Positions 1 to 64,000 of a stretch of DNA of 64,000 nt are shown here, in pieces; position 1 is the first letter of the stretch, and each line of letters opens with the position of its first letter. The stretch is from Shinella yambaruensis. Its GTDB lineage: Bacteria; Pseudomonadota; Alphaproteobacteria; Rhizobiales; Rhizobiaceae. The translations under genes and the position numbers were made by a program. The DNA lies in NCBI RefSeq assembly GCF_022899355.1, contig NZ_JALJCK010000002.1, positions 248,001 through 312,000 on the forward strand. Direction: 5' to 3'. A model generated the notes under the pieces. That model saw only the letters and a list, made by a program, of their open reading frames with translations, did no database searches and was not told the origin of the DNA.

Positions 1-765
1 TGCGTCAAAGGCTGCCCGCAGCGCCTCGTCGCCCGGACGCAGGGCGACGTTGATGGTGCCGAGCCCAAGCACGCCGCCGGCGAAGGTGGGGCCGGTAAAG
101 ACCAGCGTCCCTGCCGGGTTCGCGTCGATCACCGCCTTGAAGGCCGTCACATTGGCCACGGCGAGGTCGATGCGCCCGGCGGTGAGCTCCAGGCCGAGCT
201 GTTCGAAGGAGGGATACTCGCGGATATCGAGACCCTTGAAGTATTCGCCGGCGAAGGTGGCCGCGGTGGAACCGGTCTGAACGCCGATGGTCTTGCCGGA
301 GAGCTTTTCCTTCAGGGCTGCGAGCGCCGCCTCGGACTCCTGCGGAGCCTTTGCGAGGTCGAAGGAGCGGCCGGCTTCCGGAAGATCCTTGAGCGCGTTG
401 TCGCCCGCCGTGAGGAACCCGTTGGGCGCCTTCGCGTAGGGCTTCGAGAAGCCGATGACTTTCTTGCGCTCTTCAGTCACGCCCATCGACGCGATGATGG
501 CATCATACTTGCCGACCGTGAGGCCCGGGATGATGCCGTTCCACTCCTGGGCGATGAGATCGCATTTGATCTTCATGCGCTCACAGAGCGCCTGCGTCAG
601 CTCGATTTCGTAGCCGCCCAGGGAACCATCGGCATTGCTGAAATTCCACGGAGGATAGGCGCCCTCGGTCGCGACGGTGATGTGGTCGGGCAGGTTCTGA
701 GCGGTCGCCGCGCCAGCCAGAAGCGGCGTCAGGGCGAGAGCAAGCAGCATATGGCGTCTGAGCAT
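1..765 (-). CDS. Polar amino-acid ABC transporter substrate-binding protein (partial, C-terminus off the left edge)
   Basis: Reads as a periplasmic binding protein of the lysine/arginine/ornithine/octopine type (SBP family 3) that delivers an amino acid to an ABC importer. The 255 codons visible begin with a signal peptide (MLRRHM, hydrophobic LLLALALTPLLAGAATAQ, cleavage after AQ). The family pattern follows: AYPPWNF, GYEIEL, the WNGIIPGL stretch, RKKVIGFSKPY and the second-lobe motif GKTIGVQTGST. A GGGA-rich ribosome site lies about 9 bases before the ATG at 765. No stop codon occurs before position 1, so probably 20-40 residues are missing. It is divergent from the LysR gene at 893, which probably controls it; its permease genes would lie beyond the left edge. 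The substrate is unknown. Confidence 0.9.
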   Translation of the reverse strand, partial: MLRRHMLLALALTPLLAGAATAQNLPDHITVATEGAYPPWNFSNADGSLGGYEIELTQALCERMKIKCDLIAQEWNGIIPGLTVGKYDAIIASMGVTEERKKVIGFSKPYAKAPNGFLTAGDNALKDLPEAGRSFDLAKAPQESEAALAALKEKLSGKTIGVQTGSTAATFAGEYFKGLDIREYPSFEQLGLELTAGRIDLAVANVTAFKAVIDANPAGTLVFTGPTFAGGVLGLGTINVALRPGDEALRAAFDA

Positions 766-865
766 ATCTTCGTTCCCTTGGTGTTGTTCATCGGGTTTTG
801 AGCAACCCGTCATGCGACTATGCCAAAGAGCGAAGCATGTTTGGATACGGTATCTAATTGACCTG

Positions 866-886
866 AGGCTAAGCTGAGCTTAGCCT
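866..886. promoter_or_regulatory. Perfect 10-1-10 palindrome, probable LysR operator
   Basis: AGGCTAAGCT, one G, then AGCTTAGCCT: a perfect inverted repeat ending 6 bases before the LysR start codon at 893. Its core fits the T-N11-A rule for LysR-type boxes (T870 to A882). A smaller perfect palindrome, GATAC-G-GTATC, lies at 844-854 and could be the second half of a two-site LysR binding region. The position between divergent genes suggests autorepression plus control of the binding-protein gene. This is inference from symmetry and position. Confidence 0.7.
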
Positions 887-892
887 GATGCA

Positions 893-1816
893 ATGCGTAT
901 CGCGAAAATCCCATCGTTGAACTGGCTCCGCGTGTTCGAGGCAGCCGCGCGGCACCAGAGCTTCGCCCGGGCCGGAAAAGAACTAAGCATGTCCGCTGCC
1001 GCCGTCAGTCAGCAGATCCTTGCGCTCGAGACACATCTGGGACGTCCGCTGTTCGAACGCGCCGCAAACCGGATCAACCTGACGTCGGAAGGAGGCGATT
1101 TCCTTCCGACGGTCCAGGCGTCCCTCGGGGCGATCGAAAGCAAGGCCGAGTCCCTCTTCGCGCGGCAGCGGATCGACCGCGTTACGCTGTTGGCGAGCCA
1201 GTTGATGGCGATGAGCTGGCTGCCGCGCGTGCTGGCGGATTTCGAAGCGGCGAACCCGGCGATCCGCGTCGACCTTCTGGTGGAGGGCACACAGCGCAAG
1301 GTGGATCCGGACCTGGTGATCCGGTTCGGAGAGGAGCCGCACCTCGTGCGGCACCCTACCTGGCTGATGGGCATGTCCCATGTCGTCATGTGCCGGAAGG
1401 AGGACACGGCGCGCATCGGCAGCCTGGAGGACCTGCTGTCGTTTCGCCTCTATGACGTGGCGTCCCACGCCATTGGCTGGACTGCCCTTCTCAATCACAA
1501 TTTCGGCCCGCAGCCGGGCCGGCACCTCAAGCTCGAAACCGTTGACACGACGCCGCTGTCCCTGATGATGGTCAGCCAGGGGCTTGGCCTTGCGATCGGC
1601 CACCTGCCGGTTTGCGGCCCGATTGCCGCCGCCCTCGGCCTCGTCGTTTGCCCGTTCGTGCCGAGAACGCCGGGTCCGGGAAACTACTATCTCGAACAGC
1701 CACAGGACAGGCCGCAACGCCCCTCCGTCGGACGATTGGAGCGTGCTCTACAGGAGGCGGCGCATGCGTCGATGCGTATCGGCGCCCAGCCTGCCGGCGC
1801 GGAGGATGGTCGATGA
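893..1816 (+). CDS. LysR-family transcriptional regulator, GcvA-like
   Basis: A 307-residue DNA-binding regulator. The N-terminal winged helix-turn-helix is clear (LNWLRVFEAAARHQSFARAGKELSMSAAAVSQQILALE, about residues 9-45), followed by the GRPLFER wing typical of the GcvA/AmpR branch. A LysR co-inducer domain follows from about residue 90 (VTLLASQLMAMSWLPRVLADFEAANP). It is divergent from the amino-acid binding-protein gene, with the shared 127-bp gap carrying a perfect palindrome. The likely role is sensing the transported amino acid or a breakdown product and controlling the importer. Length and architecture are normal for the family; no oddities seen. Confidence 0.9.
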   Translation: MRIAKIPSLNWLRVFEAAARHQSFARAGKELSMSAAAVSQQILALETHLGRPLFERAANRINLTSEGGDFLPTVQASLGAIESKAESLFARQRIDRVTLLASQLMAMSWLPRVLADFEAANPAIRVDLLVEGTQRKVDPDLVIRFGEEPHLVRHPTWLMGMSHVVMCRKEDTARIGSLEDLLSFRLYDVASHAIGWTALLNHNFGPQPGRHLKLETVDTTPLSLMMVSQGLGLAIGHLPVCGPIAAALGLVVCPFVPRTPGPGNYYLEQPQDRPQRPSVGRLERALQEAAHASMRIGAQPAGAEDGR

Positions 1817-1913
1817 CCATGAGCGCCGCCGGCGGCAGGCGGTAGGGCCGACCGGGCATCATCTTCCCGAGGTTCAGGATAATGGATGCGGTGTTGCCGC
1901 TGGAACGACATGT

Positions 1914-3050
1914 CTAGCGAATTTCCAGATCCATCCTCGTGCCGAAAAGCGGCACGTCCCGGGCGGACCAGCCTTTGCCGTCGGCCGTAAAGCCCAGCTC
2001 CGAACAGGGCCTGCCTTCGGCACCTGCGGGGTTCGAGGCCAGGTTCTTGCCGGCAAGGAAGGTCTGGGAGAAAGTGGTGTCGATGGGAACCGGCGTCAGG
2101 CAGGCGACCGCCTTGTAGAAATCGTCCCGGTGCCGCGGATCGTCCAGGGCATAGGATTGGAAGACGCCGCGCAATCCATCGAGTTTTTGCTGGCAGAACG
2201 CCGCCATGTCGGCGTCATAGCGGCAACCCAGTTCGGTGGAGTACTGCACGCGGCATTGAGGATCCGCGAGGTTCTTCAGGCAGGAGGGCAGGCGCGCGGC
2301 AAAGGCTCCGGCCTCGTCCTTGTCCCAGCTGTTGTCGGCGGGGCTGCCCGCAATCGTTTCCGGCGCCGCATGCAGCCGCACGCCGCTTTCGGGATCATAG
2401 CGCAGCATGTCCCATTCGGCGGCGACGAAGCCGGAGGTCAGCGGGCCGTAGCCGCTTGCCGCACGGATCTTCGCCTGGAAATCGCTGACCCATTTGCGAA
2501 AGCTCCAGTCCTGCGCCTGGCGCGGCCCGGTCGCGAGGGCCACACGGTCGGCAACGGTGCGCATCGGCGGCCCCTCGAGCCGCAGCATGACCCAGGCATC
2601 CGTCTCGGAGGCGCTTTGCTGGACCCGCCGTTCGGACCAGCTCTCGCCCTCCGCGCCGGCTTCCGCAACATCGGGGTTCTGCAGCTCGGCGAGCCGCTCC
2701 TCCGCCATCGACTGGCGGCATGCCTCGGTACCGTCCGGGTGGGCGCCGGCAAGGGCGCATTGGCGATCGCGGAAGGTCTCCCAGGCGGCTTGCGATGCGG
2801 CAAGCCGTGCCCGCTGGTCCGCCGCCTTCTCCTGCGCGATCCCGCCTGCTGCGGCGCGGGCCTCGATCTCGCCGTCGAGCAGCCGGAGGGTTTGCGAAAG
2901 CGATTCCGTTTGCACCGCGATCCGCCATGCCTGGCAGAGGCCGGGCGTCAGCGCGTTTCGCGCGCAGCCGGCTTGGTCCTGCGCTTCGGCGAATGTCGCG
3001 GTGCCCGACAAGACGGCCACGGAGAGGAGACTTAATGCAAGACGGCTCAT
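1914..3050 (-). CDS. Exported LprI/DUF1311-like protein (second of a tandem pair)
   Basis: A 378-residue protein with a signal peptide (MSRLALSLLSVAVLSGTATFAEAQ, cut near residue 24), so periplasmic or secreted. About residues 30-125 resemble the LprI/DUF1311 fold: helical, with conserved W and Cys in AWETFRDRQC and a later CRQSMAEERLAEL. The C-terminal half carries a second Cys-rich segment (CLKNLADPQCRVQYSTELGCR) that recurs almost identically in the upstream gene, so the two are paralogues. Mycobacterial LprI inhibits lysozyme, but most DUF1311 proteins have no proven role. The start overlaps the upstream stop by 4 bases (ATGA), and the gene is the last of the caspase operon. Function here is unproven. 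Confidence 0.75.
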   Translation of the reverse strand: MSRLALSLLSVAVLSGTATFAEAQDQAGCARNALTPGLCQAWRIAVQTESLSQTLRLLDGEIEARAAAGGIAQEKAADQRARLAASQAAWETFRDRQCALAGAHPDGTEACRQSMAEERLAELQNPDVAEAGAEGESWSERRVQQSASETDAWVMLRLEGPPMRTVADRVALATGPRQAQDWSFRKWVSDFQAKIRAASGYGPLTSGFVAAEWDMLRYDPESGVRLHAAPETIAGSPADNSWDKDEAGAFAARLPSCLKNLADPQCRVQYSTELGCRYDADMAAFCQQKLDGLRGVFQSYALDDPRHRDDFYKAVACLTPVPIDTTFSQTFLAGKNLASNPAGAEGRPCSELGFTADGKGWSARDVPLFGTRMDLEIR

Positions 3051-4297
3051 TGTGCGGCCTCATCGAGTGCGTTGGCCACGCGTCGCAGGTGGTCGGCGTA
3101 GTCGGGATCGCGTGCCGGGTCGGTCGTCTGCGCATCCTCCCGGTACTGTGCGAGCACGCTTTCGGGGGAAACGGCATAAAGCTCGATCGTGCCGCCCGCG
3201 GCGATCGGATTGCCGCTCTCGTCGAACGTCCAGCCGATGAGCGCGCTGCAAAGCTCCGCCTGCCGCTCGGGAAGCGTCTCGATATCGACCGGTTGGGCGA
3301 CGGCGCTGCCGCCTGCCGGCTGCGCGATGAAGGTGAGCTTGGTGACGGTCTCGGCATTGTCCGGCGCGAAGACCGCGAGGCCCGCCCCCTTGCCGCCTTC
3401 CGCGATGCAGCCGGCCATGGTGTATACCGAATTGCCCTGGAAACCGGAAAAGGGCGAGGCGGTGCGGCCGTCGCGCCGATAGCCGGCAGCGATGGACCGG
3501 CTGATATCGAAGACGCCCTGGCATGCCTTCGCGACAGGCGGGTCCAGCCGGCAGCCGAGCTCGATCGAATAGGCCATGCGGCAATTCGCCGTGCCGAGAT
3601 CGCGCATGCAGGCAGGAAAACGGGCCGCAAGCAACTGCATGTCGGCATCGCTGGCGCTCATGGGCGTGCTCTCCAGCAGGGGCTGGCCATTTTCCGGGTG
3701 ATATCGCCAGGCGTCCCAATCCGCCGAAATGGCCTTTGCCGTTTCCGCCTCGAAGCCGCGTGCCGCCAGCGCCTTCTCGATCAGGGCGGCGCCATAGCGT
3801 TTCTTGATGTACCAGCTGTAATCGCCGAAGGCGAAGGCGCGCATGGAATAGTGCGAATCGGCGAGCGTGTTGAAATCCGGTTCGAGCCCGCCCTCGGCCT
3901 GGCTTTCGTCGCCGTCCTCCGATGGAGCGACGCCCAGCAGCGCGTCGAGTTCCTTCATCCGGCGCCACGATGTCCAGCGCAGGCATTGAAGGCCCTGGAT
4001 GACGCCGACGATGCCCTCCTGCCCGGCAAAATAATCGCAGGTCGCCTTGCGATAGGAAAGCCAGGCGTCCTGGGCGGCGCGCACCGCATCAGGCTGCGCG
4101 GAGGCGGCCAGCACGGCCGCAAGCCGGCTTTCCACCTCGCCGTCCAGCCCTCCGCCAAGGGCTGCGAGGCAGGCTTCGATCTTCAGGTCACCCCTGTCCG
4201 TGCATTCGGCCGGCGTCTCGAAATTCTCGACGATCCCGCCGGCAGCCGCCGTTTCCGGCAGGATGCCCAGCAGCGCAGCGATAAAAAGGCGTTTCAT
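3047..4297 (-). CDS. Exported LprI/DUF1311-like protein (first of a tandem pair)
   Basis: A 416-residue protein. The start at 4297 is chosen because GGAAGAGG stands right before the ATG and a signal peptide follows (MKRLFIAALLGILPETAAAG); an open frame continues upstream without these. Residues about 30-120 carry the LprI/DUF1311 pattern (CTDRG, EACLAALGG, AWLSYRKATCDYF, LQCLRW, RMKELDALLG). A long C-terminal region includes CMRDLGTANCRMAYSIELGCR, nearly the same as in the next gene. Many Cys residues fit disulphides in an oxidising compartment. It lies 23 bases after the caspase-like gene and overlaps the next gene by 4. The role could be protection of, or regulation by, the exported protease; this is speculative. 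Confidence 0.75.
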   Translation of the reverse strand: MKRLFIAALLGILPETAAAGGIVENFETPAECTDRGDLKIEACLAALGGGLDGEVESRLAAVLAASAQPDAVRAAQDAWLSYRKATCDYFAGQEGIVGVIQGLQCLRWTSWRRMKELDALLGVAPSEDGDESQAEGGLEPDFNTLADSHYSMRAFAFGDYSWYIKKRYGAALIEKALAARGFEAETAKAISADWDAWRYHPENGQPLLESTPMSASDADMQLLAARFPACMRDLGTANCRMAYSIELGCRLDPPVAKACQGVFDISRSIAAGYRRDGRTASPFSGFQGNSVYTMAGCIAEGGKGAGLAVFAPDNAETVTKLTFIAQPAGGSAVAQPVDIETLPERQAELCSALIGWTFDESGNPIAAGGTIELYAVSPESVLAQYREDAQTTDPARDPDYADHLRRVANALDEAAQ

Positions 4298-4320
4298 CCT
4301 CTTCCCTTCCCGTGATGCCG

Positions 4321-5730
4321 TCAGTGGCAGCGGAAGCCCGCCGGCACGGTATCGTAGATTTTCAGGGCATGGACCGTCTCGAGCGTCAGTCCGCCGGCCT
4401 TCAGCCGGGCCTGCTGCTGAAACACGCCGACCGCGGCCGAAAGCCCGTCCGGGCCGGGGACGGTCACGCCCGCTTGTCCAAGTGCCTGGGCCAGCGTTGC
4501 CTTGCCGCCGTCCGAAAGGTAGGGCAGCAAGTCGTGGGCGGTAAGCGTGGATGCCGCTTCGAGATCGCCGAGGTCGCGCGCCCGCGAGATGAGCTGCAGC
4601 GCGCGGGCGACATCGGGCCCGGCCATGCCGCATCCGGCCAGATACATGATGCCGAGCGCATTGATAGCGGCCGGATGGCCTTTGTCCGCCGCCGCCTGGT
4701 ATTGTTCCAGCGCTTCGGAAAGCCGCTCGGCCTTTTCGAGGCTGCGGGCAAGGTTGTGCTTGAGCCGGGCGCTTTCCGGCTCGGCCGCGACCGCATCAAG
4801 GCAGGCGGGCACGGCCTTCACGGCGTCGATGTCCTCGAAGGCGATGCCCTTCACGCCGATGAAATTACGCGCGTCGACGGCGAGCCGGTCGCATTCGGTT
4901 ATGTTGGGTGGACGAAAGAAGAGCGTGCGGCTCGTCTGAACCAGATATTCGGGCTTCTGCATGCCGTTCGTGCTGGCAAGCACGTCGCCTGCCGCAAGGC
5001 GAAACATTTCGGACACTTCGAGCCCGGGCTGATCGATGAAGCGCAGCAGGCTTTCCGTATAGGGGCTGTGCTCCCTTTCGCCATCGGATGCCACTTGGCC
5101 GGCAGCCGTGGCGAAGGCGACCAGGCGATAATAACCGGCACTCGCCTCAGCGCCGGCCGGCTTGGGCAGGTCGATGCGCGCAAGACCGCGCGATCCGTCC
5201 GCGCCGTGGAAGAGGTCGCTGAACGGATTGTTCCGGCAGGCATCGAGCACGATGATCTTGGCGGCATCCGGCTTGGCCTTTTCCTCGATGGCCGAAAGGA
5301 TCAGGTCGACCGCGATCAGGTCGTCCCGCTGCCCGCCTTTCGCGAGGTCGACCGGAACGAGGAAGTTGCGGCCGTCGAGTTGAAGGCCGTGGCCTGCATA
5401 GAAGACGAAGATCACGTCCGCACCGGACACGTCGCCGGCGAACCGCCGGATCGTCTCCTGCAAGGCGCTTGTCGGCTGGTCGATGGCGACATGGAGGCGA
5501 AAGCCGAGGCCGCCCAGTTTTTCCGCCATGGCCCGCGCATCGTTCGCCGGATTGGCGAGCCGGGCCACCGACCGGTAGTCCGCGTTTCCGATCACCAGGG
5601 CAACCCCGTCGAAGGCACCGTGCGATGCTGACACCTGTGCCATGGCCGGCGATCCGGCAGGAAGAAAAAGCAGGCAGACGAGCGCGGCGAGAAAATGCCG
5701 GATTGCATTTCTTCCAGGAACAGCCCGCAT
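4321..5730 (-). CDS. Exported caspase-family (C14) protease with C-terminal TPR/Sel1-like repeats
   Basis: A 469-residue protein with an N-terminal signal or anchor (hydrophobic FLAALVCLLFLPAG, AMAQ). The caspase-like p20 domain spans about residues 40-260. It has the opening ALVIGNADYRSVARLANPANDA, the catalytic His in VFYAGHG (H114) and the catalytic Cys in IVLDACRNNPF (C165), both intact. About residues 315-375 form TPR/Sel1-type helices (NLARSLEKAERLSEALEQYQ, INALGIMYLAGCG). Such bacterial orthocaspases usually cleave after Arg or Lys; their roles in rhizobia are mostly unknown. It is first in an operon with two LprI-like exported proteins. The ATG at 5730 has GGAG about 9 bases upstream. 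Confidence 0.88.
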   Translation of the reverse strand: MRAVPGRNAIRHFLAALVCLLFLPAGSPAMAQVSASHGAFDGVALVIGNADYRSVARLANPANDARAMAEKLGGLGFRLHVAIDQPTSALQETIRRFAGDVSGADVIFVFYAGHGLQLDGRNFLVPVDLAKGGQRDDLIAVDLILSAIEEKAKPDAAKIIVLDACRNNPFSDLFHGADGSRGLARIDLPKPAGAEASAGYYRLVAFATAAGQVASDGEREHSPYTESLLRFIDQPGLEVSEMFRLAAGDVLASTNGMQKPEYLVQTSRTLFFRPPNITECDRLAVDARNFIGVKGIAFEDIDAVKAVPACLDAVAAEPESARLKHNLARSLEKAERLSEALEQYQAAADKGHPAAINALGIMYLAGCGMAGPDVARALQLISRARDLGDLEAASTLTAHDLLPYLSDGGKATLAQALGQAGVTVPGPDGLSAAVGVFQQQARLKAGGLTLETVHALKIYDTVPAGFRCH

Positions 5731-5877
5731 GCCTCAACTCCGCCTTGCACGCCTGAACATCGCGGATGTTCTATTCCCGCCGTTCGTCGCCGTTCACCAG
5801 AATTGGTTTCATTCAAACCGAAAAGCCGCAAAGAGGCAACCAAGCGACCTGCGGGGTGGTTGGAAGCGGATGGAAGG

Positions 5878-7875
5878 CTACATGAAGTCGCGCGGAACCG
5901 CTTTTTCGAACGTCCTCTCGAAGATCTTCGCCTCGCCCTCGAAGGCGCGGACATTGGCCGAGATCAGCCAGTGCGTCGCGGTGCAGGCGATGGTGGCGGT
6001 CGAGACGGTGCGCACGAACCAGCCGGGGCGCTGCATGTCGCAGGTCCAGACGGCCGTGCCCGTCATCGAGAGCGGGTCGTTTTCGGCGATCGACCAGAGT
6101 TCGTCGCGGACCTGGCGGGTGGCGAGGCCCGTGCCGGGATGCTCGTTGAGGCCGGTATCCTCGTAGATCGAATATTCGGTCAGGCCGTTCGTCAGGCTCC
6201 GTTCCACGCCGCGCGCCGTTTCGCCCGGAGCGAGCTCCGTATATTTCGGCAACGGGTCGGGATTGGCCGGCTCGGGAAGAGAGACGACCCGGTGCGCGCC
6301 GAGTTTCGGCAGGGAAAGGCCGAGCGAGGCGAGGTCGACCGTCACGCCGGCATCCACCGGCGGCGGCAGGATGATCGGCCAGTAGGATGTCGAGAGCGAC
6401 AGACGGATGCGGTGGCCGGCGCGGAAGCGATAGCCCATGGCGTCGAGCACGAGGCGGACACGGACCTTCTCCCCTCTGGGCATCGCCTTCGGTTCGGCAT
6501 TGCCGTCGCGATGGGCGAGGTTGAGGACGCCGAAGGTCACGCGGGTCGCCGTGCCATCGGGATGGATATCGACGAGGCGGGCACAGAGATTGGCGATATC
6601 AGCCTCCGTCGAGAGGTCGAGCTCCAGCACCGGCTGGCCGAGGAAGTCCTGCGCTTCCGAGAGCGGCGGCGTCTCGACGACAAGCGAGCCGGCATCGTCG
6701 AGGCGCTGGTCGAGCGCCATTTCCGCGTCCGGCTTCAGCGTGAACCACTCGCCGGCCATGATGCCGGTGTCGAGCGGCGACTTCAGGGTGCGGTCGTGCC
6801 CGGTGGCGCCGGCAATCGGCATGCCGGGCGCCAGCGTGCCGTATTGCTCGACGTAGAAGGTCGCCATGTCGGGCGCCTCCCAGCGATCCTTGGCGACCCA
6901 GAAGCCGGGATCGGCCTCGCGGCGCAGCGCCGGGCGGGCGGCGTCCTGGATATAGGCGCGCACCTGCGGCGTCTTCTCCGCGCCATTCTCCTCACCGCGC
7001 AGCCAGCGGTTCCACCAAGCGATGGCTTCCGTGTGGAAATCCATGCGCGGCTTCGGCCAGGCGAAATGCGGGTATTTGTGAACCCAGGGGCCGATCAGCG
7101 CCTTCGCCTTGTCGCCAAGGCCTTCGACGGCCTTGAGCGGCGTGCTGCGATAGCCGTCCGCCCAGCCGGCGATGACGAGGGCGGGGACGGGGAAGCCGGC
7201 GAAATCCTCGCAGATGGAACCGTGTTTCCAGAAGGCGTCGCGGCGCTGGTGCTGCAGCCATTCCTCCATGAAGAAGGGCTCGTTTTCCAGCCGCTCCAGC
7301 CACATCGCCTTCCAGCGCTCGCCGACGATATCGGGGTCGGGCGAGCGCGACTGGTAGGCGAGCATGGTGGCGGCCCAGGACAACTGGGCGGAAAGATGGG
7401 TGCCGTTCTTGTAGTGGATGTCGTCGTTGTACCGGTCGACGGTGGAGGCGATGGAGATGACGGCCTTCAGCGCCGGCGGCTTCAGCGCGGCGACCTGCAG
7501 GCAGTTGAAGCCGCCCCAGGAGATGCCCATCATGCCGACCGCGCCGTTCGACCAGGGCTGTGCCGCGATCCAGGCGATGAGCTCACAGGCGTTCGCCAGC
7601 TCCAGCGGCGTATATTCCCCGTCGATGACGCCGTCGGATTCGCCCGAGCCGCGGATATCGACACGCACGCCGGCAATGCCGGCGGCGGCGAAGACGGGAT
7701 AGGTCGATTCATCGCGCATGCACGTGCCGTCGCGCTTGCGGTAGGGCAGGAATTCGAAGACGGCGGGCACGGGGTCCGCCTCGGCCCCGTCCGGCATCCA
7801 GATGCGCGCGGCAAGCCGGGTGCCGTCGGCAAGCGTGATCCACTGGTTTTCGATGACGGTGAAGGGGCGAGGCAT
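5878..7875 (-). CDS. CocE/NonD-family serine hydrolase (X-Pro dipeptidyl-peptidase S15-like)
   Basis: A 665-residue alpha/beta hydrolase. The catalytic elements are present: nucleophile in GMMGISWGGFN (S119), acid in VIAGWADGYRS and His in GPWVHKYPHF. Family marks at the N-terminus include TLADGTRLAARIWMP and RVDIRGSGES. A C-terminal jelly-roll domain with RAGHRIRLSLSTSYWP is typical of CocE/NonD. The family hydrolyses esters, beta-lactams, cocaine or X-Pro peptides. The start at 7875 is preferred because an upstream in-frame ATG at 7947 falls inside a strong hairpin and the family N-terminus begins here. No signal peptide, so cytoplasmic. It lies downstream of a peptide-type binding protein, suggesting hydrolysis of an imported peptide or amide. 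Confidence 0.88.
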   Translation of the reverse strand: MPRPFTVIENQWITLADGTRLAARIWMPDGAEADPVPAVFEFLPYRKRDGTCMRDESTYPVFAAAGIAGVRVDIRGSGESDGVIDGEYTPLELANACELIAWIAAQPWSNGAVGMMGISWGGFNCLQVAALKPPALKAVISIASTVDRYNDDIHYKNGTHLSAQLSWAATMLAYQSRSPDPDIVGERWKAMWLERLENEPFFMEEWLQHQRRDAFWKHGSICEDFAGFPVPALVIAGWADGYRSTPLKAVEGLGDKAKALIGPWVHKYPHFAWPKPRMDFHTEAIAWWNRWLRGEENGAEKTPQVRAYIQDAARPALRREADPGFWVAKDRWEAPDMATFYVEQYGTLAPGMPIAGATGHDRTLKSPLDTGIMAGEWFTLKPDAEMALDQRLDDAGSLVVETPPLSEAQDFLGQPVLELDLSTEADIANLCARLVDIHPDGTATRVTFGVLNLAHRDGNAEPKAMPRGEKVRVRLVLDAMGYRFRAGHRIRLSLSTSYWPIILPPPVDAGVTVDLASLGLSLPKLGAHRVVSLPEPANPDPLPKYTELAPGETARGVERSLTNGLTEYSIYEDTGLNEHPGTGLATRQVRDELWSIAENDPLSMTGTAVWTCDMQRPGWFVRTVSTATIACTATHWLISANVRAFEGEAKIFERTFEKAVPRDFM

Positions 7876-7911
7876 GGCGGGCGTCCGTTTGGCGGGAGAG
7901 GCGGATTTGAC

Positions 7912-7946
7912 TGACCGGATGCAGCGCGTGGCGCTGCATCCGGTCA
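7912..7946 (-). terminator. Strong intercistronic hairpin between binding protein and hydrolase
   Basis: A perfect 16-bp stem (7912-7927 with 7931-7946) closed by a 3-base GTG loop. There is no T tract on the minus strand. Placed after the binding-protein stop (7966) and before the hydrolase start (7875), it probably acts as an mRNA-stabilising or attenuating structure rather than a complete terminator. Confidence 0.7.
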
Positions 7947-7965
7947 TGGATATAGAGGCATAACG

Positions 7966-9549
7966 TCAGGCGTCGAGCCAGACCCGGCTTGCGACATAGC
8001 CGTTGGAGACGTCGTTGCCGATGTCGTGGACATAGCCCTTCACCTGCTTGGAGCAGGCATTGAGGTAGTCGTTGAAGACCGGCAGGATCAGGCCGCCCTC
8101 GTCGCGCACGATGAGCGCCATGGTCTTGTAGAGCGCGCGGCGCTTGGTTTCGTCGAGCTCGGCCCTTGCCTGGAGAACCAGCTTGTCGAAATCCGGCCGC
8201 TTGAAGCGCGTGTCGTTCCATTCGGCGTTGGAGACATAGGAGGTGGAATAGCGCGAATCCTGCGTCGGGCGCCCGCCCCAGTAGGATGCGGAGAAGGGCT
8301 GGACGTTCCAGACGTTCGTCCAGTAGCCGTCATCCGGCTCGCGCTTGACGTCGATGGCGATGCCCGCCTTCTTGGCGCTCTCCTGGAAGAGCACGGCGGC
8401 ATCGACCGCGCCGGGGAAGGCGGCTTCGGCAGTGCGCAGGAGAACCGGGCCGGAATGGCCGGATTTCTTGTAGTGGAAGGCGGCCTTGTCCGGGTCGAAG
8501 GCGCGCTGCTCGATACCGTCCGGGGCGAGGGCATAGGCCATGTTGACAGGATAGTCGTTGCCGAGGGTGCCGTAGCCGCTGAGCACCCGGTCGAGGATCT
8601 CCTGGCGGTCGATGGCGTATTTGAGCGCGAGGCGCAGATCGTTGTTGTCGAACGGTGCCGTGTCGCAATGCATCAGGAAGCTGTAGAAGCCCTTGCCGCC
8701 GGTCTGGAGGATCTCGACGATCGGCGCGCGCTTCAGGAGTTCGACGGTCTTGGGCTCCACCGCGCTGATGAAGTGGACCTGGCCGGAGGACAGCGCCGCG
8801 ATGCGCGCGGTGGTGTCGTTCATGACGATGATCTCGACGCTATCGACGAAGCCGCGGTCGGAGCGCCAGTCGTTCGCGTTCTTCTCGAAGGTCGTGCGCA
8901 CGCCCGCCTCGAAGGAGACCAGCTTGTAGGGGCCGGTGCCGACCGCCGCATCGGGGTTTTCCACGCCGCCGCCCGGCTGGATGATCAGGTGGTAGTCCGA
9001 GAGGATCAGCGGCAGGTCCGCGTTCCCTTCGGCGAGCGTGATCACCAGGTCGCCGGCCTTGTCCTCGAAGGACCTGATCGAGCCGAGAAGCCCGAGCGCG
9101 CCCGACTTGGAGCCGGCATCGGAGTGCCGCTTCAGCGTGGCGAGCACGTCGGCGATGGTCATCGGGCTGCCGTCGTGGAACGTGACGCCCTTGCGGATCT
9201 TGAAGGTCCAGGTCGCGGCATCGGCGGAGGCTTCCCAGGATTCGGCAAGGGCCGGGACGGCGACGCCGGTATCGGGATGGGATTCGACCAGCGTATCTCC
9301 CCAGCAGCGGCCCGTCACGAAGGCAACGCCGGCGCTGTAGCCTGCCGGATCAAGCGTATCCGTCGCAGCGCCGCCCTTCAGGCCGAGCTTCAGGTGCCCG
9401 CCGCGCTTCGGTTCCTGCGCGAGCGCGCGCCCCGGCGCAAAGCCTGTCGCCGTTGCGGCGAGCACGCCGAGGGCGGCTGCGCCGCCGAGGAACTCGCGGC
9501 GTTTGAGGCCGCCGGTGGAATTTACATCAGGCTTCCAGATGCGCGTCAT
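7966..9549 (-). CDS. Tat-exported peptide-type ABC transporter substrate-binding protein (SBP family 5)
   Basis: A 527-residue DppA/OppA-class binding protein. The start at 9549 has GGGGAA before the ATG and gives a twin-arginine-type leader (LKRREFLGGAAALGVLAATATGFAPGRALAQ). Family motifs: GGHLKLGL, DTLDPAGY, VPALAESWEASADAATWTFKIRKGVTFHDGSP, GTGPYKLVSFEAG and DNNDLRLALKYAIDRQEIL. It would bind a peptide, opine, amide or similar ligand in the periplasm. No permease or ATPase gene is adjacent, so it must share a transporter encoded elsewhere. The hydrolase gene follows after 90 bp containing a hairpin, and an XRE regulator is divergent. Confidence 0.9.
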   Translation of the reverse strand: MTRIWKPDVNSTGGLKRREFLGGAAALGVLAATATGFAPGRALAQEPKRGGHLKLGLKGGAATDTLDPAGYSAGVAFVTGRCWGDTLVESHPDTGVAVPALAESWEASADAATWTFKIRKGVTFHDGSPMTIADVLATLKRHSDAGSKSGALGLLGSIRSFEDKAGDLVITLAEGNADLPLILSDYHLIIQPGGGVENPDAAVGTGPYKLVSFEAGVRTTFEKNANDWRSDRGFVDSVEIIVMNDTTARIAALSSGQVHFISAVEPKTVELLKRAPIVEILQTGGKGFYSFLMHCDTAPFDNNDLRLALKYAIDRQEILDRVLSGYGTLGNDYPVNMAYALAPDGIEQRAFDPDKAAFHYKKSGHSGPVLLRTAEAAFPGAVDAAVLFQESAKKAGIAIDVKREPDDGYWTNVWNVQPFSASYWGGRPTQDSRYSTSYVSNAEWNDTRFKRPDFDKLVLQARAELDETKRRALYKTMALIVRDEGGLILPVFNDYLNACSKQVKGYVHDIGNDVSNGYVASRVWLDA

Positions 9550-9642
9550 GTCGTCGGTTCCCCATTTGTGCGGGCTCCGGACATCCACCGGAGCTTTCGA
9601 GGAAATCGTAGCGAACATGGGGGCGGGAGAGAATTTCACGAC

Positions 9643-9670
9643 TTGACGCGTTTTTACGCTGCTTTACGCT
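9643..9670 (+). promoter_or_regulatory. Promoter with three 10-bp-phased repeats upstream of the XRE gene
   Basis: TTGACGCG (9643), TTTACGCT (9653) and TTTACGCT (9663) recur at exactly 10-bp steps, one helical turn, in the gap between divergent genes. The first repeat contains a TTGACG -35-like hexamer and the last a TACGCT -10-like hexamer, 16 bases apart. The repeats therefore coincide with the probable promoter of the XRE gene (start 9691). This suggests the XRE protein binds one face of the DNA and represses itself. Inference from pattern and position. Confidence 0.55.
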
Positions 9671-9690
9671 CTTGTTCCCTGGAGTGAACC

Positions 9691-10485
9691 ATGCAGCCGA
9701 CGTCTTTCCCGATCAATCTCCGGCATGCCTGCAGCACCCGCAGGTCGGTGTCGGAAATCTGCCGCCAGCTCGGCGTCAACCGCCAGCAATTCAACCGCTA
9801 TGTGAACGGCGAGGCGATCCCCTCGCCGCACAATCTGGCGCGGATCGCGGCCTTCTTCGGCGTCAGGCCGGCCGACTTCTCGCTCGACCCGGCCCTGTTC
9901 GAGCTGCGCCTCGTGAGCGCGGCCGGCGGGGCCTTCGGCACGGACGTGCTGCATACCTGCTTTCCCGGCAACCTGCCGTCGCTTCGCCGGCATCTCGGCT
10001 ATTACCAGACCTACCACGTCTCGCTCTCGTGGCCGGGCATGATCGTCTGCTCCTGTGCCCGGCTGGACGAGCACGAAGGTGCGGTGCGCGTGAAATCCAT
10101 CGAACGCATCCAGGACCGGCCGCATGAAATCCGCCAGTTCTCGAAATATCTCGGCCTCGCCTCGTTTCTCCGCAACCGCATCTTCGTCGTCGAGCGGAGC
10201 ACCGGGCCTGAACCGATGATCGCGCAGACGATCCTGACGCCCTTCGAAACGCACCAGCGCATCTATCTGAGGGGCATGACGATGGGTGTTTCCTGGCGGA
10301 AGCAGAACCTTCCCTATGCCTCGCGCGTCATCTGGCGCCATCTCGGCACGGATACCGACCGGCGCCAGCTGCTGTCCCGCTGCGGCGTGTTGCCGCCAGG
10401 CTCGCGGCAGCTTCCCCCGACGGTGCGCGAATTCCTCGACGCGAGCGAAAATCCCGCCATTTCCATCCCGTTCAGCGAGGTCTGA
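9691..10485 (+). CDS. XRE-type helix-turn-helix transcriptional regulator
   Basis: A 264-residue protein with an N-terminal Cro/C1-type HTH (VSEICRQLGVNRQQFNRYVNGEAIPSPHNLARIAAFFGV, about residues 20-58). About 200 residues of unrecognised sequence follow and may form a ligand-binding domain. The ATG at 9691 follows GGAGTGAACC, a good ribosome site. It is divergent from the peptide-type binding protein and hydrolase, which it probably regulates. Its own promoter region carries three helically phased repeats. Because the C-terminal part matches no domain I can name, the effector is unknown. Confidence 0.8.
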   Translation: MQPTSFPINLRHACSTRRSVSEICRQLGVNRQQFNRYVNGEAIPSPHNLARIAAFFGVRPADFSLDPALFELRLVSAAGGAFGTDVLHTCFPGNLPSLRRHLGYYQTYHVSLSWPGMIVCSCARLDEHEGAVRVKSIERIQDRPHEIRQFSKYLGLASFLRNRIFVVERSTGPEPMIAQTILTPFETHQRIYLRGMTMGVSWRKQNLPYASRVIWRHLGTDTDRRQLLSRCGVLPPGSRQLPPTVREFLDASENPAISIPFSEV

Positions 10486-10507
10486 GCATCTTGGGATCTG
10501 CGTCCGG

Positions 10508-11461
10508 CTAGACGGCGACCAGGCTTGCATGCCGTTCCGGCAAGGCAACCGCAAATCGCTCCGGCCCGATCTCCGCGAAAAATTCCCGCGCCACCTCGAT
10601 GAAACGCCGCAGGAAGGCCGGTTTTGCGCTTCCATACCGGTCGGCGATCATCAGGCGGGGTGTCGGCAGGATTTCGAGCAGGGGGCGGCGCACCAGACGA
10701 TCGCTGTCCGGGCTTCCAAGCCCGATGGGGCGCATGTTGAGGATCGACATGCCGAAGCCGCAAGCCACTGCGGCGCGAACGGTATCGTAGCCCCGCGTCC
10801 GGAACGAGATTTTCGGTCGCTGGCCCGCGAGATCGAAAAGCGTGACCAGGTAGCCCGAGGTCTGCGGCAGGTCGAGCAGCACCAGCGGCCGCGTCACCAG
10901 TTCCGCGAGGCTGAGGCATTGCTTTTGCGCAAGCGGATCGTTCGCATGAAGCAGCGCATGTGCCGGCACATGGGCGAGGGTCACGGCGTCCGAGGGAAGG
11001 CCCGGGCCGATGTCATAGGCCACGATCGCATCGACCATGTTCGATTCCAGCCATGTCAGCAGTTGCGGTTGCTCGCCCTCGAAGAGCTGGATCTCGGTGC
11101 CGCTCGCTGCAACGAACCGGTGCAGGAGCTCCGGCATGAACAGGGCGCCGAACGGCTCGAAGCAGCCGATCTTCAGGACCGGGGGCATGCCGGCGGTGAA
11201 CTTGTCCATCGTGCGCTCGAACTCGGCCTCCGCCGCGAGCAGGCGGCGGGCCGACGCGACGAACCGCTCGCCTGCCGGCGTAAGCGTGACGCCCTTGGAC
11301 GGCCGGCGCTCGAAGAGCCTGGAACGCATTTCGCCTTCCGCCTGGCCCATCGCGGCCAGAATGGAGGATTGCGCGATGCGGCAGGTGCCCGCCGCAGCCG
11401 ATATCGATCCCGTCTCTGCGACGAGCACGAGGTAACGAAGCTGGCGAAGGGTCAGATTCAT
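10508..11461 (-). CDS. LysR-family regulator of the amide operon
   Basis: A 317-residue LysR protein: N-terminal HTH (MNLTLRQLRYLVLVAETGSISAAAGTCRIAQSSILAAMGQ) and wing RLFERRPSKGVTLTPAG. The co-inducer domain starts about residue 92 (LKIGCFEPFGALFMPELLHRF). The usual first-helix residues are somewhat atypical (AQSSILAAM). The ATG at 11461 has GGAATAGATGA in front. It is divergent from the amidase and Liv-type operon at 11563, with a 101-bp AT-rich gap between them, the standard layout for a LysR activator and its target. The effector is probably an amide or its carboxylate product. Confidence 0.9.
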   Translation of the reverse strand: MNLTLRQLRYLVLVAETGSISAAAGTCRIAQSSILAAMGQAEGEMRSRLFERRPSKGVTLTPAGERFVASARRLLAAEAEFERTMDKFTAGMPPVLKIGCFEPFGALFMPELLHRFVAASGTEIQLFEGEQPQLLTWLESNMVDAIVAYDIGPGLPSDAVTLAHVPAHALLHANDPLAQKQCLSLAELVTRPLVLLDLPQTSGYLVTLFDLAGQRPKISFRTRGYDTVRAAVACGFGMSILNMRPIGLGSPDSDRLVRRPLLEILPTPRLMIADRYGSAKPAFLRRFIEVAREFFAEIGPERFAVALPERHASLVAV

Positions 11462-11482
11462 TCATCTATTCCATGTAACAAG

Positions 11483-11530
11483 CAGCATCATATTTTGCAT
11501 TTTATATAATTCAACGTTTGCGCGATGCTG
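11483..11530 (+). promoter_or_regulatory. LysR-dependent promoter region of the amide operon
   Basis: A consensus -10 hexamer TATAAT stands at 11505-11510, inside a TTATATAA palindrome, but there is no good -35 element 16-18 bases upstream. That combination is typical of an activator-dependent promoter. A 7-bp inverted repeat, CAGCATC (11483-11489) and GATGCTG (11524-11530), brackets it. Predicted transcription start is near 11517, about 45 bases before the GTG start of the amidase. Inferred from sequence only. Confidence 0.5.
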
Positions 11531-11562
11531 TCTTCACTGGTTTTCAGCAGTGGGAAGACGCC

Positions 11563-12972
11563 GTGAACGACAGCCGCCAGTCCATCTCGCCAATCTCCGA
11601 TGCGCCGGACCTGTGCCGCATGGATGTCGCGGCCCTCACCGCGGCCTTCCGGTCCGGCGCGCTTTCTCCGGTGGAGGCCGTCCAGGCGGCACTTGATCGC
11701 GCCGAGGCCGTCCAGCCGCGTTTCAACGCCTTTACCTTCATCGATCACGCCGGCGCGCTGGAAGCGGCGCGCGCCGCCGAGGCGCGCTGGCGGGCGGGCT
11801 CGGCGCTCTCGGCGATCGACGGCGTGCCCGCGACCCTCAAGGACATCGTGCATGTCGAGGGCTGGACCGTGCGCTACGGAAGCCGGGTCACCGATGCCGC
11901 GCCGATGAAGCAGGACGCGCCCGCCGTCGCGGGCCTTCGCGCTGCCGGCGCGGTCTTCATCGGCCAGACCACGACGCCGGAGTTCGGCTGGAAGGCGGTG
12001 ACGGACAGCCCCGCCTTCGGCATCACCCGCAATCCATGGAACCCGGACTGCACGCCCGGCGGCTCCTCGGGCGGGGCGGCGGTCGCCTCGGCCACCGGCG
12101 CGGGCGTTCTTCATCTCGGCACCGATGGCGGCGGATCGATCCGGATCCCTGCCGCCTTCACCGGGACCTTCGGCCTGAAGCCGACCTTCGGCCGTGTTCC
12201 GGCCGATCCGCCGAGCGTCTTCGGCACGGTTGCCCATATCGGCCCGATGACCCGCAGCCCGGCCGATGCACGGGCGATGCTCGCCGCGATGGGCGGACGG
12301 AGCCTTCGGGACTGGAGCCAGCCATGGGGGGCGGTGCCGGCGCTCGATGCGCAGCCCTTCGGCTGGAAGGGGCGCAAGGTCGGTCTCTGGATGTCGCCGC
12401 CGACGGGTTCGCTCGACCCGGCGATCGAGCGCGCGGTGTTGGATGCGGCCCGGCGGACCGAGGCGGCGGGCGCGCGCGTTGAAGCGATCCAGCTGCCCGG
12501 CGAACGCCTGCACGACCTGTTCTGCGCCCACTGGATGACCGGAGCCGCAAGCCGCCTTTCGTCCGTACCCTCGTCGGCACGCGAAGCGATGGATCCCGGC
12601 TTCATCGAGGCGGCCGGGGAGGGGAGCCGCTTCAGCCTGATGGACTATATCTCGGCGCAACAGGCCCGTGCCCGCTTCGGCGCCGCAATGGACCAGTTGC
12701 TTGCGGACTATGATCTCCTTCTTTCTCCCGCCACCGCCTGCCTGCCGTTTGCGGCCGGACGGGAGGTGCCAGAGGACTCCAGCCTGTCGCGCTGGACCGA
12801 ATGGGCCGGGTTCAGCTATCCGATCAACCTGTCACAGCAGCCGGCCTGCACCCTGTTCTGCGGCCTGGCCGACGGCTTGCCGGTCGGCTTGCAGATCGTC
12901 GGCCCGCGTGGGGAAGACGGCTTCGTGCTTGATGCCGCCGAGGCGGTCGACCGCTTGCTGGGAGCACCGTGA
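11563..12972 (+). CDS. Amidase-signature amidase (first gene of the amide operon)
   Basis: A 469-residue amidase that hydrolyses an amide to acid and ammonia through the Ser-cisSer-Lys triad. Visible residues: Lys in ATLKDIVHVEG (K93), the GGSSGG loop (S168/S169) and nucleophile Ser in TDGGGSIRIPAA (S192). The GTG at 11563 is preferred over an upstream in-frame TTG at 11518 because GGGAAG lies 7 bases before it. It is cytoplasmic, without signal. Its stop overlaps the next start (TGATG). Being transcribed with an amide-type importer and a second, different amidase, it probably attacks the imported compound. The exact amide is unknown. Confidence 0.92.
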   Translation: MNDSRQSISPISDAPDLCRMDVAALTAAFRSGALSPVEAVQAALDRAEAVQPRFNAFTFIDHAGALEAARAAEARWRAGSALSAIDGVPATLKDIVHVEGWTVRYGSRVTDAAPMKQDAPAVAGLRAAGAVFIGQTTTPEFGWKAVTDSPAFGITRNPWNPDCTPGGSSGGAAVASATGAGVLHLGTDGGGSIRIPAAFTGTFGLKPTFGRVPADPPSVFGTVAHIGPMTRSPADARAMLAAMGGRSLRDWSQPWGAVPALDAQPFGWKGRKVGLWMSPPTGSLDPAIERAVLDAARRTEAAGARVEAIQLPGERLHDLFCAHWMTGAASRLSSVPSSAREAMDPGFIEAAGEGSRFSLMDYISAQQARARFGAAMDQLLADYDLLLSPATACLPFAAGREVPEDSSLSRWTEWAGFSYPINLSQQPACTLFCGLADGLPVGLQIVGPRGEDGFVLDAAEAVDRLLGAP

Positions 12973-13820
12973 TGCCGGATATCGTCTCCCTTTCCCTTAA
13001 CGCGCTGACGCTGATGAGCATTCTCATGCTCGTCGCGCTCGGTCTTGCGATCATCTACGGATTGATGGGCATCATCAATCTCAGCCATGGCGAGTTCGTG
13101 ACCATCGGCGCCTATACGCTGTTCACGGTACAGGCGGCCGGCGGCTCGTTCTGGCTGGCGCTCGTGGTGGCGCCGGTCGTCGGCTATCTCCTGGGCACGG
13201 TGCTTGAAATCACGGTGATCCGGCGCCTCTACGACAGGCCCATCTCCACCATCCTCGCCACCTGGGGGCTGAGCCTCATCCTGCAGCAAGCGATCATCCT
13301 GGCCTATGGCGCCGCGCCGCGGCCGGTGACGGCGCCGTTCGAGGCGTCTGTCCAGGTGCTCGGCATCACATATCCGGCCTACCGGCTCTTCCTGATCGTC
13401 TTTGCCTTCGCCGTGATGGCCGGCTGCGTGCTGGTCTTCCGCAAGACGCCGTTCGGGCTCGATGTCAGGGCGGTGATCCAGAATGCGGGCATGGCGCGGG
13501 CGCTCGGCGTGAATGCCGAAAGGGTCTATCGCCGGGCGTTCGCCAGCGGCGCGGCGCTCGCCGCCCTCGCCGGCGTCCTCATCGCGCCGCTCGTCGCCGT
13601 GACGGCGCTGATGGGCGTCAACTATCTGGCGCGCTCCTTCTTCGTCGTCCTCGTCGGCGGCGCGGGTTCCATCCCCGGTGTCGTCGCCGGCTCGGCCTTC
13701 GTGGGCGGGTTGGAATCGTTGCTCTCCACCACCGTGCCGATCACCGTGGCGCAGGCCAGCGTGCTGATCCTCGCGGTCGTCATCGTGCGGTTCCGTCCGC
13801 AGGGGCTGGTGCCGGCATGA
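12972..13820 (+). CDS. Branched-chain/amide-type ABC permease (LivH/UrtB-like)
   Basis: A 282-residue inner-membrane permease with about eight hydrophobic segments. It has the LivH hallmarks GLAIIYGLMGIINLSHGEFVTIGAY near the N-terminus, DVRAVIQNAGMARALGVN (the ATPase-contact loop) and FVVLVGGAGSIPGVVAGS. The ATG at 12972 shares one base with the amidase stop, which implies coupled translation; an in-frame GTG three bases upstream is an alternative. It pairs with the next gene to form the membrane channel of the importer. Confidence 0.92.
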   Translation: MPDIVSLSLNALTLMSILMLVALGLAIIYGLMGIINLSHGEFVTIGAYTLFTVQAAGGSFWLALVVAPVVGYLLGTVLEITVIRRLYDRPISTILATWGLSLILQQAIILAYGAAPRPVTAPFEASVQVLGITYPAYRLFLIVFAFAVMAGCVLVFRKTPFGLDVRAVIQNAGMARALGVNAERVYRRAFASGAALAALAGVLIAPLVAVTALMGVNYLARSFFVVLVGGAGSIPGVVAGSAFVGGLESLLSTTVPITVAQASVLILAVVIVRFRPQGLVPA

Positions 13821-14797
13821 CGCAACGGGAGAAGACCTGGCTTTTCATCACCCTCGCCATCCTGGCGGCGCTCGCCCTCTATCCGGCCTTCGGCTCCTAT
13901 TCCGGCGTCTCCGGCCTTCGCGACATCCTGCTTTTCGCGCTCTTCGCCGTCTCGCTCGATCTCTTCTGGGGACGCACCGGCATCCTCTCCTTCGGCCACG
14001 CCACCTTCTTCGGTGCCGGTGCCTACGGCATGGCGGTGATGACGATCCACCTGGCGCCGGGCGCCGCCTGGAGCAGCCTCGCGGGGCTTGCCTTCGGTGT
14101 CGGCCTTGCCGGCGTGATCGCCCTTGCGGTCGGCTACTTCGTGATCTTCGGCGGCGTGCGCGGGGCCTATTTCACCATCGTCACCCTGGCCTTGACCCTG
14201 ATCGCGCAGCAGATCGCCATCGGCTGGTCCTCCGTCACCGGCGGGGATGCGGGCCTGATCGGCGTTCCGCCGCTCACGCTCGGCCTCTCGATCACCGGCA
14301 AGGTCTTCTATTATCTTGTGGTCGCCGTGCTGTTCGGCATCGTGCTCGCGCTCTGGGCGGGCCTGCGCGGCCAGCGTGGCCTCGTCCTTCGGGCAATCGA
14401 GGACGACGAGCGCAAGGCCCAGACGCTCGGCTACAACACGCCGCTTCACCTGCTCGCCGTCTTCGTGCTTTCGGGCCTGATCGCCGGGCTTGCCGGCGCG
14501 CTCTATGTGACCGGAACGGGTTTCGTCGCGCCGGACATGATCGCGCTCCTGCTCTCCACCGAGGTCATCATGTGGGTCGCGGTCGGCGGGCGCGGCTCGC
14601 TCATCGGCGCGGTCGCGGGCACGATGATCGTCTGGCGGCTGCAGCAGGAGGTTTCCACGCTCAGCGCTTCAGCCTGGCCGCTGTTCATCGGCGCTTTCTT
14701 CCTCGCCATGGTGTTCTTCTTCCCTGACGGCCTGCCGGCCGCCGCGCAGAAGCTCTGGACGCGCTGGAAGGGCGTGAAGGAAGGGGGCGCGGCATGA
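13817..14797 (+). CDS. Branched-chain/amide-type ABC permease (LivM/UrtC-like)
   Basis: A 326-residue second permease subunit with about ten hydrophobic segments. Marks of the family: LFALFAVSLDLFWGRTGILSFGHATFFGAGAY, AYFTIVTLALTLIAQQI and the coupling loop GLVLRAIEDDERKAQTLGYNT. The ATG overlaps the previous stop by 4 bases and its stop overlaps the following ATPase start. Normal length for LivM without the N-terminal extension found in some enteric forms. Confidence 0.92.
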   Translation: MTQREKTWLFITLAILAALALYPAFGSYSGVSGLRDILLFALFAVSLDLFWGRTGILSFGHATFFGAGAYGMAVMTIHLAPGAAWSSLAGLAFGVGLAGVIALAVGYFVIFGGVRGAYFTIVTLALTLIAQQIAIGWSSVTGGDAGLIGVPPLTLGLSITGKVFYYLVVAVLFGIVLALWAGLRGQRGLVLRAIEDDERKAQTLGYNTPLHLLAVFVLSGLIAGLAGALYVTGTGFVAPDMIALLLSTEVIMWVAVGGRGSLIGAVAGTMIVWRLQQEVSTLSASAWPLFIGAFFLAMVFFFPDGLPAAAQKLWTRWKGVKEGGAA

Positions 14798-15480
14798 CGG
14801 GCGGCGAACTGCGCACGGAAGGCCTCGGCCGTCGTTTCGGCGGATTGGTTGCCGTCGAGGATGTCAGCGTGACCTTTGCGGCGGGGGAGGTCTCCTGCGT
14901 GATCGGGCCGAACGGCGCCGGCAAATCGACGCTTCTCAACATGATCTGCGGCGCCATAGCGCCGAGCGCCGGCCGGATCCTGTTCGACGGCAAGCCTGTC
15001 GAAGGCCTCTCGCGCCACGCGATCGCCCGTGCCGGCATCGCCCGCAAGTTCCAGGTCCCCTCCGTCTTCGGTTCGCTGACGGTTGCGGAAAACCTGGCGG
15101 TGGCGGGCGGTGGCGATGCGGAGGCGGTGATGGCGCGCACCGGGCTTGCGGCCGAGCGCGATACCCGCGCCGACGTGCTCGCCCACGGCAAGAAGCAATG
15201 GCTGGAAATCGCCATGGGACTGATCCGCAGGCCACGCCTCCTGCTGCTCGACGAGCCGACGGCCGGCCTCTCGCCGGAGGAGACCCAGGCGGTGGCCGAC
15301 CTCCTCCTGTCGCTGCGCGGCACATGCACGGTGGTGGTGATCGACCACGACATGCATTTCGTGCGGGCGCTGTCGGCCCGCACCGTGGTGATGCACCAGG
15401 GCCGGCTCGTTGCGGAAGGCGATTTTTCGGCCATCGAGCGCGACCCGATGGTGCGCGACATCTATCTGGGGCGGGCGTGA
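14794..15480 (+). CDS. ABC transporter ATPase (LivG/UrtD-like)
   Basis: A 228-residue ATP-binding subunit. Walker A is GPNGAGKST (about residues 36-44), the signature region is degenerate (HGKKQWLEIAMGL instead of LSGGQ, as is common in LivG/UrtD) and Walker B is LLLLDEPTAGLS, followed by the switch His in VVIDHDMHFV. The start overlaps the permease stop by 4 bases. With the next gene it makes the heterodimeric motor of the importer. Confidence 0.92.
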   Translation: MTGGELRTEGLGRRFGGLVAVEDVSVTFAAGEVSCVIGPNGAGKSTLLNMICGAIAPSAGRILFDGKPVEGLSRHAIARAGIARKFQVPSVFGSLTVAENLAVAGGGDAEAVMARTGLAAERDTRADVLAHGKKQWLEIAMGLIRRPRLLLLDEPTAGLSPEETQAVADLLLSLRGTCTVVVIDHDMHFVRALSARTVVMHQGRLVAEGDFSAIERDPMVRDIYLGRA

Positions 15481-16175
15481 TGCTGGACGTGAACGATCTG
15501 CGCGCAGGTTATGGCAGCACCGAGGTCCTGCAAGGCGTCACCCTGTCGGTCCGAAAGGGCGAGGTCGTGTCGATCCTCGGCCGCAACGGCGTCGGAAAGA
15601 CGACGCTGATGAAGGCGCTGATCGGCCTCATCAGGCCCTGGGCCGGGCAAGTCGCGCTGAACGGCAAGGCCGCCGCGGGCCTGCCGCCGGAAAGGATCGC
15701 GCGGGCGGGCCTTGCCTATGTGCCGCAGGGACGGGGCATCTTCCACAAGCTCTCCGTCATCGAGAACCTGACCATGGGCACGCGTGCGCGCCGCGACGGC
15801 AGCGCGACGGTTCCAGCCGAGATCTTCGAAATGTTCCCGATCCTTGCCGAGCGTCGCCACCAGCTGGGCGGAACGCTTTCAGGCGGGCAGCAGCAGCAGC
15901 TGGCGCTTGGCCGGGCGCTCGCCTCGGCGCCGGATTTCCTGCTGCTCGACGAGCCCTCCGAGGGCATCCAGCCGAACATCGTCCAGATGATCGGCGACAT
16001 CCTGCGCAAGCTCGCGGCCGAAAAGGGCCTGGGCGTGCTCCTGGTGGAACAGAATCTCGACCTCGGCCTCTCGGCGGCCGATCGGGTGCTGTTCATGGAG
16101 AAGGGGCGCATCGTTCACGAAAGCACGCCCCGGACGCTCGAGGAGGAGACGCTTCACCGGTACCTGGCCATCTGA
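15480..16175 (+). CDS. ABC transporter ATPase (LivF/UrtE-like)
   Basis: A 231-residue second ATPase. Walker A GRNGVGKTT, Q-loop VPQGRGIFHKLSV, signature LSGGQQQQLALGRAL, Walker B LLLDEPSEGIQPNI, and LVEQNLDLGLSAADR, all as in LivF. The ATG at 15480 overlaps the previous stop (TGATG). An in-frame open stretch runs upstream inside the LivG gene but has no family sequence, so this start is chosen. Confidence 0.92.
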   Translation: MLDVNDLRAGYGSTEVLQGVTLSVRKGEVVSILGRNGVGKTTLMKALIGLIRPWAGQVALNGKAAAGLPPERIARAGLAYVPQGRGIFHKLSVIENLTMGTRARRDGSATVPAEIFEMFPILAERRHQLGGTLSGGQQQQLALGRALASAPDFLLLDEPSEGIQPNIVQMIGDILRKLAAEKGLGVLLVEQNLDLGLSAADRVLFMEKGRIVHESTPRTLEEETLHRYLAI

Positions 16176-16179
16176 ACAC

Positions 16180-16195
16180 GCCCGGATGGCCGGGC
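16180..16195. other. Short hairpin between the ATPase and binding-protein genes
   Basis: GCCCGG, loop ATGG, CCGGGC: a perfect 6-bp stem just after the LivF-like stop and 32 bases before the binding-protein start. It has no T tract. It could protect the 5' end of a separate or processed binding-protein message. Confidence 0.45.
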
Positions 16196-16227
16196 TTGCA
16201 TCAAGGCGAACCAAAAGGGGAACTGAA

Positions 16228-17394
16228 ATGACGCTTATCACCCGCCGCCGCACGCTCCAGGGCCTTGCCGGCATTGCCGCCGTCTCGGCGCTCGGCGCGC
16301 CGTCCATCCTGCGTGCAGCCGACACGATCAAGCTCGGCTTCCTGTCGGGCCTCACCGGCCTTGAAACCATTCTCGGCGAAACGCAACTGCACTGCTTCGA
16401 GCTTGCGGTGGAAGAGCTGAACGCGGCCAACGGTATCGGCGGCCGCAAGATCGAATATGTCGTCGAGGACGACCAGACGACCACCCGCGGCGCCATCGAA
16501 AAGGCGCGCAAGCTGGTGTTCGAGGACGAGGTCGTCGCGACCATGGGCATGATCGCTTCGCTGGAGCACGTCGCCGCCCGCTCCGTCACCAGCCCGGCGA
16601 ACCATATCCTGATGTACTCGACCTATTACGAGGGCGGGGTCTGCGAGAAGAGCTTCTTCTCGACCGGGCAGGTGCCGAACCAGCAGATCGTGCCCTCGCT
16701 CGGCTGGTTGACGAAGAACACCGGCAAGACCGTCTACGTCATCGGCTCCGACTACATCTGGCCGCGCGCCTCGACGGAAGTCATCAAAACGGAGATCGAA
16801 AAGCTCGGCGGCAAGCTGCTCGGCGCGGAATTCGCCCCGTTCGGCACGCAGGACTTCGCGCCGATCTTCGACCGTGCGAGGGCGGCCAATCCGGATTTCA
16901 TCTGGATGATGGTGGCGGGCGCCGACGTCATCACGGCCCTGAAGCAGTACCAGTCCTTCGGCTTCAAGCAGCAGCTCTTCTCAAATGCGCTGGACGAGCT
17001 GTTCTCCTTCGCCCATCCGGAACTGACGGCCGGCACGCTGTCCAACCAGGCCTACTTCATGAAGCTGGACACGCCGCGCAACAAGACCTTCACGGAGGCC
17101 TTCGCGAAGAAGTACGGCGCGGACAAGCCCATCAACGCCATCGGCGAGGCGGCCTATGACGGCGTCCATCTCTATGCCGCCGCCGTGGAGAAAGCCGGAT
17201 CGACGGAAACCGACGCGGTCATCAAGGCATTGCGCGAGGTGGAGTTCGATGCGCCGCAGGGCAAGGTCAACTTCGCCGCCAACAATTGCCTGCGCACCAA
17301 CTCCATCCTCGCTCGCGGCACGCCGGACGGCCATTGGGAAACCGTCGAGAACTTCGGCCAGATCGACCCGGACGTGCCTGGATGCACCCTTTGA
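16228..17394 (+). CDS. Tat-exported amide/urea-type substrate-binding protein (AmiC/UrtA family)
   Basis: A 388-residue periplasmic binding protein of the branched-chain/amide class. The start at 16228 follows AAGGGGAACTGAA and gives a twin-arginine leader (ITRRRTLQGLAGIAAVSALGAPSILRAA). AmiC/UrtA-like marks: IKLGFLSGLTG, ELAVEELNAANGIGGRKIEYVVEDDQTTT, VYVIGSDYIWPRASTEV and FAPIFDRARAANPDFIW. It follows its LivHMGF-like transporter genes and overlaps the second amidase by 13 bases. Both amidases and this family's preference point to an amide or urea-like ligand; its identity is not readable. Confidence 0.9.
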   Translation: MTLITRRRTLQGLAGIAAVSALGAPSILRAADTIKLGFLSGLTGLETILGETQLHCFELAVEELNAANGIGGRKIEYVVEDDQTTTRGAIEKARKLVFEDEVVATMGMIASLEHVAARSVTSPANHILMYSTYYEGGVCEKSFFSTGQVPNQQIVPSLGWLTKNTGKTVYVIGSDYIWPRASTEVIKTEIEKLGGKLLGAEFAPFGTQDFAPIFDRARAANPDFIWMMVAGADVITALKQYQSFGFKQQLFSNALDELFSFAHPELTAGTLSNQAYFMKLDTPRNKTFTEAFAKKYGADKPINAIGEAAYDGVHLYAAAVEKAGSTETDAVIKALREVEFDAPQGKVNFAANNCLRTNSILARGTPDGHWETVENFGQIDPDVPGCTL

Positions 17395-18683
17395 ACGACA
17401 TCCTCACCTCGGCGAAAGCGGCACGTGCCGCTTTCCTGTTCGGCACGGCAGGCGCCGAGGAGATGGCCCGGGCGATGCTGGCGGGCATCGCCCGGGACAA
17501 TCCCCGCCTCAATGCCTATCGCGAGGTGCTGGAAAGCACGGCGCTCGCCGAGGCGCGTGCCGCGGATGCCGCCAGGATGGCGGGCCGCGATCCCGGGCCG
17601 CTTGCCGGGCTCTGCGTGGCGGTGAAGGAAAACATCGATACCGTGCCGGCACAGGCAAGTGCCGGCATGCGATTCCTTCGCGACCGGAGGGCGGTAAAGG
17701 ACAGCTGGATCACCGCGAGATTGCGTGCGCTCGGCGCGACGATCGTCGGCACGACGATCAGCGATCCGGGCGCCTTCGGGGTACGGACCGCCGAGGTGGT
17801 GCATCCTGGGGATACGACGCTCTCCGTCGGCGGTTCTTCGGGCGGTTCGGGTGCGGCGCTGGCGGCGGGGCTTTGCCATGCGGCGATCGGCACCGATACC
17901 GGAGGCTCCATCCGGGTGCCGGCCGCGCTGTGCGGCGTGGCGGGCCTGAAGCCGAGCGCCGGCCGATGGTCCCTTGCGGGCGTATGGCCGCTCGTGCCCT
18001 CGCTCGACCACGTCGGACCGATGGCGCGCACGGGCGAGGACCTGCTGCTCCTGGCAGAGGCCCTAGACCCCGACATGCCGGCGCGCCCGGCCGCGCGCCG
18101 TGTCGCTTTCGACCCGGCCTGGGTCGCCGAGTGCGATGGCGACGTGCAGGCAGCCTTCGGGCAGACGCTGACGGCGCTGACGCGCAAGGGTGTGGCGGTG
18201 TCCGAAGCGCGCCTGCCCGCGCTCGATCGGGTGGCGGCGGTGCACGGCACGATCTTCTGCGTCGAGACGGCCGCCTTCTATCGCAGCTTCGTCGCGCCCG
18301 GCGTCGAGTTGCCGCGCGAGGGGCAAGGTGCCGTCAACCATGCGGATTCGATCACCATGGCGGCTTATCTGGCTGCCTGCCGCGATCGCCAGCAGATGCG
18401 GGCCGCCGTCGATGCGATCCTTGCGGACGGCACGGTGATCGTGAGCCCGACGACCGCGGTGGCGCGTGCGCCGAAAGACGCGCAAAGCCTTGCGGTCGGG
18501 GGGACGGAACGGGATTTCACCTATGGATTGGTACGGCTGACCTGCCTCTTCGACCACACGGGCCACCCCGCCGCGGCTCTGCCGGCCGCAGGTGGCAGCC
18601 TGCAGGTCGTTGCCGCCCGCGACGCCGACCGCTCGACTCTCGCGCTGCTGGAGAACGGCCTCTCTTCCAGCACCGGCGTGTGA
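17382..18683 (+). CDS. Amidase-signature amidase (last gene of the amide operon)
   Basis: A 433-residue amidase, distinct in sequence from the first gene of the operon. The triad is complete: Lys in VAVKENIDTV (K82), VGGSSGGSGAA (S152/S153) and nucleophile Ser in TDTGGSIRVPAA (S176). It resembles the allophanate-hydrolase/AtzF-like and short amidases more than the GatA type, without an extra C-terminal domain. The ATG at 17382 lies inside the binding-protein gene (13-base overlap), so translation is probably coupled; a TTG at 17391 is an alternative. Two amidases in one operon suggest two sequential hydrolyses or two related amides. Confidence 0.88.
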   Translation: MHPLNDILTSAKAARAAFLFGTAGAEEMARAMLAGIARDNPRLNAYREVLESTALAEARAADAARMAGRDPGPLAGLCVAVKENIDTVPAQASAGMRFLRDRRAVKDSWITARLRALGATIVGTTISDPGAFGVRTAEVVHPGDTTLSVGGSSGGSGAALAAGLCHAAIGTDTGGSIRVPAALCGVAGLKPSAGRWSLAGVWPLVPSLDHVGPMARTGEDLLLLAEALDPDMPARPAARRVAFDPAWVAECDGDVQAAFGQTLTALTRKGVAVSEARLPALDRVAAVHGTIFCVETAAFYRSFVAPGVELPREGQGAVNHADSITMAAYLAACRDRQQMRAAVDAILADGTVIVSPTTAVARAPKDAQSLAVGGTERDFTYGLVRLTCLFDHTGHPAAALPAAGGSLQVVAARDADRSTLALLENGLSSSTGV

Positions 18684-18702
18684 TGAAGGCGACGATCAAC
18701 CC

Positions 18703-18735
18703 CCTGCTTGGGCCGCTTGCGCGGCCCCGCGGCAG
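18703..18735 (+). terminator. Terminator-like hairpin at the end of the amide operon
   Basis: Inner stem GGGCCGC (18710-18716), loop TTGC, GCGGCCC (18721-18727), extended by an outer CCTGC/GCAGG pair (18703-18707 and 18731-18735). It lies between the convergent second amidase and RidA-like genes, so it may serve both directions. No T tract is present. Confidence 0.6.
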
Positions 18736-18740
18736 GACCG

Positions 18741-19217
18741 CTAGTTCATGACGACCACGGCTTCCACCTCGAAAAGCATGGGGTCGATCGCAAGCCTGGG
18801 AACGGGAACGAGGGTCTGCGCCGGCAGCGCTTCACCGAACATTTCCTTAACGCTCTGGGTCAGCACCCCAAGCTTCGCCATGTCGTGATCGACCACGAAT
18901 ACGGTGAGCTTGGCGACCTGATCCGGCCTTGCCCCGAGCGCATCCAGGGCAGCGCGCAAATTTGCGTAGGCTTGTTTCACCTGGGCCGCGAAGTCGGGTG
19001 ACAAGGCCCCCGTGCTGTCCTGGCCGCCCTGTCCGGAGACATAGGCAAGCCTGGCGCCTGCAGGGACGATGACCGCCGTGCTGTAGCCGTTCGGCGTCGG
19101 GTCGCCGAGGGTCGGCGGGTTGACGATGCTCAGCTCGTTCGCGGCCGCCGCAGCGGAGATTCCGGTTGCCATGATGATGAGCCCTCCAATGAGCAGATGC
19201 TTGGTTGCACGTGGCAT
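18741..19217 (-). CDS. RidA/YjgF family protein with an export signal
   Basis: A 158-residue protein. Residues from about 28 onward show the RidA fold (VIVPAGARLAYVSGQGGQD, QAYANLRAALDALGARPDQVAKLTVFVVD, PAQTLVPVPRLAIDPMLFEVEAVVV). The Arg of the substrate-carboxylate site (in PVPRLA) is present. Unlike the cytoplasmic enamine/imine deaminase RidA, it begins with a convincing signal peptide (HLLIGGLIIMATGISAAAAA), so it should act in the periplasm. The ATG at 19217 has AAGGACC upstream. It is divergent from a YafY-type regulator. Its substrate is unknown. Confidence 0.88.
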   Translation of the reverse strand: MPRATKHLLIGGLIIMATGISAAAAANELSIVNPPTLGDPTPNGYSTAVIVPAGARLAYVSGQGGQDSTGALSPDFAAQVKQAYANLRAALDALGARPDQVAKLTVFVVDHDMAKLGVLTQSVKEMFGEALPAQTLVPVPRLAIDPMLFEVEAVVVMN

Positions 19218-19304
19218 GATTTTGGTCCTTGGGGTCTAAGACAGGTCGGAGCGAGCATCGGCGTGTCGTCTGCTCGTGGCCGACGACGCATTCTAAGCGG
19301 CCAT

Positions 19305-19325
19305 ACCTGTCAATTTCTGTCAGGT
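19305..19325. promoter_or_regulatory. Candidate operator between ridA-like and YafY-like genes
   Basis: ACCTG at 19305-19309 and CAGGT at 19321-19325 form an inverted repeat, and inside it TGTCA occurs twice as a direct repeat. It lies 18 bases before the regulator start and 88 bases before the divergent RidA-like start. This fits a YafY/WYL regulator site, inferred from position. Confidence 0.5.
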
Positions 19326-19342
19326 TGGATTACGCTTTTTCG

Positions 19343-20314
19343 ATGCGTGCAAGCCGCCTTCTGTCCATTCTGACGACCCTGCAAGCGAAGGGACATGTCA
19401 CCGCCCAGGCGCTGGCCGCCGAGTGCGAGGTTTCGCTGCGCACGATCTATCGAGATGTGGATGCGCTCAGCGCAGCGGGAATCCCGGTCTACAGCGTGCA
19501 GGGCAGCAGCGGAGGCTATCGGCTGCTCGAGGGCTACCGGGTCCGCCTGAACGGCTTGTCCTCGACCGAAGCCGAGGCGCTGTTCCTGGCCGGCCTTACG
19601 CGCCAGGCGGCTGATCTGGGGTTGGGCGCCGTTGCAGCGAGCGCGCGCACAAAGCTTCTGGCCGCCTTGCCGGAGAGCATGCGATCCGGGGCGATGAGGG
19701 CGCGATTCCACTTCGATGCGCCGGCCTGGTTCGCCGAGGCCGAGGCCCTGGACCACCTGCCCGCCGTTGCCGATGCCGTGTGGAACCAGCGTCCTATCCG
19801 CATGCGCTACCAAAGCCGGAAGGCTGACAGGGAGCGGCGCGTCGAGCCTCTTGGAATCGTCCTGAAAGGCGGCGCCTGGTATCTGGTCGCTCGCGCCGAC
19901 AACGCTGTCCGCACCTTCCGCCTCTCCCGGGTCGGGAAGATGGAGGTGCTTGATGAACGCTTTGACTATCCGGAAGGGTTCGACCTCGAAGCATATTGGA
20001 CCGAGAGCATCAGGCGTTACGAGGTGGACCTTCATCCCAATCGCGCTGAAATCCGGCTGTCGCCCTGGGCTATGGGCATGATGGAGGAGCTTCTGCCCCC
20101 CTATGTCCGCACCGGCGCCGTTGTTTCCGAGGAGGCCGACGCGCGGGGCTGGCGACGGGTAATCCTTTCGGTCGGTTCCATCGCTCACGCCGCGGTGGAG
20201 ATCCTGCGCTTTGGAGCGGACGCAGAAGTGATCGGGCCGCCGGAGCTTCGCGCCAAAATGGCGGAGATCGTCGGCACTCTGGCGCAGGTCTATGCCGGTG
20301 AGGATCCGGGGTAA
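19343..20314 (+). CDS. YafY-type (HTH_11 plus WYL domain) transcriptional regulator
   Basis: A 323-residue regulator. The N-terminal HTH_11 domain is clear (RASRLLSILTTLQAKGHVTAQALAAECEVSLRTIYRDVDALSAAGIPVYS), with the GGYRL turn after it. A WYL ligand domain spans about residues 135-215 (IRMRYQ, PLGIVLKGGAWYLVARADNAVRTFRLSRV), followed by a WCX-type C-terminal extension. The start at 19343 places the HTH at the usual N-terminal position; the frame is open further upstream but without family sequence. Divergent orientation to the exported RidA gene suggests it controls that gene and itself. Confidence 0.9.
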   Translation: MRASRLLSILTTLQAKGHVTAQALAAECEVSLRTIYRDVDALSAAGIPVYSVQGSSGGYRLLEGYRVRLNGLSSTEAEALFLAGLTRQAADLGLGAVAASARTKLLAALPESMRSGAMRARFHFDAPAWFAEAEALDHLPAVADAVWNQRPIRMRYQSRKADRERRVEPLGIVLKGGAWYLVARADNAVRTFRLSRVGKMEVLDERFDYPEGFDLEAYWTESIRRYEVDLHPNRAEIRLSPWAMGMMEELLPPYVRTGAVVSEEADARGWRRVILSVGSIAHAAVEILRFGADAEVIGPPELRAKMAEIVGTLAQVYAGEDPG

Positions 20315-20399
20315 GACCTTGCCGCTCTCGTTCCGGACCGGGTCTCAAGCATCAGGCTGACCATGGGGGGCGGACGGATCGGCGGCTTCGCGCAACGCC

Positions 20400-21314
20400 C
20401 TATTTCCGCGATGCTCCGTACCGGTCATACTTTCGTGTCTGCCGCACCAGCCAGTCCCGAAACAGAATGATGCTCGGCTGGTGGGCTTTGCGTTCCGGGT
20501 AGACCACGAAGTACGAGTCGCCTGAGGGGATGGCGTCGCCGAAAGGCATATGCAGCTTGCCCTGGGCAAGTTCAGGCTCGATGAACGAGATCGGGATCAC
20601 CGCGATCCCGACACCATGGACGGCGGCATTGATGAGCATGTCGTTATGGGAAAACCGCGTTCCCTGGATTCGTCCGCTATAGCTGAGCCCGGCGACCCGC
20701 AGCCAGTGCAGCCAAAGGCTGGGTCGACTGGCATTCTGCAGCATCGGGAATTTCGAGAATTCCAGCGGATCGAGCCGTGTCCCCGGCGGGATCAGGCCGG
20801 GAGAGGAAACGACGGCGAGCTTCTCCGTGAACAGCTCGATGGCGCGCGCATGAAGCCACGTGCCCGCGCCGCGCAATATGGCGATGTCGAGCCGTGTCGT
20901 TTCGAAATCGACGCTCGGAAGGGCCGGGGCAATCTCGAGCGGTATGTCCGGATTGGCCGCGATGAAGGAGCCCAGCCGTTCGGGAAGCCAGCGAGACGCC
21001 AAGGTATAGTGCGTGCCAATCATCAGCGAGGAATCCACGCTGCGTCCCCGCACCGCGTCGATCGAGATTTCCTGCAGCCTGTCGAGCGACAGCGCGAGGT
21101 CGCGATAGTAGGTGGCCCCCACCTCGGTCAGGACCAGCCGCGGCCCGGAGCGGTGGAAAAGCGGCACCCCGAGAAAATTCTCCAGGTTCCTGATCTGCCG
21201 GCTGATCCCGCTCTGGGTCAGCCCGAGATCCTCCGCCGCCCGCGTGAAGCTCATGTAGCGCGCGGCCGCCTCGAAGGCGTGGAGCGCGGAGAGGGAGGGG
21301 AGGTAGCGTCGCAT
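20400..21314 (-). CDS. LysR-family regulator (GcvA-like) of the amino-acid uptake operon
   Basis: A 304-residue LysR regulator with HTH LPSLSALHAFEAAARYMSFTRAAEDLGLTQSGISRQIRNLE, wing GVPLFHRSGPRLVLTEVG, and co-inducer domain from about residue 85. The ATG at 21314 is chosen, though its ribosome site is poor; an in-frame TTG 15 bases upstream is possible. It is divergent from the transporter operon at 21484 and so probably its activator. The shared gap has AATCATG (21328) and CATGATT (21364) as a widely spaced inverted repeat. Confidence 0.88.
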   Translation of the reverse strand: MRRYLPSLSALHAFEAAARYMSFTRAAEDLGLTQSGISRQIRNLENFLGVPLFHRSGPRLVLTEVGATYYRDLALSLDRLQEISIDAVRGRSVDSSLMIGTHYTLASRWLPERLGSFIAANPDIPLEIAPALPSVDFETTRLDIAILRGAGTWLHARAIELFTEKLAVVSSPGLIPPGTRLDPLEFSKFPMLQNASRPSLWLHWLRVAGLSYSGRIQGTRFSHNDMLINAAVHGVGIAVIPISFIEPELAQGKLHMPFGDAIPSGDSYFVVYPERKAHQPSIILFRDWLVRQTRKYDRYGASRK

Positions 21315-21483
21315 GCCCCGTTTTATCAATCATGACTAAAACTCATGCAAGAGAGAATTTTTCCATGATTTTCATCCGACCCGGGATGCGTCAGGTTCTT
21401 TCCAGAATAATCCAAACAGGAAGTTCAAGGTGGCCCGTGCGAACCGGACGGGCCGGCTGAAACTCCATAAAAAGGGGAATGCC

Positions 21484-22317
21484 ATGATCAACAGAAGACA
21501 CTTCAACAAATTCCTGGGGCTGGCCGCGATTTCCGCGGCGGCCTCGCTGCCTGCGCTGCGCGCCAGCGCGAACACCTCGCTCGAGCGGGTCAAGGCGTCG
21601 GGCGTCCTGCGCATCGGCGGCGTCGCGGACGGCGCGCCCTATTACCAGAAGAGTTTGGCGGACGGTTCCTGGCGCGGGTTCTATGTCGATATCTGCCAGA
21701 AGCTGGCGGACGACCTCGGCCTGAAGCTGTCGATCCTCGAAACCACCTGGGGCAACTCCGTCCTCGACCTGCAGGCGGACAAGGTGGACGTGTTCTTCGG
21801 CCTGAACCCTACCCCCGAGCGCCAGAAGGTGATCGATTTCTCCGGCCCCGTCTTCCGCAACGCCTTCACCATGGTCACGCGCAAGGGGCTGGAGGCGAAG
21901 ACCTGGGAGGACTTCGACAAGCCCGAGATGCGCATCGCCGTCGATGCCGGCTCCTCCCATGATGCGGCGGTCTCGCGCCATGCTGCCAAGGCGGAGGTCG
22001 CCCGGCTGAAGACGGCGAGCGACGCCACGGCCGCCCTTCAGGCCGGCCGCGCCGACGCGCAATGCCTCGTCCTGATCCTGGCTCTGACGCTGCGTGCGAA
22101 AAATGCGGCGATCGGTGATCTGGTCATGCCGACCCCGCCCGACTTCACCACCTCCAATGCCGGCTTCCGCCGGGAAGAAGACGGCTCCTGGAAGGAATTC
22201 GTCGACCAGTGGATCACCGCCAACCGCGAGAGCGGTTTCGTCCGCGATGCGATCGTGCGCAACATGGGCCTCGTCGGCGTCAAGGAAAGCGACTTCCCGC
22301 CCAATTTCGAGATCTGA
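21484..22317 (+). CDS. Polar amino-acid ABC transporter substrate-binding protein
   Basis: A 277-residue SBP family 3 protein. The leader NRRHFNKFLGLAAISAAASLPALRASA contains twin Arg and may use Tat. Family marks: VLRIGGVADGAPYYQK, GFYVDICQKLADDLGLKLSILE, DVFFGLNPTPERQKVIDFSGP and IAVDAGSSHDAAV. GGGGAA stands 8 bases before the ATG. It is first in an operon with one permease, one ATPase and several catabolic enzymes, and is followed by a very stable hairpin. The ligand is likely an amino acid or N-methylated amino acid, judging by the enzymes; not proven. Confidence 0.9.
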   Translation: MINRRHFNKFLGLAAISAAASLPALRASANTSLERVKASGVLRIGGVADGAPYYQKSLADGSWRGFYVDICQKLADDLGLKLSILETTWGNSVLDLQADKVDVFFGLNPTPERQKVIDFSGPVFRNAFTMVTRKGLEAKTWEDFDKPEMRIAVDAGSSHDAAVSRHAAKAEVARLKTASDATAALQAGRADAQCLVLILALTLRAKNAAIGDLVMPTPPDFTTSNAGFRREEDGSWKEFVDQWITANRESGFVRDAIVRNMGLVGVKESDFPPNFEI

Positions 22318-22328
22318 TCCTCCCTCAT

Positions 22329-22352
22329 CCGGCGAAGCTTCGGCTTCGCCGG
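22329..22352 (+). terminator. UUCG-tetraloop hairpin after the binding-protein gene
   Basis: CCGGCGAAGC (22329-22338), loop TTCG, GCTTCGCCGG (22343-22352): a perfect 10-bp stem closed by the extra-stable C(UUCG)G tetraloop. There is no T tract. Between binding protein and permease, it probably protects the upstream message or reduces read-through into the permease. Confidence 0.75.
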
Positions 22353-22382
22353 CATCGGATTTTCGAAGATCGGGTTCGCATC

Positions 22383-23042
22383 ATGTATCAATGGGATTTT
22401 TCCATCCTGTGGGACTATCGCTGGATTTTCCTGCAGGGTCTCGGCGTCACCGTGAGTTTCACGCTCGCCATCATCGCCGGCGGCCTGGTCGTCGGCCTGG
22501 CGGCGGCGATCGGCCTCCTGTCGCGCTTCGCCGTGCTGCGCGGCGTCTCGCTGGGCTTCATCGAAATCTTCCGCTGCACGCCCGTGCTCGTGCAACTGAT
22601 CTGGTGCTACTACGCCCTGCCGATGCTGGCGGGTGTCGAAATGACGCCCGTGACGGCTTCGCTCCTCGCCCTGTCGTGTTATGGTGGCGCCTTCTATGCG
22701 GAGATCATCCGGGGCGGCATCGTCTCCATAGATGCGGGACAGTCCGAGGCCGCCTCGGCGCTGGGCATGACGCCGGCGCTCGCCATGCGGCGGATCATCC
22801 TGCCGCAGGCGCTGCGGCGCATGGTGCCGCCGCTGATGAACCAGTCGATCCTCCAGTTCAAGAACACCTCGCTCGTCTCCGTGCTGGCGGTTCCCGATCT
22901 CGTCTATCAGGGGCAGATGGCGGCGCATGACAGCTTCCGGCCGCTGGAGACCTATACGGCGGTGGCTGCGGCCTATTTCGCCATCCTTTTCCCGCTGACC
23001 TTGTTCGTCCGCTGGCGCGAGCGCAGGAGCGAAGAGACATGA
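22383..23042 (+). CDS. Polar amino-acid ABC transporter permease (HisM/GlnP type)
   Basis: A 219-residue inner-membrane permease with about five membrane segments. The amino-acid permease EAA loop is present (QSEAASALGMTPALAMRRIILPQALRRMVPPLMNQ), with IEIFRCTPVLVQLIW and YGGAFYAEIIRGGI upstream. Only one permease gene is present, so it must act as a homodimer. The ATG at 22383 lacks a strong ribosome site. The stop overlaps the ATPase start by 4 bases. Confidence 0.92.
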   Translation: MYQWDFSILWDYRWIFLQGLGVTVSFTLAIIAGGLVVGLAAAIGLLSRFAVLRGVSLGFIEIFRCTPVLVQLIWCYYALPMLAGVEMTPVTASLLALSCYGGAFYAEIIRGGIVSIDAGQSEAASALGMTPALAMRRIILPQALRRMVPPLMNQSILQFKNTSLVSVLAVPDLVYQGQMAAHDSFRPLETYTAVAAAYFAILFPLTLFVRWRERRSEET

Positions 23043-23815
23043 CGACCTCCCAAACCGCCATGATCGACATCACGGGCCTGCGCAAATCCTTCGGCCCCCT
23101 GGAGGTGCTGAAGGACATCAATCTTCAGGTGAAGGCGGGCGGCGTGGTCGCGCTCCTCGGTCCCTCGGGATCGGGAAAATCGACGCTGCTGCGCTGCATG
23201 AACCTCCTGGTCGTGCCCGATGCCGGCCGCATCCGCGTCGGGGACACCACGTTCCAGTTCGGCGCGTCGACCGAACGGCCCGGGACGAAGCCGCTTGCCG
23301 CCTTCCGCTCGCGCACCGGCATGGTGTTCCAGAACTTCAACCTCTTCCCGCACATGACGGTTCTGGAGAACGTGATCGAAGCGCCCATCCATGTACGCAG
23401 GCTCGACCGCAAGACCGCGATCGACCTCGGCATGTCGCAGCTCGAGAAGGTCGGCCTCGCCGACCGGGCGAGCCAGCGCCCGCAGACGCTTTCCGGCGGC
23501 CAGAAACAGCGGGTGGCGATCGCCCGGGCGCTGGCGATGGAGCCGAGCGTCATGCTGTTCGACGAGGCCACCTCCGCGCTCGACCCCGAGCTCGTCGGCG
23601 AGGTGCTGCAGACCATGCAGCAACTGGCGGCCGACGGCATGACCATGGTGATCGTCACCCATGAGATCGCCTTCGCCCGCGACGTCGCCGACCGGGTGGT
23701 CTTCATGCGCGACGGCTACGTGGTCGAGGAGGGCCCGGCGGGCGAGGTCATCAATACACCGAGGATGGAGGCGACGAAAACCTTCCTCAGCCACTTCCAC
23801 AAGGGTGCGATCTAG
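23039..23815 (+). CDS. Polar amino-acid ABC transporter ATPase (GlnQ/HisP type)
   Basis: A 258-residue ATPase: Walker A GPSGSGKST, Q-loop MVFQNFNLFPHMTVLENV, signature LSGGQKQRVAIARAL, Walker B VMLFDEATSALDPE and switch His VTHEIAFARDVADR. The FNLFPHMT wording is typical of amino-acid importers. A short insertion after the Walker A region (FGASTERPGTKPLAAFRSR) is family-normal. It powers the permease encoded just upstream. Confidence 0.93.
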   Translation: MTTSQTAMIDITGLRKSFGPLEVLKDINLQVKAGGVVALLGPSGSGKSTLLRCMNLLVVPDAGRIRVGDTTFQFGASTERPGTKPLAAFRSRTGMVFQNFNLFPHMTVLENVIEAPIHVRRLDRKTAIDLGMSQLEKVGLADRASQRPQTLSGGQKQRVAIARALAMEPSVMLFDEATSALDPELVGEVLQTMQQLAADGMTMVIVTHEIAFARDVADRVVFMRDGYVVEEGPAGEVINTPRMEATKTFLSHFHKGAI

Positions 23816-23839
23816 CGCAACCCGCACGAGGCACAGGTC

Positions 23840-24961
23840 ATGGAAACAATCAGCGCACTTCGGGTCTTCCTGATCGAAAGCCCGATCAAGATGGCCCGGC
23901 AGCAGGGTGTCGGCGACGTCAAGGGAACGGTCAAGCGCGTCCTGGTGGAGCTCACCTCCTCGTCCGGCATCGTCGGCTGGGGCGAGGCGGCGCCGTGGGA
24001 GGTCTTCACCGGCACGGCCGAAGCCGCCTTCGCCGCCATCGACGTCTATCTCCGGCCGCTGGTGATCGGCGCCCCGGTCGACCGCATCCGCGCCCTCGGC
24101 CTGAAGATGAAGAAGGCGCTGGTCGGCCATGGCGAGGCCAAGCTTGCCATCGAGACCGCGATGTTCGACATCCTCGGCAAGTCCTGCGGCCTGTCGATCG
24201 CCGACCTCCTTGGCGGGCGCGTGCGCGACACCATCCCGCTCTCCTTCTCGATCGCCGATCCGAGCTTCGAGGCGGACATGGAGCGCATGAAGGAGATGGT
24301 GCCGAACGGGCACCGGCTCTTCAAGGTCAAGACCGGGGTGAAGTCCCACCGGGACGACCTCAGGCATCTGGAGGCGATCCGCAACGCCTTCGGCGACGCG
24401 GTGGACCTGCGCCTCGACTACAACCAGGCGCTCGAACCCTTCGGCGCCATCGCCATCCTGCGGGACGTCGACCGGTTCCGCCCCACCTTCATCGAGCAGC
24501 CGGTGCCGCGCGAATGCCTTGCGGCCATGGCCTCCTTCGCCGCCGATCTCGACACGCCGATCCTTGCCGACGAGAGCTGCTTCGATGCCCGCGACCTGAT
24601 GGAGATCGTCAGGCTGCAGGCCGCCGATGCGATTTCCGTCAAGCTGATGAAGGTCGGTGGCCTGTTCAACGCACAGGCCCTGATGGCGATCGCCGACCTG
24701 GCGCATGTGCCGGGCTACGGCGGCACGCTCTGGGAAGGGGGCGTGGCGCTTGCCGCCGGAACCCAGTTCATCGCCGCCACGCCCGGCGTCTCGCTCGGCT
24801 GCGAATTCTACATGCCCCATCACGTGCTGACGGAGGACGTGCTGGAGGCGAAGATCGAGAACCGCAACGGCGAGGTCGTCGTCCCGGACGGGCCGGGCCT
24901 CGGCGTCATCGTCTCGCAGGCATCGCTGCGCGAGAACGCGCGCATCCTCTGCGAGCGATAG
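23840..24961 (+). CDS. Enolase-superfamily enzyme (muconate-lactonising/racemase subgroup)
   Basis: A 373-residue protein with the MLE-subgroup catalytic set: KxK in LFKVKTG, metal ligands in RLDYNQA, FIEQPVP and ILADES, and the opposite-face Lys in ISVKLMKVGG. Enzymes of this subgroup abstract an alpha proton from a carboxylate: cycloisomerases, dipeptide or N-acyl-amino-acid racemases, and proline-betaine epimerases. In this operon, between an amino-acid importer and an FAD amine oxidoreductase, an epimerase or racemase preparing the imported substrate is the best guess. It begins 24 bases after the ATPase stop. The exact substrate cannot be read from sequence. Confidence 0.85.
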   Translation: METISALRVFLIESPIKMARQQGVGDVKGTVKRVLVELTSSSGIVGWGEAAPWEVFTGTAEAAFAAIDVYLRPLVIGAPVDRIRALGLKMKKALVGHGEAKLAIETAMFDILGKSCGLSIADLLGGRVRDTIPLSFSIADPSFEADMERMKEMVPNGHRLFKVKTGVKSHRDDLRHLEAIRNAFGDAVDLRLDYNQALEPFGAIAILRDVDRFRPTFIEQPVPRECLAAMASFAADLDTPILADESCFDARDLMEIVRLQAADAISVKLMKVGGLFNAQALMAIADLAHVPGYGGTLWEGGVALAAGTQFIAATPGVSLGCEFYMPHHVLTEDVLEAKIENRNGEVVVPDGPGLGVIVSQASLRENARILCER

Positions 24962-24997
24962 CGGGCAACACGAAACATCATTCGGAGACGTTCCTTT

Positions 24998-25019
24998 CCG
25001 GCGCGGCATCGCGCGCCGG
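24998..25019 (+). other. Intercistronic hairpin
   Basis: CCGGCGCG (24998-25005), loop GCATCG, CGCGCCGG (25012-25019): a perfect 8-bp GC stem in the 94-bp gap between the enolase-superfamily and FAD-oxidoreductase genes. No T tract. Possibly an mRNA processing or stability element. Confidence 0.45.
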
Positions 25020-25055
25020 TGACGGGAGCGTCGTGCAGATTGTCGAGGACGGGAA

Positions 25056-26333
25056 ATGCCAAGCGGAGTTGCCAAGCATGTGGTCGTGATCGGGGCGGGC
25101 ATCGTCGGTGCCTGCTGCGCGCTCGAACTCGTCCGCGACGGCCATCGGGTGACGATCGTCGATGCCGGTGAGCCGGGCGGCCGACAGGCGGCGAGCTACG
25201 GCCACGGATGCTGGATCAGCCCCGGCTCCGTGGTGCCGATGTCGGTGCCCGGCCTGTGGAGGAAGGTGCCCGGCTATCTCCTCAATCCGTGCGGCCCGCT
25301 CGTCATTCGCTGGCGGTACATCCTCAAGCTCCTGCCGTGGCTCACCCGCTTCCTGCTGGCCGGCGCGACGGTGTCGCGGGTGGAGCGCACGGCGCGCGCG
25401 CTCGCAACCCTCCTGAAGGACAGCCCTTCGCGGCACGGTGCGCTGGCCGGCGAAATCGGCCGGCCCGACCTCGTTCTCCAGGAGGGCCTGCTCTACGCCT
25501 ATCCGGACAGGGCAGCCTTCGAGGCCGAGGCGCTCGCCTGGCGCCTGCGCCGGATGACGGGCCTCACATGGCGGGAGCTCGACCGGCGCGCACTCGAAGC
25601 GCGCGAGCCCGGATTGTCGCCTCATTACCAGTTCGGCGTCCTGGCGGAAGACGGGGCCCATTGCGTCGATCCCGGCGCCTATGTCGCCGCCATCGTCGCG
25701 CTGGCCGTGAGCCGCGGCGCAAGCCTCGTCCGGGCGAAGGCGACGGGCTTCGATGTCGTGGGCGGGCGGCTCGCTGCCGTGCGGATGGAGGCCGGGGCGA
25801 TCGCCTGCGAGCGCGCCGTCATCGCCTGCGGGGCATGGTCGAAAACGCTTGCGCGCATGGTGGGCGACCGCGTTCCGCTCGAGACCGAGCGCGGCTATCA
25901 CGGCATCGTCGCATCGGACCAGGCGGGGCCGCGCCATCCGATCATGCCGAGCGATGGCAAGATGGCCAACACGCCGACGCTCGCCGGGTTGCGCCTGTCC
26001 GGCCAGGTGGAGCTTGCCGCGCTCGACACGCCGCCGAACTGGAGCCGCGTCGACATTCTCGTCGCGCATGCGCGCCATACCTATCCGTCCCTCAAGGGCC
26101 GCGAGGATGTCGTCCTCGACCGGTGGATGGGGCATCGGCCCTCCACGCCGGACGGCCTGCCGGTGATCGGCCCGTCCACCCGTTCGCCGGATGTCCTTCA
26201 TGCCTTCGGCCACGGCCATGTGGGCTTTGCCAGCGGCCCCGTCACCGGCCGCATGATTGCGGACCAGATCGGCGGCAGGCCCTGCTGCCGAGACCTCGCC
26301 CCCTTTTCGCCGCGGCGCTTCGGCCGGGCTTAG
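25056..26333 (+). CDS. FAD-dependent amine oxidoreductase (DadA/DAO family)
   Basis: A 425-residue flavoprotein. The N-terminal Rossmann motif is VVVIGAGIVGACCALELVRDGHRVTIVDAG, followed by the DadA-like GGRQAASYGHGCWISPGSVVPMSVPG. C-terminally, RWMGHRPSTPDGLPVIGPS and FGHGHVGFASGPVTGRM close the FAD site. Such enzymes oxidise D-amino acids or N-methyl amino acids to the oxo acid or demethylated amine, passing electrons to the membrane or to oxygen. Placed after an epimerase-like enzyme, it probably oxidises the epimerised product. The ATG at 25056 has GAGGACGGG before it. The substrate is unassigned. Confidence 0.88.
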   Translation: MPSGVAKHVVVIGAGIVGACCALELVRDGHRVTIVDAGEPGGRQAASYGHGCWISPGSVVPMSVPGLWRKVPGYLLNPCGPLVIRWRYILKLLPWLTRFLLAGATVSRVERTARALATLLKDSPSRHGALAGEIGRPDLVLQEGLLYAYPDRAAFEAEALAWRLRRMTGLTWRELDRRALEAREPGLSPHYQFGVLAEDGAHCVDPGAYVAAIVALAVSRGASLVRAKATGFDVVGGRLAAVRMEAGAIACERAVIACGAWSKTLARMVGDRVPLETERGYHGIVASDQAGPRHPIMPSDGKMANTPTLAGLRLSGQVELAALDTPPNWSRVDILVAHARHTYPSLKGREDVVLDRWMGHRPSTPDGLPVIGPSTRSPDVLHAFGHGHVGFASGPVTGRMIADQIGGRPCCRDLAPFSPRRFGRA

Positions 26334-26370
26334 ATCGACGATTTCGAACAGACGAGTACAGGAGAAAGCA

Positions 26371-28125
26371 ATGCGCGGAGCAGACATCCTTGTGGACATG
26401 CTCATAGGCTATGGCGTCGAGGTCGTCTTCGGCGTGCCCGGAGACACCAACGTTCCCTTCTACGAAGCGTTGCAGCAGCGCGAGGGCAGTATCCGCCATG
26501 TCATGGCCCGCGACGAGCGGTCCGCCGGCTACATGGCGGATGCCTACGGGCGCTTCACCAACCGGCCGGGCGTCTTCGAGTGCCCGTCGGGCGCGGGCGC
26601 CATGTATTCCCTGCCCCCGGTCGCCGAATCCAACATGTCCTCGGTGCCGGTCATCCTCCTGACGATCGACATTCCGCTGCCCGGCGAAGGGCGCGGCGTG
26701 CTGACGGAGCTGGATTGCGCCCGGCTCTTCGATCCGGTCACCAAGATGTCCGTGCAGGTGAAGTCGCCGGAAAAGCTGCCCGAGATCATCCGCCGCGCCT
26801 TCCGCGCCGCCTGCTCGGGCAAGCCCGGCGCGGTGCATCTGCAGATCCCGGAAGACATGCTGCTCGCCGAGGTCGATCCGGCGCGCGTTTCCCTGCATGT
26901 GGAAACCGAATGCGCGACCTTCCCGGCCTATCCGACCCTGCCGCCCGCCGACAAGCTCGACAGCGTGCTGTCGCTGCTCACGACCAGCAAGCGTCCGCTC
27001 ATCGTGTCCGGCGGCGGCGTCAACCGCTCCTGCGCCGGCCCGGAGGTCACCGCCCTTGCCGAGCGCCTCAACATCCCCGTCTGCACGACGATGACGGGGC
27101 AGGGCACGATGCCGGACGATCACCGCCTCGCGGTCGGCGTCATCGGCGACAACGGTTTCCATCCCCATGCCAACTGGGCGCTGGAACACGCGGATTTCGT
27201 GCTCTTCGTCGGCTCGCGCATGGGCTCGGTCGTGACGATCGGCTGGACCTTCCCGAAGATCACGCTCAACAAGCGCGTCGCCCAGATCGACATCGATCCG
27301 GAGATCATGGCGAACAACTACGAGAACGCCGTCTCGGTGCAGGGCGACGCGCGGTTCGTCCTGCAACGGCTGATCGACATGGCGCCCGCCGACAACGACG
27401 CGGCGCGCACACAGGACTGGGTGAACGAACTCAATGCGCTGCGGGCGAACTTCTGGGAGAATGCCGAGACCCTGCTCGGCTCGGAAGCCGCGCCGCTGCG
27501 CCCCGAACGGGCCGTGCGCTGCTTCAACGAGGCGCTGGAGGCCTATGGCAAGCCGGCGCACATCTATTCCGACGCCGGCACGCCGACGCCGCATATGACG
27601 CGTTTCCTCAAGTTGAAGGACCGGCGCACCCGCTTTGCCATTCCGCGCGCCTTCGGCGGTCTCGGCTCGGCGCTGCCGGCCACCATCGGCGCGTGGTTCG
27701 CCGACAAGGAGCGCCGGCCGATCGGCATGTTCGGCGACGGCTCCTTCGGCATGTCCGTGGGCGAGCTGGAAACGCTGGTCCGTCTCCAGGTGCCGGCGAT
27801 CCTGCTGCTGTTCAACAACGGCACCTTCGGCTGGATCAAGGGCCTTCATCGCCTCAGGGGGCACAACCAGTGCTTCGGCGTCGACTTCCTGCCGCCGCGC
27901 GGCCAGGCGATCGCCGAGGCCTTCGACGTCAAGGCCTGGACCGCGACGAATTCGCGCGAACTCGACGCGGCACTTGCGGAGGCCTTCGCCTATAAGGATG
28001 GTCCCTGCCTGATCGACATCCATGTCGAATCCATCGCCGACCGCGTTCCGCCGGTCTATTCGTGGCTGGCCAAGCGCGGCAAGGACCCGCTCAGCATCGA
28101 GGCGGAAGACGTCCGCTACGTCTGA
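26371..28125 (+). CDS. Thiamine-diphosphate-dependent enzyme (acetolactate-synthase-like)
   Basis: A 584-residue ThDP enzyme with three domains. The N-terminal PYR domain has the cofactor-activating Glu (MARDERSAGYMADAYGRF, E49). The central domain lies at about 190-330 (RPLIVSGGGVNRS). The C-terminal PP domain has the ThDP/Mg motif GDGSFGMSVGELETLVRLQ and NNGTFG. AGGAGA before the ATG supports 26371. It is too divergent from acetolactate synthase, oxalyl-CoA decarboxylase or sulfoacetaldehyde acetyltransferase to name. As the step after an amine oxidoreductase, decarboxylation or carboligation of a 2-oxo acid is plausible. Confidence 0.85.
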   Translation: MRGADILVDMLIGYGVEVVFGVPGDTNVPFYEALQQREGSIRHVMARDERSAGYMADAYGRFTNRPGVFECPSGAGAMYSLPPVAESNMSSVPVILLTIDIPLPGEGRGVLTELDCARLFDPVTKMSVQVKSPEKLPEIIRRAFRAACSGKPGAVHLQIPEDMLLAEVDPARVSLHVETECATFPAYPTLPPADKLDSVLSLLTTSKRPLIVSGGGVNRSCAGPEVTALAERLNIPVCTTMTGQGTMPDDHRLAVGVIGDNGFHPHANWALEHADFVLFVGSRMGSVVTIGWTFPKITLNKRVAQIDIDPEIMANNYENAVSVQGDARFVLQRLIDMAPADNDAARTQDWVNELNALRANFWENAETLLGSEAAPLRPERAVRCFNEALEAYGKPAHIYSDAGTPTPHMTRFLKLKDRRTRFAIPRAFGGLGSALPATIGAWFADKERRPIGMFGDGSFGMSVGELETLVRLQVPAILLLFNNGTFGWIKGLHRLRGHNQCFGVDFLPPRGQAIAEAFDVKAWTATNSRELDAALAEAFAYKDGPCLIDIHVESIADRVPPVYSWLAKRGKDPLSIEAEDVRYV

Positions 28126-28153
28126 GACGAAAATCGAACGACGGGAGATCACC

Positions 28154-28912
28154 ATGGCAAAGGGACCGACAATCCTCGTGACGGGCGCGGCCGGCGGTAT
28201 CGGGGCGGAAATCGTCCGGCACATCGCCGGGCCGGGCGTGGCGCTGCTGCTGCACACGGGCGCCAATAGGAAAGGATTGCAGGCCGTGGCCGAGGAGGCG
28301 CGCGGCAGGGGCGCGAGGGTGGCCGTGGAGACGGGCGACCTCGGTGATCCCGCCGTGCCGGCGCGGCTGGTGGACGCCGCGCGCGGCGCCTTCGGCGGGC
28401 TCGACCAGATCGTCTCCAACGCCGGACGGGCGCATCAGGCGCGCTTCGAGACGCTGGAGGCGGACGACCTGCAGGCCGCCTTCGCGACCATGCCGATGGC
28501 GTTCTTCCATCTCGTGAAGGCCGGCCTTGCGGACCTGCGCGCCTCGCCGCAAGGCCGTGTCGTGGCGATCAGCTCCTTCGTCGCCCATGCCTTCGGCACC
28601 AACGGCATGCACTTTCCGGCCACCGGCGCGGCGAAGGCGGCGCTGGAGGCGCTTGCCAAGTCGCTGGCCGCGCAGCTCGCCCCGGACGGCGTGACGGTGA
28701 ACTGCGTCGTGCCGGGATTCGTTCGCAAGGCGAGGGACGGCCACAGGGCCATCACCCCCGCCTCCATGGAAAGCGCGCGCGCCGTGACACCCAACGGAAC
28801 GCTCGGCGAACATGCCGATATCGCCGCGCTTGTCGCATTCCTCCTGTCCCCCCACGCCCGCCACATCACCGGGCAAAGCATGCATGTCGACGGTGGTCTT
28901 CTGCTGCCATAG
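28154..28912 (+). CDS. Short-chain dehydrogenase/reductase-like protein without the catalytic Tyr
   Basis: A 252-residue SDR fold: NAD(P) motif VTGAAGGIGAEI (about residues 9-20), SNAG at 88-91, Ser in AISSF, and the C-terminal ITGQSMHVDGG. At the usual YxxxK site the sequence reads TGAAK (T157, K161), so the general acid-base Tyr is replaced by Thr. It could be a non-canonical SDR, use another residue, or have lost oxidoreductase activity. The start at 28154 has GGGAGATCACC. It is the last gene of the amino-acid operon, and probably acts on the product of the ThDP enzyme if active. Confidence 0.83.
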   Translation: MAKGPTILVTGAAGGIGAEIVRHIAGPGVALLLHTGANRKGLQAVAEEARGRGARVAVETGDLGDPAVPARLVDAARGAFGGLDQIVSNAGRAHQARFETLEADDLQAAFATMPMAFFHLVKAGLADLRASPQGRVVAISSFVAHAFGTNGMHFPATGAAKAALEALAKSLAAQLAPDGVTVNCVVPGFVRKARDGHRAITPASMESARAVTPNGTLGEHADIAALVAFLLSPHARHITGQSMHVDGGLLLP

Positions 28913-28924
28913 GTGCGGCTTTCT

Positions 28925-30505
28925 TCACGTTGAAAGCAGGAAGTCGGCGCAGCGCTCCGCGATCATGATGCAGGGCGCATTCGTGTTGCCGCTCACGAGT
29001 GTCGGCATGATCGAGGCGTCGGCGATGCGAAGGCGCGGGATACCCTGCACCCGCAGCCGGTTGTCGACGACCGACAGCCGGTCGCGGCCCATCCTGCAGG
29101 TGCCGGCCGGGTGGTAGACGGTCTTGGCATTGGCCCGCGCATGCGCCTCGAAATCCGCATCGGACGACTTCTCGTCTCCGGGTGCCAGTTCCCGGAAGCC
29201 GAGGGCCTTCATGGCGGGAGCGGCGAGAATTTCGCGCGAGAGCCTGATGCCGCGCACCAGGGTGTCGACGTCTTCCCGGGCGACCAGGTTGTTGCCGACG
29301 AAATGGATCGGATCCTCGACCCGGTTGCTGCGCAGCGAAACCTTGCCGCGCGAGACAGGGCGCAGGATGCAGGGATTGATCGAGACGCCATGGCCCTCCA
29401 TCTGGCCGCGGGTGGCATCGCCCACGAGGGTCGGCGTGACGTGGATCTGGATATCGGGCCGCCCGCAGCTCCCCGTGTCGATGAAACCGCCGCTTTCCAC
29501 CACATTCGACGACAAGAGGCCGGACCGCCCGAACAGATAGCGAAGCCCGTTTGCGACGGCCTTGAGGCCCTTGTCCTGGTCCTTCAGCGAGATCGGCCGA
29601 TCGGTGATGCCGTAGACGGAGACGGCGATATGGTCCTGGAAGTTTTCGCCGACACCGGGAAGGTCGCGGATGACCGGGATGCCATGCCGCGCGAGCATAT
29701 CGCCCGGGCCGATGCCGGACAGCATCAGGATTTTCGGCGTGGCGAGCGCCCCGGCGCAAAGGATGACCTCCTCTTTCGCCCGCGCCTCGAAAATGCCGCC
29801 GTCCCGCCGGCGATAGGCAAGGCCGGCAGCCGCGCCGTTCTCCAGGATGATCTTCGTTGCGATGCTCTCCGTGCTGATGTCCAGGAGAGGGGAGCAGCGC
29901 ACCGCCTTCAGGTAGGTCACCGCCGTGGAACCGCGCCGGGCATTCGTTGTCGTCGTCTGGTAGAAGCCGACGCCATCCTGCCGGGCGCCGTTGAAATCGT
30001 GCGAATAGGCAAGGCCGACCTGCTGCGCGGCCCGCACGAAGGCCGCGCTGATCGGATGGCGGAAGCGGGGCTCGGAGACCTTCAGGGGACCGCCGGTGCC
30101 GTGATAATCGTCGGCGAGAACCTCGTTGTCCTCCGAACGGCGGAAGACCGGCAGCACGTCCTCGTATCCCCAGCCCTTGCAGCCGAGGTCCCGCCAGGTG
30201 TCATAGTCCTCGGCCTGGCCGCGAATGTAGATCATCGCGTTGACGGACGAGCCGCCGCCGAGCGTCCTGCCTTGCGGCACGAGCAGGACCCGGTTGTTGG
30301 CGCCCGGCTCCGGCTCGGTGGCGTACATAAAAGTCCGCCGGGTGCCGAGAACCTTCACGAAGGTGGCGGGGATGTGGATATAGGGCGTGTTGTCGGCAGG
30401 CCCCGCTTCGAGAAGCAGGACGCTCTTGCCTGCCGTCACGAGCCGGTTTGCGAGAACGCAGCCGGACGAGCCGCCGCCGGCGATGATGTAGTCGTAGCTT
30501 TTCAT
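28925..30505 (-). CDS. GMC-family FAD alcohol dehydrogenase (choline-dehydrogenase-like)
   Basis: A 526-residue glucose-methanol-choline oxidoreductase. N-terminal FAD motif YIIAGGGSSGCVLANRL with a following LLLEAGP. Signature QGRTLGGGSSVNAMIYIRGQ, second signature GALATPKILMLSGIGP, and C-terminal active-site His in VYHPAGTCRMG plus Asn in SGNTNAP. It oxidises a primary or secondary alcohol to aldehyde or ketone. Last gene of the MarR-linked minus-strand operon, 7 bases after the aldehyde dehydrogenase, so alcohol-to-aldehyde-to-acid oxidation is the likely pairing. The substrate is unknown. Confidence 0.92.
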   Translation of the reverse strand: MKSYDYIIAGGGSSGCVLANRLVTAGKSVLLLEAGPADNTPYIHIPATFVKVLGTRRTFMYATEPEPGANNRVLLVPQGRTLGGGSSVNAMIYIRGQAEDYDTWRDLGCKGWGYEDVLPVFRRSEDNEVLADDYHGTGGPLKVSEPRFRHPISAAFVRAAQQVGLAYSHDFNGARQDGVGFYQTTTTNARRGSTAVTYLKAVRCSPLLDISTESIATKIILENGAAAGLAYRRRDGGIFEARAKEEVILCAGALATPKILMLSGIGPGDMLARHGIPVIRDLPGVGENFQDHIAVSVYGITDRPISLKDQDKGLKAVANGLRYLFGRSGLLSSNVVESGGFIDTGSCGRPDIQIHVTPTLVGDATRGQMEGHGVSINPCILRPVSRGKVSLRSNRVEDPIHFVGNNLVAREDVDTLVRGIRLSREILAAPAMKALGFRELAPGDEKSSDADFEAHARANAKTVYHPAGTCRMGRDRLSVVDNRLRVQGIPRLRIADASIMPTLVSGNTNAPCIMIAERCADFLLST

Positions 30506-30512
30506 CGGGCGC

Positions 30513-31943
30513 TCACAGGCCGATATGGCTGACGAACTTCGTCGTCAGGTAGGCGTCGAGCGTTTCGCTGCCGCCCTCGCTGCCGTAGCCGCTCTCCTTG
30601 AGGCCGCCGAAGGGCGTTTCCGCGGCGGCGATGCCGAAATGGTTGATCGAGACCATGCCGGCTTCAAGCTCGGTCGAAAACCGGTCGGCCGTCGCCAGCG
30701 AGCGCGTGAAGCCGAAGGCGGCGAGGCCGAAGGGCAGGCGGTTGGACCGCCGGATCGCCTCGTCGATGTCGGAGACGGGCACGAGCGCCGCAAGCGGGCC
30801 GAACGGCTCGTCATTCATGACCGCTGCGTCTTCCGGCACGTCGCCGAGCACCGTCGGCTCGAAGAAATAGCCGCTGTTGCCGATACGCTTGCCGCCGCAG
30901 TCCAGCCGGGCGCCATGCGAGACGGCGTCGTCCACGAAGCGCGCCATCGCATCGAGCCGCCGGGCGTGCGTGAGCGGGCCCATCTGCACGCCGTCCGACA
31001 GGCCGTCGCCGACCTTGATGGCGCGCGCACCGGCCACGAAGCCCGACCGGAAGGCGTCGTAGACGTCTTCCTCGATATAGAAGCGGGTGGGCGCTGCGCA
31101 GACCTGGCCGGCATTGCGGTATTTCAGCATCAGGCCGAGCTTGACGGCGGCCTCGACATCCGCGTCCTTCGCGACGATGTAGGGCGCATGGCCGCCGAGC
31201 TCCATCGTCGCGCGCTTGACCCCGGCGGCGGCCATCGCCCCGAGCTTCTTGCCGACCGGAACGGAGCCGGTGAACGAGATCTTGCGGATGACCGGCGAGG
31301 CGATGAGGTGCTCGGAAACCTCGGCGGCCGGGCCGAAGACGATGCCGAGCACGCCCGGCGGCAGGCCGGCATCCTGGAAGGCGCGGGCAAGCGCGATACA
31401 GGTGGACGGCGCCTCCTCCGGCGGCTTGGCGATGATCGAGCACCCGCTGGCGAGCGCGGCGGAGATTTTGCGCACGAGCTGGTTGATCGGGAAGTTCCAG
31501 GGGGTGAACGCGGCGACGGGGCCTACGGGCTCGCGCAGGACAACCTGGCGTGCGCCCGGCACGCGCGCGGGGATGACGCGGCCATAGGCACGCCGGCCCT
31601 CCTCGGCATGCCATTCGATGTGCTCGGCGGCGGCATTCGCCTCGCCTCGCGCCTCCGCGATCGGCTTTCCCTGTTCCCGCGACATGAGCTGCGCCATGGT
31701 TTCGGCACGCTCTCGCACAAGGGCGGCCGCCTTGTGCAGGATCTTCGCGCGGTCGAGGGCGGTGGTCCTGCGCCAGGTTTCGAAACCCTGCTGCGCCGCT
31801 TCCAGCGCCGCGTCGAGGTCGGCGCGTTCGCACAAGGCCAGTTGCGCGGTCACCTCGCCGGTTGCCGGATTGTGAACCCCGGCCGATCGGTTGCCGGCGG
31901 GCGCGCGCCATTCGCCGTTGATGAGAAGCGGTTTATCCAGCAT
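30513..31943 (-). CDS. NAD(P)-dependent aldehyde dehydrogenase (succinate-semialdehyde-dehydrogenase-like)
   Basis: A 476-residue ALDH with catalytic Glu in MELGGHAP (E248) and Cys in NAGQVCAAPTR (C282). Cofactor and fold marks: AAFTPWNFPINQLVRKI, FTGSVPVGKKL and the C-terminal EPFGPLAALVP. It closely follows the GabD-type layout. It should oxidise an aldehyde made by the GMC enzyme or by the aminotransferase of the co-regulated operon to a carboxylate, which the acyl-CoA ligase can then activate. The start overlaps the upstream gene by 11 bases. Confidence 0.93.
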   Translation of the reverse strand: MLDKPLLINGEWRAPAGNRSAGVHNPATGEVTAQLALCERADLDAALEAAQQGFETWRRTTALDRAKILHKAAALVRERAETMAQLMSREQGKPIAEARGEANAAAEHIEWHAEEGRRAYGRVIPARVPGARQVVLREPVGPVAAFTPWNFPINQLVRKISAALASGCSIIAKPPEEAPSTCIALARAFQDAGLPPGVLGIVFGPAAEVSEHLIASPVIRKISFTGSVPVGKKLGAMAAAGVKRATMELGGHAPYIVAKDADVEAAVKLGLMLKYRNAGQVCAAPTRFYIEEDVYDAFRSGFVAGARAIKVGDGLSDGVQMGPLTHARRLDAMARFVDDAVSHGARLDCGGKRIGNSGYFFEPTVLGDVPEDAAVMNDEPFGPLAALVPVSDIDEAIRRSNRLPFGLAAFGFTRSLATADRFSTELEAGMVSINHFGIAAAETPFGGLKESGYGSEGGSETLDAYLTTKFVSHIGL

Positions 31944-32940
31944 GGCTCAGTCCTTCACGAGAGCGTGTCATGGGGCGGGGCAGGGCGGCGAGCGCCGCCG
32001 CATAGTCCCGCGCGATGGCGGCGACGATGTCCGCCGCCGGTAGGATGTCGTCGACGAGGCCTGCGCTCTGGCCGGCCTCGACCTTGCCGTTCTCGACATC
32101 GCCGTCGAAGGCCGCGGCCTTGAGCGAGGCGGCGGCGAAGAGCGCCTTGCGCTCTTCCAATTGCCGTCCTTCCGCTTCCGCCGCCCCCATCCGTTCGCCA
32201 AAGTCGTTGCGCAGGATGCGGATCATGCCCAGGCCATGGCCGACCACCATCGTGTCGGTGACGGAGGCGGACAGCAGGCGCTGGCTGTAGGCGGCGTGCA
32301 GGCGCGCCTCGCAGGACAGCATGAAGCGCGTGCCGAACTGCGCCGCGCCGGCCCCCAGCGCCAGGGCGGCGGCAAGGCCGTATCCATCGGCAAAGCCGCC
32401 GCTGAGGATGAGCGGCACGCCGGGCACGGCTCTTATGATCGCACGGCCGAGAACGAGCGTGGAGACGAGATCCGGCGGAGGATGGCCGCCGGCTTCCCCG
32501 CCGACGGCGATGAGGCCGTCGACGCCGGCCGCCGCCGCCTTGGCCGCGTGCTCCGCACCGGCGACCACATGCAGGCAGACGGTGCCGATGGCCTTGAAGC
32601 GCTCGAGGTAGCGCTTCGGCCCGCCCTGGGAGGCGATGAGCACGGGCACGCGCTTTTCGACAAGGAGGTCCATGATCTCGTCGGCGCCCTTGCGATAGAG
32701 CGGCAGGTTGACGGCGAACGGCCTGTCCGTGCCCGCCCGCACCGCATCGATCGCCGCGGCGAGGTCGTGCGCATACATGGGACCTGCGGCGATCACGCCG
32801 AGACCGCCGGCGGCCGAAACGGCAAGCGGCAGGGCCGCGTTGGACGATGCCCACGACATGCCGGCCTGGATGATCGGCAGGTCGATGCCGAGAAGCTGCG
32901 TCACATCGGTTTCGATCCGCATGGGGGTTTCTATCCGCAT
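31933..32940 (-). CDS. Nitronate monooxygenase / 2-nitropropane dioxygenase family flavoprotein
   Basis: A 335-residue FMN TIM-barrel protein: LPIIQAGMSWASSNAALPLAVSAAGGLGVIAAG, AVGGEAGGHPPPD (FMN phosphate region) and PLILSGGFADGYGLAAALALGAGAAQFGTRFM. In catabolic operons with CoA enzymes, members are often enoyl or acyl reductase-like flavoproteins rather than true nitronate oxidases. The family also includes FabK-type enoyl reductases. The start is given at 32940, four bases after the ligase stop. An 18-bp tandem duplication repeats the start codon and first residues (MRIETPMRIETD), so 32922 is an alternative. Confidence 0.85.
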   Translation of the reverse strand: MRIETPMRIETDVTQLLGIDLPIIQAGMSWASSNAALPLAVSAAGGLGVIAAGPMYAHDLAAAIDAVRAGTDRPFAVNLPLYRKGADEIMDLLVEKRVPVLIASQGGPKRYLERFKAIGTVCLHVVAGAEHAAKAAAAGVDGLIAVGGEAGGHPPPDLVSTLVLGRAIIRAVPGVPLILSGGFADGYGLAAALALGAGAAQFGTRFMLSCEARLHAAYSQRLLSASVTDTMVVGHGLGMIRILRNDFGERMGAAEAEGRQLEERKALFAAASLKAAAFDGDVENGKVEAGQSAGLVDDILPAADIVAAIARDYAAALAALPRPMTRSREGLSHAG

Positions 32941-32945
32941 GGGGT
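32910..32945. repeat. 18-bp tandem duplication at a start codon
   Basis: Units at 32910-32927 and 32928-32945 match at 16 of 18 bases and share ATCCGCATGGGG. On the coding strand each unit supplies an ATG and the residues RIET, so the gene has two consecutive in-frame starts. It looks like a recent slippage event. Confidence 0.8.
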
Positions 32946-34567
32946 CACGCTCCGATCAGCTTGCGGGCGTGTTCGGCGAGCTGCTTCTTCTGGATCTTGG
33001 CGCTTGCCGTCATGCCGATCGCTTCGAAGCTCTCGACGATCCAGACATGGCGCGGCACCTTGAAGCCGGCCATGTTGGCCTTCGCCCAGTCCATGATCTC
33101 CGCCGGTTCGGCCTTGGCGCCCTCCTTCAGGATGACGAAGGCGCCGGTCACCTCGACGAGGCGTTCGTCCGGCACGCCGACCACCGCCGCCTGGCGGATC
33201 GCCGCATGGCGATGCAGGACGTTCTCCACGTCGGCCGGCGAAACGTTCTCGCCGCCGACGCGCACGATCTCCTTGGCGCGGCCGAGGAAGGTCAGCCTGC
33301 CGTTCTCGTCCAGCGCGCCGAGATCGCCGGTGGACAGCCAGCCGTCGGCCGAGAGCGCGGCCCGCGTTTCGGCGGGCTTGTCGAAATATTCCCGCATGAC
33401 GCTCCAGCCGCGCACGAGGATTTCCCCCGGTTCGCCGCAGGCGGCATCCTCGCCATCTTCCTTCAGGATGCGGACGTCGATGCCCGGTTGCGGCCGCATG
33501 GCGGCCGATATGCGGACGGCCTCCGGCTCCCACCAGGAGGATTGCGCGATGTTGGGCGCGGCTTCCGAAAGCCCGTAGCCGACGACGCATTCGCCTGCGC
33601 CGAGCTCGTCGATGACGCGGGCGACGATGGTCGGCGAGGCGGCGAGCCAGGCGCCGCGCAGGACGAGGCGGCGCGCCGGGCGCTCGGGATGGCTGAGCAG
33701 CATCAGCGCCATCGTGTCGTTGCCGGAGAAATGCGTGCAGCGCTCGGCCTCCATGAGACGCAGCGCCTCGCCCGGTTCGAACCGGTCCATGGAGACGAGC
33801 GTCGCCATGTGCTGGAGGCAGGAGAGGATGGAGAGCGTCGTGCCCGCGACGTGGAAGAACGGCCGGGCGCTATGGAACCGATCGCCGACGCGAAGGCCCA
33901 TGCGATGACCGGAGACGAAGGCGTTGCCCAGCATGCTGCGCTGGGTGAGGAGAACGCCTTTCGGAAAGGATGTGGTGCCGGACGTATACTGGATGAGCAG
34001 CGGGTCGTTGGCCTCGCCCCGTGCCTGCGCGGGCGCGGCGCCGCTTGCGAGCAGGGCCTCCCAGGCGAGGGCCGTAGGCGGCACGTTGTCTCCGATGACG
34101 ATCAGTTGCCTGAGATCCGGAAGGGCGAGGGCGGGCAGCCGGTCGGTGAGCGCGGGGTCGATCTGCCGCAGCAGGCCGATGAAATCGATCTTGAGGAACC
34201 GGTCGCACAGGATAAGGCGCGAAACCTTCGACTGGGAAAGCGCATAGGCCATCTCGGCGGCGACGAAACGGGTGTTGATCGGCACGGTCACCGCGCCGAG
34301 CGAGCCGATCGCCAGAAAGATCGCCACCCAGCGCGTGGAATTGCCGAGGCAAAGGCCGATGTGCTCGCCCTTCCTCACGCCCTGCGCCGCCAGTCCGTCG
34401 CGGATGCGTGCGACCTCGGCGGCGAGCGCGGCATAGGTCAGCCGCCCGTCTGTCGCCACGACGGCCTCGACATCGCCGGCAAGCGTTGCGGCCCGCGCCA
34501 GTGCGGCGGAGATCGTCGTTGCGCAGAGCGCGTCGATGTCGAAGGGGGCGGCATGGTCAGAGATCAT
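32945..34567 (-). CDS. Acyl-CoA synthetase (AMP-forming, ANL superfamily)
   Basis: A 540-residue ligase that activates a carboxylic acid with ATP and CoA. Motif A3 is IQYTSGTTSFPKGVLLTQ, later GYGLSEAAPN (A5), DGWLSTGDLG (A7), GRAKEIVRVGGENVSPADVE (A8) and the catalytic Lys in MTASAKIQKKQL (A10). No membrane segment. The start at 34567 overlaps the enoyl-CoA hydratase stop by 11 bases. The chain type cannot be told from sequence; its place beside an aldehyde dehydrogenase suggests it takes that enzyme's acid product. Confidence 0.92.
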   Translation of the reverse strand: MISDHAAPFDIDALCATTISAALARAATLAGDVEAVVATDGRLTYAALAAEVARIRDGLAAQGVRKGEHIGLCLGNSTRWVAIFLAIGSLGAVTVPINTRFVAAEMAYALSQSKVSRLILCDRFLKIDFIGLLRQIDPALTDRLPALALPDLRQLIVIGDNVPPTALAWEALLASGAAPAQARGEANDPLLIQYTSGTTSFPKGVLLTQRSMLGNAFVSGHRMGLRVGDRFHSARPFFHVAGTTLSILSCLQHMATLVSMDRFEPGEALRLMEAERCTHFSGNDTMALMLLSHPERPARRLVLRGAWLAASPTIVARVIDELGAGECVVGYGLSEAAPNIAQSSWWEPEAVRISAAMRPQPGIDVRILKEDGEDAACGEPGEILVRGWSVMREYFDKPAETRAALSADGWLSTGDLGALDENGRLTFLGRAKEIVRVGGENVSPADVENVLHRHAAIRQAAVVGVPDERLVEVTGAFVILKEGAKAEPAEIMDWAKANMAGFKVPRHVWIVESFEAIGMTASAKIQKKQLAEHARKLIGA

Positions 34568-35336
34568 GATTTTCCTTGCCTCCGACGCTGTTCGCGAAGC
34601 GGTTCAGGCCATCGCGCCAGCCGCCGTCCGCCAGGCACCGCTCGATCGCGGCCATTTCGACGCGGATGCCGTTGTTGAGGTCGGTTTCGCTGCCGAGATC
34701 CACCGCCTGCTTGGTCAGCGCCATGGCAAGCGGTGGCGCGGCGGCGATCGCCTCGGCGATGCCGGCGATGGTTTCGGCCAAGGCTTCCGCCGGCACGATG
34801 CGGGCGACGAGGCCAAGCTGGTAGGCCTCCTCGACCGGCATGGTGCGGCCGGTGAACAGGAGTTCCTTGGCCCGCATCTTGCCGATCGTGCGTTGCAGGC
34901 GCTGCGTTGCGCCGACCGTGCCCCATTGCGGCTCGGGGAAGCGGAAGGTCGTCCTGTCCGATGCGATGACGAAGTCGCAGCTCATCAGGATCTCGCCGCC
35001 GGAGCCGACCACGGGGCCTTGCGTTGCCGCGACCACCGGCTTGCGGCAGCGGGCAATGGCGTCGTAGGCGGCGAAGGAGGCGCGCCGCCGGGCGATCACC
35101 CAGGCCTCGTCCCGGCCGTTGCGCTCCTTCAGGTCCGCTCCGGCGCAGAAGACGGGACCGTTCGCCGAAAGCACAACGGCGCGGATATCGGCATCGGCAT
35201 CGAGCGCCTCGAAAATCTCCTTCAGGGCAAGGCACATCGGCAGATTGAGGGCGTTGCGCGCTTCCGCGCGGTCGAGGACCACATGGGCGACACTCTCCTC
35301 GCGCCGCAGGAGAACCGGGGGGGTTGCTTTGCTCAT
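34557..35336 (-). CDS. Enoyl-CoA hydratase/isomerase family protein
   Basis: A 259-residue crotonase-fold protein with VVLSANGPVFCAGADLKE (oxyanion region) and QGPVVGSGGEILMSCDFVIASDRTTFRFPEPQWG. The first catalytic Glu of classical hydratases is at the expected GGEILM position. It likely hydrates or isomerises an unsaturated acyl-CoA. It shares one base with the upstream CaiB stop (TGATG) and overlaps the ligase start. One of two hydratases in this operon, the other starting at 37269; they are clearly different in sequence, so probably act on different intermediates. Confidence 0.9.
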   Translation of the reverse strand: MSKATPPVLLRREESVAHVVLDRAEARNALNLPMCLALKEIFEALDADADIRAVVLSANGPVFCAGADLKERNGRDEAWVIARRRASFAAYDAIARCRKPVVAATQGPVVGSGGEILMSCDFVIASDRTTFRFPEPQWGTVGATQRLQRTIGKMRAKELLFTGRTMPVEEAYQLGLVARIVPAEALAETIAGIAEAIAAAPPLAMALTKQAVDLGSETDLNNGIRVEMAAIERCLADGGWRDGLNRFANSVGGKENHDL

Positions 35337-36523
35337 CAGATCACTCCCTCATTCCTCAGCCGGTCGATGGTCTCGGCCGGCATGCCCAGCTCCCCGGCAA
35401 GCAGCGCCGCCGTGTCCGCACCGAGCGGCGGCGGGCAGCCGATGACGGGATCCTCGTAGCCCGCAAAGCGCAGCGGCGTGCGCAAGGCGCGGACGGTGCC
35501 CTCCTCCGGGTGGTCGAACGTGCCGACCACGCCGCGGGCCTCACTGTGGGGATCGCTCAGGATCTCGCGGACCGTGTTCACCTCGCCGGCCGGCACGCCG
35601 CGGTCTCGCAGCGCCTCGGCGAGCGGTCCGCGTTCGCGCTGCGCGATCGCCTGCCGCATGTCCGCCATCACCCGTTCGCGGGCGGCGACGCGGGCGGCGT
35701 TCTTCCTCAAGGCCGCGTCGGCGGCAAGATCGTCGAGGCCGAGGACCCCGCAGATATCGTCCCAGTGCTGGTCGCTGCCGCTGATATGCAGCCATGTGCC
35801 ATCGGCGCACTGGAACGCCGCGGAGGGAACGCGGCCCGGATGCTCCGTTCCCGAGCGGCCGATATCCTCGCCCAGCGCGAAGAGGCGGGCGGCGGCAAGC
35901 GCCAGGAGGCTCGTCTGGACATCCATCATCGACAGGTCGACATGGCATCCCCGGCCGCTGCGCCCGCGCCCGACCAGTCCCGTCAGGATCGCGATCGCGA
36001 TCCACAGGCCGGAGGTCATGTCCGAGACCGGAATGCCGGCCTTGGCGGGCGGCGCGTCGGGATGGCCGGTGAGATGCATGATACCGGAGAGCGCCTGGAA
36101 GATCGTGTCGTAACCATTGCGCAGGCGATAGGGCCCGGTCTGCCCGAAGCCGGTATTGGAGACATAGACGAGGCCGGGATTGCGGCGGGAGAGCGCGTCG
36201 TAGCCGAGATTGAAGCGGTCCATCTCGCCGGGCAGGAAGTTCTCCAGAACGACGTCGTGCGTCTCCGCCAGCCTGGCGGCGATCTCCTGTCCTTCCGGAG
36301 ATTTCAGGTTCAGCGTCATGGAGCGCTTGGCGCGGTTGAACGCGAAGAAATAGGCGCTTTCGCCGCGGGGCAGCCGGGGCTCGAACAGGCGGGATTCATC
36401 GCCCGTGCCCGGCCGCTCGACCTTCGTCACCTCCGCGCCGAGCTCGGCGAGGATCTGCGTCGCCATGGGGCCGGCGAGCACGCGGGAAAAGTCGAGGATG
36501 CGGATGCCTTCCAGCGGCTTCAT
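35336..36523 (-). CDS. CaiB/BaiF family (class III) CoA-transferase
   Basis: A 395-residue CoA-transferase: KPLEGIRILDFSRVLAGPMATQILAELGAEVTKVERPGTGDESR at the N-terminus, NRAKRSMTLNLKSPEGQEI, then the catalytic Asp region in PVSDMTSGLWIAIAILTGL. C-terminal RFAGYEDP is also typical. It moves CoA between acids, giving a second route to thioesters besides the ligase. The ATG at 36523 is preferred over a GTG six bases upstream because GGGAGG stands 7-8 bases before it and the stop of the previous gene meets it as TGATG. Confidence 0.92.
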   Translation of the reverse strand: MKPLEGIRILDFSRVLAGPMATQILAELGAEVTKVERPGTGDESRLFEPRLPRGESAYFFAFNRAKRSMTLNLKSPEGQEIAARLAETHDVVLENFLPGEMDRFNLGYDALSRRNPGLVYVSNTGFGQTGPYRLRNGYDTIFQALSGIMHLTGHPDAPPAKAGIPVSDMTSGLWIAIAILTGLVGRGRSGRGCHVDLSMMDVQTSLLALAAARLFALGEDIGRSGTEHPGRVPSAAFQCADGTWLHISGSDQHWDDICGVLGLDDLAADAALRKNAARVAARERVMADMRQAIAQRERGPLAEALRDRGVPAGEVNTVREILSDPHSEARGVVGTFDHPEEGTVRALRTPLRFAGYEDPVIGCPPPLGADTAALLAGELGMPAETIDRLRNEGVI

Positions 36524-37269
36524 CAGCACTCCTCCCGGAAGCTGCGCATCTGCGCGTTGACGGTGCGTCCGGCGGCCATCGCCTCGTCATGGGGGAGGTC
36601 GGCGACGCGATAGTACAGCGACTTGACGGCGGCCATCGCCTTCGGATGCGCGGCGGCCCATTGACCGGCGATATCGAGGGCCGCCTCGACGACCGCCTCC
36701 GGCGCGACGACCCGGTTGACGAGGCCGAGGGCACGCGCCTCCTCGGCCCCGATGAGGCGGCCGAGGCTGACCATCTCGAAGGCCGCCTTGCGGCCGAGCG
36801 AGCGTTGCAGGCCGGTCATCACCAATGCCGGCACGATGGAATGCTTCAGCTCGGGATAGCCGAATTTCAGGTCGGTGCCGGCCACCATCATGTCGCAACC
36901 GATCGCCAGTCCAGCGCCGCCGCCGACGGCCGCGCCGCGCACGGCCGAAACGACCGGTTTGGAAAGGCGCTGCATCATCGCCTGGGTCCGGCAGGTGAGG
37001 TCGGCGCGCTTTTCCACGAGGTCCTGGTTGGCCGGCGTCAGGGTGGAGAACTCCGCAAGGTCCGCTCCCGCGCAAAAGGCCCGTCCCGTCCCCGTCAGTA
37101 CGATCGCCCGCACGGCCTCGTCGGCGTCCGCGGCCAGCATCGCATCGTGCAGCGCCTGCGTCAGGGCCGTGTCGAGGGCGTTCAGCTTGTCGGGCCGGTT
37201 GAGCGAGAGGATGCGGACCGGGCCGCGGTCTTCGCTGATGAGGATCGGTGAAGCGTCAGTCTGTGTCAT
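36523..37269 (-). CDS. Enoyl-CoA hydratase/isomerase family protein
   Basis: A 248-residue crotonase. VRAIVLTGTGRAFCAGADLAEF and RGAAVGGGAGLAIGCDMMVAGTDLKFGYPELKHSIVP are the CoA-binding and oxyanion parts. At the first catalytic Glu position it has Ala or Gly (GGGAGL) instead of Glu, so it may be an isomerase, decarboxylase or dehalogenase-like crotonase rather than a true hydratase. The ATG at 37269 has AGGA 10 bases upstream. It lies 8 bases after the lyase-like gene. A long in-frame open stretch upstream is not part of it. Confidence 0.88.
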   Translation of the reverse strand: MTQTDASPILISEDRGPVRILSLNRPDKLNALDTALTQALHDAMLAADADEAVRAIVLTGTGRAFCAGADLAEFSTLTPANQDLVEKRADLTCRTQAMMQRLSKPVVSAVRGAAVGGGAGLAIGCDMMVAGTDLKFGYPELKHSIVPALVMTGLQRSLGRKAAFEMVSLGRLIGAEEARALGLVNRVVAPEAVVEAALDIAGQWAAAHPKAMAAVKSLYYRVADLPHDEAMAAGRTVNAQMRSFREEC

Positions 37270-37277
37270 GAGAAATC

Positions 37278-38204
37278 CTACGCTGCCAGATGGCCGAAAC
37301 CGGTGCGCGCCACCTTGCTCTGCAACTCGCGCCCAAGCGCCTGCTCGCATTGCAGCGAGGCGGCCTGGAGCCTGTCGATGTCGATGCCGGTCGCAATGCC
37401 CTCGGCCTCGAAGAGATTGACGAGATCTTCCGTCGCCACATTGCCGGTATAGCCGCCGCCATAGCGGATCTGGGCGGGGTGGCCGCCGACGCCGCCGATC
37501 GCGCTGTCGAACCAGCGGCAGCCGACCTCGTAGGCGGCCATGCAATTGGCGATGCCGGTGCCGCGCGTGTCGTGGAAATGGGCGATGGGCGTGACGTCGG
37601 GCACCTCGGCCATGGCGCGGGCAAAGAGGCGGCGCACGCTGCCGGGCGTGCCGTGGCCGGTCGTGTCGCAGATGGAGACGTGGCGCACGCCGAGGTCGGA
37701 GAAGGCCTTCAGGTCGCCGATGACGGATGCCGGGTCGACCCGGCCCTCGAAGGGGCAGCCGAGCGCCATGGAGATCACGCCGATCAGGCGGAACCCGCCA
37801 TCCGCCAGCGCGACCATCTCGGCAATGTTGCGCCATTGCTGCTCGCGCGTCGTGCGCAGGTTCTTCTCGGTGTGCGCCTGTGTCGCCGACACGAGCAGGC
37901 TTATCTCCTCCGGTCCATGGCCGGCTTCTCGATCCTCGATTGCTCGTCTGACGGCATGAAGGTTGGGGCAGGTCGCCTTGTAGGCCGTGCCGGGCCGGCG
38001 GCGGATGCCGGCCAGCACGTCGCTGGCATCGGCGAAGACCGGCACTTGGCGGGGGCTGCTGTAGCTCGTCGCTTCCACGCGCGGGAAGCCGGCTTCGGAA
38101 ATGGCGTCGATCAGGGCGATCTTGGTTTGCGTGGAAAGGTCCGTCGTTTCGTGCTGCAAGCCGTCCCTTGCAAAGCACTCGCAGATTGTCAGCGCCTCCG
38201 ACAT
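37278..38204 (-). CDS. HMG-CoA lyase-like TIM-barrel protein with a changed active-site motif
   Basis: A 308-residue member of the HMGL/DRE-TIM family. It keeps the Arg-Asp in ECFARDGLQHE (R13, D14) and the metal His pair in AHFHDTRGTG (H209, H211). The signature GGLGGCP, whose Cys is catalytic in HMG-CoA lyase, reads GGVGGHP (His at 242), followed by five extra residues before the TGNVATEDLV end. It probably cleaves or condenses a different 3-hydroxyacyl-type substrate, or uses another residue. GGGAGG lies 8 bases before the ATG. First gene of the operon; a MarR-type site lies 42 bases upstream. Confidence 0.85.
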   Translation of the reverse strand: MSEALTICECFARDGLQHETTDLSTQTKIALIDAISEAGFPRVEATSYSSPRQVPVFADASDVLAGIRRRPGTAYKATCPNLHAVRRAIEDREAGHGPEEISLLVSATQAHTEKNLRTTREQQWRNIAEMVALADGGFRLIGVISMALGCPFEGRVDPASVIGDLKAFSDLGVRHVSICDTTGHGTPGSVRRLFARAMAEVPDVTPIAHFHDTRGTGIANCMAAYEVGCRWFDSAIGGVGGHPAQIRYGGGYTGNVATEDLVNLFEAEGIATGIDIDRLQAASLQCEQALGRELQSKVARTGFGHLAA

Positions 38205-38245
38205 CTCGATCCTCCCGGTTTCCTTGGAGGTAGTGATGCGAAATT

Positions 38246-38264
38246 TAGTTCATATTGTCAACTA
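38246..38264. promoter_or_regulatory. MarR-type operator, copy A
   Basis: TAGTT, nine bases, AACTA: a 19-bp inverted repeat in the 79-bp gap before the HMG-CoA-lyase-like gene. Read on the minus strand it contains TTGACA, a -35-like hexamer, so a bound regulator would cover the promoter. Two further copies occur at 38899 and 38920. Confidence 0.72.
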
Positions 38265-38283
38265 TAATTCTGGCGTTGCATGT

Positions 38284-38850
38284 TCACTCCTCGTCCAGTT
38301 CGCGCAGATCCTCCTGGGATGCCCTGGTTTTCAGGTCGTGGAAATAATGTGCGCTGTTGCGTCCCACCCGCTGCAGCAGTTCGATCAGGATCTGTCGTTC
38401 GGCGTGGCTGAGGGTCGAGAGCATGTTTTCGTTGCGCTCGAAGGCGTCGGCCAGGATCGCCTGCGACAGGTCCAGCCCCTCCGGGCTGAGCTTGAGCAGG
38501 ATGCTGCGCCCGTCCTCGGGATTGGCGGTCTTCAGGATGTAGCCGCGCTCGATCATCGACGAAACCGTCCGGCTCATCTGGCTTTTCAGCAGTCCGCTGT
38601 GTTTCGCCAGTTCCTGGAGCGGTACTTCGCCGAGATATTTGAGAACGGCGAGCGCGCGCCATTCGCGCGCGGTGATGCCGTATTTCGGCCGGATCGAAAG
38701 GGCCGCGATGCGGGTGGAAAGGCCGGCCAGCCGCTGCAGCTCGAAGGAGAACAGGTCCCGTATGTCCGGTTCGCTCTTCTGGGGCGCCAGGTGTCCGCGA
38801 AAGAAACTGCCGTCGGAGCGGTCCGTCATGTTTTCGACTTTCTTATTCAA
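38284..38850 (-). CDS. MarR-family transcriptional regulator
   Basis: About 188 residues with the MarR winged helix: YGITAREWRALAVLKYLGEVPLQELAKHSGLLKSQMSRTVSSMIERGYILKTANPEDGRSILLKLSPEG. Conserved D and R of the wing (PEDGRS) are present. Start choice is uncertain: TTG at 38850 has AGGAG seven bases upstream, ATG at 38829 lacks a good site, and GTG at 38865 is also in frame. It lies between the CoA catabolic operon and the polyamine-type operon, and three copies of one inverted repeat surround it. It probably represses both until an aromatic or acyl-CoA-like effector binds. Confidence 0.9.
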   Translation of the reverse strand: MNKKVENMTDRSDGSFFRGHLAPQKSEPDIRDLFSFELQRLAGLSTRIAALSIRPKYGITAREWRALAVLKYLGEVPLQELAKHSGLLKSQMSRTVSSMIERGYILKTANPEDGRSILLKLSPEGLDLSQAILADAFERNENMLSTLSHAERQILIELLQRVGRNSAHYFHDLKTRASQEDLRELDEE

Positions 38851-38898
38851 ATGGTTGCTCCTCACGGTTCCCGCCGGGTCATTTTATGCGCAGAAATT

Positions 38899-38917
38899 TA
38901 GTTGACAAGGTGAACAA
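38899..38917. promoter_or_regulatory. MarR-type operator, copy B
   Basis: TAGTT, nine bases, AACAA: matches copy A with one changed base in the second arm and is close to its reverse complement. A TTGACA hexamer starts at 38902. It lies 34-49 bases upstream of the candidate MarR starts, so it can serve autoregulation. Confidence 0.65.
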
Positions 38918-38919
38918 TA

Positions 38920-38938
38920 TAGTTCATCTCATTAACTA
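38920..38938. promoter_or_regulatory. MarR-type operator, copy C
   Basis: TAGTT, nine bases, AACTA: arms identical to copy A. Its centre is 21 bases, two helical turns, from the centre of copy B, so two dimers could bind the same face. It lies on the side of the polyamine-type operon (binding-protein start 39028). Confidence 0.7.
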
Positions 38939-39027
38939 GATTGGCACGCAGGGAACGGAATGTCGATCATGCATTCGGGCCGTGGAGGATGGCTCCGGCC
39001 GGGCATCACCAGAGGAGGAACTTGGTA

Positions 39028-40071
39028 ATGGCATCGTGTAATCGCGCATTCTTGACCATCGCCGCGACAGCGGGCGTGCTCTCCTTCGCCGGCGTCGCCG
39101 CGGCGCAGGACGTCCTCACCGTCGCCGGCTTCGGCGGCAACCTTCAGACAGACCTGCGCAAGACGATCTGGCAGCCCGCGGCCGATGCCGCAGGCGTCGA
39201 ACTGCGCGAGGAAACCCATGACGGGCTCGCCGCCGTGCGGGTGCAGGTCCAGTCCGGCTCCCCGACCTGGGATGTCGTGCATCTCGGCGCTGACGAATGC
39301 GCGGTCGGCGGCAAGGAAGGGCTTTTCGAGCCGCTCGACTACGGCACGATCAGCACGAAGGGTTTTGACGCGCGCGGATACGGCGAGCATTGGATCGCGA
39401 CGAACACCTATTCCGTCGTTCTGGCCTGGCGCACCGATGTCTACAAGGACAAGGCGCCGGCAAGCTGGCAGGATTTCTGGAACGTGGAGGCCTTTCCCGG
39501 CCGTCGCGCGCTCAGCACCTATCCGCAGGAAATGATGGAGATCGCGCTCATCGCCGACGGCGTCGACAAGGACAGCCTCTATCCGCTCGACACCGAGCGG
39601 GCGCTCGCGGCGCTCGAGAAGATCAAGGCCAATGTCGGCGTCTGGTGGTCGTCCGGAGCGCAATCCGCCCAGCTCCTCAAGGATGGCGAGGTCGACATGA
39701 TGGCGATCTGGGGCAGCCGCGTCGCGTCGGTGATCACGGACGGGGCACCCGTCAAGTTCACCTACCAGGATGCGATCCTCGGCTACGGCTGCCTGGCGAT
39801 CCTCAAGGGCGCGCCGCACGCGGCGAGCGCCCAGAAGTTCATCGCCGGCGTCGTGTCGCCCGACGTGCAGGCGCGCATTCCGGAAATGATGCCCTATTAT
39901 GGCCCGACCAACAGCCTGGCCTTCGAGGTGAAGGCGTTTTCGCCGGAGGTGCTGGCGCAATCCAACATGTCGCCGGAAAACGTCAAGAAGCAGACCTTCC
40001 TCGACGCCAACTGGTGGCGCGACAACAACGAGCTGGTTCGCGAGGACTACAGCCTGCTGATGTCGAACTGA
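39028..40071 (+). CDS. Polyamine-type ABC transporter substrate-binding protein (PotD/PotF-like)
   Basis: A 347-residue SBP family 1 protein of the spermidine/putrescine class. Signal peptide MASCNRAFLTIAATAGVLSFAGVAAAQ. Family marks: LTVAGFGGNLQ, TWDVVHLGADE, APASWQDFWNVEAFPGRRAL, VDMMAIWGSRVA and PYYGPTNSLAF. AGAGGAGGAA upstream supports the ATG at 39028. First gene of the operon with ATPase, two permeases, aminotransferase and deacetylase-like enzyme. The downstream enzymes make an N-acylated di- or polyamine, or another amine, the likely ligand. Confidence 0.9.
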   Translation: MASCNRAFLTIAATAGVLSFAGVAAAQDVLTVAGFGGNLQTDLRKTIWQPAADAAGVELREETHDGLAAVRVQVQSGSPTWDVVHLGADECAVGGKEGLFEPLDYGTISTKGFDARGYGEHWIATNTYSVVLAWRTDVYKDKAPASWQDFWNVEAFPGRRALSTYPQEMMEIALIADGVDKDSLYPLDTERALAALEKIKANVGVWWSSGAQSAQLLKDGEVDMMAIWGSRVASVITDGAPVKFTYQDAILGYGCLAILKGAPHAASAQKFIAGVVSPDVQARIPEMMPYYGPTNSLAFEVKAFSPEVLAQSNMSPENVKKQTFLDANWWRDNNELVREDYSLLMSN

Positions 40072-40093
40072 TCGAACGAGCCGGGAGGACAGG

Positions 40094-41161
40094 ATGCGCT
40101 CGGGCAGAGTCAACCTTCGCGAGGTCCACAAGGCCTATGGCAGCTTCAGGGCGCTCGACGGCGTTTCCCTGGATATCAAGGCGGGGGAGTTCCTGACGCT
40201 TCTCGGCCCTTCCGGCTCGGGAAAGACCACGCTTCTCAACGTCATCGCCGGCTTCGAGCGGCCCGATCTCGGCAGCTTGCTGGTCGATGACGTCGAGTTC
40301 ATCACGCGTCCGCCGCACAAGCGCGACCTTGGCATGGTGTTCCAGAACTATGCGCTGTTCCCTCACATGGACGTCTTCTCGAACGTTGCCTATCCGCTGA
40401 AGCTGCGGAAGGTGGACAGGCCCTCCATCCGCAGGCGAGTGATGGACGCGCTGGAGATCGTGCACATGCAGCACCTTGCCGACCGGCGCATCACCGCGCT
40501 GTCGGGCGGCCAGCGCCAGCGTGTGGCGCTGGCGCGCGCCTTCGTCTTCGAGCCGCGCCTGCTGCTGATGGACGAGCCGCTCTCCGCACTCGACAAGAAC
40601 CTGCGCGAACACATGCAGATTGAGCTCAAGCGGCTGCACAGGCAGCTCGGCATGACGACGATCTATGTCACGCACGACCAGCAGGAGGCCCTGACCATGT
40701 CGGACCGCATCGCGGTTCTCGACAAGGGAAGGATCATCCAGCTCGACGTGCCCGCGACGGTCTACGACCGCCCGAACTGCAAGTTCGTCGCGGGCTTCAT
40801 GGGCGAGACCCGCTTCCTGCCCGTCGAGCGCCGCGATCAGACCTATGTCCTCGACGGACGACCGCTCCGGCTTGCCGATACGAGGGCCGCCTCATCGACG
40901 GGGGAGGCCTGGCTCATGGTCCGCCCGGAGCGGCTGCGCTGGCAGGGCGATGCCGACCGCGACAACCGCATCGAGGGCAGGGTGCTCGATGTCGTCTATC
41001 GGGGGGATTGCAACCAGGTTTCCGTCTCGCTGCCCGGTGGCCATGAGGTCGCTATCCGCCATTCCGGGGCGGAACGGCAACCTTTGCCGCAGCCTGGCGA
41101 TACCCTTGCCCTGTGGCTGCCGGCGGAAGCGAGCCTCGTCATCGGGAGCGCCGCGCCATGA
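40094..41161 (+). CDS. Polyamine-type ABC transporter ATPase (PotA-like)
   Basis: A 355-residue ATPase. Walker A GPSGSGKTT, Q-loop GMVFQNYALFPHMDVFSNVAYPLKLR, signature LSGGQRQRVALARAF, Walker B LLLMDEPLSALDKNLRE and switch His VTHDQQEALTMSDR. A C-terminal TOBE domain (about 240-355; WLMVRPERLRW, GDCNQVSVSLPGGHEV) is typical of PotA. Begins 22 bases after the binding-protein stop and overlaps the permease start by 4. Confidence 0.93.
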   Translation: MRSGRVNLREVHKAYGSFRALDGVSLDIKAGEFLTLLGPSGSGKTTLLNVIAGFERPDLGSLLVDDVEFITRPPHKRDLGMVFQNYALFPHMDVFSNVAYPLKLRKVDRPSIRRRVMDALEIVHMQHLADRRITALSGGQRQRVALARAFVFEPRLLLMDEPLSALDKNLREHMQIELKRLHRQLGMTTIYVTHDQQEALTMSDRIAVLDKGRIIQLDVPATVYDRPNCKFVAGFMGETRFLPVERRDQTYVLDGRPLRLADTRAASSTGEAWLMVRPERLRWQGDADRDNRIEGRVLDVVYRGDCNQVSVSLPGGHEVAIRHSGAERQPLPQPGDTLALWLPAEASLVIGSAAP

Positions 41162-42060
41162 CGCTCGCCATGGACGGAGCCCCGGGCATGCCGCTCAATC
41201 GCGCCATGCTCAAGAGCGCCAGGCGCCGGGAACGGCGCATTTTCAGCGGGCTTGCCCTGCCGGCGCTGGTCCTCGTCGCCTGCATTCTTCTCATCCCCTT
41301 TGCCTGGCTTGCCTGGCTGTCGCTGTTCGACGCCGCCGGCAATCTCTCGGCCCAGAACTATGCCCGGCTGCTGCGGCCCGCCTATGTCGGCAGCTTCCTC
41401 ACCACCTTCAAGGTCGCCGGCCTGGTGACGGCGCTGTGCGTGGTCTTCGGCTATCCGGTCGCCTATCTCCTGTCGCAGCTTTCCGCGCGTGCCGCGCAGA
41501 TCCTCCTGGTGTTCGTCATCCTGCCGTTCTGGACGTCGGTGCTGGTGCGCACCTATGCTTGGTTGGTCCTGTTGCAGCGCAACGGCGTCATCAACGACTG
41601 GCTGCTTTCGATGGGCGTGATCGACGAGCCGCTTGCGCTGGTGCACAATCTGACGGGCACGATCATCGGCATGGTGCATGTCATGCTGCCCTTCCTGATC
41701 CTGCCGCTCTATGCGTCCATGAAGGCGATCGACCCGGTGCTTTTGCGCGCGGCGGCCAATTGCGGCGCCTCGCCGAGCCAGGCGTTCCGACAGGTCTTCC
41801 TGCCTTTGTCGATGCCCGGCCTTGCCTCGGGTATTGCGCTGACCTTCGTGCTTTGCCTCGGTTTCTACCTGACGCCGGCCCTTCTCGGCGGCGGCCGTGT
41901 CGCCATGTGGTCCACGCAGATCGCCGATGCCGTTTCGAAATTCTCCAACTGGGGCGCGGCGAGCGCCCTCAGCGTGGCGCTGCTGGTGGTGACGGCCGTC
42001 GTTCTGTGGGGCGTGCGCAGGCTGACCGACGCCTTGAGCTTTTCCGCGGGGAAACCATGA
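41158..42060 (+). CDS. Polyamine-type ABC transporter permease (PotB-like)
   Basis: A 300-residue inner-membrane permease with six hydrophobic segments and the coupling loop LLRAAANCGASPSQAFRQVFLPLSMPGLASG. SVLVRTYAWLVLLQRNGVIN is typical of PotB/PotH. The ATG at 41158 overlaps the ATPase stop (ATGA). The stop overlaps the next permease start in the same way. Confidence 0.92.
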   Translation: MTLAMDGAPGMPLNRAMLKSARRRERRIFSGLALPALVLVACILLIPFAWLAWLSLFDAAGNLSAQNYARLLRPAYVGSFLTTFKVAGLVTALCVVFGYPVAYLLSQLSARAAQILLVFVILPFWTSVLVRTYAWLVLLQRNGVINDWLLSMGVIDEPLALVHNLTGTIIGMVHVMLPFLILPLYASMKAIDPVLLRAAANCGASPSQAFRQVFLPLSMPGLASGIALTFVLCLGFYLTPALLGGGRVAMWSTQIADAVSKFSNWGAASALSVALLVVTAVVLWGVRRLTDALSFSAGKP

Positions 42061-42869
42061 TGCTGAACACGCCTGCCACCTCCACCCAGGTCACGCATGG
42101 CCAGCGCCTCTGGCTCTATGCGACGGTTGCGCTCGTCATGACCTTCCTGGTCATTCCCTGCATCCTCGTCATCCCCATGTCGTTCTCGGACTCGCAATAT
42201 CTCGAGTTTCCGCCGCGCAGCCTCAGCCTGCGCTGGTACGAAGCCTTCTTCACCTCGCCGGAATGGATCCAGTCCGCGGTGGTCTCGCTCAAGGTGGCGG
42301 GCCTTACGACGGTGCTGGCCACCGTGCTCGGCACGCTGGCCTCCTACGGGCTCTACAAGGCGACCAGCCTCTTCACGCCGATTACCCGGGGCCTCTTGAT
42401 GCTGCCGATGATGATCCCGCTGATCTTCGTCGCCATCGGCGTGTTCTTCGTCTACGCCCGCTTCGGGCTCAACAACACCATCACCGGCCTCGTCCTGGCG
42501 CATACCACGCTCGCCATCCCCTTCGTCATGATCGCCGTCGGCAACGGGCTGAAGAGTTTCGACCCCAACCTCGAACGTGCCGCCCGCAGCCTCGGGGCCT
42601 CGCCCGTGACGGCCTTTCTCACCGTCACGCTGCCGCAGATCCGCATCTCGGTCTTCTCCGGCATGCTGTTCGCCTTCGTCACGTCCTTCGACGAGGTCGT
42701 CGTCTCGCTGTTCGTGTCGAGCGGCGCGAACTCCACGCTGACCAAGCGCATGTTCGCCAATATCCGCGACCAGGTCGATCCGACCGTCGCCGCCATCTCG
42801 TCCATGCTGGTGGCCCTGTCGATCGTCGTGCTGATCGCCGCCCAGTTCGTGAAGCGCAAGGACGCGTGA
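42057..42869 (+). CDS. Polyamine-type ABC transporter permease (PotC-like)
   Basis: A 270-residue permease with six hydrophobic segments. Coupling loop LERAARSLGASPVTAFLTVTLPQIRISVFSG, then FAFVTSFDEVVVSLFVSS, a PotC/PotI hallmark. Starts at the first of two adjacent ATGs (42057), after GGGGAAACC. A long in-frame extension into the upstream genes is open but not coding. Completes the importer. Confidence 0.92.
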   Translation: MMLNTPATSTQVTHGQRLWLYATVALVMTFLVIPCILVIPMSFSDSQYLEFPPRSLSLRWYEAFFTSPEWIQSAVVSLKVAGLTTVLATVLGTLASYGLYKATSLFTPITRGLLMLPMMIPLIFVAIGVFFVYARFGLNNTITGLVLAHTTLAIPFVMIAVGNGLKSFDPNLERAARSLGASPVTAFLTVTLPQIRISVFSGMLFAFVTSFDEVVVSLFVSSGANSTLTKRMFANIRDQVDPTVAAISSMLVALSIVVLIAAQFVKRKDA

Positions 42870-42911
42870 CGGCCGTCCGATACGCCCCGCATCCCATTTC
42901 AGGAGGAAACC

Positions 42912-44294
42912 ATGTACAATTCGCTGCGCATGCGCGACATCGCGTCCCAGATCCACCCGCAGACCAATCTTGCCGCCCACGAGACTGTCGGGCCGACGAT
43001 CATGGCCCGCGGCGAGGGTGCCTATGTCTATGACGACGACGGCAAGCAATATATCGAGGGCATGTCCGGCCTCTGGTGCGCGGCGCTCGGTATGAGCGAG
43101 AAGCGGCTGGTCGATGCGGCGACGCGCCAGCTCAATACCTTGCCCTACTACCAGAACTTCGCCCATCGCGCGACGGAGCCGGCGATCGAGCTTTCGGAGC
43201 GCCTCCTGAAGATCGCGCCGGTGCCGATGTCCAAGGTGCTCTTCCAGAGCTCCGGCTCGGAGGCGAACGACACCGCCGTCAAGCTCGCCTGGTACTATTT
43301 CCACGCTCAGGGCAAGCCGGAAAAGAAGAAGATCATCGCGCGCAACCGCGGCTATCATGGAACCTCGATCGGTTCGGCCAGCATCACCGGCCTGCCGCAC
43401 CTGCACCGGGAGTTCAACCTGCCGCTGCCGGGCTTCCTGCACGTCACATGCCCGCATTTCTATCGCGAGGGCAGGCCGGGGGAGACGGAGGAGGATTTTG
43501 CCACGCGTCTTGCGGAGGAGCTGGATGCGCTGATCTTGGCGGAGGGGCCGGATACGGTTGCGGCCTTCTTCGCCGAGCCGGCCATGGGGACGGGCGGCGT
43601 CGTCATTCCGCCGAAAACCTATTTCGAGAAGATCCAGAAGGTTCTGAAGAAGCACGACGTCCTGCTCGTGGCCGACGAGGTCATCACCGGCTTCGGGCGC
43701 ACCGGCGCCTGGTGGGGAAGCCAGACCTTCGGGCTGGAGCCGGACATGATCACCTGCGCCAAGGCGCTGACCGCCGCCTATATGCCGCTGTCGGCGGTGC
43801 TGCTTTCCGAACGGCTTTATGCCGGCATGAAGGCGCAAAGCGAGAAGATCGGCGTCTTCGGCCATGGTTATACCTACGGCGCGCATCCCGTTGCCTGCGC
43901 CGTCGGTGTCGAGGCGCTGAGGATCTACGAGGAGGACGGTATCATCGACGGTGTCGCAGCGCTCGGGGAGCGCATGGCCGAGGGCATGATGCCGCTTGCC
44001 GAGCATCCGCTCGTCGGCGAGGTGCGCGGCGTCGGCCTGATGTGGGGCGTCGAGATCGTCCGCGACAAGCGGACGCGCGAAGCCTTCCCCGCCGACATGC
44101 AGTTCGGCATCGGCATCCAGAACCGCGCCTTCGAGAACGGGCTGGTCTGCCGTTCGCTCGGCACGGCGATCGCCTTCGCGCCGCCGCTCATCAGCACGCC
44201 GGAGCAGATCGACGCGATCGTCTCGCGGTTCCGCGACGCTCTCGACAGGTCTCTCGACGCCTACCTTGCCGGCGGCGGCCGGCTCGGCGAATGA
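42912..44294 (+). CDS. Class III (omega) aminotransferase
   Basis: A 460-residue PLP enzyme. PLP-phosphate region FQSSGSEANDTAVKLA, PLP ring Asp in LLVADEVITGFGRTG (D255), Schiff-base Lys in ITCAKALTAAYMPLSAV (K284) and FGHGYTYGAHPVACA. It resembles amine:pyruvate and putrescine-type aminotransferases, which convert a terminal amine to an aldehyde. It has AGGAGG before the ATG and follows the polyamine-type transporter. The aldehyde could be handed to the aldehyde dehydrogenase at 30513-31943, whose operon carries the same operator element. The exact amine donor is not determined. Confidence 0.92.
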   Translation: MYNSLRMRDIASQIHPQTNLAAHETVGPTIMARGEGAYVYDDDGKQYIEGMSGLWCAALGMSEKRLVDAATRQLNTLPYYQNFAHRATEPAIELSERLLKIAPVPMSKVLFQSSGSEANDTAVKLAWYYFHAQGKPEKKKIIARNRGYHGTSIGSASITGLPHLHREFNLPLPGFLHVTCPHFYREGRPGETEEDFATRLAEELDALILAEGPDTVAAFFAEPAMGTGGVVIPPKTYFEKIQKVLKKHDVLLVADEVITGFGRTGAWWGSQTFGLEPDMITCAKALTAAYMPLSAVLLSERLYAGMKAQSEKIGVFGHGYTYGAHPVACAVGVEALRIYEEDGIIDGVAALGERMAEGMMPLAEHPLVGEVRGVGLMWGVEIVRDKRTREAFPADMQFGIGIQNRAFENGLVCRSLGTAIAFAPPLISTPEQIDAIVSRFRDALDRSLDAYLAGGGRLGE

Positions 44295-44306
44295 GGGGAG
44301 GCCATC

Positions 44307-45326
44307 GTGCTGGCGATCCATGACGAACGGCAGGCGCTGCACCGGCCGCTGACGCGCATTGCGGGCGGCGTGCTGAAACCCAATCTCGAGGTTCCCGAGC
44401 GCATAGCGCTGCTGCGCGAGGGGTTGGCGCTGGCCGGTATCGATGTCGTCGCGCCCGCCGGCGACGATGAGGGCCTGATCCGTGCGTTGCATGATGTCGG
44501 CTACCTCGATTTCCTCGAGAACGGCTTTGCCGCCTGGCGCGCAATCCCGGGCAATGGCCCGGAGCTGCGGTCCAGCATCCATCCGAACATCTACATGAAC
44601 CGGCGTCCCGACGATCTTCTCGGCCGCGCCGGCTTCTACCAGGCCGATGCGGGCTGCGTTCTGGTGGAAGGAACCTGGCAGGCCGCCCGGGCGAGCGCGC
44701 TGACGGCGCTCGATGCCGCGGCGCGCGTGCTTGAAGGCGAAGGCATGATCTACGCCCTGTGCCGGCCGCCTGGCCACCATGCCTATCGCGACAAGGCCGG
44801 CGGCTTCTGCTACCTCAACAATTCCGCCCTTGCCGCCGAACGGGCGGTCCTGGCGGGGCGGCGCGTCGCGATCCTCGACATCGATGTGCACCACGGCAAC
44901 GGGACGCAGACGATGTTCTACGATCGCGGTGACGTGCTGACGCTGTCGGTGCATGGCGATCCTGCATATCTCTATCCCTACTATGCCGGCTATGCCGACG
45001 AGGCCGGGACCGGCGCGGGGGTGGGAAGGAACCGCAATTTCCTCCTTCCGCTCGGCAGCGACGGCGCGGCGTACCGGGTGGCGGTGCGGGCGGCCTGTGA
45101 CGAAGTCCGACGGTTCGGCGCCGACTTCCTGGTCCTTGCCCTCGGCCTCGATGCGTCCGTGAACGATCCTTTCGCCTGCATGACGGTGAACGACGAGGAC
45201 TTCGCCCGCATCGCGGAGGACATTGCGGATCTACGGATCCCGACCGTCATCGTTCAGGAAGGGGGTTATGTCTCGCCATTCCTCGCCGGAACGCTGGCCG
45301 CCTTCCTTTCCGGAATCTCCCGATAG
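44307..45326 (+). CDS. Acetylpolyamine amidohydrolase-like enzyme (histone-deacetylase superfamily)
   Basis: A 339-residue zinc hydrolase. All active-site elements are visible: tandem His in RPPGHHAY (H157, H158), zinc ligands in DIDVHHGNG (D193, H195) and GLDASVNDPF (D282), and the transition-state Tyr in QEGGYVS (Y321). Length and spacing follow acetylpolyamine amidohydrolase of Mycoplana ramosa closely. It should remove an acetyl (or other acyl) group from an imported N-acylated amine, freeing the amine for the aminotransferase just upstream. GTG start at 44307 with GGGGAGG before it. Last gene of the operon, followed by a good terminator. Confidence 0.9.
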   Translation: MLAIHDERQALHRPLTRIAGGVLKPNLEVPERIALLREGLALAGIDVVAPAGDDEGLIRALHDVGYLDFLENGFAAWRAIPGNGPELRSSIHPNIYMNRRPDDLLGRAGFYQADAGCVLVEGTWQAARASALTALDAAARVLEGEGMIYALCRPPGHHAYRDKAGGFCYLNNSALAAERAVLAGRRVAILDIDVHHGNGTQTMFYDRGDVLTLSVHGDPAYLYPYYAGYADEAGTGAGVGRNRNFLLPLGSDGAAYRVAVRAACDEVRRFGADFLVLALGLDASVNDPFACMTVNDEDFARIAEDIADLRIPTVIVQEGGYVSPFLAGTLAAFLSGISR

Positions 45327-45401
45327 AGCACCCGCTTTCGGCAAGGCCGGGCTGCCGGTCCGCGCCATTCGTCTGCCGCTTGTTACGATCCTCCGATGGG
45401 C

Positions 45402-45436
45402 GCCGGCTTCAATCGAGCCGGCAAGTCATCTTTTTT
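45402..45436 (+). terminator. Rho-independent terminator of the polyamine-type operon
   Basis: GCCGGCT (45402-45408), loop TCAATCG, AGCCGGC (45416-45422), followed eight bases later by six T (45431-45436). The best classical terminator in the window. It lies 75 bases after the acetylpolyamine-hydrolase stop. Confidence 0.75.
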
Positions 45437-45566
45437 GAGCGTCCCGCTGCAAGATCGGAAATGCCGCGACGTCCTTGGCTGTGAGGGGATGCGGGCCCCG
45501 CCGGTGGCGGCGGGCGCGACGCTCCCACGTATTTGCAGCGTAGAGGGGGTTCCATGGGCAGGATCG

Positions 45567-45689
45567 TGGGTCCTCAACGTGAATGCCAGCAATCTTCTCG
45601 GCAAGGAATTCGTCTCGAACTGCGCGGGCGAGGTTTGCTACTACGGGCCGGATCGCTCCGTCACGGCGACTTTGACGTATCGCTGGTGA
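45567..45689 (+). pseudogene. Severed C-terminus of a TonB-dependent siderophore receptor
   Basis: About 40 codons ending in TAG-less TGA at 45689 read WVLNVNASNLLGKEF, then VSNCAGEVCYYG and PDRSVTATLTYRW. This is the last two beta strands of a FhuA-type outer-membrane receptor, including the NLLGKEFV turn, the paired Cys loop, the PDR turn and the terminal aromatic Trp required for outer-membrane insertion. Nothing recognisable as receptor precedes it, and there is no proper start. It is therefore a relic left by a deletion or rearrangement. The 567 bases from 45327 to 45893 otherwise hold only the terminator at 45402 and no gene I can support. Confidence 0.75.
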
Positions 45690-45893
45690 GGAAGGAAAGT
45701 GGGCTGTTCGCGACGCGTGGTCGCGGAGGGACGCCTGAATTCCGTCCGCTCGAAGGCAGGCGCCGGTGGCTCTCGCGGGCCGCGGCCTCGCCTCGCGTCG
45801 TTGCGGCGCTTGCGATCGGCCTCTCTTTCAGCCACATGATCATTTTCAAGATCGGTGACGAGCAAGTCCGCCTTTGGAGCGCAAGTGAGTGCG

Positions 45894-46547
45894 ATGAAAC
45901 CCCTTCGGGCGAAACACGGTTCTTCAAGGCAGCCCACGGGTCGCATGACGCGGGAGGCCTGGATCGAGGCGGGCATCGCCGCGCTTGTCGAAGAGGGCAT
46001 CGCCAATGTGAAGATCCAGGTCATGGCCAAGGCGCTCGCGGTGTCGCGCTCCAGTTTCTACTGGTTCTTTGCCGACCTTCAGGACCTGCACCGCGAGCTG
46101 CTCGACCATTGGCTTTGCAAGAATACGAGCCCGATCATCGAGCGCGCCCTTCGTCCCGCACCGACCGTGACGAAGGCCGTATGCCACATCTTCGAATGCT
46201 GGGTGGATCCGGCCCTGTTCGATCCGCGTCTCGATGCGGCGGTGCGGTCCTGGGGGCAGGTGGACGCTGCCGTGCGCGGCGTTGTCGACCAGGCGGATGA
46301 CCAGCGCGTCGATGCGATCACGCGCATGTTCCTGCGCTACGACTATCCGGAGGCGGAGGCCTTCATCCGCGCGCGGATTCTCTATTTCACGCAGATCGGC
46401 CACTTCACGCTCGGCATGCGCGACGACCGGGAAATGCGGCTGCGCCTCCTGCGCCCCTATCTCCTCGGCTTCACCGGCCGTCACGCCACCGACGACGAGG
46501 TCGAGGCATTCGAGACATTGATGCGGCGTGTTCAGCCGGATGGCTGA
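45894..46547 (+). CDS. TetR-family transcriptional regulator
   Basis: About 217 residues. The TetR HTH is clear (TREAWIEAGIAALVEEGIANVKIQVMAKALAVSRSSFYWFFADLQDLHRELLDHW). The rest is helical with no recognised ligand domain. Start is uncertain: ATG at 45894 is used, but GTG at 45885 (GGAG four bases before) and GTG at 45855 are in frame. It precedes the sarcosine oxidase operon in the same direction by 242 bp, a gap that contains a perfect 22-bp palindrome suited to a TetR dimer. Likely regulates sarcosine oxidase. Confidence 0.88.
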   Translation: MKPLRAKHGSSRQPTGRMTREAWIEAGIAALVEEGIANVKIQVMAKALAVSRSSFYWFFADLQDLHRELLDHWLCKNTSPIIERALRPAPTVTKAVCHIFECWVDPALFDPRLDAAVRSWGQVDAAVRGVVDQADDQRVDAITRMFLRYDYPEAEAFIRARILYFTQIGHFTLGMRDDREMRLRLLRPYLLGFTGRHATDDEVEAFETLMRRVQPDG

Positions 46548-46637
46548 GTAATGGGCATATCTGTACGTTCTGGAATTCCTGAAATTTAAAGGGTAACCTC
46601 GCAGGTTCTCCAACATTCAGTGTGTTTCCATGCAATT

Positions 46638-46659
46638 TTCTGGACATTAATGTCCAGAA
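46638..46659. promoter_or_regulatory. Perfect 22-bp palindrome, probable TetR operator
   Basis: Arms TTCTGGACATT and AATGTCCAGAA meet without a spacer. A related partial copy, TTCTGGAATTCC, lies at 46569-46580. The site is 131 bases before the soxB start and 91 after the TetR stop. The rest of the 242-bp gap shows no gene. Assignment to the TetR protein is by position and symmetry. Confidence 0.7.
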
Positions 46660-46789
46660 GGAATACGGATGGTCCCGAACGGGCGCAATGTGACTGTTCG
46701 GCGGGTTCCTCCATTCATGGGCGGCGCATGAAGCAGCATTCAGCTTTGCCATTTCACCGCGGCGCGGGCACGCGCAGGAGGACGGCGCG

Positions 46790-48043
46790 ATGACGCGGCA
46801 CTATTCCGCCTTCTCCCTTCTCAAGGAGGGCCTCAGGGGCCAGAAGGGCTGGCAGCCCGCCTGGCGCTCGCCCGAGCCGAAGCCGCGCTACGACATCCTC
46901 GTCATCGGCGGCGGCGGCCATGGCCTGGCGACGGCCTACTACCTTGCCAAGGTGCACGATATCCGCAACATCGCGGTCATCGAGAAGGGCTGGCTCGGGG
47001 GCGGCAATACCGGGCGCAACACGACCGTCGTGCGTTCCAACTACTTCTTCCCCGAGAGCACGGCGCTCTACGATCTGGCGCTCCGCCTCTACGAGACGCT
47101 CGGCCGGGACCTCAACTACAACATCATGCTCTCCCAGCGCGGCATCGTCACGCTCGCCCACAGCGAGGCCGAGATGGAAATGGCGGCGCGGACCGTCAAT
47201 GCCATGCAGATCAACGGCACGGATGCCGAACTCTTCGGCCCCGAGGATGTTCGCCGCGTCCTGCCGCTCCTCAATGTCTCGCCGGAGGCGCGGTATCCGG
47301 TGTTCGGTGGCGTCTGGCAGGGAAGGGCCGGCACGGCACGGCACGATGCGGTCGCCTGGGGCTATGCCCGCGCTGCCGACCGGCTGGGCGTCGATATCAT
47401 CCAGTCCTGCGAGGTGGAGGACTTCCTGATCGAGGGCGGACGCTGCCGCGGCGTGAAGACCAGCCGCGGCGAGATCCGCGCCGAGCGGACGGGCATGGTC
47501 GTCGCCGGCCATTCCTCCCATCTCGCCGCCAAGGCCGGCTTCCGCCTGCCGATCACCTCCTACGCCCTGCAGGCCTGCGTTTCCGAGCCGATCAAGCCGG
47601 TGCTCGATACTGTCGTGCTGTCGCCCGGCACGGGCACCTATGCCAGCCAGTCGGACAAGGGTGAGCTCGTCATCGGCGGAGCGCTCGACCGCGTTCCCTC
47701 CTATGGCCAGCGCGGCAACCTGCCGGTGCTGGAAGGCGTCGTCGCCGGCCTTCTCGAAATGTTCCCGTCCTTCCGCCAGCTTCGGCTGATGCGGCAATGG
47801 GCCGGCATCGTCGACGTGACACCGGACTCCTCGCCGATCCTCGGGGAAAGCCCGCTGCCGGGCCTTTTCCTCAACTGCGGCTGGGGAACGGGCGGCTTCA
47901 AGGCCATTCCCGCCGGCGGCACGCTGCTCGCCCATCTGCTGGCGACCGGCAAGCACCACGATATCAGCCGCCCCTTCGATCTCGACCGTTTTGCGCGCGG
48001 GCGGTTGATCGACGAGACCGCCGGCTCCGGCATCGCCCACTAG
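46790..48043 (+). CDS. soxB: Sarcosine oxidase, beta subunit
   Basis: A 417-residue flavoprotein, the usual length for SoxB. N-terminal SAFSLLKEGLRGQKGWQPAWR and FAD motif YDILVIGGGGHGLATAYYLAKVH; GNTGRNTTVVRSNYF and the C-terminal QWAGIVDVTPDSSPILGESPLPGLFLNCGWGTGGFKAIPAGG are distinctive. In the tetrameric enzyme this subunit oxidises sarcosine to glycine and hands a methylene group to tetrahydrofolate on the alpha subunit. AGGAGG precedes the ATG. First of soxBDAG. Confidence 0.96.
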   Translation: MTRHYSAFSLLKEGLRGQKGWQPAWRSPEPKPRYDILVIGGGGHGLATAYYLAKVHDIRNIAVIEKGWLGGGNTGRNTTVVRSNYFFPESTALYDLALRLYETLGRDLNYNIMLSQRGIVTLAHSEAEMEMAARTVNAMQINGTDAELFGPEDVRRVLPLLNVSPEARYPVFGGVWQGRAGTARHDAVAWGYARAADRLGVDIIQSCEVEDFLIEGGRCRGVKTSRGEIRAERTGMVVAGHSSHLAAKAGFRLPITSYALQACVSEPIKPVLDTVVLSPGTGTYASQSDKGELVIGGALDRVPSYGQRGNLPVLEGVVAGLLEMFPSFRQLRLMRQWAGIVDVTPDSSPILGESPLPGLFLNCGWGTGGFKAIPAGGTLLAHLLATGKHHDISRPFDLDRFARGRLIDETAGSGIAH

Positions 48044-48052
48044 GAGGTCTCC

Positions 48053-48337
48053 ATGCAGCTTTTCCCATGCCCCTTCTGCGGTCCGAGAAGCGAGAGCGAG
48101 TTCCATTTCGGGGGTGACGCCGGCAACCATCGCCCGGAAGGATTTCGCGATGTGACGGACGGCGTATGGGCGGCTTATCTCTACGAGCGTAACAACCGGC
48201 GCGGGGCGGCAAGCGAAATCTGGATGCATATGGCCTGCGGCGAGGTCTTCCGCATGGAGCGCGACACCGTGAACCACCGCGTGGCGCAGTCCGTCGCGCT
48301 CGGGAAAGGAGGCGGCAATGACGGCATGGCGCACTGA
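48053..48337 (+). CDS. soxD: Sarcosine oxidase, delta subunit
   Basis: A 94-residue small zinc-binding subunit: CPFCGPRSESEFHFGGDA at the N-terminus (C6, C9), then WAAYLYERNNRRGAASEIWMHMACGEVFRMERDT, the standard SoxD sequence with the second zinc-ligand cluster (H and C). It lies 9 bases after soxB and overlaps soxA by 20 bases. Confidence 0.95.
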   Translation: MQLFPCPFCGPRSESEFHFGGDAGNHRPEGFRDVTDGVWAAYLYERNNRRGAASEIWMHMACGEVFRMERDTVNHRVAQSVALGKGGGNDGMAH

Positions 48338-51125
48338 AGGCGGCACGGCCATCGACCGGTCACGTCCTCTCGCCTTCACCTTCGACGGCAAGGCGATCGA
48401 CGGTTTTGCCGGCGACACGGTCGCCTCGGCGCTGCTTGCCGGCGGCGTTTCCGTACTCGCCCGCAGCTTCAAGTATCATCGGCCGCGGGGCCTCTGGGGC
48501 GCGGGCGTCGAGGAGCCGAACGCGCTGGTCGACATTGCCGGCGGCCTGCCGAACACGCGCGCCACGCAGGTGCCTGCAGCCGACGGCCTTGTCGTGCGCA
48601 GCGTCAATGCCGAGCCGAACGCGGAGAAGGATCGCCATGCCTTCCTCGACGCCTTTTCGCGCTTCATCCCGGCCGCCTTCTACTACAAGACCTTCATGTT
48701 CCCGGACTGGCATCTCTTCGAGCCGCGGATCCGGGAGATGGCCGGCCTCGGAACATTGGATGAGGCGACGAAAGGACCTGCCTTCGCGGAGCAGGTGAAC
48801 CAGCATTGTGATGTGCTGGTGGTCGGCGCAGGGCCTTCCGGCCTGCTTGCCGCGCGCAAGGCGGCCCGCGCCGGCAAACGTGTCGTGCTCTGCGACGATG
48901 GCCGGCAGGTCGGCGGCAGCCTGCTTTTCCGGGCGGCAGTCATTGAGGGAAAACCCGGCGCCGAATGGGCGGCGGACGTCGCCGCGGAGCTGGAACGGGC
49001 CGGCTTGCGTGTCCTGACCGGGACCACGGCTTTCGGCATCTACGACCACCGTCTCGTCGGCCTCCACCAGAAAGCCGCGGACGGCGCGCCGGACCGGTTG
49101 TGGCGCATCCGTGCCAGGTCGATCGTCCTTGCCGCCGGTGCCATCGAACGGCCGCTGCCCTTCGGCAACAACGACCTGCCGGGTGTCATGTCCGCCGAGG
49201 CCGCGTTGGTCTACCTCCGCCGCTTTGGCGTTGCCGCGGGCCGCAAGGTCGTCATCGCGGCGAACAACGGGCTTGCCTATGAGACGGCGGAAGCCTTGGC
49301 GGCGGCCGGTGCGGATGTCACCGTCGTCGACTATCGCGCCGATGCCGCATCGCCCGCCGGGCTGCGCGTGCTGAAGGGCCTAGCCGTCGCGACCGCGGTC
49401 GGCCGCAGCGCCGTGACCGCCGTCAAGCTTTCCGACGGCACGGTGCTGGAAGCAGACGCGCTGCTCGCCTCCGGCGGCTTCACGCCGACAGTGCATCTCT
49501 ATTGCCAGGCGCAGGGCAAGCTCGACTGGCGCGACGATATCCTCGCCTTCGTTCCCGGCCGGTCGGTCGACGGCGTGGAGGTGGTCGGCGCTGCCGCGGG
49601 CAATTTCGGCCTTCCGGCCGAGCTTGCGGGAGGGTCGGAGCGGGACTTCCGCATCGTTGCAGCCTGGCCGAAGCCCGGTGCAAGGGAGCGGGTCTGGATC
49701 GACCTCCAGAACGATGTCACGGCCAAGGACGTGGAACTGGCCGTGCGGGAGAACTTTGTCTCCGTCGAACATCTCAAGCGCTACACCACGCTCGGCATGG
49801 CGACCGATCAGGGCAAGACCTCGAACGTCAACGGACTTGCGCTGATGGCAGAGCTCACCGGGCGCCGCATTCCCGAGGTCGGTACGACGACCTATCGCCC
49901 GCCCTTCACGCCGGTGCCGCTCGCCTCTTTCGCCGGTGCCCGCTCCGGCACGCGCATGAACCCGATCCGCCGCCTGCCGCTGGAAGCACAGCACCGGGCC
50001 GATGGCGCGATGTTCCGTGAATATGGCGGCTGGTTGCGCCCGGCCTTCTATGGCGCCGGTGCACCGGAGGAGCGCATCCAGGCGGAAGCGCAGGCCGCGC
50101 GCGAGGGCGTCGCGCTCTTCGACGGTTCCCCGCTCGGCAAGATCGATGTGATGGGTCCGGATGCCGCGCCATTCCTCGATTTCATCTATTACAACACCAT
50201 GTCGACGCTGGCGCCTGGACGCTGCCGCTACGGCTTCATCCTCACGGAGGCGGGCAACATCTATGACGACGGCGTGCTGATGCGGCTCGACGAGAACCGC
50301 TTCGTCGTCTCCTGCTCGTCTTCGCATGTGGCGGGCGTGCACGGTCTTCTGGAGGAATGGCGGCAGGACCGTTTCGACAAGCGGCGCGTCTTCATCCACA
50401 ATGTGACGGCCGGGATGGCAACGCTGACCGTCACAGGCCCGAGGGCGCGGGCGCTTGTCGAAAGCGTTGGCCTTTCCATCGCGCTCGACGATGCGGCATT
50501 GCCGCATATGGCCGTGGTGTCCGGCCTGTTCGACGGCATTGCGGTGCGGATCGCCCGCGTCAGCTTCACCGGCGAGCGCTCCTACGAAATCTCCGTACCG
50601 GCCGACCGGGCCCGGGCGCTCTGGGCACGGCTGCGGCAGGCGGGCGAGGCGTGCGGCGCGACGCTGCTCGGCCTTGAGGCCCTGATGATCCTTCGCGCGG
50701 AAAAGGGTTACATTGTCATCGGCAAGGATACGGACGGCACGAGCCGCCCGATCGATTTCGGCCTGACCGCGCCGCTGGAGCGCAAGAAGGTCGCGTTTAT
50801 CGGCCGTCGCTCGCTGATCACGGAGGATGCGGCCGGACCGGACCGCCGCCAGTTCGTCGGGCTCGAAGCGGTTGACGGCAAGGGCGTGCTGCCGACGGGG
50901 GCGCACGGCATCGAGCGCAAGGCCGGTGCCACGCGCAGCCTCGGCTATGTCACGTCCAGCTATTTCAGCCCGGCGCTGCGAAAGCCGATCGCGCTCGGGC
51001 TGATTGAACGTGGCCTTTCCCGCATGGGCGACATCATCGAGCTGCAGCACCTCAGAGACGTGAGGCAAGCGCGCATCGTCCCGTCCTGTGCTTTCGACGA
51101 GGAAGGAGCGCGTCTCCATGCTTGA
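48318..51125 (+). CDS. soxA: Sarcosine oxidase, alpha subunit
   Basis: A 935-residue subunit, slightly shorter than usual. The N-terminus has the ferredoxin-like FDGKAIDGFAGDTVASALLAGGVSVLARSFKYHRPRG. An NAD-binding Rossmann region is at about 168-195 (VLVVGAGPSGLLAARKAARAGKRVVLCDD), with a second nucleotide site further on. The C-terminal 380 residues are a GcvT-like tetrahydrofolate domain (GAMFREYGGWLRPAFY, FIYYNTMSTLAPGRCRYGF, SFTGERSYEISVP). AAAGGAGG before the ATG at 48318, inside soxD. It makes 5,10-methylene-THF from the methyl group of sarcosine. Confidence 0.96.
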   Translation: MTAWRTEGGTAIDRSRPLAFTFDGKAIDGFAGDTVASALLAGGVSVLARSFKYHRPRGLWGAGVEEPNALVDIAGGLPNTRATQVPAADGLVVRSVNAEPNAEKDRHAFLDAFSRFIPAAFYYKTFMFPDWHLFEPRIREMAGLGTLDEATKGPAFAEQVNQHCDVLVVGAGPSGLLAARKAARAGKRVVLCDDGRQVGGSLLFRAAVIEGKPGAEWAADVAAELERAGLRVLTGTTAFGIYDHRLVGLHQKAADGAPDRLWRIRARSIVLAAGAIERPLPFGNNDLPGVMSAEAALVYLRRFGVAAGRKVVIAANNGLAYETAEALAAAGADVTVVDYRADAASPAGLRVLKGLAVATAVGRSAVTAVKLSDGTVLEADALLASGGFTPTVHLYCQAQGKLDWRDDILAFVPGRSVDGVEVVGAAAGNFGLPAELAGGSERDFRIVAAWPKPGARERVWIDLQNDVTAKDVELAVRENFVSVEHLKRYTTLGMATDQGKTSNVNGLALMAELTGRRIPEVGTTTYRPPFTPVPLASFAGARSGTRMNPIRRLPLEAQHRADGAMFREYGGWLRPAFYGAGAPEERIQAEAQAAREGVALFDGSPLGKIDVMGPDAAPFLDFIYYNTMSTLAPGRCRYGFILTEAGNIYDDGVLMRLDENRFVVSCSSSHVAGVHGLLEEWRQDRFDKRRVFIHNVTAGMATLTVTGPRARALVESVGLSIALDDAALPHMAVVSGLFDGIAVRIARVSFTGERSYEISVPADRARALWARLRQAGEACGATLLGLEALMILRAEKGYIVIGKDTDGTSRPIDFGLTAPLERKKVAFIGRRSLITEDAAGPDRRQFVGLEAVDGKGVLPTGAHGIERKAGATRSLGYVTSSYFSPALRKPIALGLIERGLSRMGDIIELQHLRDVRQARIVPSCAFDEEGARLHA

Positions 51126-51648
51126 TGTCGCGTGCAAATGGCGGCCCGAGCCGGATTGGGCGAACGCCCGCCTGAAGGGCCGGACCATCGAGGTCGGGGC
51201 GATCATGGGGGTGACGCAGCGTCTCGTCAGCGGCGATGCCGGGCGCTTTCTCGCCCGCTACGGCCTCGGTAAGGACGTCGGCGCGCTTGGGCTTGCCCTC
51301 GGCGCGCGCTATGCGGTGCGTGTTGCCCGCGACCGGCTGCTCGTCATCGGGCTTTCATTCGCCGATCTGCCCGACGGATGGCATGAGGAGGGCTATGCGG
51401 TCTCGACCGTCGATTCCGCCTTGCGTGTCTTCGAGGCGAAGGGAGAGGGCATCCGCGATCTCCTCGCCCGGGCGACGACGATCGATCCGGACAATCCGGG
51501 ACCCTGTGCTGCGATGCCGTTCGGCGGGGTGATGGGCACGGTATACCGGCACGCCGACGCCGAAACGCTGCGCATCCATGTCGACAGGGGGCTTGCCGCC
51601 TACCTCTGGGAGTGGTTCGAATGCCAGCCACTCTTTCTGCAAGCATAA
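51118..51648 (+). CDS. soxG: Sarcosine oxidase, gamma subunit
   Basis: A 176-residue gamma subunit. VACKWRPEPDWANARLKGRTIEVGAIMGVTQRLVSGDA begins it, and the end TLRIHVDRGLAAYLWEWFECQ matches the SoxG family. The ATG at 51118 overlaps the soxA stop by 8 bases and has AAGGAG upstream. It helps assemble the heterotetramer; it carries no cofactor. Confidence 0.9.
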   Translation: MLDVACKWRPEPDWANARLKGRTIEVGAIMGVTQRLVSGDAGRFLARYGLGKDVGALGLALGARYAVRVARDRLLVIGLSFADLPDGWHEEGYAVSTVDSALRVFEAKGEGIRDLLARATTIDPDNPGPCAAMPFGGVMGTVYRHADAETLRIHVDRGLAAYLWEWFECQPLFLQA

Positions 51649-51671
51649 AACTTCATTTCTGGAAGGAGCGA

Positions 51672-51687
51672 CCCGCGCTGGTGCGGG
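51672..51687 (+). other. Small hairpin between soxG and the binding-protein gene
   Basis: CCCGC, loop GCTGGT, GCGGG in the 59-bp gap. Only a 5-bp stem, no T tract. Weak evidence for a processing or pausing site. Confidence 0.3.
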
Positions 51688-51707
51688 CACAAAAGGGAGT
51701 TGAGACA

Positions 51708-52823
51708 ATGCGAAAAATCCTGATCCTCGGCACGGCGCTCGGCCTGCTCATGGGCACCGCCGCGCAGGCGGAAGACCTCACCTTCGCCGTCGCCGGTCCA
51801 TTGACCGGTCCGCTCGCCACGATCGGCGACCAGTTCAAGCAGGGCGCGCAGGCGGCGGCCGATGCCATCAACGCCAAGGGCGGCGTGATGGGACGCCAGA
51901 TCAAGCTGCAGTTCGAGGACGACCAGTGCGATCCGAAGCAGGCCGTCTCCGTCGCCAACCGCATTGCCGCAAGCGGCATCCGGTTCGTCGATGGCCATGC
52001 CTGCTCCGGCTCCAGCATACCGGCCTCGGCGGTCTATGCCGAAAACGGCACGCTGATGATGAGCCCGGCCTCGTCGAACCCGGTCATGACGGACGATGCC
52101 GCCGCCAAGGGCTGGACGAACATCATGCGCCTCTACACGCGTGACGACGCACAGGGCGCTTTCATCGGCCCTTGGATCGCCAAGGAATATGCCGGCAAGA
52201 ATGTCGCGGTGCTGCATGACAAGACGGCCTACGGCCAGGGCGTCGCCGACGCGGTGCGCACGACGATGAACGCAAACGGCCTCAACGAGGTGCTTTCCGA
52301 AGGCATCAATGCCGGCGAGAAGGACTATAACGCGCTTGTGACGAAGTTGAAGGATGCCAAGGTGGATGTCGTCTATTTCGGCGGCTATCACCCGGAGGCG
52401 GGCCTCATCCTGCGCCAGGCCGCCGAGCAGGACTACAAGTTCCAGCTGATCATGCCCGATTCCATCGCCTCGCCGGAATTCTGGCAGGTCGCCGGTCCCG
52501 CCGGTGAAGGCACGATGTTCGTCTTCCCGTCCGATCCGCAGGCCAAGCCCGAGGCGAAGGAGGCCGTCGAGAAGATCCAGGCCGGCGGCTTCAAGCCGGA
52601 AGGCTTCACGCTCTTCTCCTATGCCGTCATCCAGGCCTTCGCGCAGGGCATCGAGCGCGCCGGCTCGGATGATCCGGCCAAGGTTGCCGAAGCGCTGAAG
52701 AACGGCCAGCCGATCGACACGGTCGTCGGAACCGTTACCTTCGACGAGAAGGGCGACCTGAAGGACGCCAGCTACGACATCAACCGCTGGAGCAACGGCA
52801 GCTACGCGCCGATCGCGAAGTAA
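51708..52823 (+). CDS. Branched-chain amino-acid-type substrate-binding protein (LivJ/BraC-like)
   Basis: A 371-residue periplasmic binding protein with signal peptide MRKILILGTALGLLMGTAAQA. LivJ marks: LTFAVAGPLTGPLATIGDQFKQGAQAAADAINAKGGVMGRQIKLQFEDDQCDPKQAVSVANRIA, then YCNVAVLHD-like KNVAVLHDKTAYGQGVAD and GTVTFDEKGDLKDASYDI near the end. AAGGGAG upstream of the ATG. It follows soxG by 59 bases and ends in a strong hairpin. No permease or ATPase is adjacent, so it is an orphan that may feed a Liv-type transporter elsewhere. Its link to sarcosine is only by position. Confidence 0.9.
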   Translation: MRKILILGTALGLLMGTAAQAEDLTFAVAGPLTGPLATIGDQFKQGAQAAADAINAKGGVMGRQIKLQFEDDQCDPKQAVSVANRIAASGIRFVDGHACSGSSIPASAVYAENGTLMMSPASSNPVMTDDAAAKGWTNIMRLYTRDDAQGAFIGPWIAKEYAGKNVAVLHDKTAYGQGVADAVRTTMNANGLNEVLSEGINAGEKDYNALVTKLKDAKVDVVYFGGYHPEAGLILRQAAEQDYKFQLIMPDSIASPEFWQVAGPAGEGTMFVFPSDPQAKPEAKEAVEKIQAGGFKPEGFTLFSYAVIQAFAQGIERAGSDDPAKVAEALKNGQPIDTVVGTVTFDEKGDLKDASYDINRWSNGSYAPIAK

Positions 52824-52834
52824 GAGGCGAAAAC

Positions 52835-52863
52835 GGAAAGCCCGGCCATGTGCTGGGCTTTCC
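52835..52863 (+). terminator. Terminator-like hairpin after the LivJ-like gene
   Basis: GGAAAGCCCGGC (52835-52846), loop CATGT, GCTGGGCTTTCC (52852-52863): a 12-bp stem with one G-T wobble. No T tract. It lies 12 bases after the stop and probably ends the sox transcription unit; the rest of the gap to 53030 shows nothing. Confidence 0.7.
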
Positions 52864-53029
52864 ACCTCACGCCATATGGTCCTGCCGGCTCTCTCCAACC
52901 GTCCAGGCGGCGGGCTTGCCGCCGAGATCGTGCTGCCCTGAAAAGCACGGCGACGTCGGGCCGCTACGTTTCGATACATTTCCGCGCGTTCTGGAACATG
53001 CCGGATACGGGAGGCTCCCGCCAGCAATC

Positions 53030-54058
53030 CTATGCGGTGCTCGCCGGCGGGGCGGTCGATTCGCGCACGACAAGCGCGTAGTCGACCTCGTAGTGCGTGG
53101 GAACCTTGTGGCCGTCGAGGCGGGCGAGGATATATTCGCCGGCGCCCTTCCAGGTCAGGTCCGTCGGAACGTGGAGCGTCGTCAGGGCGGGACGCAGGTG
53201 GCGGCTCCATTCGAGGTCGTCGAAGCCGACGACCGAAAGGTCGGCGGGGATCTTCAGGCCTCTACGCTCCGCTTCCAGCATGACGCCGTAAGCGAGTACG
53301 TCATTGCCGCAGGCGATGGCCGTCGGGACGCTCGATCCCATGAGGATCTGCCGCGCGGCTTCCCGCGCATCGTCCAGCGTGTAGCGCACCTCGACGTGCC
53401 ACGCCTCCGGCAGGTCCAGCCCGTGTTCGGCAAGGGCACGGCGGAACCCCCTTATTCGCGCGCTGGCGCGGTCGTTGTTGCGCTGGAGCGCGCTGACCAC
53501 GCCGATGCGGCGGTGGCCGATCTCGATGAGATGCATCATGGCGCGGTGCGCGGCCGCCTCGTTGTCGACGCCGATGCTCGGATGCGGCTGGCTCGGATTG
53601 TAGATGCCGACATTGATGAAGGGCACGTCGCGGGCCGCCAGCAGGTCGCGCAGCGCCTGATGGTGACAGTCGCCGCGCAGGATGAGCCCGTCGACGCCGC
53701 GGCTGATCAGGTTGCGTGCCTGCTCCAGCTCCACATCGATGTCGTAGCCGTTCGTCGACAGAATGAGCATGTAGCCGCGCGAGGAGAGGAACTTCTGCAG
53801 CGACTCGATCCCGCGGGCGAACATGGCATTGTCGATGGTGGGGATGATGGCGCCGATCGTGCGCGTCCTGTTGCTGGACAAAGCCCGTGCCATGCCGTGC
53901 GGCACGTAGCCGGTCTCGTCTATCACCCGCTGGATGCGGGCGCGCAGGTCTTCGCTCACGCTCTGCGGATTGTTGAGGGCGCGCGAGACCGTTGCCGTCG
54001 AGACGCCCGAAAGCTTCGCGACCGCCCGGATGCCTGTCTTTTCCTTTTCACTGGTCAT
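53030..54058 (-). CDS. LacI-family transcriptional regulator of the sugar operon
   Basis: A 342-residue LacI regulator. The HTH and hinge are at the N-terminus (GIRAVAKLSGVSTATVSRALNNPQSVSEDLRARIQRVIDETGYVPHGMARALSSNRT), then a periplasmic-binding-protein-like effector domain from about 65 (IGAIIPTIDNAMFARGIESLQ). It is divergent from the sugar ABC operon at 54269. Two operators of the type TGTAAC-CG-GTTACA or shorter lie in between: one near its own start, one on the operon promoter. Repression relieved by the sugar or a phosphorylated intermediate is the expected mode. Confidence 0.93.
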   Translation of the reverse strand: MTSEKEKTGIRAVAKLSGVSTATVSRALNNPQSVSEDLRARIQRVIDETGYVPHGMARALSSNRTRTIGAIIPTIDNAMFARGIESLQKFLSSRGYMLILSTNGYDIDVELEQARNLISRGVDGLILRGDCHHQALRDLLAARDVPFINVGIYNPSQPHPSIGVDNEAAAHRAMMHLIEIGHRRIGVVSALQRNNDRASARIRGFRRALAEHGLDLPEAWHVEVRYTLDDAREAARQILMGSSVPTAIACGNDVLAYGVMLEAERRGLKIPADLSVVGFDDLEWSRHLRPALTTLHVPTDLTWKGAGEYILARLDGHKVPTHYEVDYALVVRESTAPPASTA

Positions 54059-54073
54059 GCAGCCGCCTGGATC

Positions 54074-54087
54074 ATGTAACGTTACAT
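54074..54087. promoter_or_regulatory. LacI operator O1 (near the lacI-type start)
   Basis: ATGTAACGTTACAT, a perfect 14-bp palindrome with a central CG, 16 bases upstream of the regulator start. Autoregulation site. It shares ATGTAAC/GTTACAT arms with the second site 118 bases away. Confidence 0.82.
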
Positions 54088-54165
54088 TGTTGTGTGACGA
54101 TCAGCTCGTGAATGTCAAACGGAAATAGCCTTGCAATGCAGCATTATTTTCATGCCCGCCGAGTG

Positions 54166-54192
54166 TTGACAGCCATGCCCGCAACATAATAT
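54166..54192 (+). promoter_or_regulatory. Promoter of the sugar ABC operon
   Basis: TTGACA (54166-54171) and TAATAT (54187-54192), 15 bases apart. The -10 runs directly into the second operator at 54191, so a bound LacI protein would block transcription. The binding-protein start is 77 bases downstream. Confidence 0.6.
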
Positions 54193-54206
54193 GTAACCGG
54201 TTACAT
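54191..54206. promoter_or_regulatory. LacI operator O2 (on the sugar operon promoter)
   Basis: ATGTAACCGGTTACAT, a perfect 16-bp palindrome with the central CG typical of LacI operators. It overlaps the -10 element and lies 118 bases centre to centre from the first site; DNA looping between the two is possible. Confidence 0.88.
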
Positions 54207-54268
54207 AGAAATTGCGCTCGGGAGAAGCGCTCGGTCTGCCGCCGGAGAGCGGCCTTGTGGAGGAAGAT

Positions 54269-55561
54269 ATGCTGAAAAATCGTTCTATCCCTGCTGTTGT
54301 CCTGTCCGTGCTCCTGGCCGGAACGGCGACCTCCGCCTTTGCCTTCGACTGGAAGGCGCATGAAGGTGAAACGGTTTCATTCCTGGCCAACAACAATCCC
54401 TGGTCCCAGGCGGTCTTGTCCTACAAGGATGAATTCACCGCGCTGACCGGGATCAACCTGCGGGTCGACTCCTACCAGGAGCAGCAGATGCGCCAGCGCC
54501 TCGTCACCGTGCTCAACTCCGGCAGCGACGAGATCGATGTGTTCATGACCCTCGCCTCCCGCGAAGGGCAGCAGTTCGCGGCCTCCGGCTGGTATGCCGA
54601 CCTTTCGGCCTATACGCAGGGCTCGGTGGCTCCGGAATACGATTTTTCAGGCGTGAGCCCCGCTCTCGTGAAGGCTGCGACATTCGATGGCAAGCTGACC
54701 AGCATCCCGCTCAACCTCGAAGGCCCGCTGCTCTACTACCGGACGGATATCTTCGAGAAATGCGGCCTTGCCAAGCCGGCTTCGCTCGACGACGTGCGGG
54801 CCGCGGCCGAGAAGATCAAGGCATGCGACGCCAGCGTCACGCCCTTCGCCTCGCGCGGCCTGAAGCCGGCAATCGCCTACACGTTCAGCAACGTCCTGCA
54901 CAATATGGGCGGCACCTACATCGTCGACGGCAAGTCGGCGCTCTGCGCCCCGGCGGGCCAGAAGGCCATCGCCTGGTACGGCGACCTGATGCGCGAATAC
55001 GGGCCGCCCGGCGCGGCGAACTACAGCTTCTACCAGATTTCCGCGCTCTATCGCAGCGGCCGCGCGGCGATGGCCTTCGAATCCTCCAACGAACTGCGCA
55101 CCATCATGGAGGGCGGCGAGCGCCTGAACGATACGGATGTGATTCCGTTGCCGGCCGGCGAGGCGGGAACCGTCCCGACGGCGATCGGCTGGGGCCTTGC
55201 GATTTCCAGCCGCAGCGCCAGGAAGGATGCGGCCTGGTACTTCGTGCAGTGGGCCTCCAGCCCGGAAATGCAGAAACGCCTGGCGCTTCAGGGCGTCGCC
55301 TCGCCGCGCGCCTCCGTCGCCGCCGATGAGGAGTACAAGGCCTGGATCGCCGAGGCGCCCGTGCGGGCGAGCTGGCAGGCGGCGCTGGGCGTGCTGGCGT
55401 CCGACGGGTCTTCCGAAGTCGGCTACCCCATCATCGCCAATCCGGAATCGCGGGACTATATCGGCCAGGCCGTGCAGGACGTGCTTCTCGGGCAGCGGTC
55501 GGTCGAGGAGGCGTGCGCCGCCGCCGACAGCGCGCTCGACGGCCTGATCGCCCGCAAGTAG
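54269..55561 (+). CDS. Sugar ABC transporter substrate-binding protein (SBP family 1)
   Basis: A 430-residue periplasmic binding protein of the maltose/sugar class. Signal peptide MLKNRSIPAVVLSVLLAGTATSAFAF. It has VSFLANNNPWSQAVLSYKDEFTALTGINLRV, EIDVFMTLASREGQQF, ALYRSGRAAMAFESS and GWGLAISSRSARKDAAWYFVQWASS. GGAGGAAG precedes the ATG at 54269. First in the LacI-controlled operon, followed by a strong hairpin. The downstream kinase and aldolase suggest a ketose-forming sugar or sulfosugar as ligand, not proven. Confidence 0.92.
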   Translation: MLKNRSIPAVVLSVLLAGTATSAFAFDWKAHEGETVSFLANNNPWSQAVLSYKDEFTALTGINLRVDSYQEQQMRQRLVTVLNSGSDEIDVFMTLASREGQQFAASGWYADLSAYTQGSVAPEYDFSGVSPALVKAATFDGKLTSIPLNLEGPLLYYRTDIFEKCGLAKPASLDDVRAAAEKIKACDASVTPFASRGLKPAIAYTFSNVLHNMGGTYIVDGKSALCAPAGQKAIAWYGDLMREYGPPGAANYSFYQISALYRSGRAAMAFESSNELRTIMEGGERLNDTDVIPLPAGEAGTVPTAIGWGLAISSRSARKDAAWYFVQWASSPEMQKRLALQGVASPRASVAADEEYKAWIAEAPVRASWQAALGVLASDGSSEVGYPIIANPESRDYIGQAVQDVLLGQRSVEEACAAADSALDGLIARK

Positions 55562-55569
55562 CGCATCTG

Positions 55570-55595
55570 CCGGGTCCTGCCTCGGCGGGACCCGG
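55570..55595 (+). terminator. Strong intercistronic hairpin after the sugar-binding-protein gene
   Basis: CCGGGTCCTGC (55570-55580), loop CTCG, GCGGGACCCGG (55585-55595): an 11-bp stem with one wobble pair. It sits 8 bases after the stop and 35 before the permease start. No T tract, so attenuation or message protection is more likely than full termination. Confidence 0.72.
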
Positions 55596-55630
55596 TATCC
55601 GACACAATCGCCCACTGGAAGGACCGGACA

Positions 55631-56506
55631 ATGATTCCAGGCTCGACCAACAGCCAGGGACGGCAGCTTGCCGCGCTCTCCGCACCGGCGGTCCTCTTCA
55701 CCGTCGCCATGATCGCCTTTCCGGTTGTCTACACGATCTGGCTCGGCTTCCACGCGTTCTCGTCGACGGGGGAGGCAAGCTTTGCAGGCGGAGCCAACTA
55801 TGCGGCGCTCGTTGCCGACGGCGAGTTCTGGAACGGCCTCTACGTCACCTTCGCGCTCTATGCCCTGTCCATGGTCCTGCAGCTCGTCGCCGGCATCTAT
55901 CTCGCCATGCTGCTGTTTCATTCCAAGCGCTTGTCCGGCCTCTTGCGTTCGCTCCTGATCTCGCCCTTCATGATGCCGCCCGTGGTGGCCGGCATGATGT
56001 GGCTCGTCATTCTCGATCCGTCGCTGGGCGCGGCCAACTACATCCTGGTGTCGCTCGGTCTTCCGGCCTCCGAATGGCTGGCCTCTCCGACCTGGGTGAT
56101 CCCGACCATCGCCCTGATCGATACCTGGCAATGGGCGCCCTATGTCGCGCTGATCGTTCTCGGCGGGCTGCAGTCCTTGCCGCCCAGCGTCTACGAGGCC
56201 GCCCAGATCGACGGCGCCTCTCCGTTCCGCATCTTCCGGCGCATCACCCTGCCGCTGCTGCTGCCGACCATCGTCACGGCCGCCGTGCTGCGGAGCGTCG
56301 ATCTGCTGCGCTTCTTCGACATCATCTACATCACCACCCAGGGCGGGCCGGGCAATGCCTCGAACACGCTCAACATCTACGGGTTCCGGGTCGGTTTCGA
56401 GTTCTTCAACATCGGCTATGCCAGCGCGCTCATGATCACGCTCTCGGCCATCGTGCTGGCCGCCGTGCTCGTGCTCAACCGTCTGCGCAACGCGGTCGCC
56501 TGGTAA
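55631..56506 (+). CDS. Sugar ABC transporter permease (MalF/UgpA type)
   Basis: A 291-residue inner-membrane permease with six hydrophobic segments. Coupling loop SVYEAAQIDGASPFRIFRRITLPLLLPTI and FFDIIYITTQGGPGNASNTLNIYGF, both typical of carbohydrate uptake family 1. Works with the next gene. The start at 55631 has AAGGAC upstream. Confidence 0.94.
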   Translation: MIPGSTNSQGRQLAALSAPAVLFTVAMIAFPVVYTIWLGFHAFSSTGEASFAGGANYAALVADGEFWNGLYVTFALYALSMVLQLVAGIYLAMLLFHSKRLSGLLRSLLISPFMMPPVVAGMMWLVILDPSLGAANYILVSLGLPASEWLASPTWVIPTIALIDTWQWAPYVALIVLGGLQSLPPSVYEAAQIDGASPFRIFRRITLPLLLPTIVTAAVLRSVDLLRFFDIIYITTQGGPGNASNTLNIYGFRVGFEFFNIGYASALMITLSAIVLAAVLVLNRLRNAVAW

Positions 56507-56516
56507 GGAGACGACG

Positions 56517-57341
56517 ATGAACGACCATTCGAGCCCCCGCTGGGTCCACTGGCTGAACACGCTGCAGCTGACCGTCGCGGGCATCCTTATCCTGGCGCCG
56601 ACCGTCTGGATGGTGCTTTCCTCCTTCAAGCCGTCCTTCGAGGTGACGGCCTATCCGCCGACGCTGTTCTTCCAGCCGACCTTCGAGAACTACGTCACGC
56701 TGTGGCAGACGACGCCGTTTCTGTCCTATGCGGTCAACAGCTTCGTGGTGACCATCGGCTCGACGCTGCTTGGCCTTGCCTTCGGCATCCCGGCCGCCTT
56801 CGCCGTCTCCTGGTCGCGCATCACCTGGCCGGCCGTCCTGACGCTTGCCGCGCGGATGGCGCCGGGCACGCTGTTCCTGCTGCCCTGGTACATCATGTTC
56901 CGCGAGGTCGGGCTGATCGGCTCCTACACGGCGCTGATCCTCAGCCACGCGGTGATCACCATGCCGATCGTCATCTGGGTGCTGCTTCCCTTCTTCGACA
57001 ACATTCCGCGCAGCGTCTTCGAGGCGGCGCAGATGGACGGCTGCTCGGTGACCCGCATTCTTTGGCGGATCGCCCTGCCGCTCGTCGGCTCCGGCGTCGC
57101 GGTCGCCTCGATCCTCGCCTTCGTCTTCTCGTGGAACTTCTTCCTCTTCTCGCTGATCCTGTCGAATTCCGACACGAAGACGCTGATTGCCGCTGCCTTC
57201 AACTTCGTCGGCGAAGGTTCCACCCAGTGGGGCTCGCTGATGGCGGCCGCCACGCTCATCGCGCTGCCGCCGCTCGCGCTCGCGATCCTCGTCCAGCGTT
57301 GGCTCGTCGCAGGGCTGACCCTCGGTGCCGTCAAGGGATGA
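56517..57341 (+). CDS. Sugar ABC transporter permease (MalG/UgpE type)
   Basis: A 274-residue second permease, six hydrophobic segments. PTVWMVLSSFKPSFEVTAYPP near the N-terminus and coupling loop SVFEAAQMDGCSVTRILWRIALPLVGSG. Starts 10 bases after the first permease with AAGGAG upstream. The last residues end just before the MDR dehydrogenase gene. Confidence 0.94.
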   Translation: MNDHSSPRWVHWLNTLQLTVAGILILAPTVWMVLSSFKPSFEVTAYPPTLFFQPTFENYVTLWQTTPFLSYAVNSFVVTIGSTLLGLAFGIPAAFAVSWSRITWPAVLTLAARMAPGTLFLLPWYIMFREVGLIGSYTALILSHAVITMPIVIWVLLPFFDNIPRSVFEAAQMDGCSVTRILWRIALPLVGSGVAVASILAFVFSWNFFLFSLILSNSDTKTLIAAAFNFVGEGSTQWGSLMAAATLIALPPLALAILVQRWLVAGLTLGAVKG

Positions 57342-57346
57342 TCAGG

Positions 57347-58345
57347 ATGACAGACAGAAAGAATGCCCGCATGCGCGCCTCCGTCTTCCACGGCGACCGC
57401 AGGATCACCATCGAAACCCGGGACCTGCCGCCCGTCGGGCAGGGCGAGGTACTGGTCAAGGTGCTGCGCACCGCGCTTTGCGGCTCGGACTTCAAGCTCT
57501 GGTACAAGGGGGCGGAGTTCACCGCCGGCCACGAGATCTTCGGCGTCGTCGAACAGCCGGGCCATCCGCGCCACGGACAGCGCTGCGCAGTCTATATCCC
57601 GGTGCATTGCGGCCATTGCGATGCCTGCCGTGCGGGCGACACGCAGATGTGCCTGGAAGTATCGAGCCTGATCGGTTGGAACCGGCCGGGCGGCTATGCG
57701 GAATATGTGCCAGTTCCGGAAAACTGCCTGTTGCCCGTCCCCGACGACATCGAGGACGACCTCGCGCCGCTGCTGCTCGATACGATCGGGACGTCCGCCC
57801 ACGCCGTTCGCTTCGCCATGCCGCTGGTTCCTCCCGAAGGGTCTGTGCCGGTCCTCGTGACCGGTGCAGGCCCGGTCGGGCTCGGCGTGGTGCTGGCGCT
57901 ATCGAGCCTTGGCTATGAGGACATCCATGTCAGCGATCCGAACGAGGAGCGGCTGGCGATCGCCGTTTCCTTCGGTGCGAAGGCCCATCCCGTCGGCGCG
58001 CGCGAAAAGCGCTTCAAGCTGATCTTCGAATGCTCCGGCGCGCATGTGGCGCGCAATCTCGGCATAGAGCTGGTCCTGCCGCGCGGGGCCCTGATGCTGG
58101 TCGGGGAGAACGCCGCGCCCTGGACCATCGAGGAAGGCAAGATCTTCCGCCGCAAGGACTTCTACATGATCCGCACCTTCTATTTCCCGGTCGGCGACTT
58201 CGCGCCGAATGTCGAACTGCTGCGCGCCAACAAGGAGCGCTATCGCCGGCTCGTCGACGCCGCTTTCGGTCTCGACGACCTGCCGGAGAATTTCGCCCGC
58301 TTCGCCGAAGGCAAGCTCATCAAGCCCGTCCTCTCGTTTGGGTGA
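57347..58345 (+). CDS. Zinc-dependent MDR-family alcohol/polyol dehydrogenase
   Basis: A 332-residue medium-chain dehydrogenase. Catalytic zinc ligands: ALCGSD (C45) and GHE (H62, E63). Structural-zinc cysteines are in CGHCDACRAGDTQMC (C88, C91, C94, C102). Cofactor motif VLVTGAGPVGLGVV at about 169-182, followed by VSDPNEERL. Such enzymes usually oxidise a sugar alcohol to a ketose. Two starts are possible; 57347 has AAGGG at good distance, 57338 would overlap the permease stop. It is inserted between permease and ATPase genes, so it is part of the core operon and probably acts on the imported compound first. Confidence 0.9.
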   Translation: MTDRKNARMRASVFHGDRRITIETRDLPPVGQGEVLVKVLRTALCGSDFKLWYKGAEFTAGHEIFGVVEQPGHPRHGQRCAVYIPVHCGHCDACRAGDTQMCLEVSSLIGWNRPGGYAEYVPVPENCLLPVPDDIEDDLAPLLLDTIGTSAHAVRFAMPLVPPEGSVPVLVTGAGPVGLGVVLALSSLGYEDIHVSDPNEERLAIAVSFGAKAHPVGAREKRFKLIFECSGAHVARNLGIELVLPRGALMLVGENAAPWTIEEGKIFRRKDFYMIRTFYFPVGDFAPNVELLRANKERYRRLVDAAFGLDDLPENFARFAEGKLIKPVLSFG

Positions 58346-58349
58346 CACC

Positions 58350-59426
58350 ATGGCCTCGATCACGATCAGGAACATCGCCAAGAAGTTCGGCGAGCTCACC
58401 ATCATCCCCGGCCTCGACCTGGAGATCGCCGACGAGGAGTTCGTCGTCTTCGTCGGGCCGTCCGGCTGCGGCAAGTCCACGCTCCTGCGCATCATCGCCG
58501 GGCTCGAACCGTGCACCTCGGGCGAGCTCTTCATCGGCGAGACGAAGGTCAACGACGTGCCGGCCTCCAAGCGTGACATCGCCATGGTCTTCCAGGACTA
58601 CGCGCTCTATCCGCACATGACCGTCTACGACAACATGGCCTTCGCGCTCGAGCTGCGCGGCATGAGCAAGGCGGAGATTGACCAGCGCGTGCGCCGTGCG
58701 GCGGGCCTCCTGCATATCGAGCCCTTCCTGGAGCGCAAGCCGAAGGCGCTGTCCGGCGGCCAGCGCCAGCGTGTCGCCATGGGGCGGGCGATCGTCCGCG
58801 ACCCGAAGGTCTTCCTGTTCGATGAGCCGCTCTCCAATCTCGACGCCAAGCTGCGCGGCCAGGTGCGCACCGAGATCAAGGCGCTGTCGCAGGAGCTGAA
58901 GACCACGATGATCTTCGTCACCCACGACCAGGTGGAGGCGATGACGATGGCGGATCGCATCGTGGTCCTGAAAGGCGGCGAGATCCAGCAGTTCGGCCGG
59001 CCGGAGGAGGTCTACGAGACGCCTGCGAACCAGTTCGTCGCCGGCTTCATCGGCTCCCCGGCGATGAACTTCTTCCCGATCCGGCGCGCGGGCGATGCCT
59101 TCGTCTTCGAAGGCGCCCCGCATCTGGCCGCCCCCGTGCCGGACGCGCTGAAAGCGGCGCTCGGCGGCAGGAGCGAGGCGGTGCTCGGCATCCGGCCGGA
59201 GCATTTCGTTCCCGTCGGCGGTGAGGAAGGCGTGCTTCCCGTCGTGATCGACCTGGTGGAGCCGCTCGGTTCCGACACGCTGACGCATTTCGACCTTGCC
59301 GGGGTGAGGACCGTCGCCCGCGTCGATCCCGAGCTCAGGCCGAAGGTCGGCGACAGGCTGGGCCTCGTCGCGCAGGCCGGCAAGGCGCATCTCTTCGACA
59401 GCGTGGACGGAAAGGCCATCCGATGA
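58350..59426 (+). CDS. Sugar ABC transporter ATPase (MalK/UgpC type)
   Basis: A 358-residue ATPase with C-terminal regulatory OB/TOBE domain. Walker A GPSGCGKST, Q-loop MVFQDYALYPHMTVYDNMAFALELR, signature LSGGQRQRVAMGRAI, Walker B VFLFDEPLSNLDAKLR and switch His VTHDQVEAMTMADR. C-terminal GFIGSPAMNFF and LGIRPEHF are standard. It lies four bases after the dehydrogenase stop and overlaps the kinase start by 4. Confidence 0.94.
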   Translation: MASITIRNIAKKFGELTIIPGLDLEIADEEFVVFVGPSGCGKSTLLRIIAGLEPCTSGELFIGETKVNDVPASKRDIAMVFQDYALYPHMTVYDNMAFALELRGMSKAEIDQRVRRAAGLLHIEPFLERKPKALSGGQRQRVAMGRAIVRDPKVFLFDEPLSNLDAKLRGQVRTEIKALSQELKTTMIFVTHDQVEAMTMADRIVVLKGGEIQQFGRPEEVYETPANQFVAGFIGSPAMNFFPIRRAGDAFVFEGAPHLAAPVPDALKAALGGRSEAVLGIRPEHFVPVGGEEGVLPVVIDLVEPLGSDTLTHFDLAGVRTVARVDPELRPKVGDRLGLVAQAGKAHLFDSVDGKAIR

Positions 59427-60334
59427 ACCGCCCGCCGATCATGCCGGCAGGGGCCGCCCCGGCGGTCGTCTGCCTCGGGCTGTCCGCGCTCGACCGCATC
59501 TGGCGGGTGGAGACGCCGTTCACCGGCGGTAGCGAGAAGATCCGCGCGGGCGAGCACCTGACAGAAGCGGGCGGCATGGCGGCGAATGCCGCGGTGACCG
59601 TCGCAAGGCTTGGTGGCCGGGCTTCCTTCTGGGGCAGGGCGGGCGACGACGATGCAGGCCGCCTCATGGCGGAGGCCTTTGCGGCCGAAGGTGTCGATAT
59701 CGGCCAGTTCCGGCTCTTCGAGGGCGGGGCATCGTCCGTCTCGGGCGTCATCGTCGATGCGCGCGGCGAGCGGCAGATCGTCAATTTCCGCGGCCGCTAT
59801 CCGGCCGATCCCGCCTGGCTCCCGCTTGCCGGCCTGTCTGCCGATTGCGTGCTGGCGGATCCGCGCTGGCCGGAGGGGGCGGAGGCGCTTTTCACCGAGG
59901 CGCGGCGCCGCGGCATCCCGACGGTTCTCGACGGTGACGTCGCCGACGCCGATATCTTCGAACGCCTGCTTCCGTTGACCGACCACGCCGTGTTCTCCGA
60001 GCCGGGCCTGCGCGGCTTCGGCGGAGAGGACCTGGACGCGGCGCTGGCGCTGGCGGCGGGCTTCGGCTGCCGCATGGTCGCGGTCACCCGCGGTGGCGAC
60101 GGCCTCGTCTGGCAGGACGGTTCCGGCAGGCACGACATGCCCGCACCGGCCGTCCAAGCCGTCGACACCACGGCCGCCGGCGATGTCTTCCACGGCGCCT
60201 ATGCCTTTGCGATCGGGGCGAACCTCGGCATTGCCGATGCACTCGGCTTCGCCAGCGCGGTCGCTGCCCTGAAATGCACACGGCCCGGCGGCCGTGCCGC
60301 CATTCCCTCCCTCGACGATCTGAAGTCATCCTGA
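59423..60334 (+). CDS. PfkB-family sugar kinase resembling sulfofructose kinase (YihV)
   Basis: A 303-residue ribokinase-type kinase. It has the AGGMAANAAVTVARLGG motif, the catalytic-base signature DTTAAGDVFHG (D254), and C-terminal ALKCTRPGGRAAIP. The stretches VLADPRW, TVLDGDV and FSEPGL match E. coli YihV as I remember it. The residues that I recall as contacting the sulfonate in YihV (Lys27, Asn109, Arg138) have counterparts in K39, N121 and R148. The spacing of the first two is the same. So it likely phosphorylates C1 of a ketose such as sulfofructose, but a 6-deoxy-ketose or similar cannot be ruled out. Overlaps the ATPase gene by 4 bases. Confidence 0.88.
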   Translation: MNRPPIMPAGAAPAVVCLGLSALDRIWRVETPFTGGSEKIRAGEHLTEAGGMAANAAVTVARLGGRASFWGRAGDDDAGRLMAEAFAAEGVDIGQFRLFEGGASSVSGVIVDARGERQIVNFRGRYPADPAWLPLAGLSADCVLADPRWPEGAEALFTEARRRGIPTVLDGDVADADIFERLLPLTDHAVFSEPGLRGFGGEDLDAALALAAGFGCRMVAVTRGGDGLVWQDGSGRHDMPAPAVQAVDTTAAGDVFHGAYAFAIGANLGIADALGFASAVAALKCTRPGGRAAIPSLDDLKSS

Positions 60335-60345
60335 AAGGAAACGTC

Positions 60346-61392
60346 ATGCTCACACTCGGAAAAACCCGCGGCCTTGCCCGTCTCGCCAACAAGGACGGCC
60401 ACTTCTGCATGGTGGCGCTCGACCAGCGTCCGCCGCTCTTCGAAGCGCTCGCGGCGGCGCGCGGCATCGACAAGTCGGACGTCACCTTCTCCGACATGAT
60501 CACGGCAAAGCGGCTTCTGGTCGAAAATCTCGCCCCGCATTGCAGCTCCATGCTGTTCGATCCGAACTATGCCATTCCCGCCGCCATCGACGTGCTGCCG
60601 CCGGACTGCGGCCTGATCGTCACCCTGGAGGATCACCGCACCGAGGAGACCGAGGGCGGCCGCAAGTCCAAGGTCATCGCCGACTGGAGCGTCGAGAAGA
60701 TCCGCCGTCTCGGCGGCGATGCGGTCAAGGTGCTCGCATGGTACCGGCCGGATGCCTCGGCCGACGTTCTCGCGCACCAGAAGGCGTTTGTGCGCAAGAT
60801 CGGCGAGGATTGCCGTCGCCACGACATCGCCTATGTGCTCGAACTGCTCGTGTTCCCGTTCCTCGGCACCGCGGGCCATACGGCGGATTATGTCGAATCG
60901 CCGACCAAGCTGCCGGAACTCGTGATCGAGAGCGTGCGCGAATTCGCAAAGCCTGAATACGGCGTCGATCTCCTGAAGCTCGAAAGCCCGCTTGCCGCAA
61001 ACAGCCTGCCGCCGCGCGACGGCAGCGCGGCTGCCCTTGCCGCCCAGCGGGAATTCGATGCGATCGGCAGGATCTGCGCCGATGCGGGCATTCCGTGGGT
61101 GCTGCTGTCGGGCGGCGCGGCGACGGAAAAGTTCGAACGCGTGCTCGACTACGCCTATGCCGCCGGCGCCGGCGGTTTCCTGGCGGGCCGCACCATCTGG
61201 CTCAATGCGATCCGCTCGCATTTCCCGGATACCGCTGCCGTCGCCAAAGCGCTTACGGAGGAAGGCGTGTCCGTGGTGGAGCGCCTGAGCGCACTCACCG
61301 CCGCCAAGGCCCCGCGCTGGACCCCCCCGGCGCCCGCCTTCCAGGAGATTCACAATGAAGGCGACTTCGCCAAGAGCTATGCCGCTGCCTGA
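60346..61392 (+). CDS. Class I ketose-1-phosphate aldolase (LacD/YihT-type)
   Basis: A 348-residue aldolase of the tagatose-bisphosphate/sulfofructose-phosphate aldolase family. Schiff-base Lys in VDLLKLESPL (K211), acid residue in VLELLVFP (E166), phosphate-binding C-terminal GGFLAGRTIW, and N-terminal MVALDQR (D26). It should split a ketose-1-phosphate, or 1,6-bisphosphate, into dihydroxyacetone phosphate and an aldehyde. GAAAGGAAACG before the ATG supports 60346. It stands between the YihV-like kinase and an aldehyde dehydrogenase, which would take each product in turn. It is longer than E. coli YihT (292 residues) and closer in length to LacD. Confidence 0.88.
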   Translation: MLTLGKTRGLARLANKDGHFCMVALDQRPPLFEALAAARGIDKSDVTFSDMITAKRLLVENLAPHCSSMLFDPNYAIPAAIDVLPPDCGLIVTLEDHRTEETEGGRKSKVIADWSVEKIRRLGGDAVKVLAWYRPDASADVLAHQKAFVRKIGEDCRRHDIAYVLELLVFPFLGTAGHTADYVESPTKLPELVIESVREFAKPEYGVDLLKLESPLAANSLPPRDGSAAALAAQREFDAIGRICADAGIPWVLLSGGAATEKFERVLDYAYAAGAGGFLAGRTIWLNAIRSHFPDTAAVAKALTEEGVSVVERLSALTAAKAPRWTPPAPAFQEIHNEGDFAKSYAAA

Positions 61393-61419
61393 CACGGGCC
61401 ATTGACGGAAGGAACGACC

Positions 61420-62898
61420 ATGGACGATCGATCGACGCAGCCGGTGCCGGCCCTGAAGGACCGGTCCCTCCTGACCGACAAGGCCTATGTGGCCGGCCGC
61501 TGGCTGGGCGCGGTGGACGACAGGACCATCACGGTCACGGACCCGTTCGACGGATCGGTCATCGCCCGTGTCCCGGATCTCGGCGTGGAGGTGGTTCGCC
61601 AGGCGATCGACGCGGCGGCCCTCGCGCAGGCCGAATGGGCACGGCGGTCCGCCAAGGAGCGGGCCGCCGTCCTGCGGCGCTGGTACGAGCTCATCGTCGA
61701 GAATGCGGAAGACCTCGCCCAGATCCTCACCGCCGAGCAGGGCAAGCCCCTCGGCGAGGCGAAAGGCGAGATCCTTTCCAATGCCGCTTATCTCGAATGG
61801 TTCGGGGAAGAGGCCAAGCGCATCGACGGCGACATCATTCCCGGCCCGAACCGCAACCAGCGCATCATGGTGCTCAAGCAGCCCGTGGGCGTCTGCGCGG
61901 CCATCACGCCCTGGAACTTCCCGAACGGGATGATCACGCGCAAGGCAGGGCCCGCTCTTGCCGCCGGATGCTCCATGATCCTGAAGCCCGCCGCTCAGAC
62001 GCCGCTCTCGGCCTTCGCGCTCGCCGTTCTGGCGGAGCGTGCCGGCGTGCCGGCGGGGGTTTTTTCCGTCATTACCGGCGAGGCAAGGCCGATCGGCATG
62101 GAGTTCTGCCACAATCCGAAGGTCGCGAAGATCACCTTCACAGGCTCGACCGGCGTCGGGCGCTGGCTGATGAAGGAGGCGGCGGACGGCATCAAGCGCC
62201 TGTCGCTGGAGCTTGGCGGCAACGCGCCCTTCATCGTGTTCGACGACGCCGACATAGACGCGGCGGTCGAGGGGGCGATGATCTCCAAGTTCCGCAATGC
62301 CGGCCAGACCTGCGTGTGCGCGAACCGCATCTATGTCCAGGAGACCGTCGCGGAGGCGTTCACCGCCAGGCTCCTGGAAAAGGTCTCGGCGATCACGCTC
62401 GGCCGCGGCACGCAGGCGGGCGTTAGCCAGGGGCCGCTGATCGACGACAGGGCCGTCGCCAAGATGGAGGAGCATGTCAGCGACGCGCTCGCCAAGGGCG
62501 GCAGGATTCTCGCCGGCGGCAAGCGCAGCGCGCTCGGCGGCACCTTCTTCGAGCCGACCGTCATGAGCGGCATCACGCAGGACATGAAGGTGGCGAAGGA
62601 GGAGACCTTCGCGCCGCTCGCCCCCATCATCACCTTCCGCGACGAGGACGAGGTCATCGCCATGGCGAACGACAGCGAGTTCGGTCTCGCCTCCTATTTC
62701 TACGCGCGTGACCTCGGCCGCGTCTGGCGGGTCGCCGAAGCGCTGGAGGCGGGCATGGTCGGCGTCAACACCGGCATGCTGGCCAACGAGATGGCACCGT
62801 TCGGCGGCGTCAAGCAGTCGGGCATGGGGCGGGAAGGCTCCTCCTATGGCATCGAGGGTTTCCTCGAACTGAAATATGTCGCCGTGGCAGGCATCTGA
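61420..62898 (+). CDS. NAD(P)-dependent aldehyde dehydrogenase (GabD-type)
   Basis: A 492-residue ALDH. Catalytic Glu in LSLELGGNAP (E264) and Cys in NAGQTCVCANRIYVQ (C298, with C300 nearby as in GabD). AAITPWNFPNGMITRK and FTGSTGVGRWL are typical. Sulfolactaldehyde dehydrogenases of rhizobial sulfosugar pathways belong to this GabD branch; so do succinate-semialdehyde and lactaldehyde dehydrogenases. Following the aldolase, it probably oxidises the aldehyde half of the cleaved sugar. ATG at 61420 has GGAAGGAACG; an upstream in-frame TTG is unlikely. Confidence 0.93.
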   Translation: MDDRSTQPVPALKDRSLLTDKAYVAGRWLGAVDDRTITVTDPFDGSVIARVPDLGVEVVRQAIDAAALAQAEWARRSAKERAAVLRRWYELIVENAEDLAQILTAEQGKPLGEAKGEILSNAAYLEWFGEEAKRIDGDIIPGPNRNQRIMVLKQPVGVCAAITPWNFPNGMITRKAGPALAAGCSMILKPAAQTPLSAFALAVLAERAGVPAGVFSVITGEARPIGMEFCHNPKVAKITFTGSTGVGRWLMKEAADGIKRLSLELGGNAPFIVFDDADIDAAVEGAMISKFRNAGQTCVCANRIYVQETVAEAFTARLLEKVSAITLGRGTQAGVSQGPLIDDRAVAKMEEHVSDALAKGGRILAGGKRSALGGTFFEPTVMSGITQDMKVAKEETFAPLAPIITFRDEDEVIAMANDSEFGLASYFYARDLGRVWRVAEALEAGMVGVNTGMLANEMAPFGGVKQSGMGREGSSYGIEGFLELKYVAVAGI

Positions 62899-63641
62899 TG
62901 GGCGAGACCACGGATCCTTTTGCCTTTCCGCCCGGCTTCCAGGTCGTCGTTGTCGGCGGCGCGGGGGATATCGGCTCGGCGATTGCCGCGCTGTTCCACG
63001 CCCGCGGCGCGAAGGTCGTGGCGACCGGCCACGACCGCGCCGCGCTCGACCGCTCCGCCCTGTCGCGCCTTCCGGCCGTCGATCTCGACGTCCTGGACGT
63101 CACCTCCGACGAGGCCGTGGCGGCGTTCGCCGCCCGCTTCGAGCGGGTCGATGCGCTCGTCAATTGCGCGGGCATCCTCGCCCGCGACGAGGAGTTCCGG
63201 ATAGAGACCTTCCAACGCGTGCTCGACGTCAACCTGACCGGCACCTTCCGGACCTCCACGGCCTTTCGCCCGCATCTTGCCGCAAGCCGCGGCTCGATCG
63301 TCAACATCGCCTCCATGAACGCCTTTGCCGCCTTGCCCCGCCTTCCGGCCTATTGTGCCAGCAAGGGCGGCGTCGTGATGCTGACCAAGGCCCTCGCGCT
63401 CGCCTGGGCGGAGGAAGGGATCCGGGTCAACGCCGTCGCGCCCGGCTATATCGAGACGGCGATCAACAGCGAGGGGCGCAAGGACATCGCGCATCGCGAC
63501 CGGATAGCCGCGCGCACGGCGCTGAAGCGCTGGGGCCAGCCGGAGGAGGTGGCGGGCGCCGTGGTTTTCCTCACCATGCCGGCTGCACGCTATGCCACCG
63601 GTACGGTCTATGCCGTCGACGGCGGCTTCCTTGCGGGGTGA
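62898..63641 (+). CDS. Short-chain dehydrogenase/reductase
   Basis: A 247-residue classical SDR. NAD(P) motif VVGGAGDIGSAI, then NCAG, Ser in NIASMN, and YCASK with the catalytic Tyr and Lys intact. C-terminal YATGTVYAVDGGFLAG. Starts on the last base of the aldehyde dehydrogenase stop (TGATG), so translation is coupled. In this operon it may interconvert a sugar or sulfo-polyol, for example alditol to ketose or lactaldehyde to diol; no more can be said. Confidence 0.92.
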   Translation: MGETTDPFAFPPGFQVVVVGGAGDIGSAIAALFHARGAKVVATGHDRAALDRSALSRLPAVDLDVLDVTSDEAVAAFAARFERVDALVNCAGILARDEEFRIETFQRVLDVNLTGTFRTSTAFRPHLAASRGSIVNIASMNAFAALPRLPAYCASKGGVVMLTKALALAWAEEGIRVNAVAPGYIETAINSEGRKDIAHRDRIAARTALKRWGQPEEVAGAVVFLTMPAARYATGTVYAVDGGFLAG

Positions 63642-63648
63642 GGATGCC

Positions 63649-64000
63649 ATGAGCAAGACAGGGTCCACCCGTTCCCCTGTGATCAGGTCCGTTGAGGCGC
63701 ATGTCTTCCGTATGCCGCTCGAAAAGCCTGTCTCGACGTCCTTCGGCACGATGAGGGACCGGCCGGCCGTGCTGGTGCGGCTGGAGGATGATGCGGGCCT
63801 GGTCGGCTGGGGGGAGATCTGGTGCAACTGGCCGGCCTGCGGCGCGGAGCATCGCGCCCGCCTGCTCGTCTCGGATATCGCGCCGCGCATCCTCGACAGG
63901 CCGCTGCCCGATCCGGCGGACCTTTGGAAGGAATTGACCGCGGCAACGCACATACTCGTGCTGCAGACCGGGGAGGCCGGCCCCTATGCGCAGGTGATCG
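63649..64000 (+). CDS. Enolase-superfamily (MR/MLE) enzyme, N-terminal part only
   Basis: The ATG at 63649 follows GGTGAGGATGCC. The first 117 codons give an MR/MLE N-terminal capping domain: VEAHVFRMPLEKPVSTSFGTMRDRPAVLVRLEDDAGLVGWGEIWCNWP, with GAEHRARLLVSDIAPRILD after it. The barrel with catalytic residues lies beyond the right edge, so dehydratase, racemase or cycloisomerase cannot be distinguished. It is 7 bases after the SDR, within the same operon. Possibly a sugar-acid dehydratase. Confidence 0.85.
   Translation, partial: MSKTGSTRSPVIRSVEAHVFRMPLEKPVSTSFGTMRDRPAVLVRLEDDAGLVGWGEIWCNWPACGAEHRARLLVSDIAPRILDRPLPDPADLWKELTAATHILVLQTGEAGPYAQVI

Follow-up and report, generated by a model that had tools for sequence, protein, structure and literature searches.

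Gene content of the cassette

The window analysed here, a stretch of 64,000 nucleotides on contig NZ_JALJCK010000002.1 of the soil bacterium Shinella yambaruensis, carries at positions 28925-45326 a cassette made of two adjoining operons and a gene for a MarR-family regulator. The plus-strand operon (39028-45326) probably serves the uptake and de-amination of an amine-type nutrient, whose acid product the minus-strand operon (28925-38204) probably activates and cleaves. The MarR gene lies upstream of the minus-strand operon on the same strand; it is thus co-directional with the core enzymes and divergent to the transporter operon. In several relatives, the cassette is found on plasmids. Its features, in window positions, are the following.

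28925..30505, minus strand: GMC (choline-dehydrogenase-like) oxidoreductase, last gene of the cassette
30513..31943, minus strand: aldehyde dehydrogenase; best model succinate-semialdehyde dehydrogenase, below cut-off
31933..32940, minus strand: FMN enzyme of the nitronate monooxygenase/FabK family; Pfam NMO passed, from NCBIfam FabK only and below cut-off
32945..34567, minus strand: AMP-forming acyl-CoA ligase, by family models
34557..35336, minus strand: crotonase ECH1, both catalytic Glu kept (hydratase pattern)
35336..36529, minus strand: CaiB/BaiF class III CoA-transferase; closest among named proteins to succinate-glutarate/HMG transferases, equivalog cut-off not reached
36523..37269, minus strand: crotonase ECH2, Gly at the first catalytic Glu position, second Glu kept
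37278..38204, minus strand: HMG-CoA-lyase-like enzyme; NCBIfam PRK05692 260.6 bits (cut-off 246), GGH replacing the lid GGC
38246..38264: O1, operator-like palindrome in the MarR-lyase gap, 41 bp before the lyase gene start; exact TAGTT-N9-AACTA
38284..38865, minus strand: MarR-family regulator; Pfam MarR 47.8 bits, HpaR-like 47 bits, the latter below that model's cut-off
38899..38917: O2, operator-like palindrome with one mismatch (TAGTTGACAAGGTGAACAA) to TAGTT-N9-AACTA
38920..38938: O3, operator-like palindrome before the transporter operon; exact TAGTT-N9-AACTA
39028..40071, plus strand: ABC substrate-binding protein; opine and GABA receptors prevail among its named PDB relatives
40094..41161, plus strand: ABC ATPase (PotA type); PotA subfamily model TIGR01187 380 bits (cut-off 355.6)
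41158..42060, plus strand: ABC permease (PotB-like); PotB model 187.7 bits (cut-off 348)
42057..42869, plus strand: second ABC permease, named PotC by position; labelled 'ABC transporter permease' in an annotated Shinella record
42912..44294, plus strand: class III omega-aminotransferase; closest solved relative 6g4b
44307..45326, plus strand: HDAC-superfamily amidohydrolase, acetylpolyamine-amidohydrolase-like, catalytic residues intact

The annotated Shinella record begins the MarR gene at the equivalent of 38850. The gene roles named in an initial annotation of this DNA are present, apart from that of a PotD-type binding protein, and its 'flavoprotein' can be refined to the nitronate-monooxygenase/FabK family, with PDB matches to 3bo9, a putative nitroalkane dioxygenase (222.7 bits), to FabK entries (221.4 bits) and to the nitronate monooxygenase 6e2a (131.5 bits). 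The binding protein reaches 46.6 bits against a PotD cut-off of 582. Among its PDB relatives, 4i1d, which bears an unspecific name, comes at 247 bits, followed by MotA (217), a GABA sensor (154), an agropine permease (153) and 4eq7, which is named 'Polyamine' (138); entries for spermidine/putrescine binding score 97 bits and lower. Import of polyamines as such was rejected because the binding protein does not reach PotD.

Comparisons with other genomes rely on the best 80 of 576 confirmed GTDB stretches encoding lyase relatives, which were retrieved by means of the peptide patterns [ILM]CECFARD and [MV]A[LF]GCPFE; the conservation of those residues is therefore circular, the GGH motif lying outside both patterns. 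Residue counts come from gene calls over 89 loci (80 GTDB, 7 plasmid and 2 Shinella) and are restricted to sequences within set limits of length and identity; 83 lyases, for example, were retained. The locus set includes near relatives and repeats (L009 and L026 are apparently one contig, and L010 and L011 apparently repeat plasmid records), and since many loci are close relatives, the counts are not numbers of independent events.

The lyase had been described as HMG-CoA-lyase-like, and its family membership stands: PRK05692 is passed, the closest solved relatives are HMG-CoA lyases and the metal site is kept, with H209 and H211 (His-x-His) and N255 in 83/83 aligned sequences and D14 in 81/81, the latter conservation being partly circular as D14 lies inside a locus-finding peptide. 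It is not, however, a canonical HMG-CoA lyase. The lid reads GGH in the window and in 83/83 aligned relatives, without the usual cysteine, and the replacement of this Cys by His is accompanied by a four-residue insertion and, in 80 of 82 aligned sequences, by a change of the Asn that follows RDGLQ to His. The two other lyase homologues of the same genome (E<=1e-20) retain GGC, and a lyase search at E<=1e-90 among 385 genomes returned the own genome only.

These residues bear on the reading in which the enzyme acts as a conventional HMG-CoA lyase within a core that breaks down 3-methylglutaconate- or HMG-type acids from leucine or isoprenoid carbon, CaiB re-activating acetoacetate or HMG. The subfamily cut-off, the solved relatives and the metal site agree with it, as does CaiB, whose closest solved relatives include succinate-HMG CoA-transferase among others. 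The altered lid, the insertion, the His after RDGLQ and the canonical lids of the two paralogues make it quite improbable, and no carboxylase is found among the cassette genes. Ordinary leucine/HMG breakdown was thus rejected on account of the GGH lid and the lack of a carboxylase in the cassette.

Of the crotonases, ECH1 has the two catalytic Glu in 84/84 aligned sequences. ECH2, with Gly at the first catalytic position in 92/92, lacks the Glu pair of enoyl-CoA hydratases and is not classed as one; Gly first and Glu second is a pattern that we take to be of the isomerase type. The active site of the amidohydrolase (HH pair, DxH, Asp, Tyr) is kept in the window and in 20/20 aligned relatives.

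Palindromic sites around the MarR gene

The MarR-family winged helix is encoded next to its predicted target operons, with a palindromic operator-like site before each target. The initial annotation had placed one 19-bp element at three positions; it is exact at 38246 and 38920, whereas the copy at 38899 carries a mismatch left unmentioned there. O2 and O3 are 21 bp apart, about two helical turns, and this tandem spacing is preserved in relatives. With at most one mismatch, TAGTT-N9-AACTA occurs three times in the window against 0.07 expected, and none of 100 shuffles reaches three; with two mismatches allowed, no further site appears, the expectation rises to 1.32 and at least three sites turn up in 13 of 100 shuffles, so that this count would not be significant by itself. 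Genome-wide (6.87 Mb), the pattern is exact at three places, two of them at the cassette, and matches with at most one mismatch at 11 places, three at the cassette; the reversed control gives 33 and the ten-letter pattern alone is therefore not specific. In its refined form, TNGTTSAYNNNRTSAACNA, the pattern is exact at two places genome-wide, both at the cassette, and matches with at most one mismatch at 13, of which three are at the cassette (control 2).

Sites are present in the MarR-transporter and MarR-lyase gaps of all 14 other loci sharing the window's PotC-to-flavoprotein gene order, several of which are close relatives. In the window as in these 14, each gap holds a site with at most one mismatch and the 21-bp tandem precedes MarR, the second tandem member of L011 having two mismatches. 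Among 151 relatives searched, the tandem pattern is exact in all four genomes that have the MarR at E<=1e-20, own genome included, and it occurs at one mismatch in 2 of the 147 remaining relatives outside that MarR group. In a class-wide sample, five of 385 genomes besides the own one encode a protein with 30-35% identity to this MarR. In the best 80 of 576 loci, exact GTTSAYNNNRTSAAC was counted 65 times in 54,430 bp upstream of lyase or MarR genes and eight times in 1,510,737 bp elsewhere, its reversed control being absent from both; at one mismatch, 54 of 158 sites fall outside the scanned zones. No site was found in the scanned zones, even at one mismatch, in 21 of these 80 loci, and neither site nor MarR was found in the stretch examined of Bosea-type loci.

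In Actinobacteria, a variant site with the consensus GTGTTGAC-N3-RTCAACAC stands before MarR and in the MarR-lyase gap of 29/29 loci, and GTT-N9-AAC likewise occurs once at each of these two places in all 29. Given this recurrence, the sites look like those of one regulon extending over two phyla. The idea that the two operons form one regulon is accordingly favoured by comparison, rhizobial relatives keeping both sites and synteny and Actinobacteria having equivalent sites.

The palindromes might instead be promoter elements or sites of another regulator. Since TTGAC is present in their arms, a -35 element rather than an operator may account for some of the conservation, and the presumed MarR promoter has a -35-like TTGTCA (38908-38903, minus strand) that overlaps O2. 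This is very improbable, as both arms are conserved, the tandem keeps its 21 bp, the sites flank the MarR gene in two phyla, and they stay with the module where gene order differs (L045, L053 and L070).

Core and front end across genomes

A core of lyase, two crotonases, CaiB, acyl-CoA ligase and FabK-like flavoprotein, counted as present when at least five of the six genes were found, occurs in 71 of the best 80 of 576 loci. The amine front end comprises the Pot-type importer, the aminotransferase and the aldehyde dehydrogenase (criterion: AT3, ALDH and at least three Pot genes) and accompanies the core in 28 of these 71 loci. The amidohydrolase is encoded in only 17 of the 71 and the GMC oxidoreductase in 11. 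Other core loci have acid transporters or intradiol dioxygenases instead of the amine front end. Since so many loci hold the core without amine genes, it is the acid, not the amine, that defines the core, and an N-acyl amine would be at most one feeder. The 'complete pathway for an N-acylated amine' proposed initially is thus retained as at most one of several front ends.

A further reading accepts the regulon and assigns its two operons to different nutrients with a common inducer, a GABA- or opine-like amine on the one hand and an unrelated plant- or aromatic-derived acid on the other. It draws on the cores without amine genes, which adjoin genes for MFS, TRAP or tripartite-tricarboxylate transporters or for intradiol dioxygenases. 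Front end and core nevertheless occur together in Alphaproteobacteria, Betaproteobacteria and Actinobacteria, and in a plasmid collection the core CaiB is encoded in each of the seven records that have the binding protein at >=57% identity, which leaves this reading fairly unlikely. The expected co-occurrence of the two operons in related genomes, examined on sequence, likewise came out in favour of their association. The actinobacterial AT3 and ALDH, with 38-44% identity to those of the window, may belong to different subfamilies.

Proposed pathway and known systems

The reading preferred here, to which we give a probability of about 0.6, is that of a MarR-repressed catabolic cassette converting an N-acyl omega-amino compound to a dicarboxylate, then to a CoA ester and finally to acetyl-CoA and an oxo-acid. 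The gene set, the common sites and the conservation of sites and synteny are observed and form its basis; from these we infer the binding by MarR, all of the reactions and the nature of inducer and substrate. MarR would sit on O1, before the lyase operon, and on the O2/O3 tandem, which precedes both its own gene and the transporter genes, and would probably be released on binding the substrate or an intermediate. Products of the plus-strand operon would import an N-acylated omega-amino compound, from which the HDAC-like enzyme would take the acyl group before the omega-aminotransferase yields a semialdehyde. The aldehyde dehydrogenase would then form the dicarboxylic acid, and its CoA ester would be made by the ligase, CaiB or both. 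ECH2 and ECH1 may shift a double bond and hydrate it, the FabK-like flavoprotein would probably reduce a double bond, and the HMG-CoA-lyase-like enzyme would split a 3-hydroxyacyl-CoA into acetyl-CoA and an oxo-acid. The order put forward earlier, from deacylation, transamination and aldehyde oxidation to CoA activation, hydration and cleavage, fits the families found. By analogy, we tentatively picture the acid as a dicarboxylate with some six carbons, either branched or unsaturated. On presumed chemistry, beta-lysine, mevalonate or anhydromevalonate, 3-carboxymethylmuconate or 3-methylmuconate, and octopamine-type amino alcohols were considered as possible substrates.

More tentatively, and with somewhat less than even confidence, the cassette can be viewed as representing an undescribed catabolic regulon of Alpha- and Betaproteobacteria and Actinobacteria, with a new lyase subfamily whose His-bearing lid would serve to cleave a different 3-hydroxyacyl-CoA. 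Literature searches on the gene set and close ideas found no description among the top-ranked matches. If true, thiolysis and carboxylase-dependent HMG cleavage would be joined by a further general way of ending the catabolism of C6-type dicarboxylates that are branched or unsaturated. Such acids could derive from amines, from amino alcohols or from products of catechol cleavage, or be imported directly, all under the control of a single MarR sensor and a single ancient operator. The core genes are found repeatedly with the sensor and the site in bacteria of two phyla that live in soil or in association with plants, and the database names HMG-CoA lyase, nitronate monooxygenase and spermidine/putrescine transporter may mislead for the cassette products. 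A nutrient of many such bacteria could then be named and the annotation of the lyase subfamily (83 sequences, from a set centred on the best 80 of 576 stretches) corrected.

Several known systems resemble parts of the cassette. HMG-CoA lyase (EC 4.1.3.4) shares with the lyase its family, RDGLQ and the HxH and Asn of the metal site, but differs in the lid (GGC, not GGH), in the four-residue insertion and in residues around RDGLQ. Acetylpolyamine amidohydrolase has the catalytic residues of the HDAC-like enzyme and gives its name to the five best PDB matches, whereas no NCBIfam model matches, and neither the neighbouring genes nor the importer suggest polyamines as such. The iad auxin-degradation loci also place a MarR repressor over plant-compound breakdown with CoA-linked steps; the excerpted texts name an acyl-CoA synthase and a ketothiolase, not a lyase-CaiB-crotonase core, and the auxin iad pathway was rejected as its enzymes differ (PMC9613470, PMC12633357). 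The caprolactam pathway of Pseudomonas jessenii resembles the amine steps: according to the excerpted report, 6-aminohexanoate is proposed to be converted to adipate by an SSADH-like dehydrogenase together with an omega-aminotransferase that belongs to the class found here, the aminotransferase being assayed and the dehydrogenase inferred, before CoA activation of the dicarboxylate (PMC6061476). That pathway is fed by an ATP-dependent lactamase, with ordinary beta-oxidation proposed to follow (PMC6061476), whereas the Shinella cassette combines an HDAC-like amidohydrolase, a Pot-type importer and a MarR gene with a lyase-based core.

Gene layout and putative operators

On the minus strand of the cassette (28925-45326), the gene of the MarR regulator is followed by those of an HMG-CoA-lyase-like enzyme, the crotonase ECH2, CaiB, the crotonase ECH1, an acyl-CoA ligase, a flavoprotein of the FabK/nitronate-monooxygenase family, an SSADH-like aldehyde dehydrogenase (ALDH) and a GMC oxidoreductase, with overlaps of at most 11 bp and gaps of at most 8 bp from the lyase onward. 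The plus strand encodes a binding protein, an ATPase, two permeases, a class III aminotransferase and an HDAC-like amidohydrolase. The regulator and the sites O1 to O3 are located as follows.

Regulator gene and putative operators in the window
38246-38264: O1, putative operator within the 79-bp MarR-lyase gene gap, 41 bp from the lyase start
38284-38865, minus strand: MarR regulator
38899-38917: O2, putative operator between MarR and the binding-protein gene
38920-38938: O3, putative operator in the same interval, 21 bp from O2

The initial annotation had placed one 19-bp element, TAGTT-N9-AACTA, at three positions; it is exact at 38246 and 38920, whereas the copy at 38899 carries one mismatch. 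With up to one mismatch, three occurrences are found in the window versus 0.07 expected, a number reached by 0 of 100 shuffles. The ten fixed letters alone have no genome-wide specificity, matching 11 places of the 6.87-Mb genome at up to one mismatch versus 33 for the reversed control. The genome has only two exact copies of the refined palindrome TNGTTSAYNNNRTSAACNA, both in the window. O2 contains a -35-like TTGTCA on the strand of MarR.

Next to the cassette, an acetolactate-synthase-superfamily thiamine-diphosphate enzyme and an SDR (26257-28912) are convergent to its GMC end. Beyond the other end (45855-51125) stand a TetR gene and a sarcosine-oxidase beta-like gene (46790), likewise present in loci L011 and L025 and not detected in the fetched stretches of L009 and L010.

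Conservation of sites and synteny

MarR was found at E<=1e-20 in 4 of the 151 genomes searched, own included (all of one genus), and the three others carry both operons in order. The order PotC-PotB-PotA-binding protein-MarR-lyase-ECH2-CaiB-ECH1-ligase-flavoprotein, read among homologues of the window's genes, is kept in 11 of the best 80 of 576 loci of GTDB genomes, from Shinella, Ensifer, Rhizobium, Brucella pecoris, Mesorhizobium and Phyllobacterium; in L031, which is among these, MarR and lyase are separated by two extra ORFs and about 2.5 kb. These 11 (L009 replacing its duplicate L026) were compared together with L010, L011 and L018. The window and all 14 other loci display at least one site (up to one mismatch) in the MarR-binding protein gap and at least one between lyase and MarR. 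The 21-bp tandem is also retained, its second member having two mismatches in L011. Among the 151 relatives, exact copies of the tandem pattern occur in the four MarR-bearing genomes, two of the other 147 have it with one mismatch, and its reversed control matches one genome.

Sites also accompany rearranged genes. L045, L053 and L070 are arranged as MarR-ALDH-binding protein-PotABC-lyase, with sites preceding MarR and ALDH. In Actinobacteria, all 29 loci (28 of the best 80 of 576 plus the Rhodococcus plasmid L023) have one GTT-N9-AAC site before MarR and one in the MarR-lyase gap, with the consensus, subject to variation, GTGTTGAC-NNN-RTCAACAC; where neighbours were called, those divergent from MarR are ALDH-aminotransferase-Pot genes or an MFS transporter gene.

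Over the best 80 of 576 loci, in which related strains are counted separately and are not independent events, the 54,430 bp upstream of lyase or MarR contain exact GTTSAYNNNRTSAAC 65 times and the 1,510,737 bp elsewhere 8 times (reversed control, 0 and 0); at up to one mismatch, the counts are 104 versus 54 (control, 4 versus 8). In this set, sites precede the lyase in 51 of 80 loci and MarR in 36 of 68, and the scanned upstream zones of 21 of 80 contain none. Several of these site-less loci (Pigmentiphaga type) have a site with up to one mismatch right before ECH1, beyond the scanned zones; the Bosea type shows neither MarR nor site within the fetched stretch.

Core enzymes, front ends and candidate substrate

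HMG-CoA lyases contain a GGCP sequence, whereas the window lyase has GGHP and a four-residue insertion there, with the metal site kept. The window lyase still exceeds the cut-off of the broad HMG-CoA-lyase subfamily model. GGH is found in 83 of 83 aligned relatives, whereas both other homologues in the genome (E<=1e-20) have GGC. ECH1 has both catalytic Glu residues (84/84); in ECH2 the first position is Gly and the second Glu (92/92), presumably the pattern of enoyl-CoA isomerases. The best NCBIfam model for CaiB is succinate-glutarate CoA-transferase, below cut-off; its first PDB match is 4ed9, of unspecific name, followed by succinate-HMG CoA-transferase. The flavoprotein matches 3bo9, a putative nitroalkane dioxygenase, about as well as FabK entries.

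The binding protein had been considered PotD-like, a reading abandoned here as it scores 46.6 bits versus a PotD cut-off of 582. Its closest PDB entries are 4i1d, MotA, a GABA sensor and agropine permease, and a lower-ranked match named 'Polyamine', 4eq7, is one we take to be a GABA receptor. The aminotransferase is closest to 6g4b, presumably the very 6-aminohexanoate enzyme of P. jessenii. One source gives 6g4b as a transaminase of 'P. jensenni' (PMC12226076), and another describes the P. jessenii conversion of 6-aminohexanoate to 6-oxohexanoate, for which an SSADH-like dehydrogenase is proposed as the following enzyme (PMC6061476).

At thresholds of 35% identity and 40% length, at least five of the six core genes (lyase, ECH2, CaiB, ECH1, ligase, flavoprotein) occur in 71 of the best 80 of 576 loci. 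Among these 71, aminotransferase plus ALDH is found in 29, at least three Pot genes in 35, all of these together in 28 and with the amidohydrolase in 12; the amidohydrolase in any setting occurs in 17 and GMC in 11. These front-end counts are lower bounds, as loci stop at 10 kb or contig ends. Other companions, each family checked on one or few representatives, are MFS proteins, enolase-superfamily proteins, intradiol dioxygenases, cobalamin-independent-synthase-like proteins, APH-kinase/aminotransferase fusions, RidA and amidohydrolases; annotated records add TRAP and tripartite-tricarboxylate transporter genes, and by our own reading of the sequences, branched-chain-type ABC genes occur as well. 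At L053:15153-17519, the left end of L081 and L022:4243-6595, an APH-family kinase and a class III aminotransferase are either fused or neighbours, an arrangement resembling that of hydroxylysine kinase/phospho-lyase. In Gemmobacter fulvus (L019:23245-23928), a DMSP-lyase-family cupin stands between the module's ligase and ABC genes.

On plasmids, the binding protein occurs at 57% identity or more in seven records, all with the core CaiB, the next match among the best 40 of 68 records being at 41.7%. The amidohydrolase occurs at 57% or more in eight, of which six have the core lyase or CaiB and two are from Mesorhizobium ciceri. In one of these two, its gene adjoins a fragment of PotC (141 residues, 88% identity to the window's), which we read as a decayed cassette. 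The Polaromonas sp. P1-6 plasmid (L024) holds most of the cassette, its ligase, lyase, PotB, binding protein, aminotransferase, amidohydrolase and ALDH matching in separate pieces through either sequencing errors or decay. On a Pararhizobium qamdonense plasmid (L120:3506-9011), genes of a GNAT acetyltransferase, an aminotransferase and a 3-keto-5-aminohexanoate cleavage protein accompany that of an HDAC-like amidohydrolase sharing 47.6% identity with the window enzyme, a set that resembles one for N-acetyl-beta-lysine-type breakdown.

The best reading is a MarR-repressed route in which, with repression at the candidate sites O1 to O3, an N-acyl omega-amino compound would be imported, deacylated and transaminated, and the product oxidised to a dicarboxylate. 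The latter would be activated with CoA, isomerised and hydrated before a retro-aldol-type cleavage into acetyl-CoA and an oxo-acid, with a flavin-dependent reduction at some point. The initial annotation proposed a complete N-acylated-amine pathway; the amine is retained as one source, but because other bacteria have the core and lack the amine genes beside it, its common substrate is likely the acid. We would guess an acid of about C6 from three weak hints, namely the 6-aminohexanoate-type transaminase, the intradiol (muconate-forming) dioxygenases of some loci and the enolase-superfamily companions.

In six betaproteobacterial loci (L068, L073, L078, L082, L089, L092), a site, with one mismatch in L078, separates the lyase from a divergent pair of small intradiol-dioxygenase-like genes (Pfam Dioxygenase_C tested for L078), PcaG/PcaH-like by our own reading. 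Since pair and site adjoin the same MarR core, this suggests a catechol-derived acid as substrate there.

Relation to known systems

No published description of the gene set was found among the best-ranked matches of the mostly open-access literature searched. In beta-rhizobia, Mimosa root exudate is reported to raise a lyase/CaiB pair (PMC5789663), whose lyase may be of the same subfamily. The proposed regulon would belong to a known kind, the MarR-controlled CoA catabolic clusters, as a variant with a distinct lyase subfamily.
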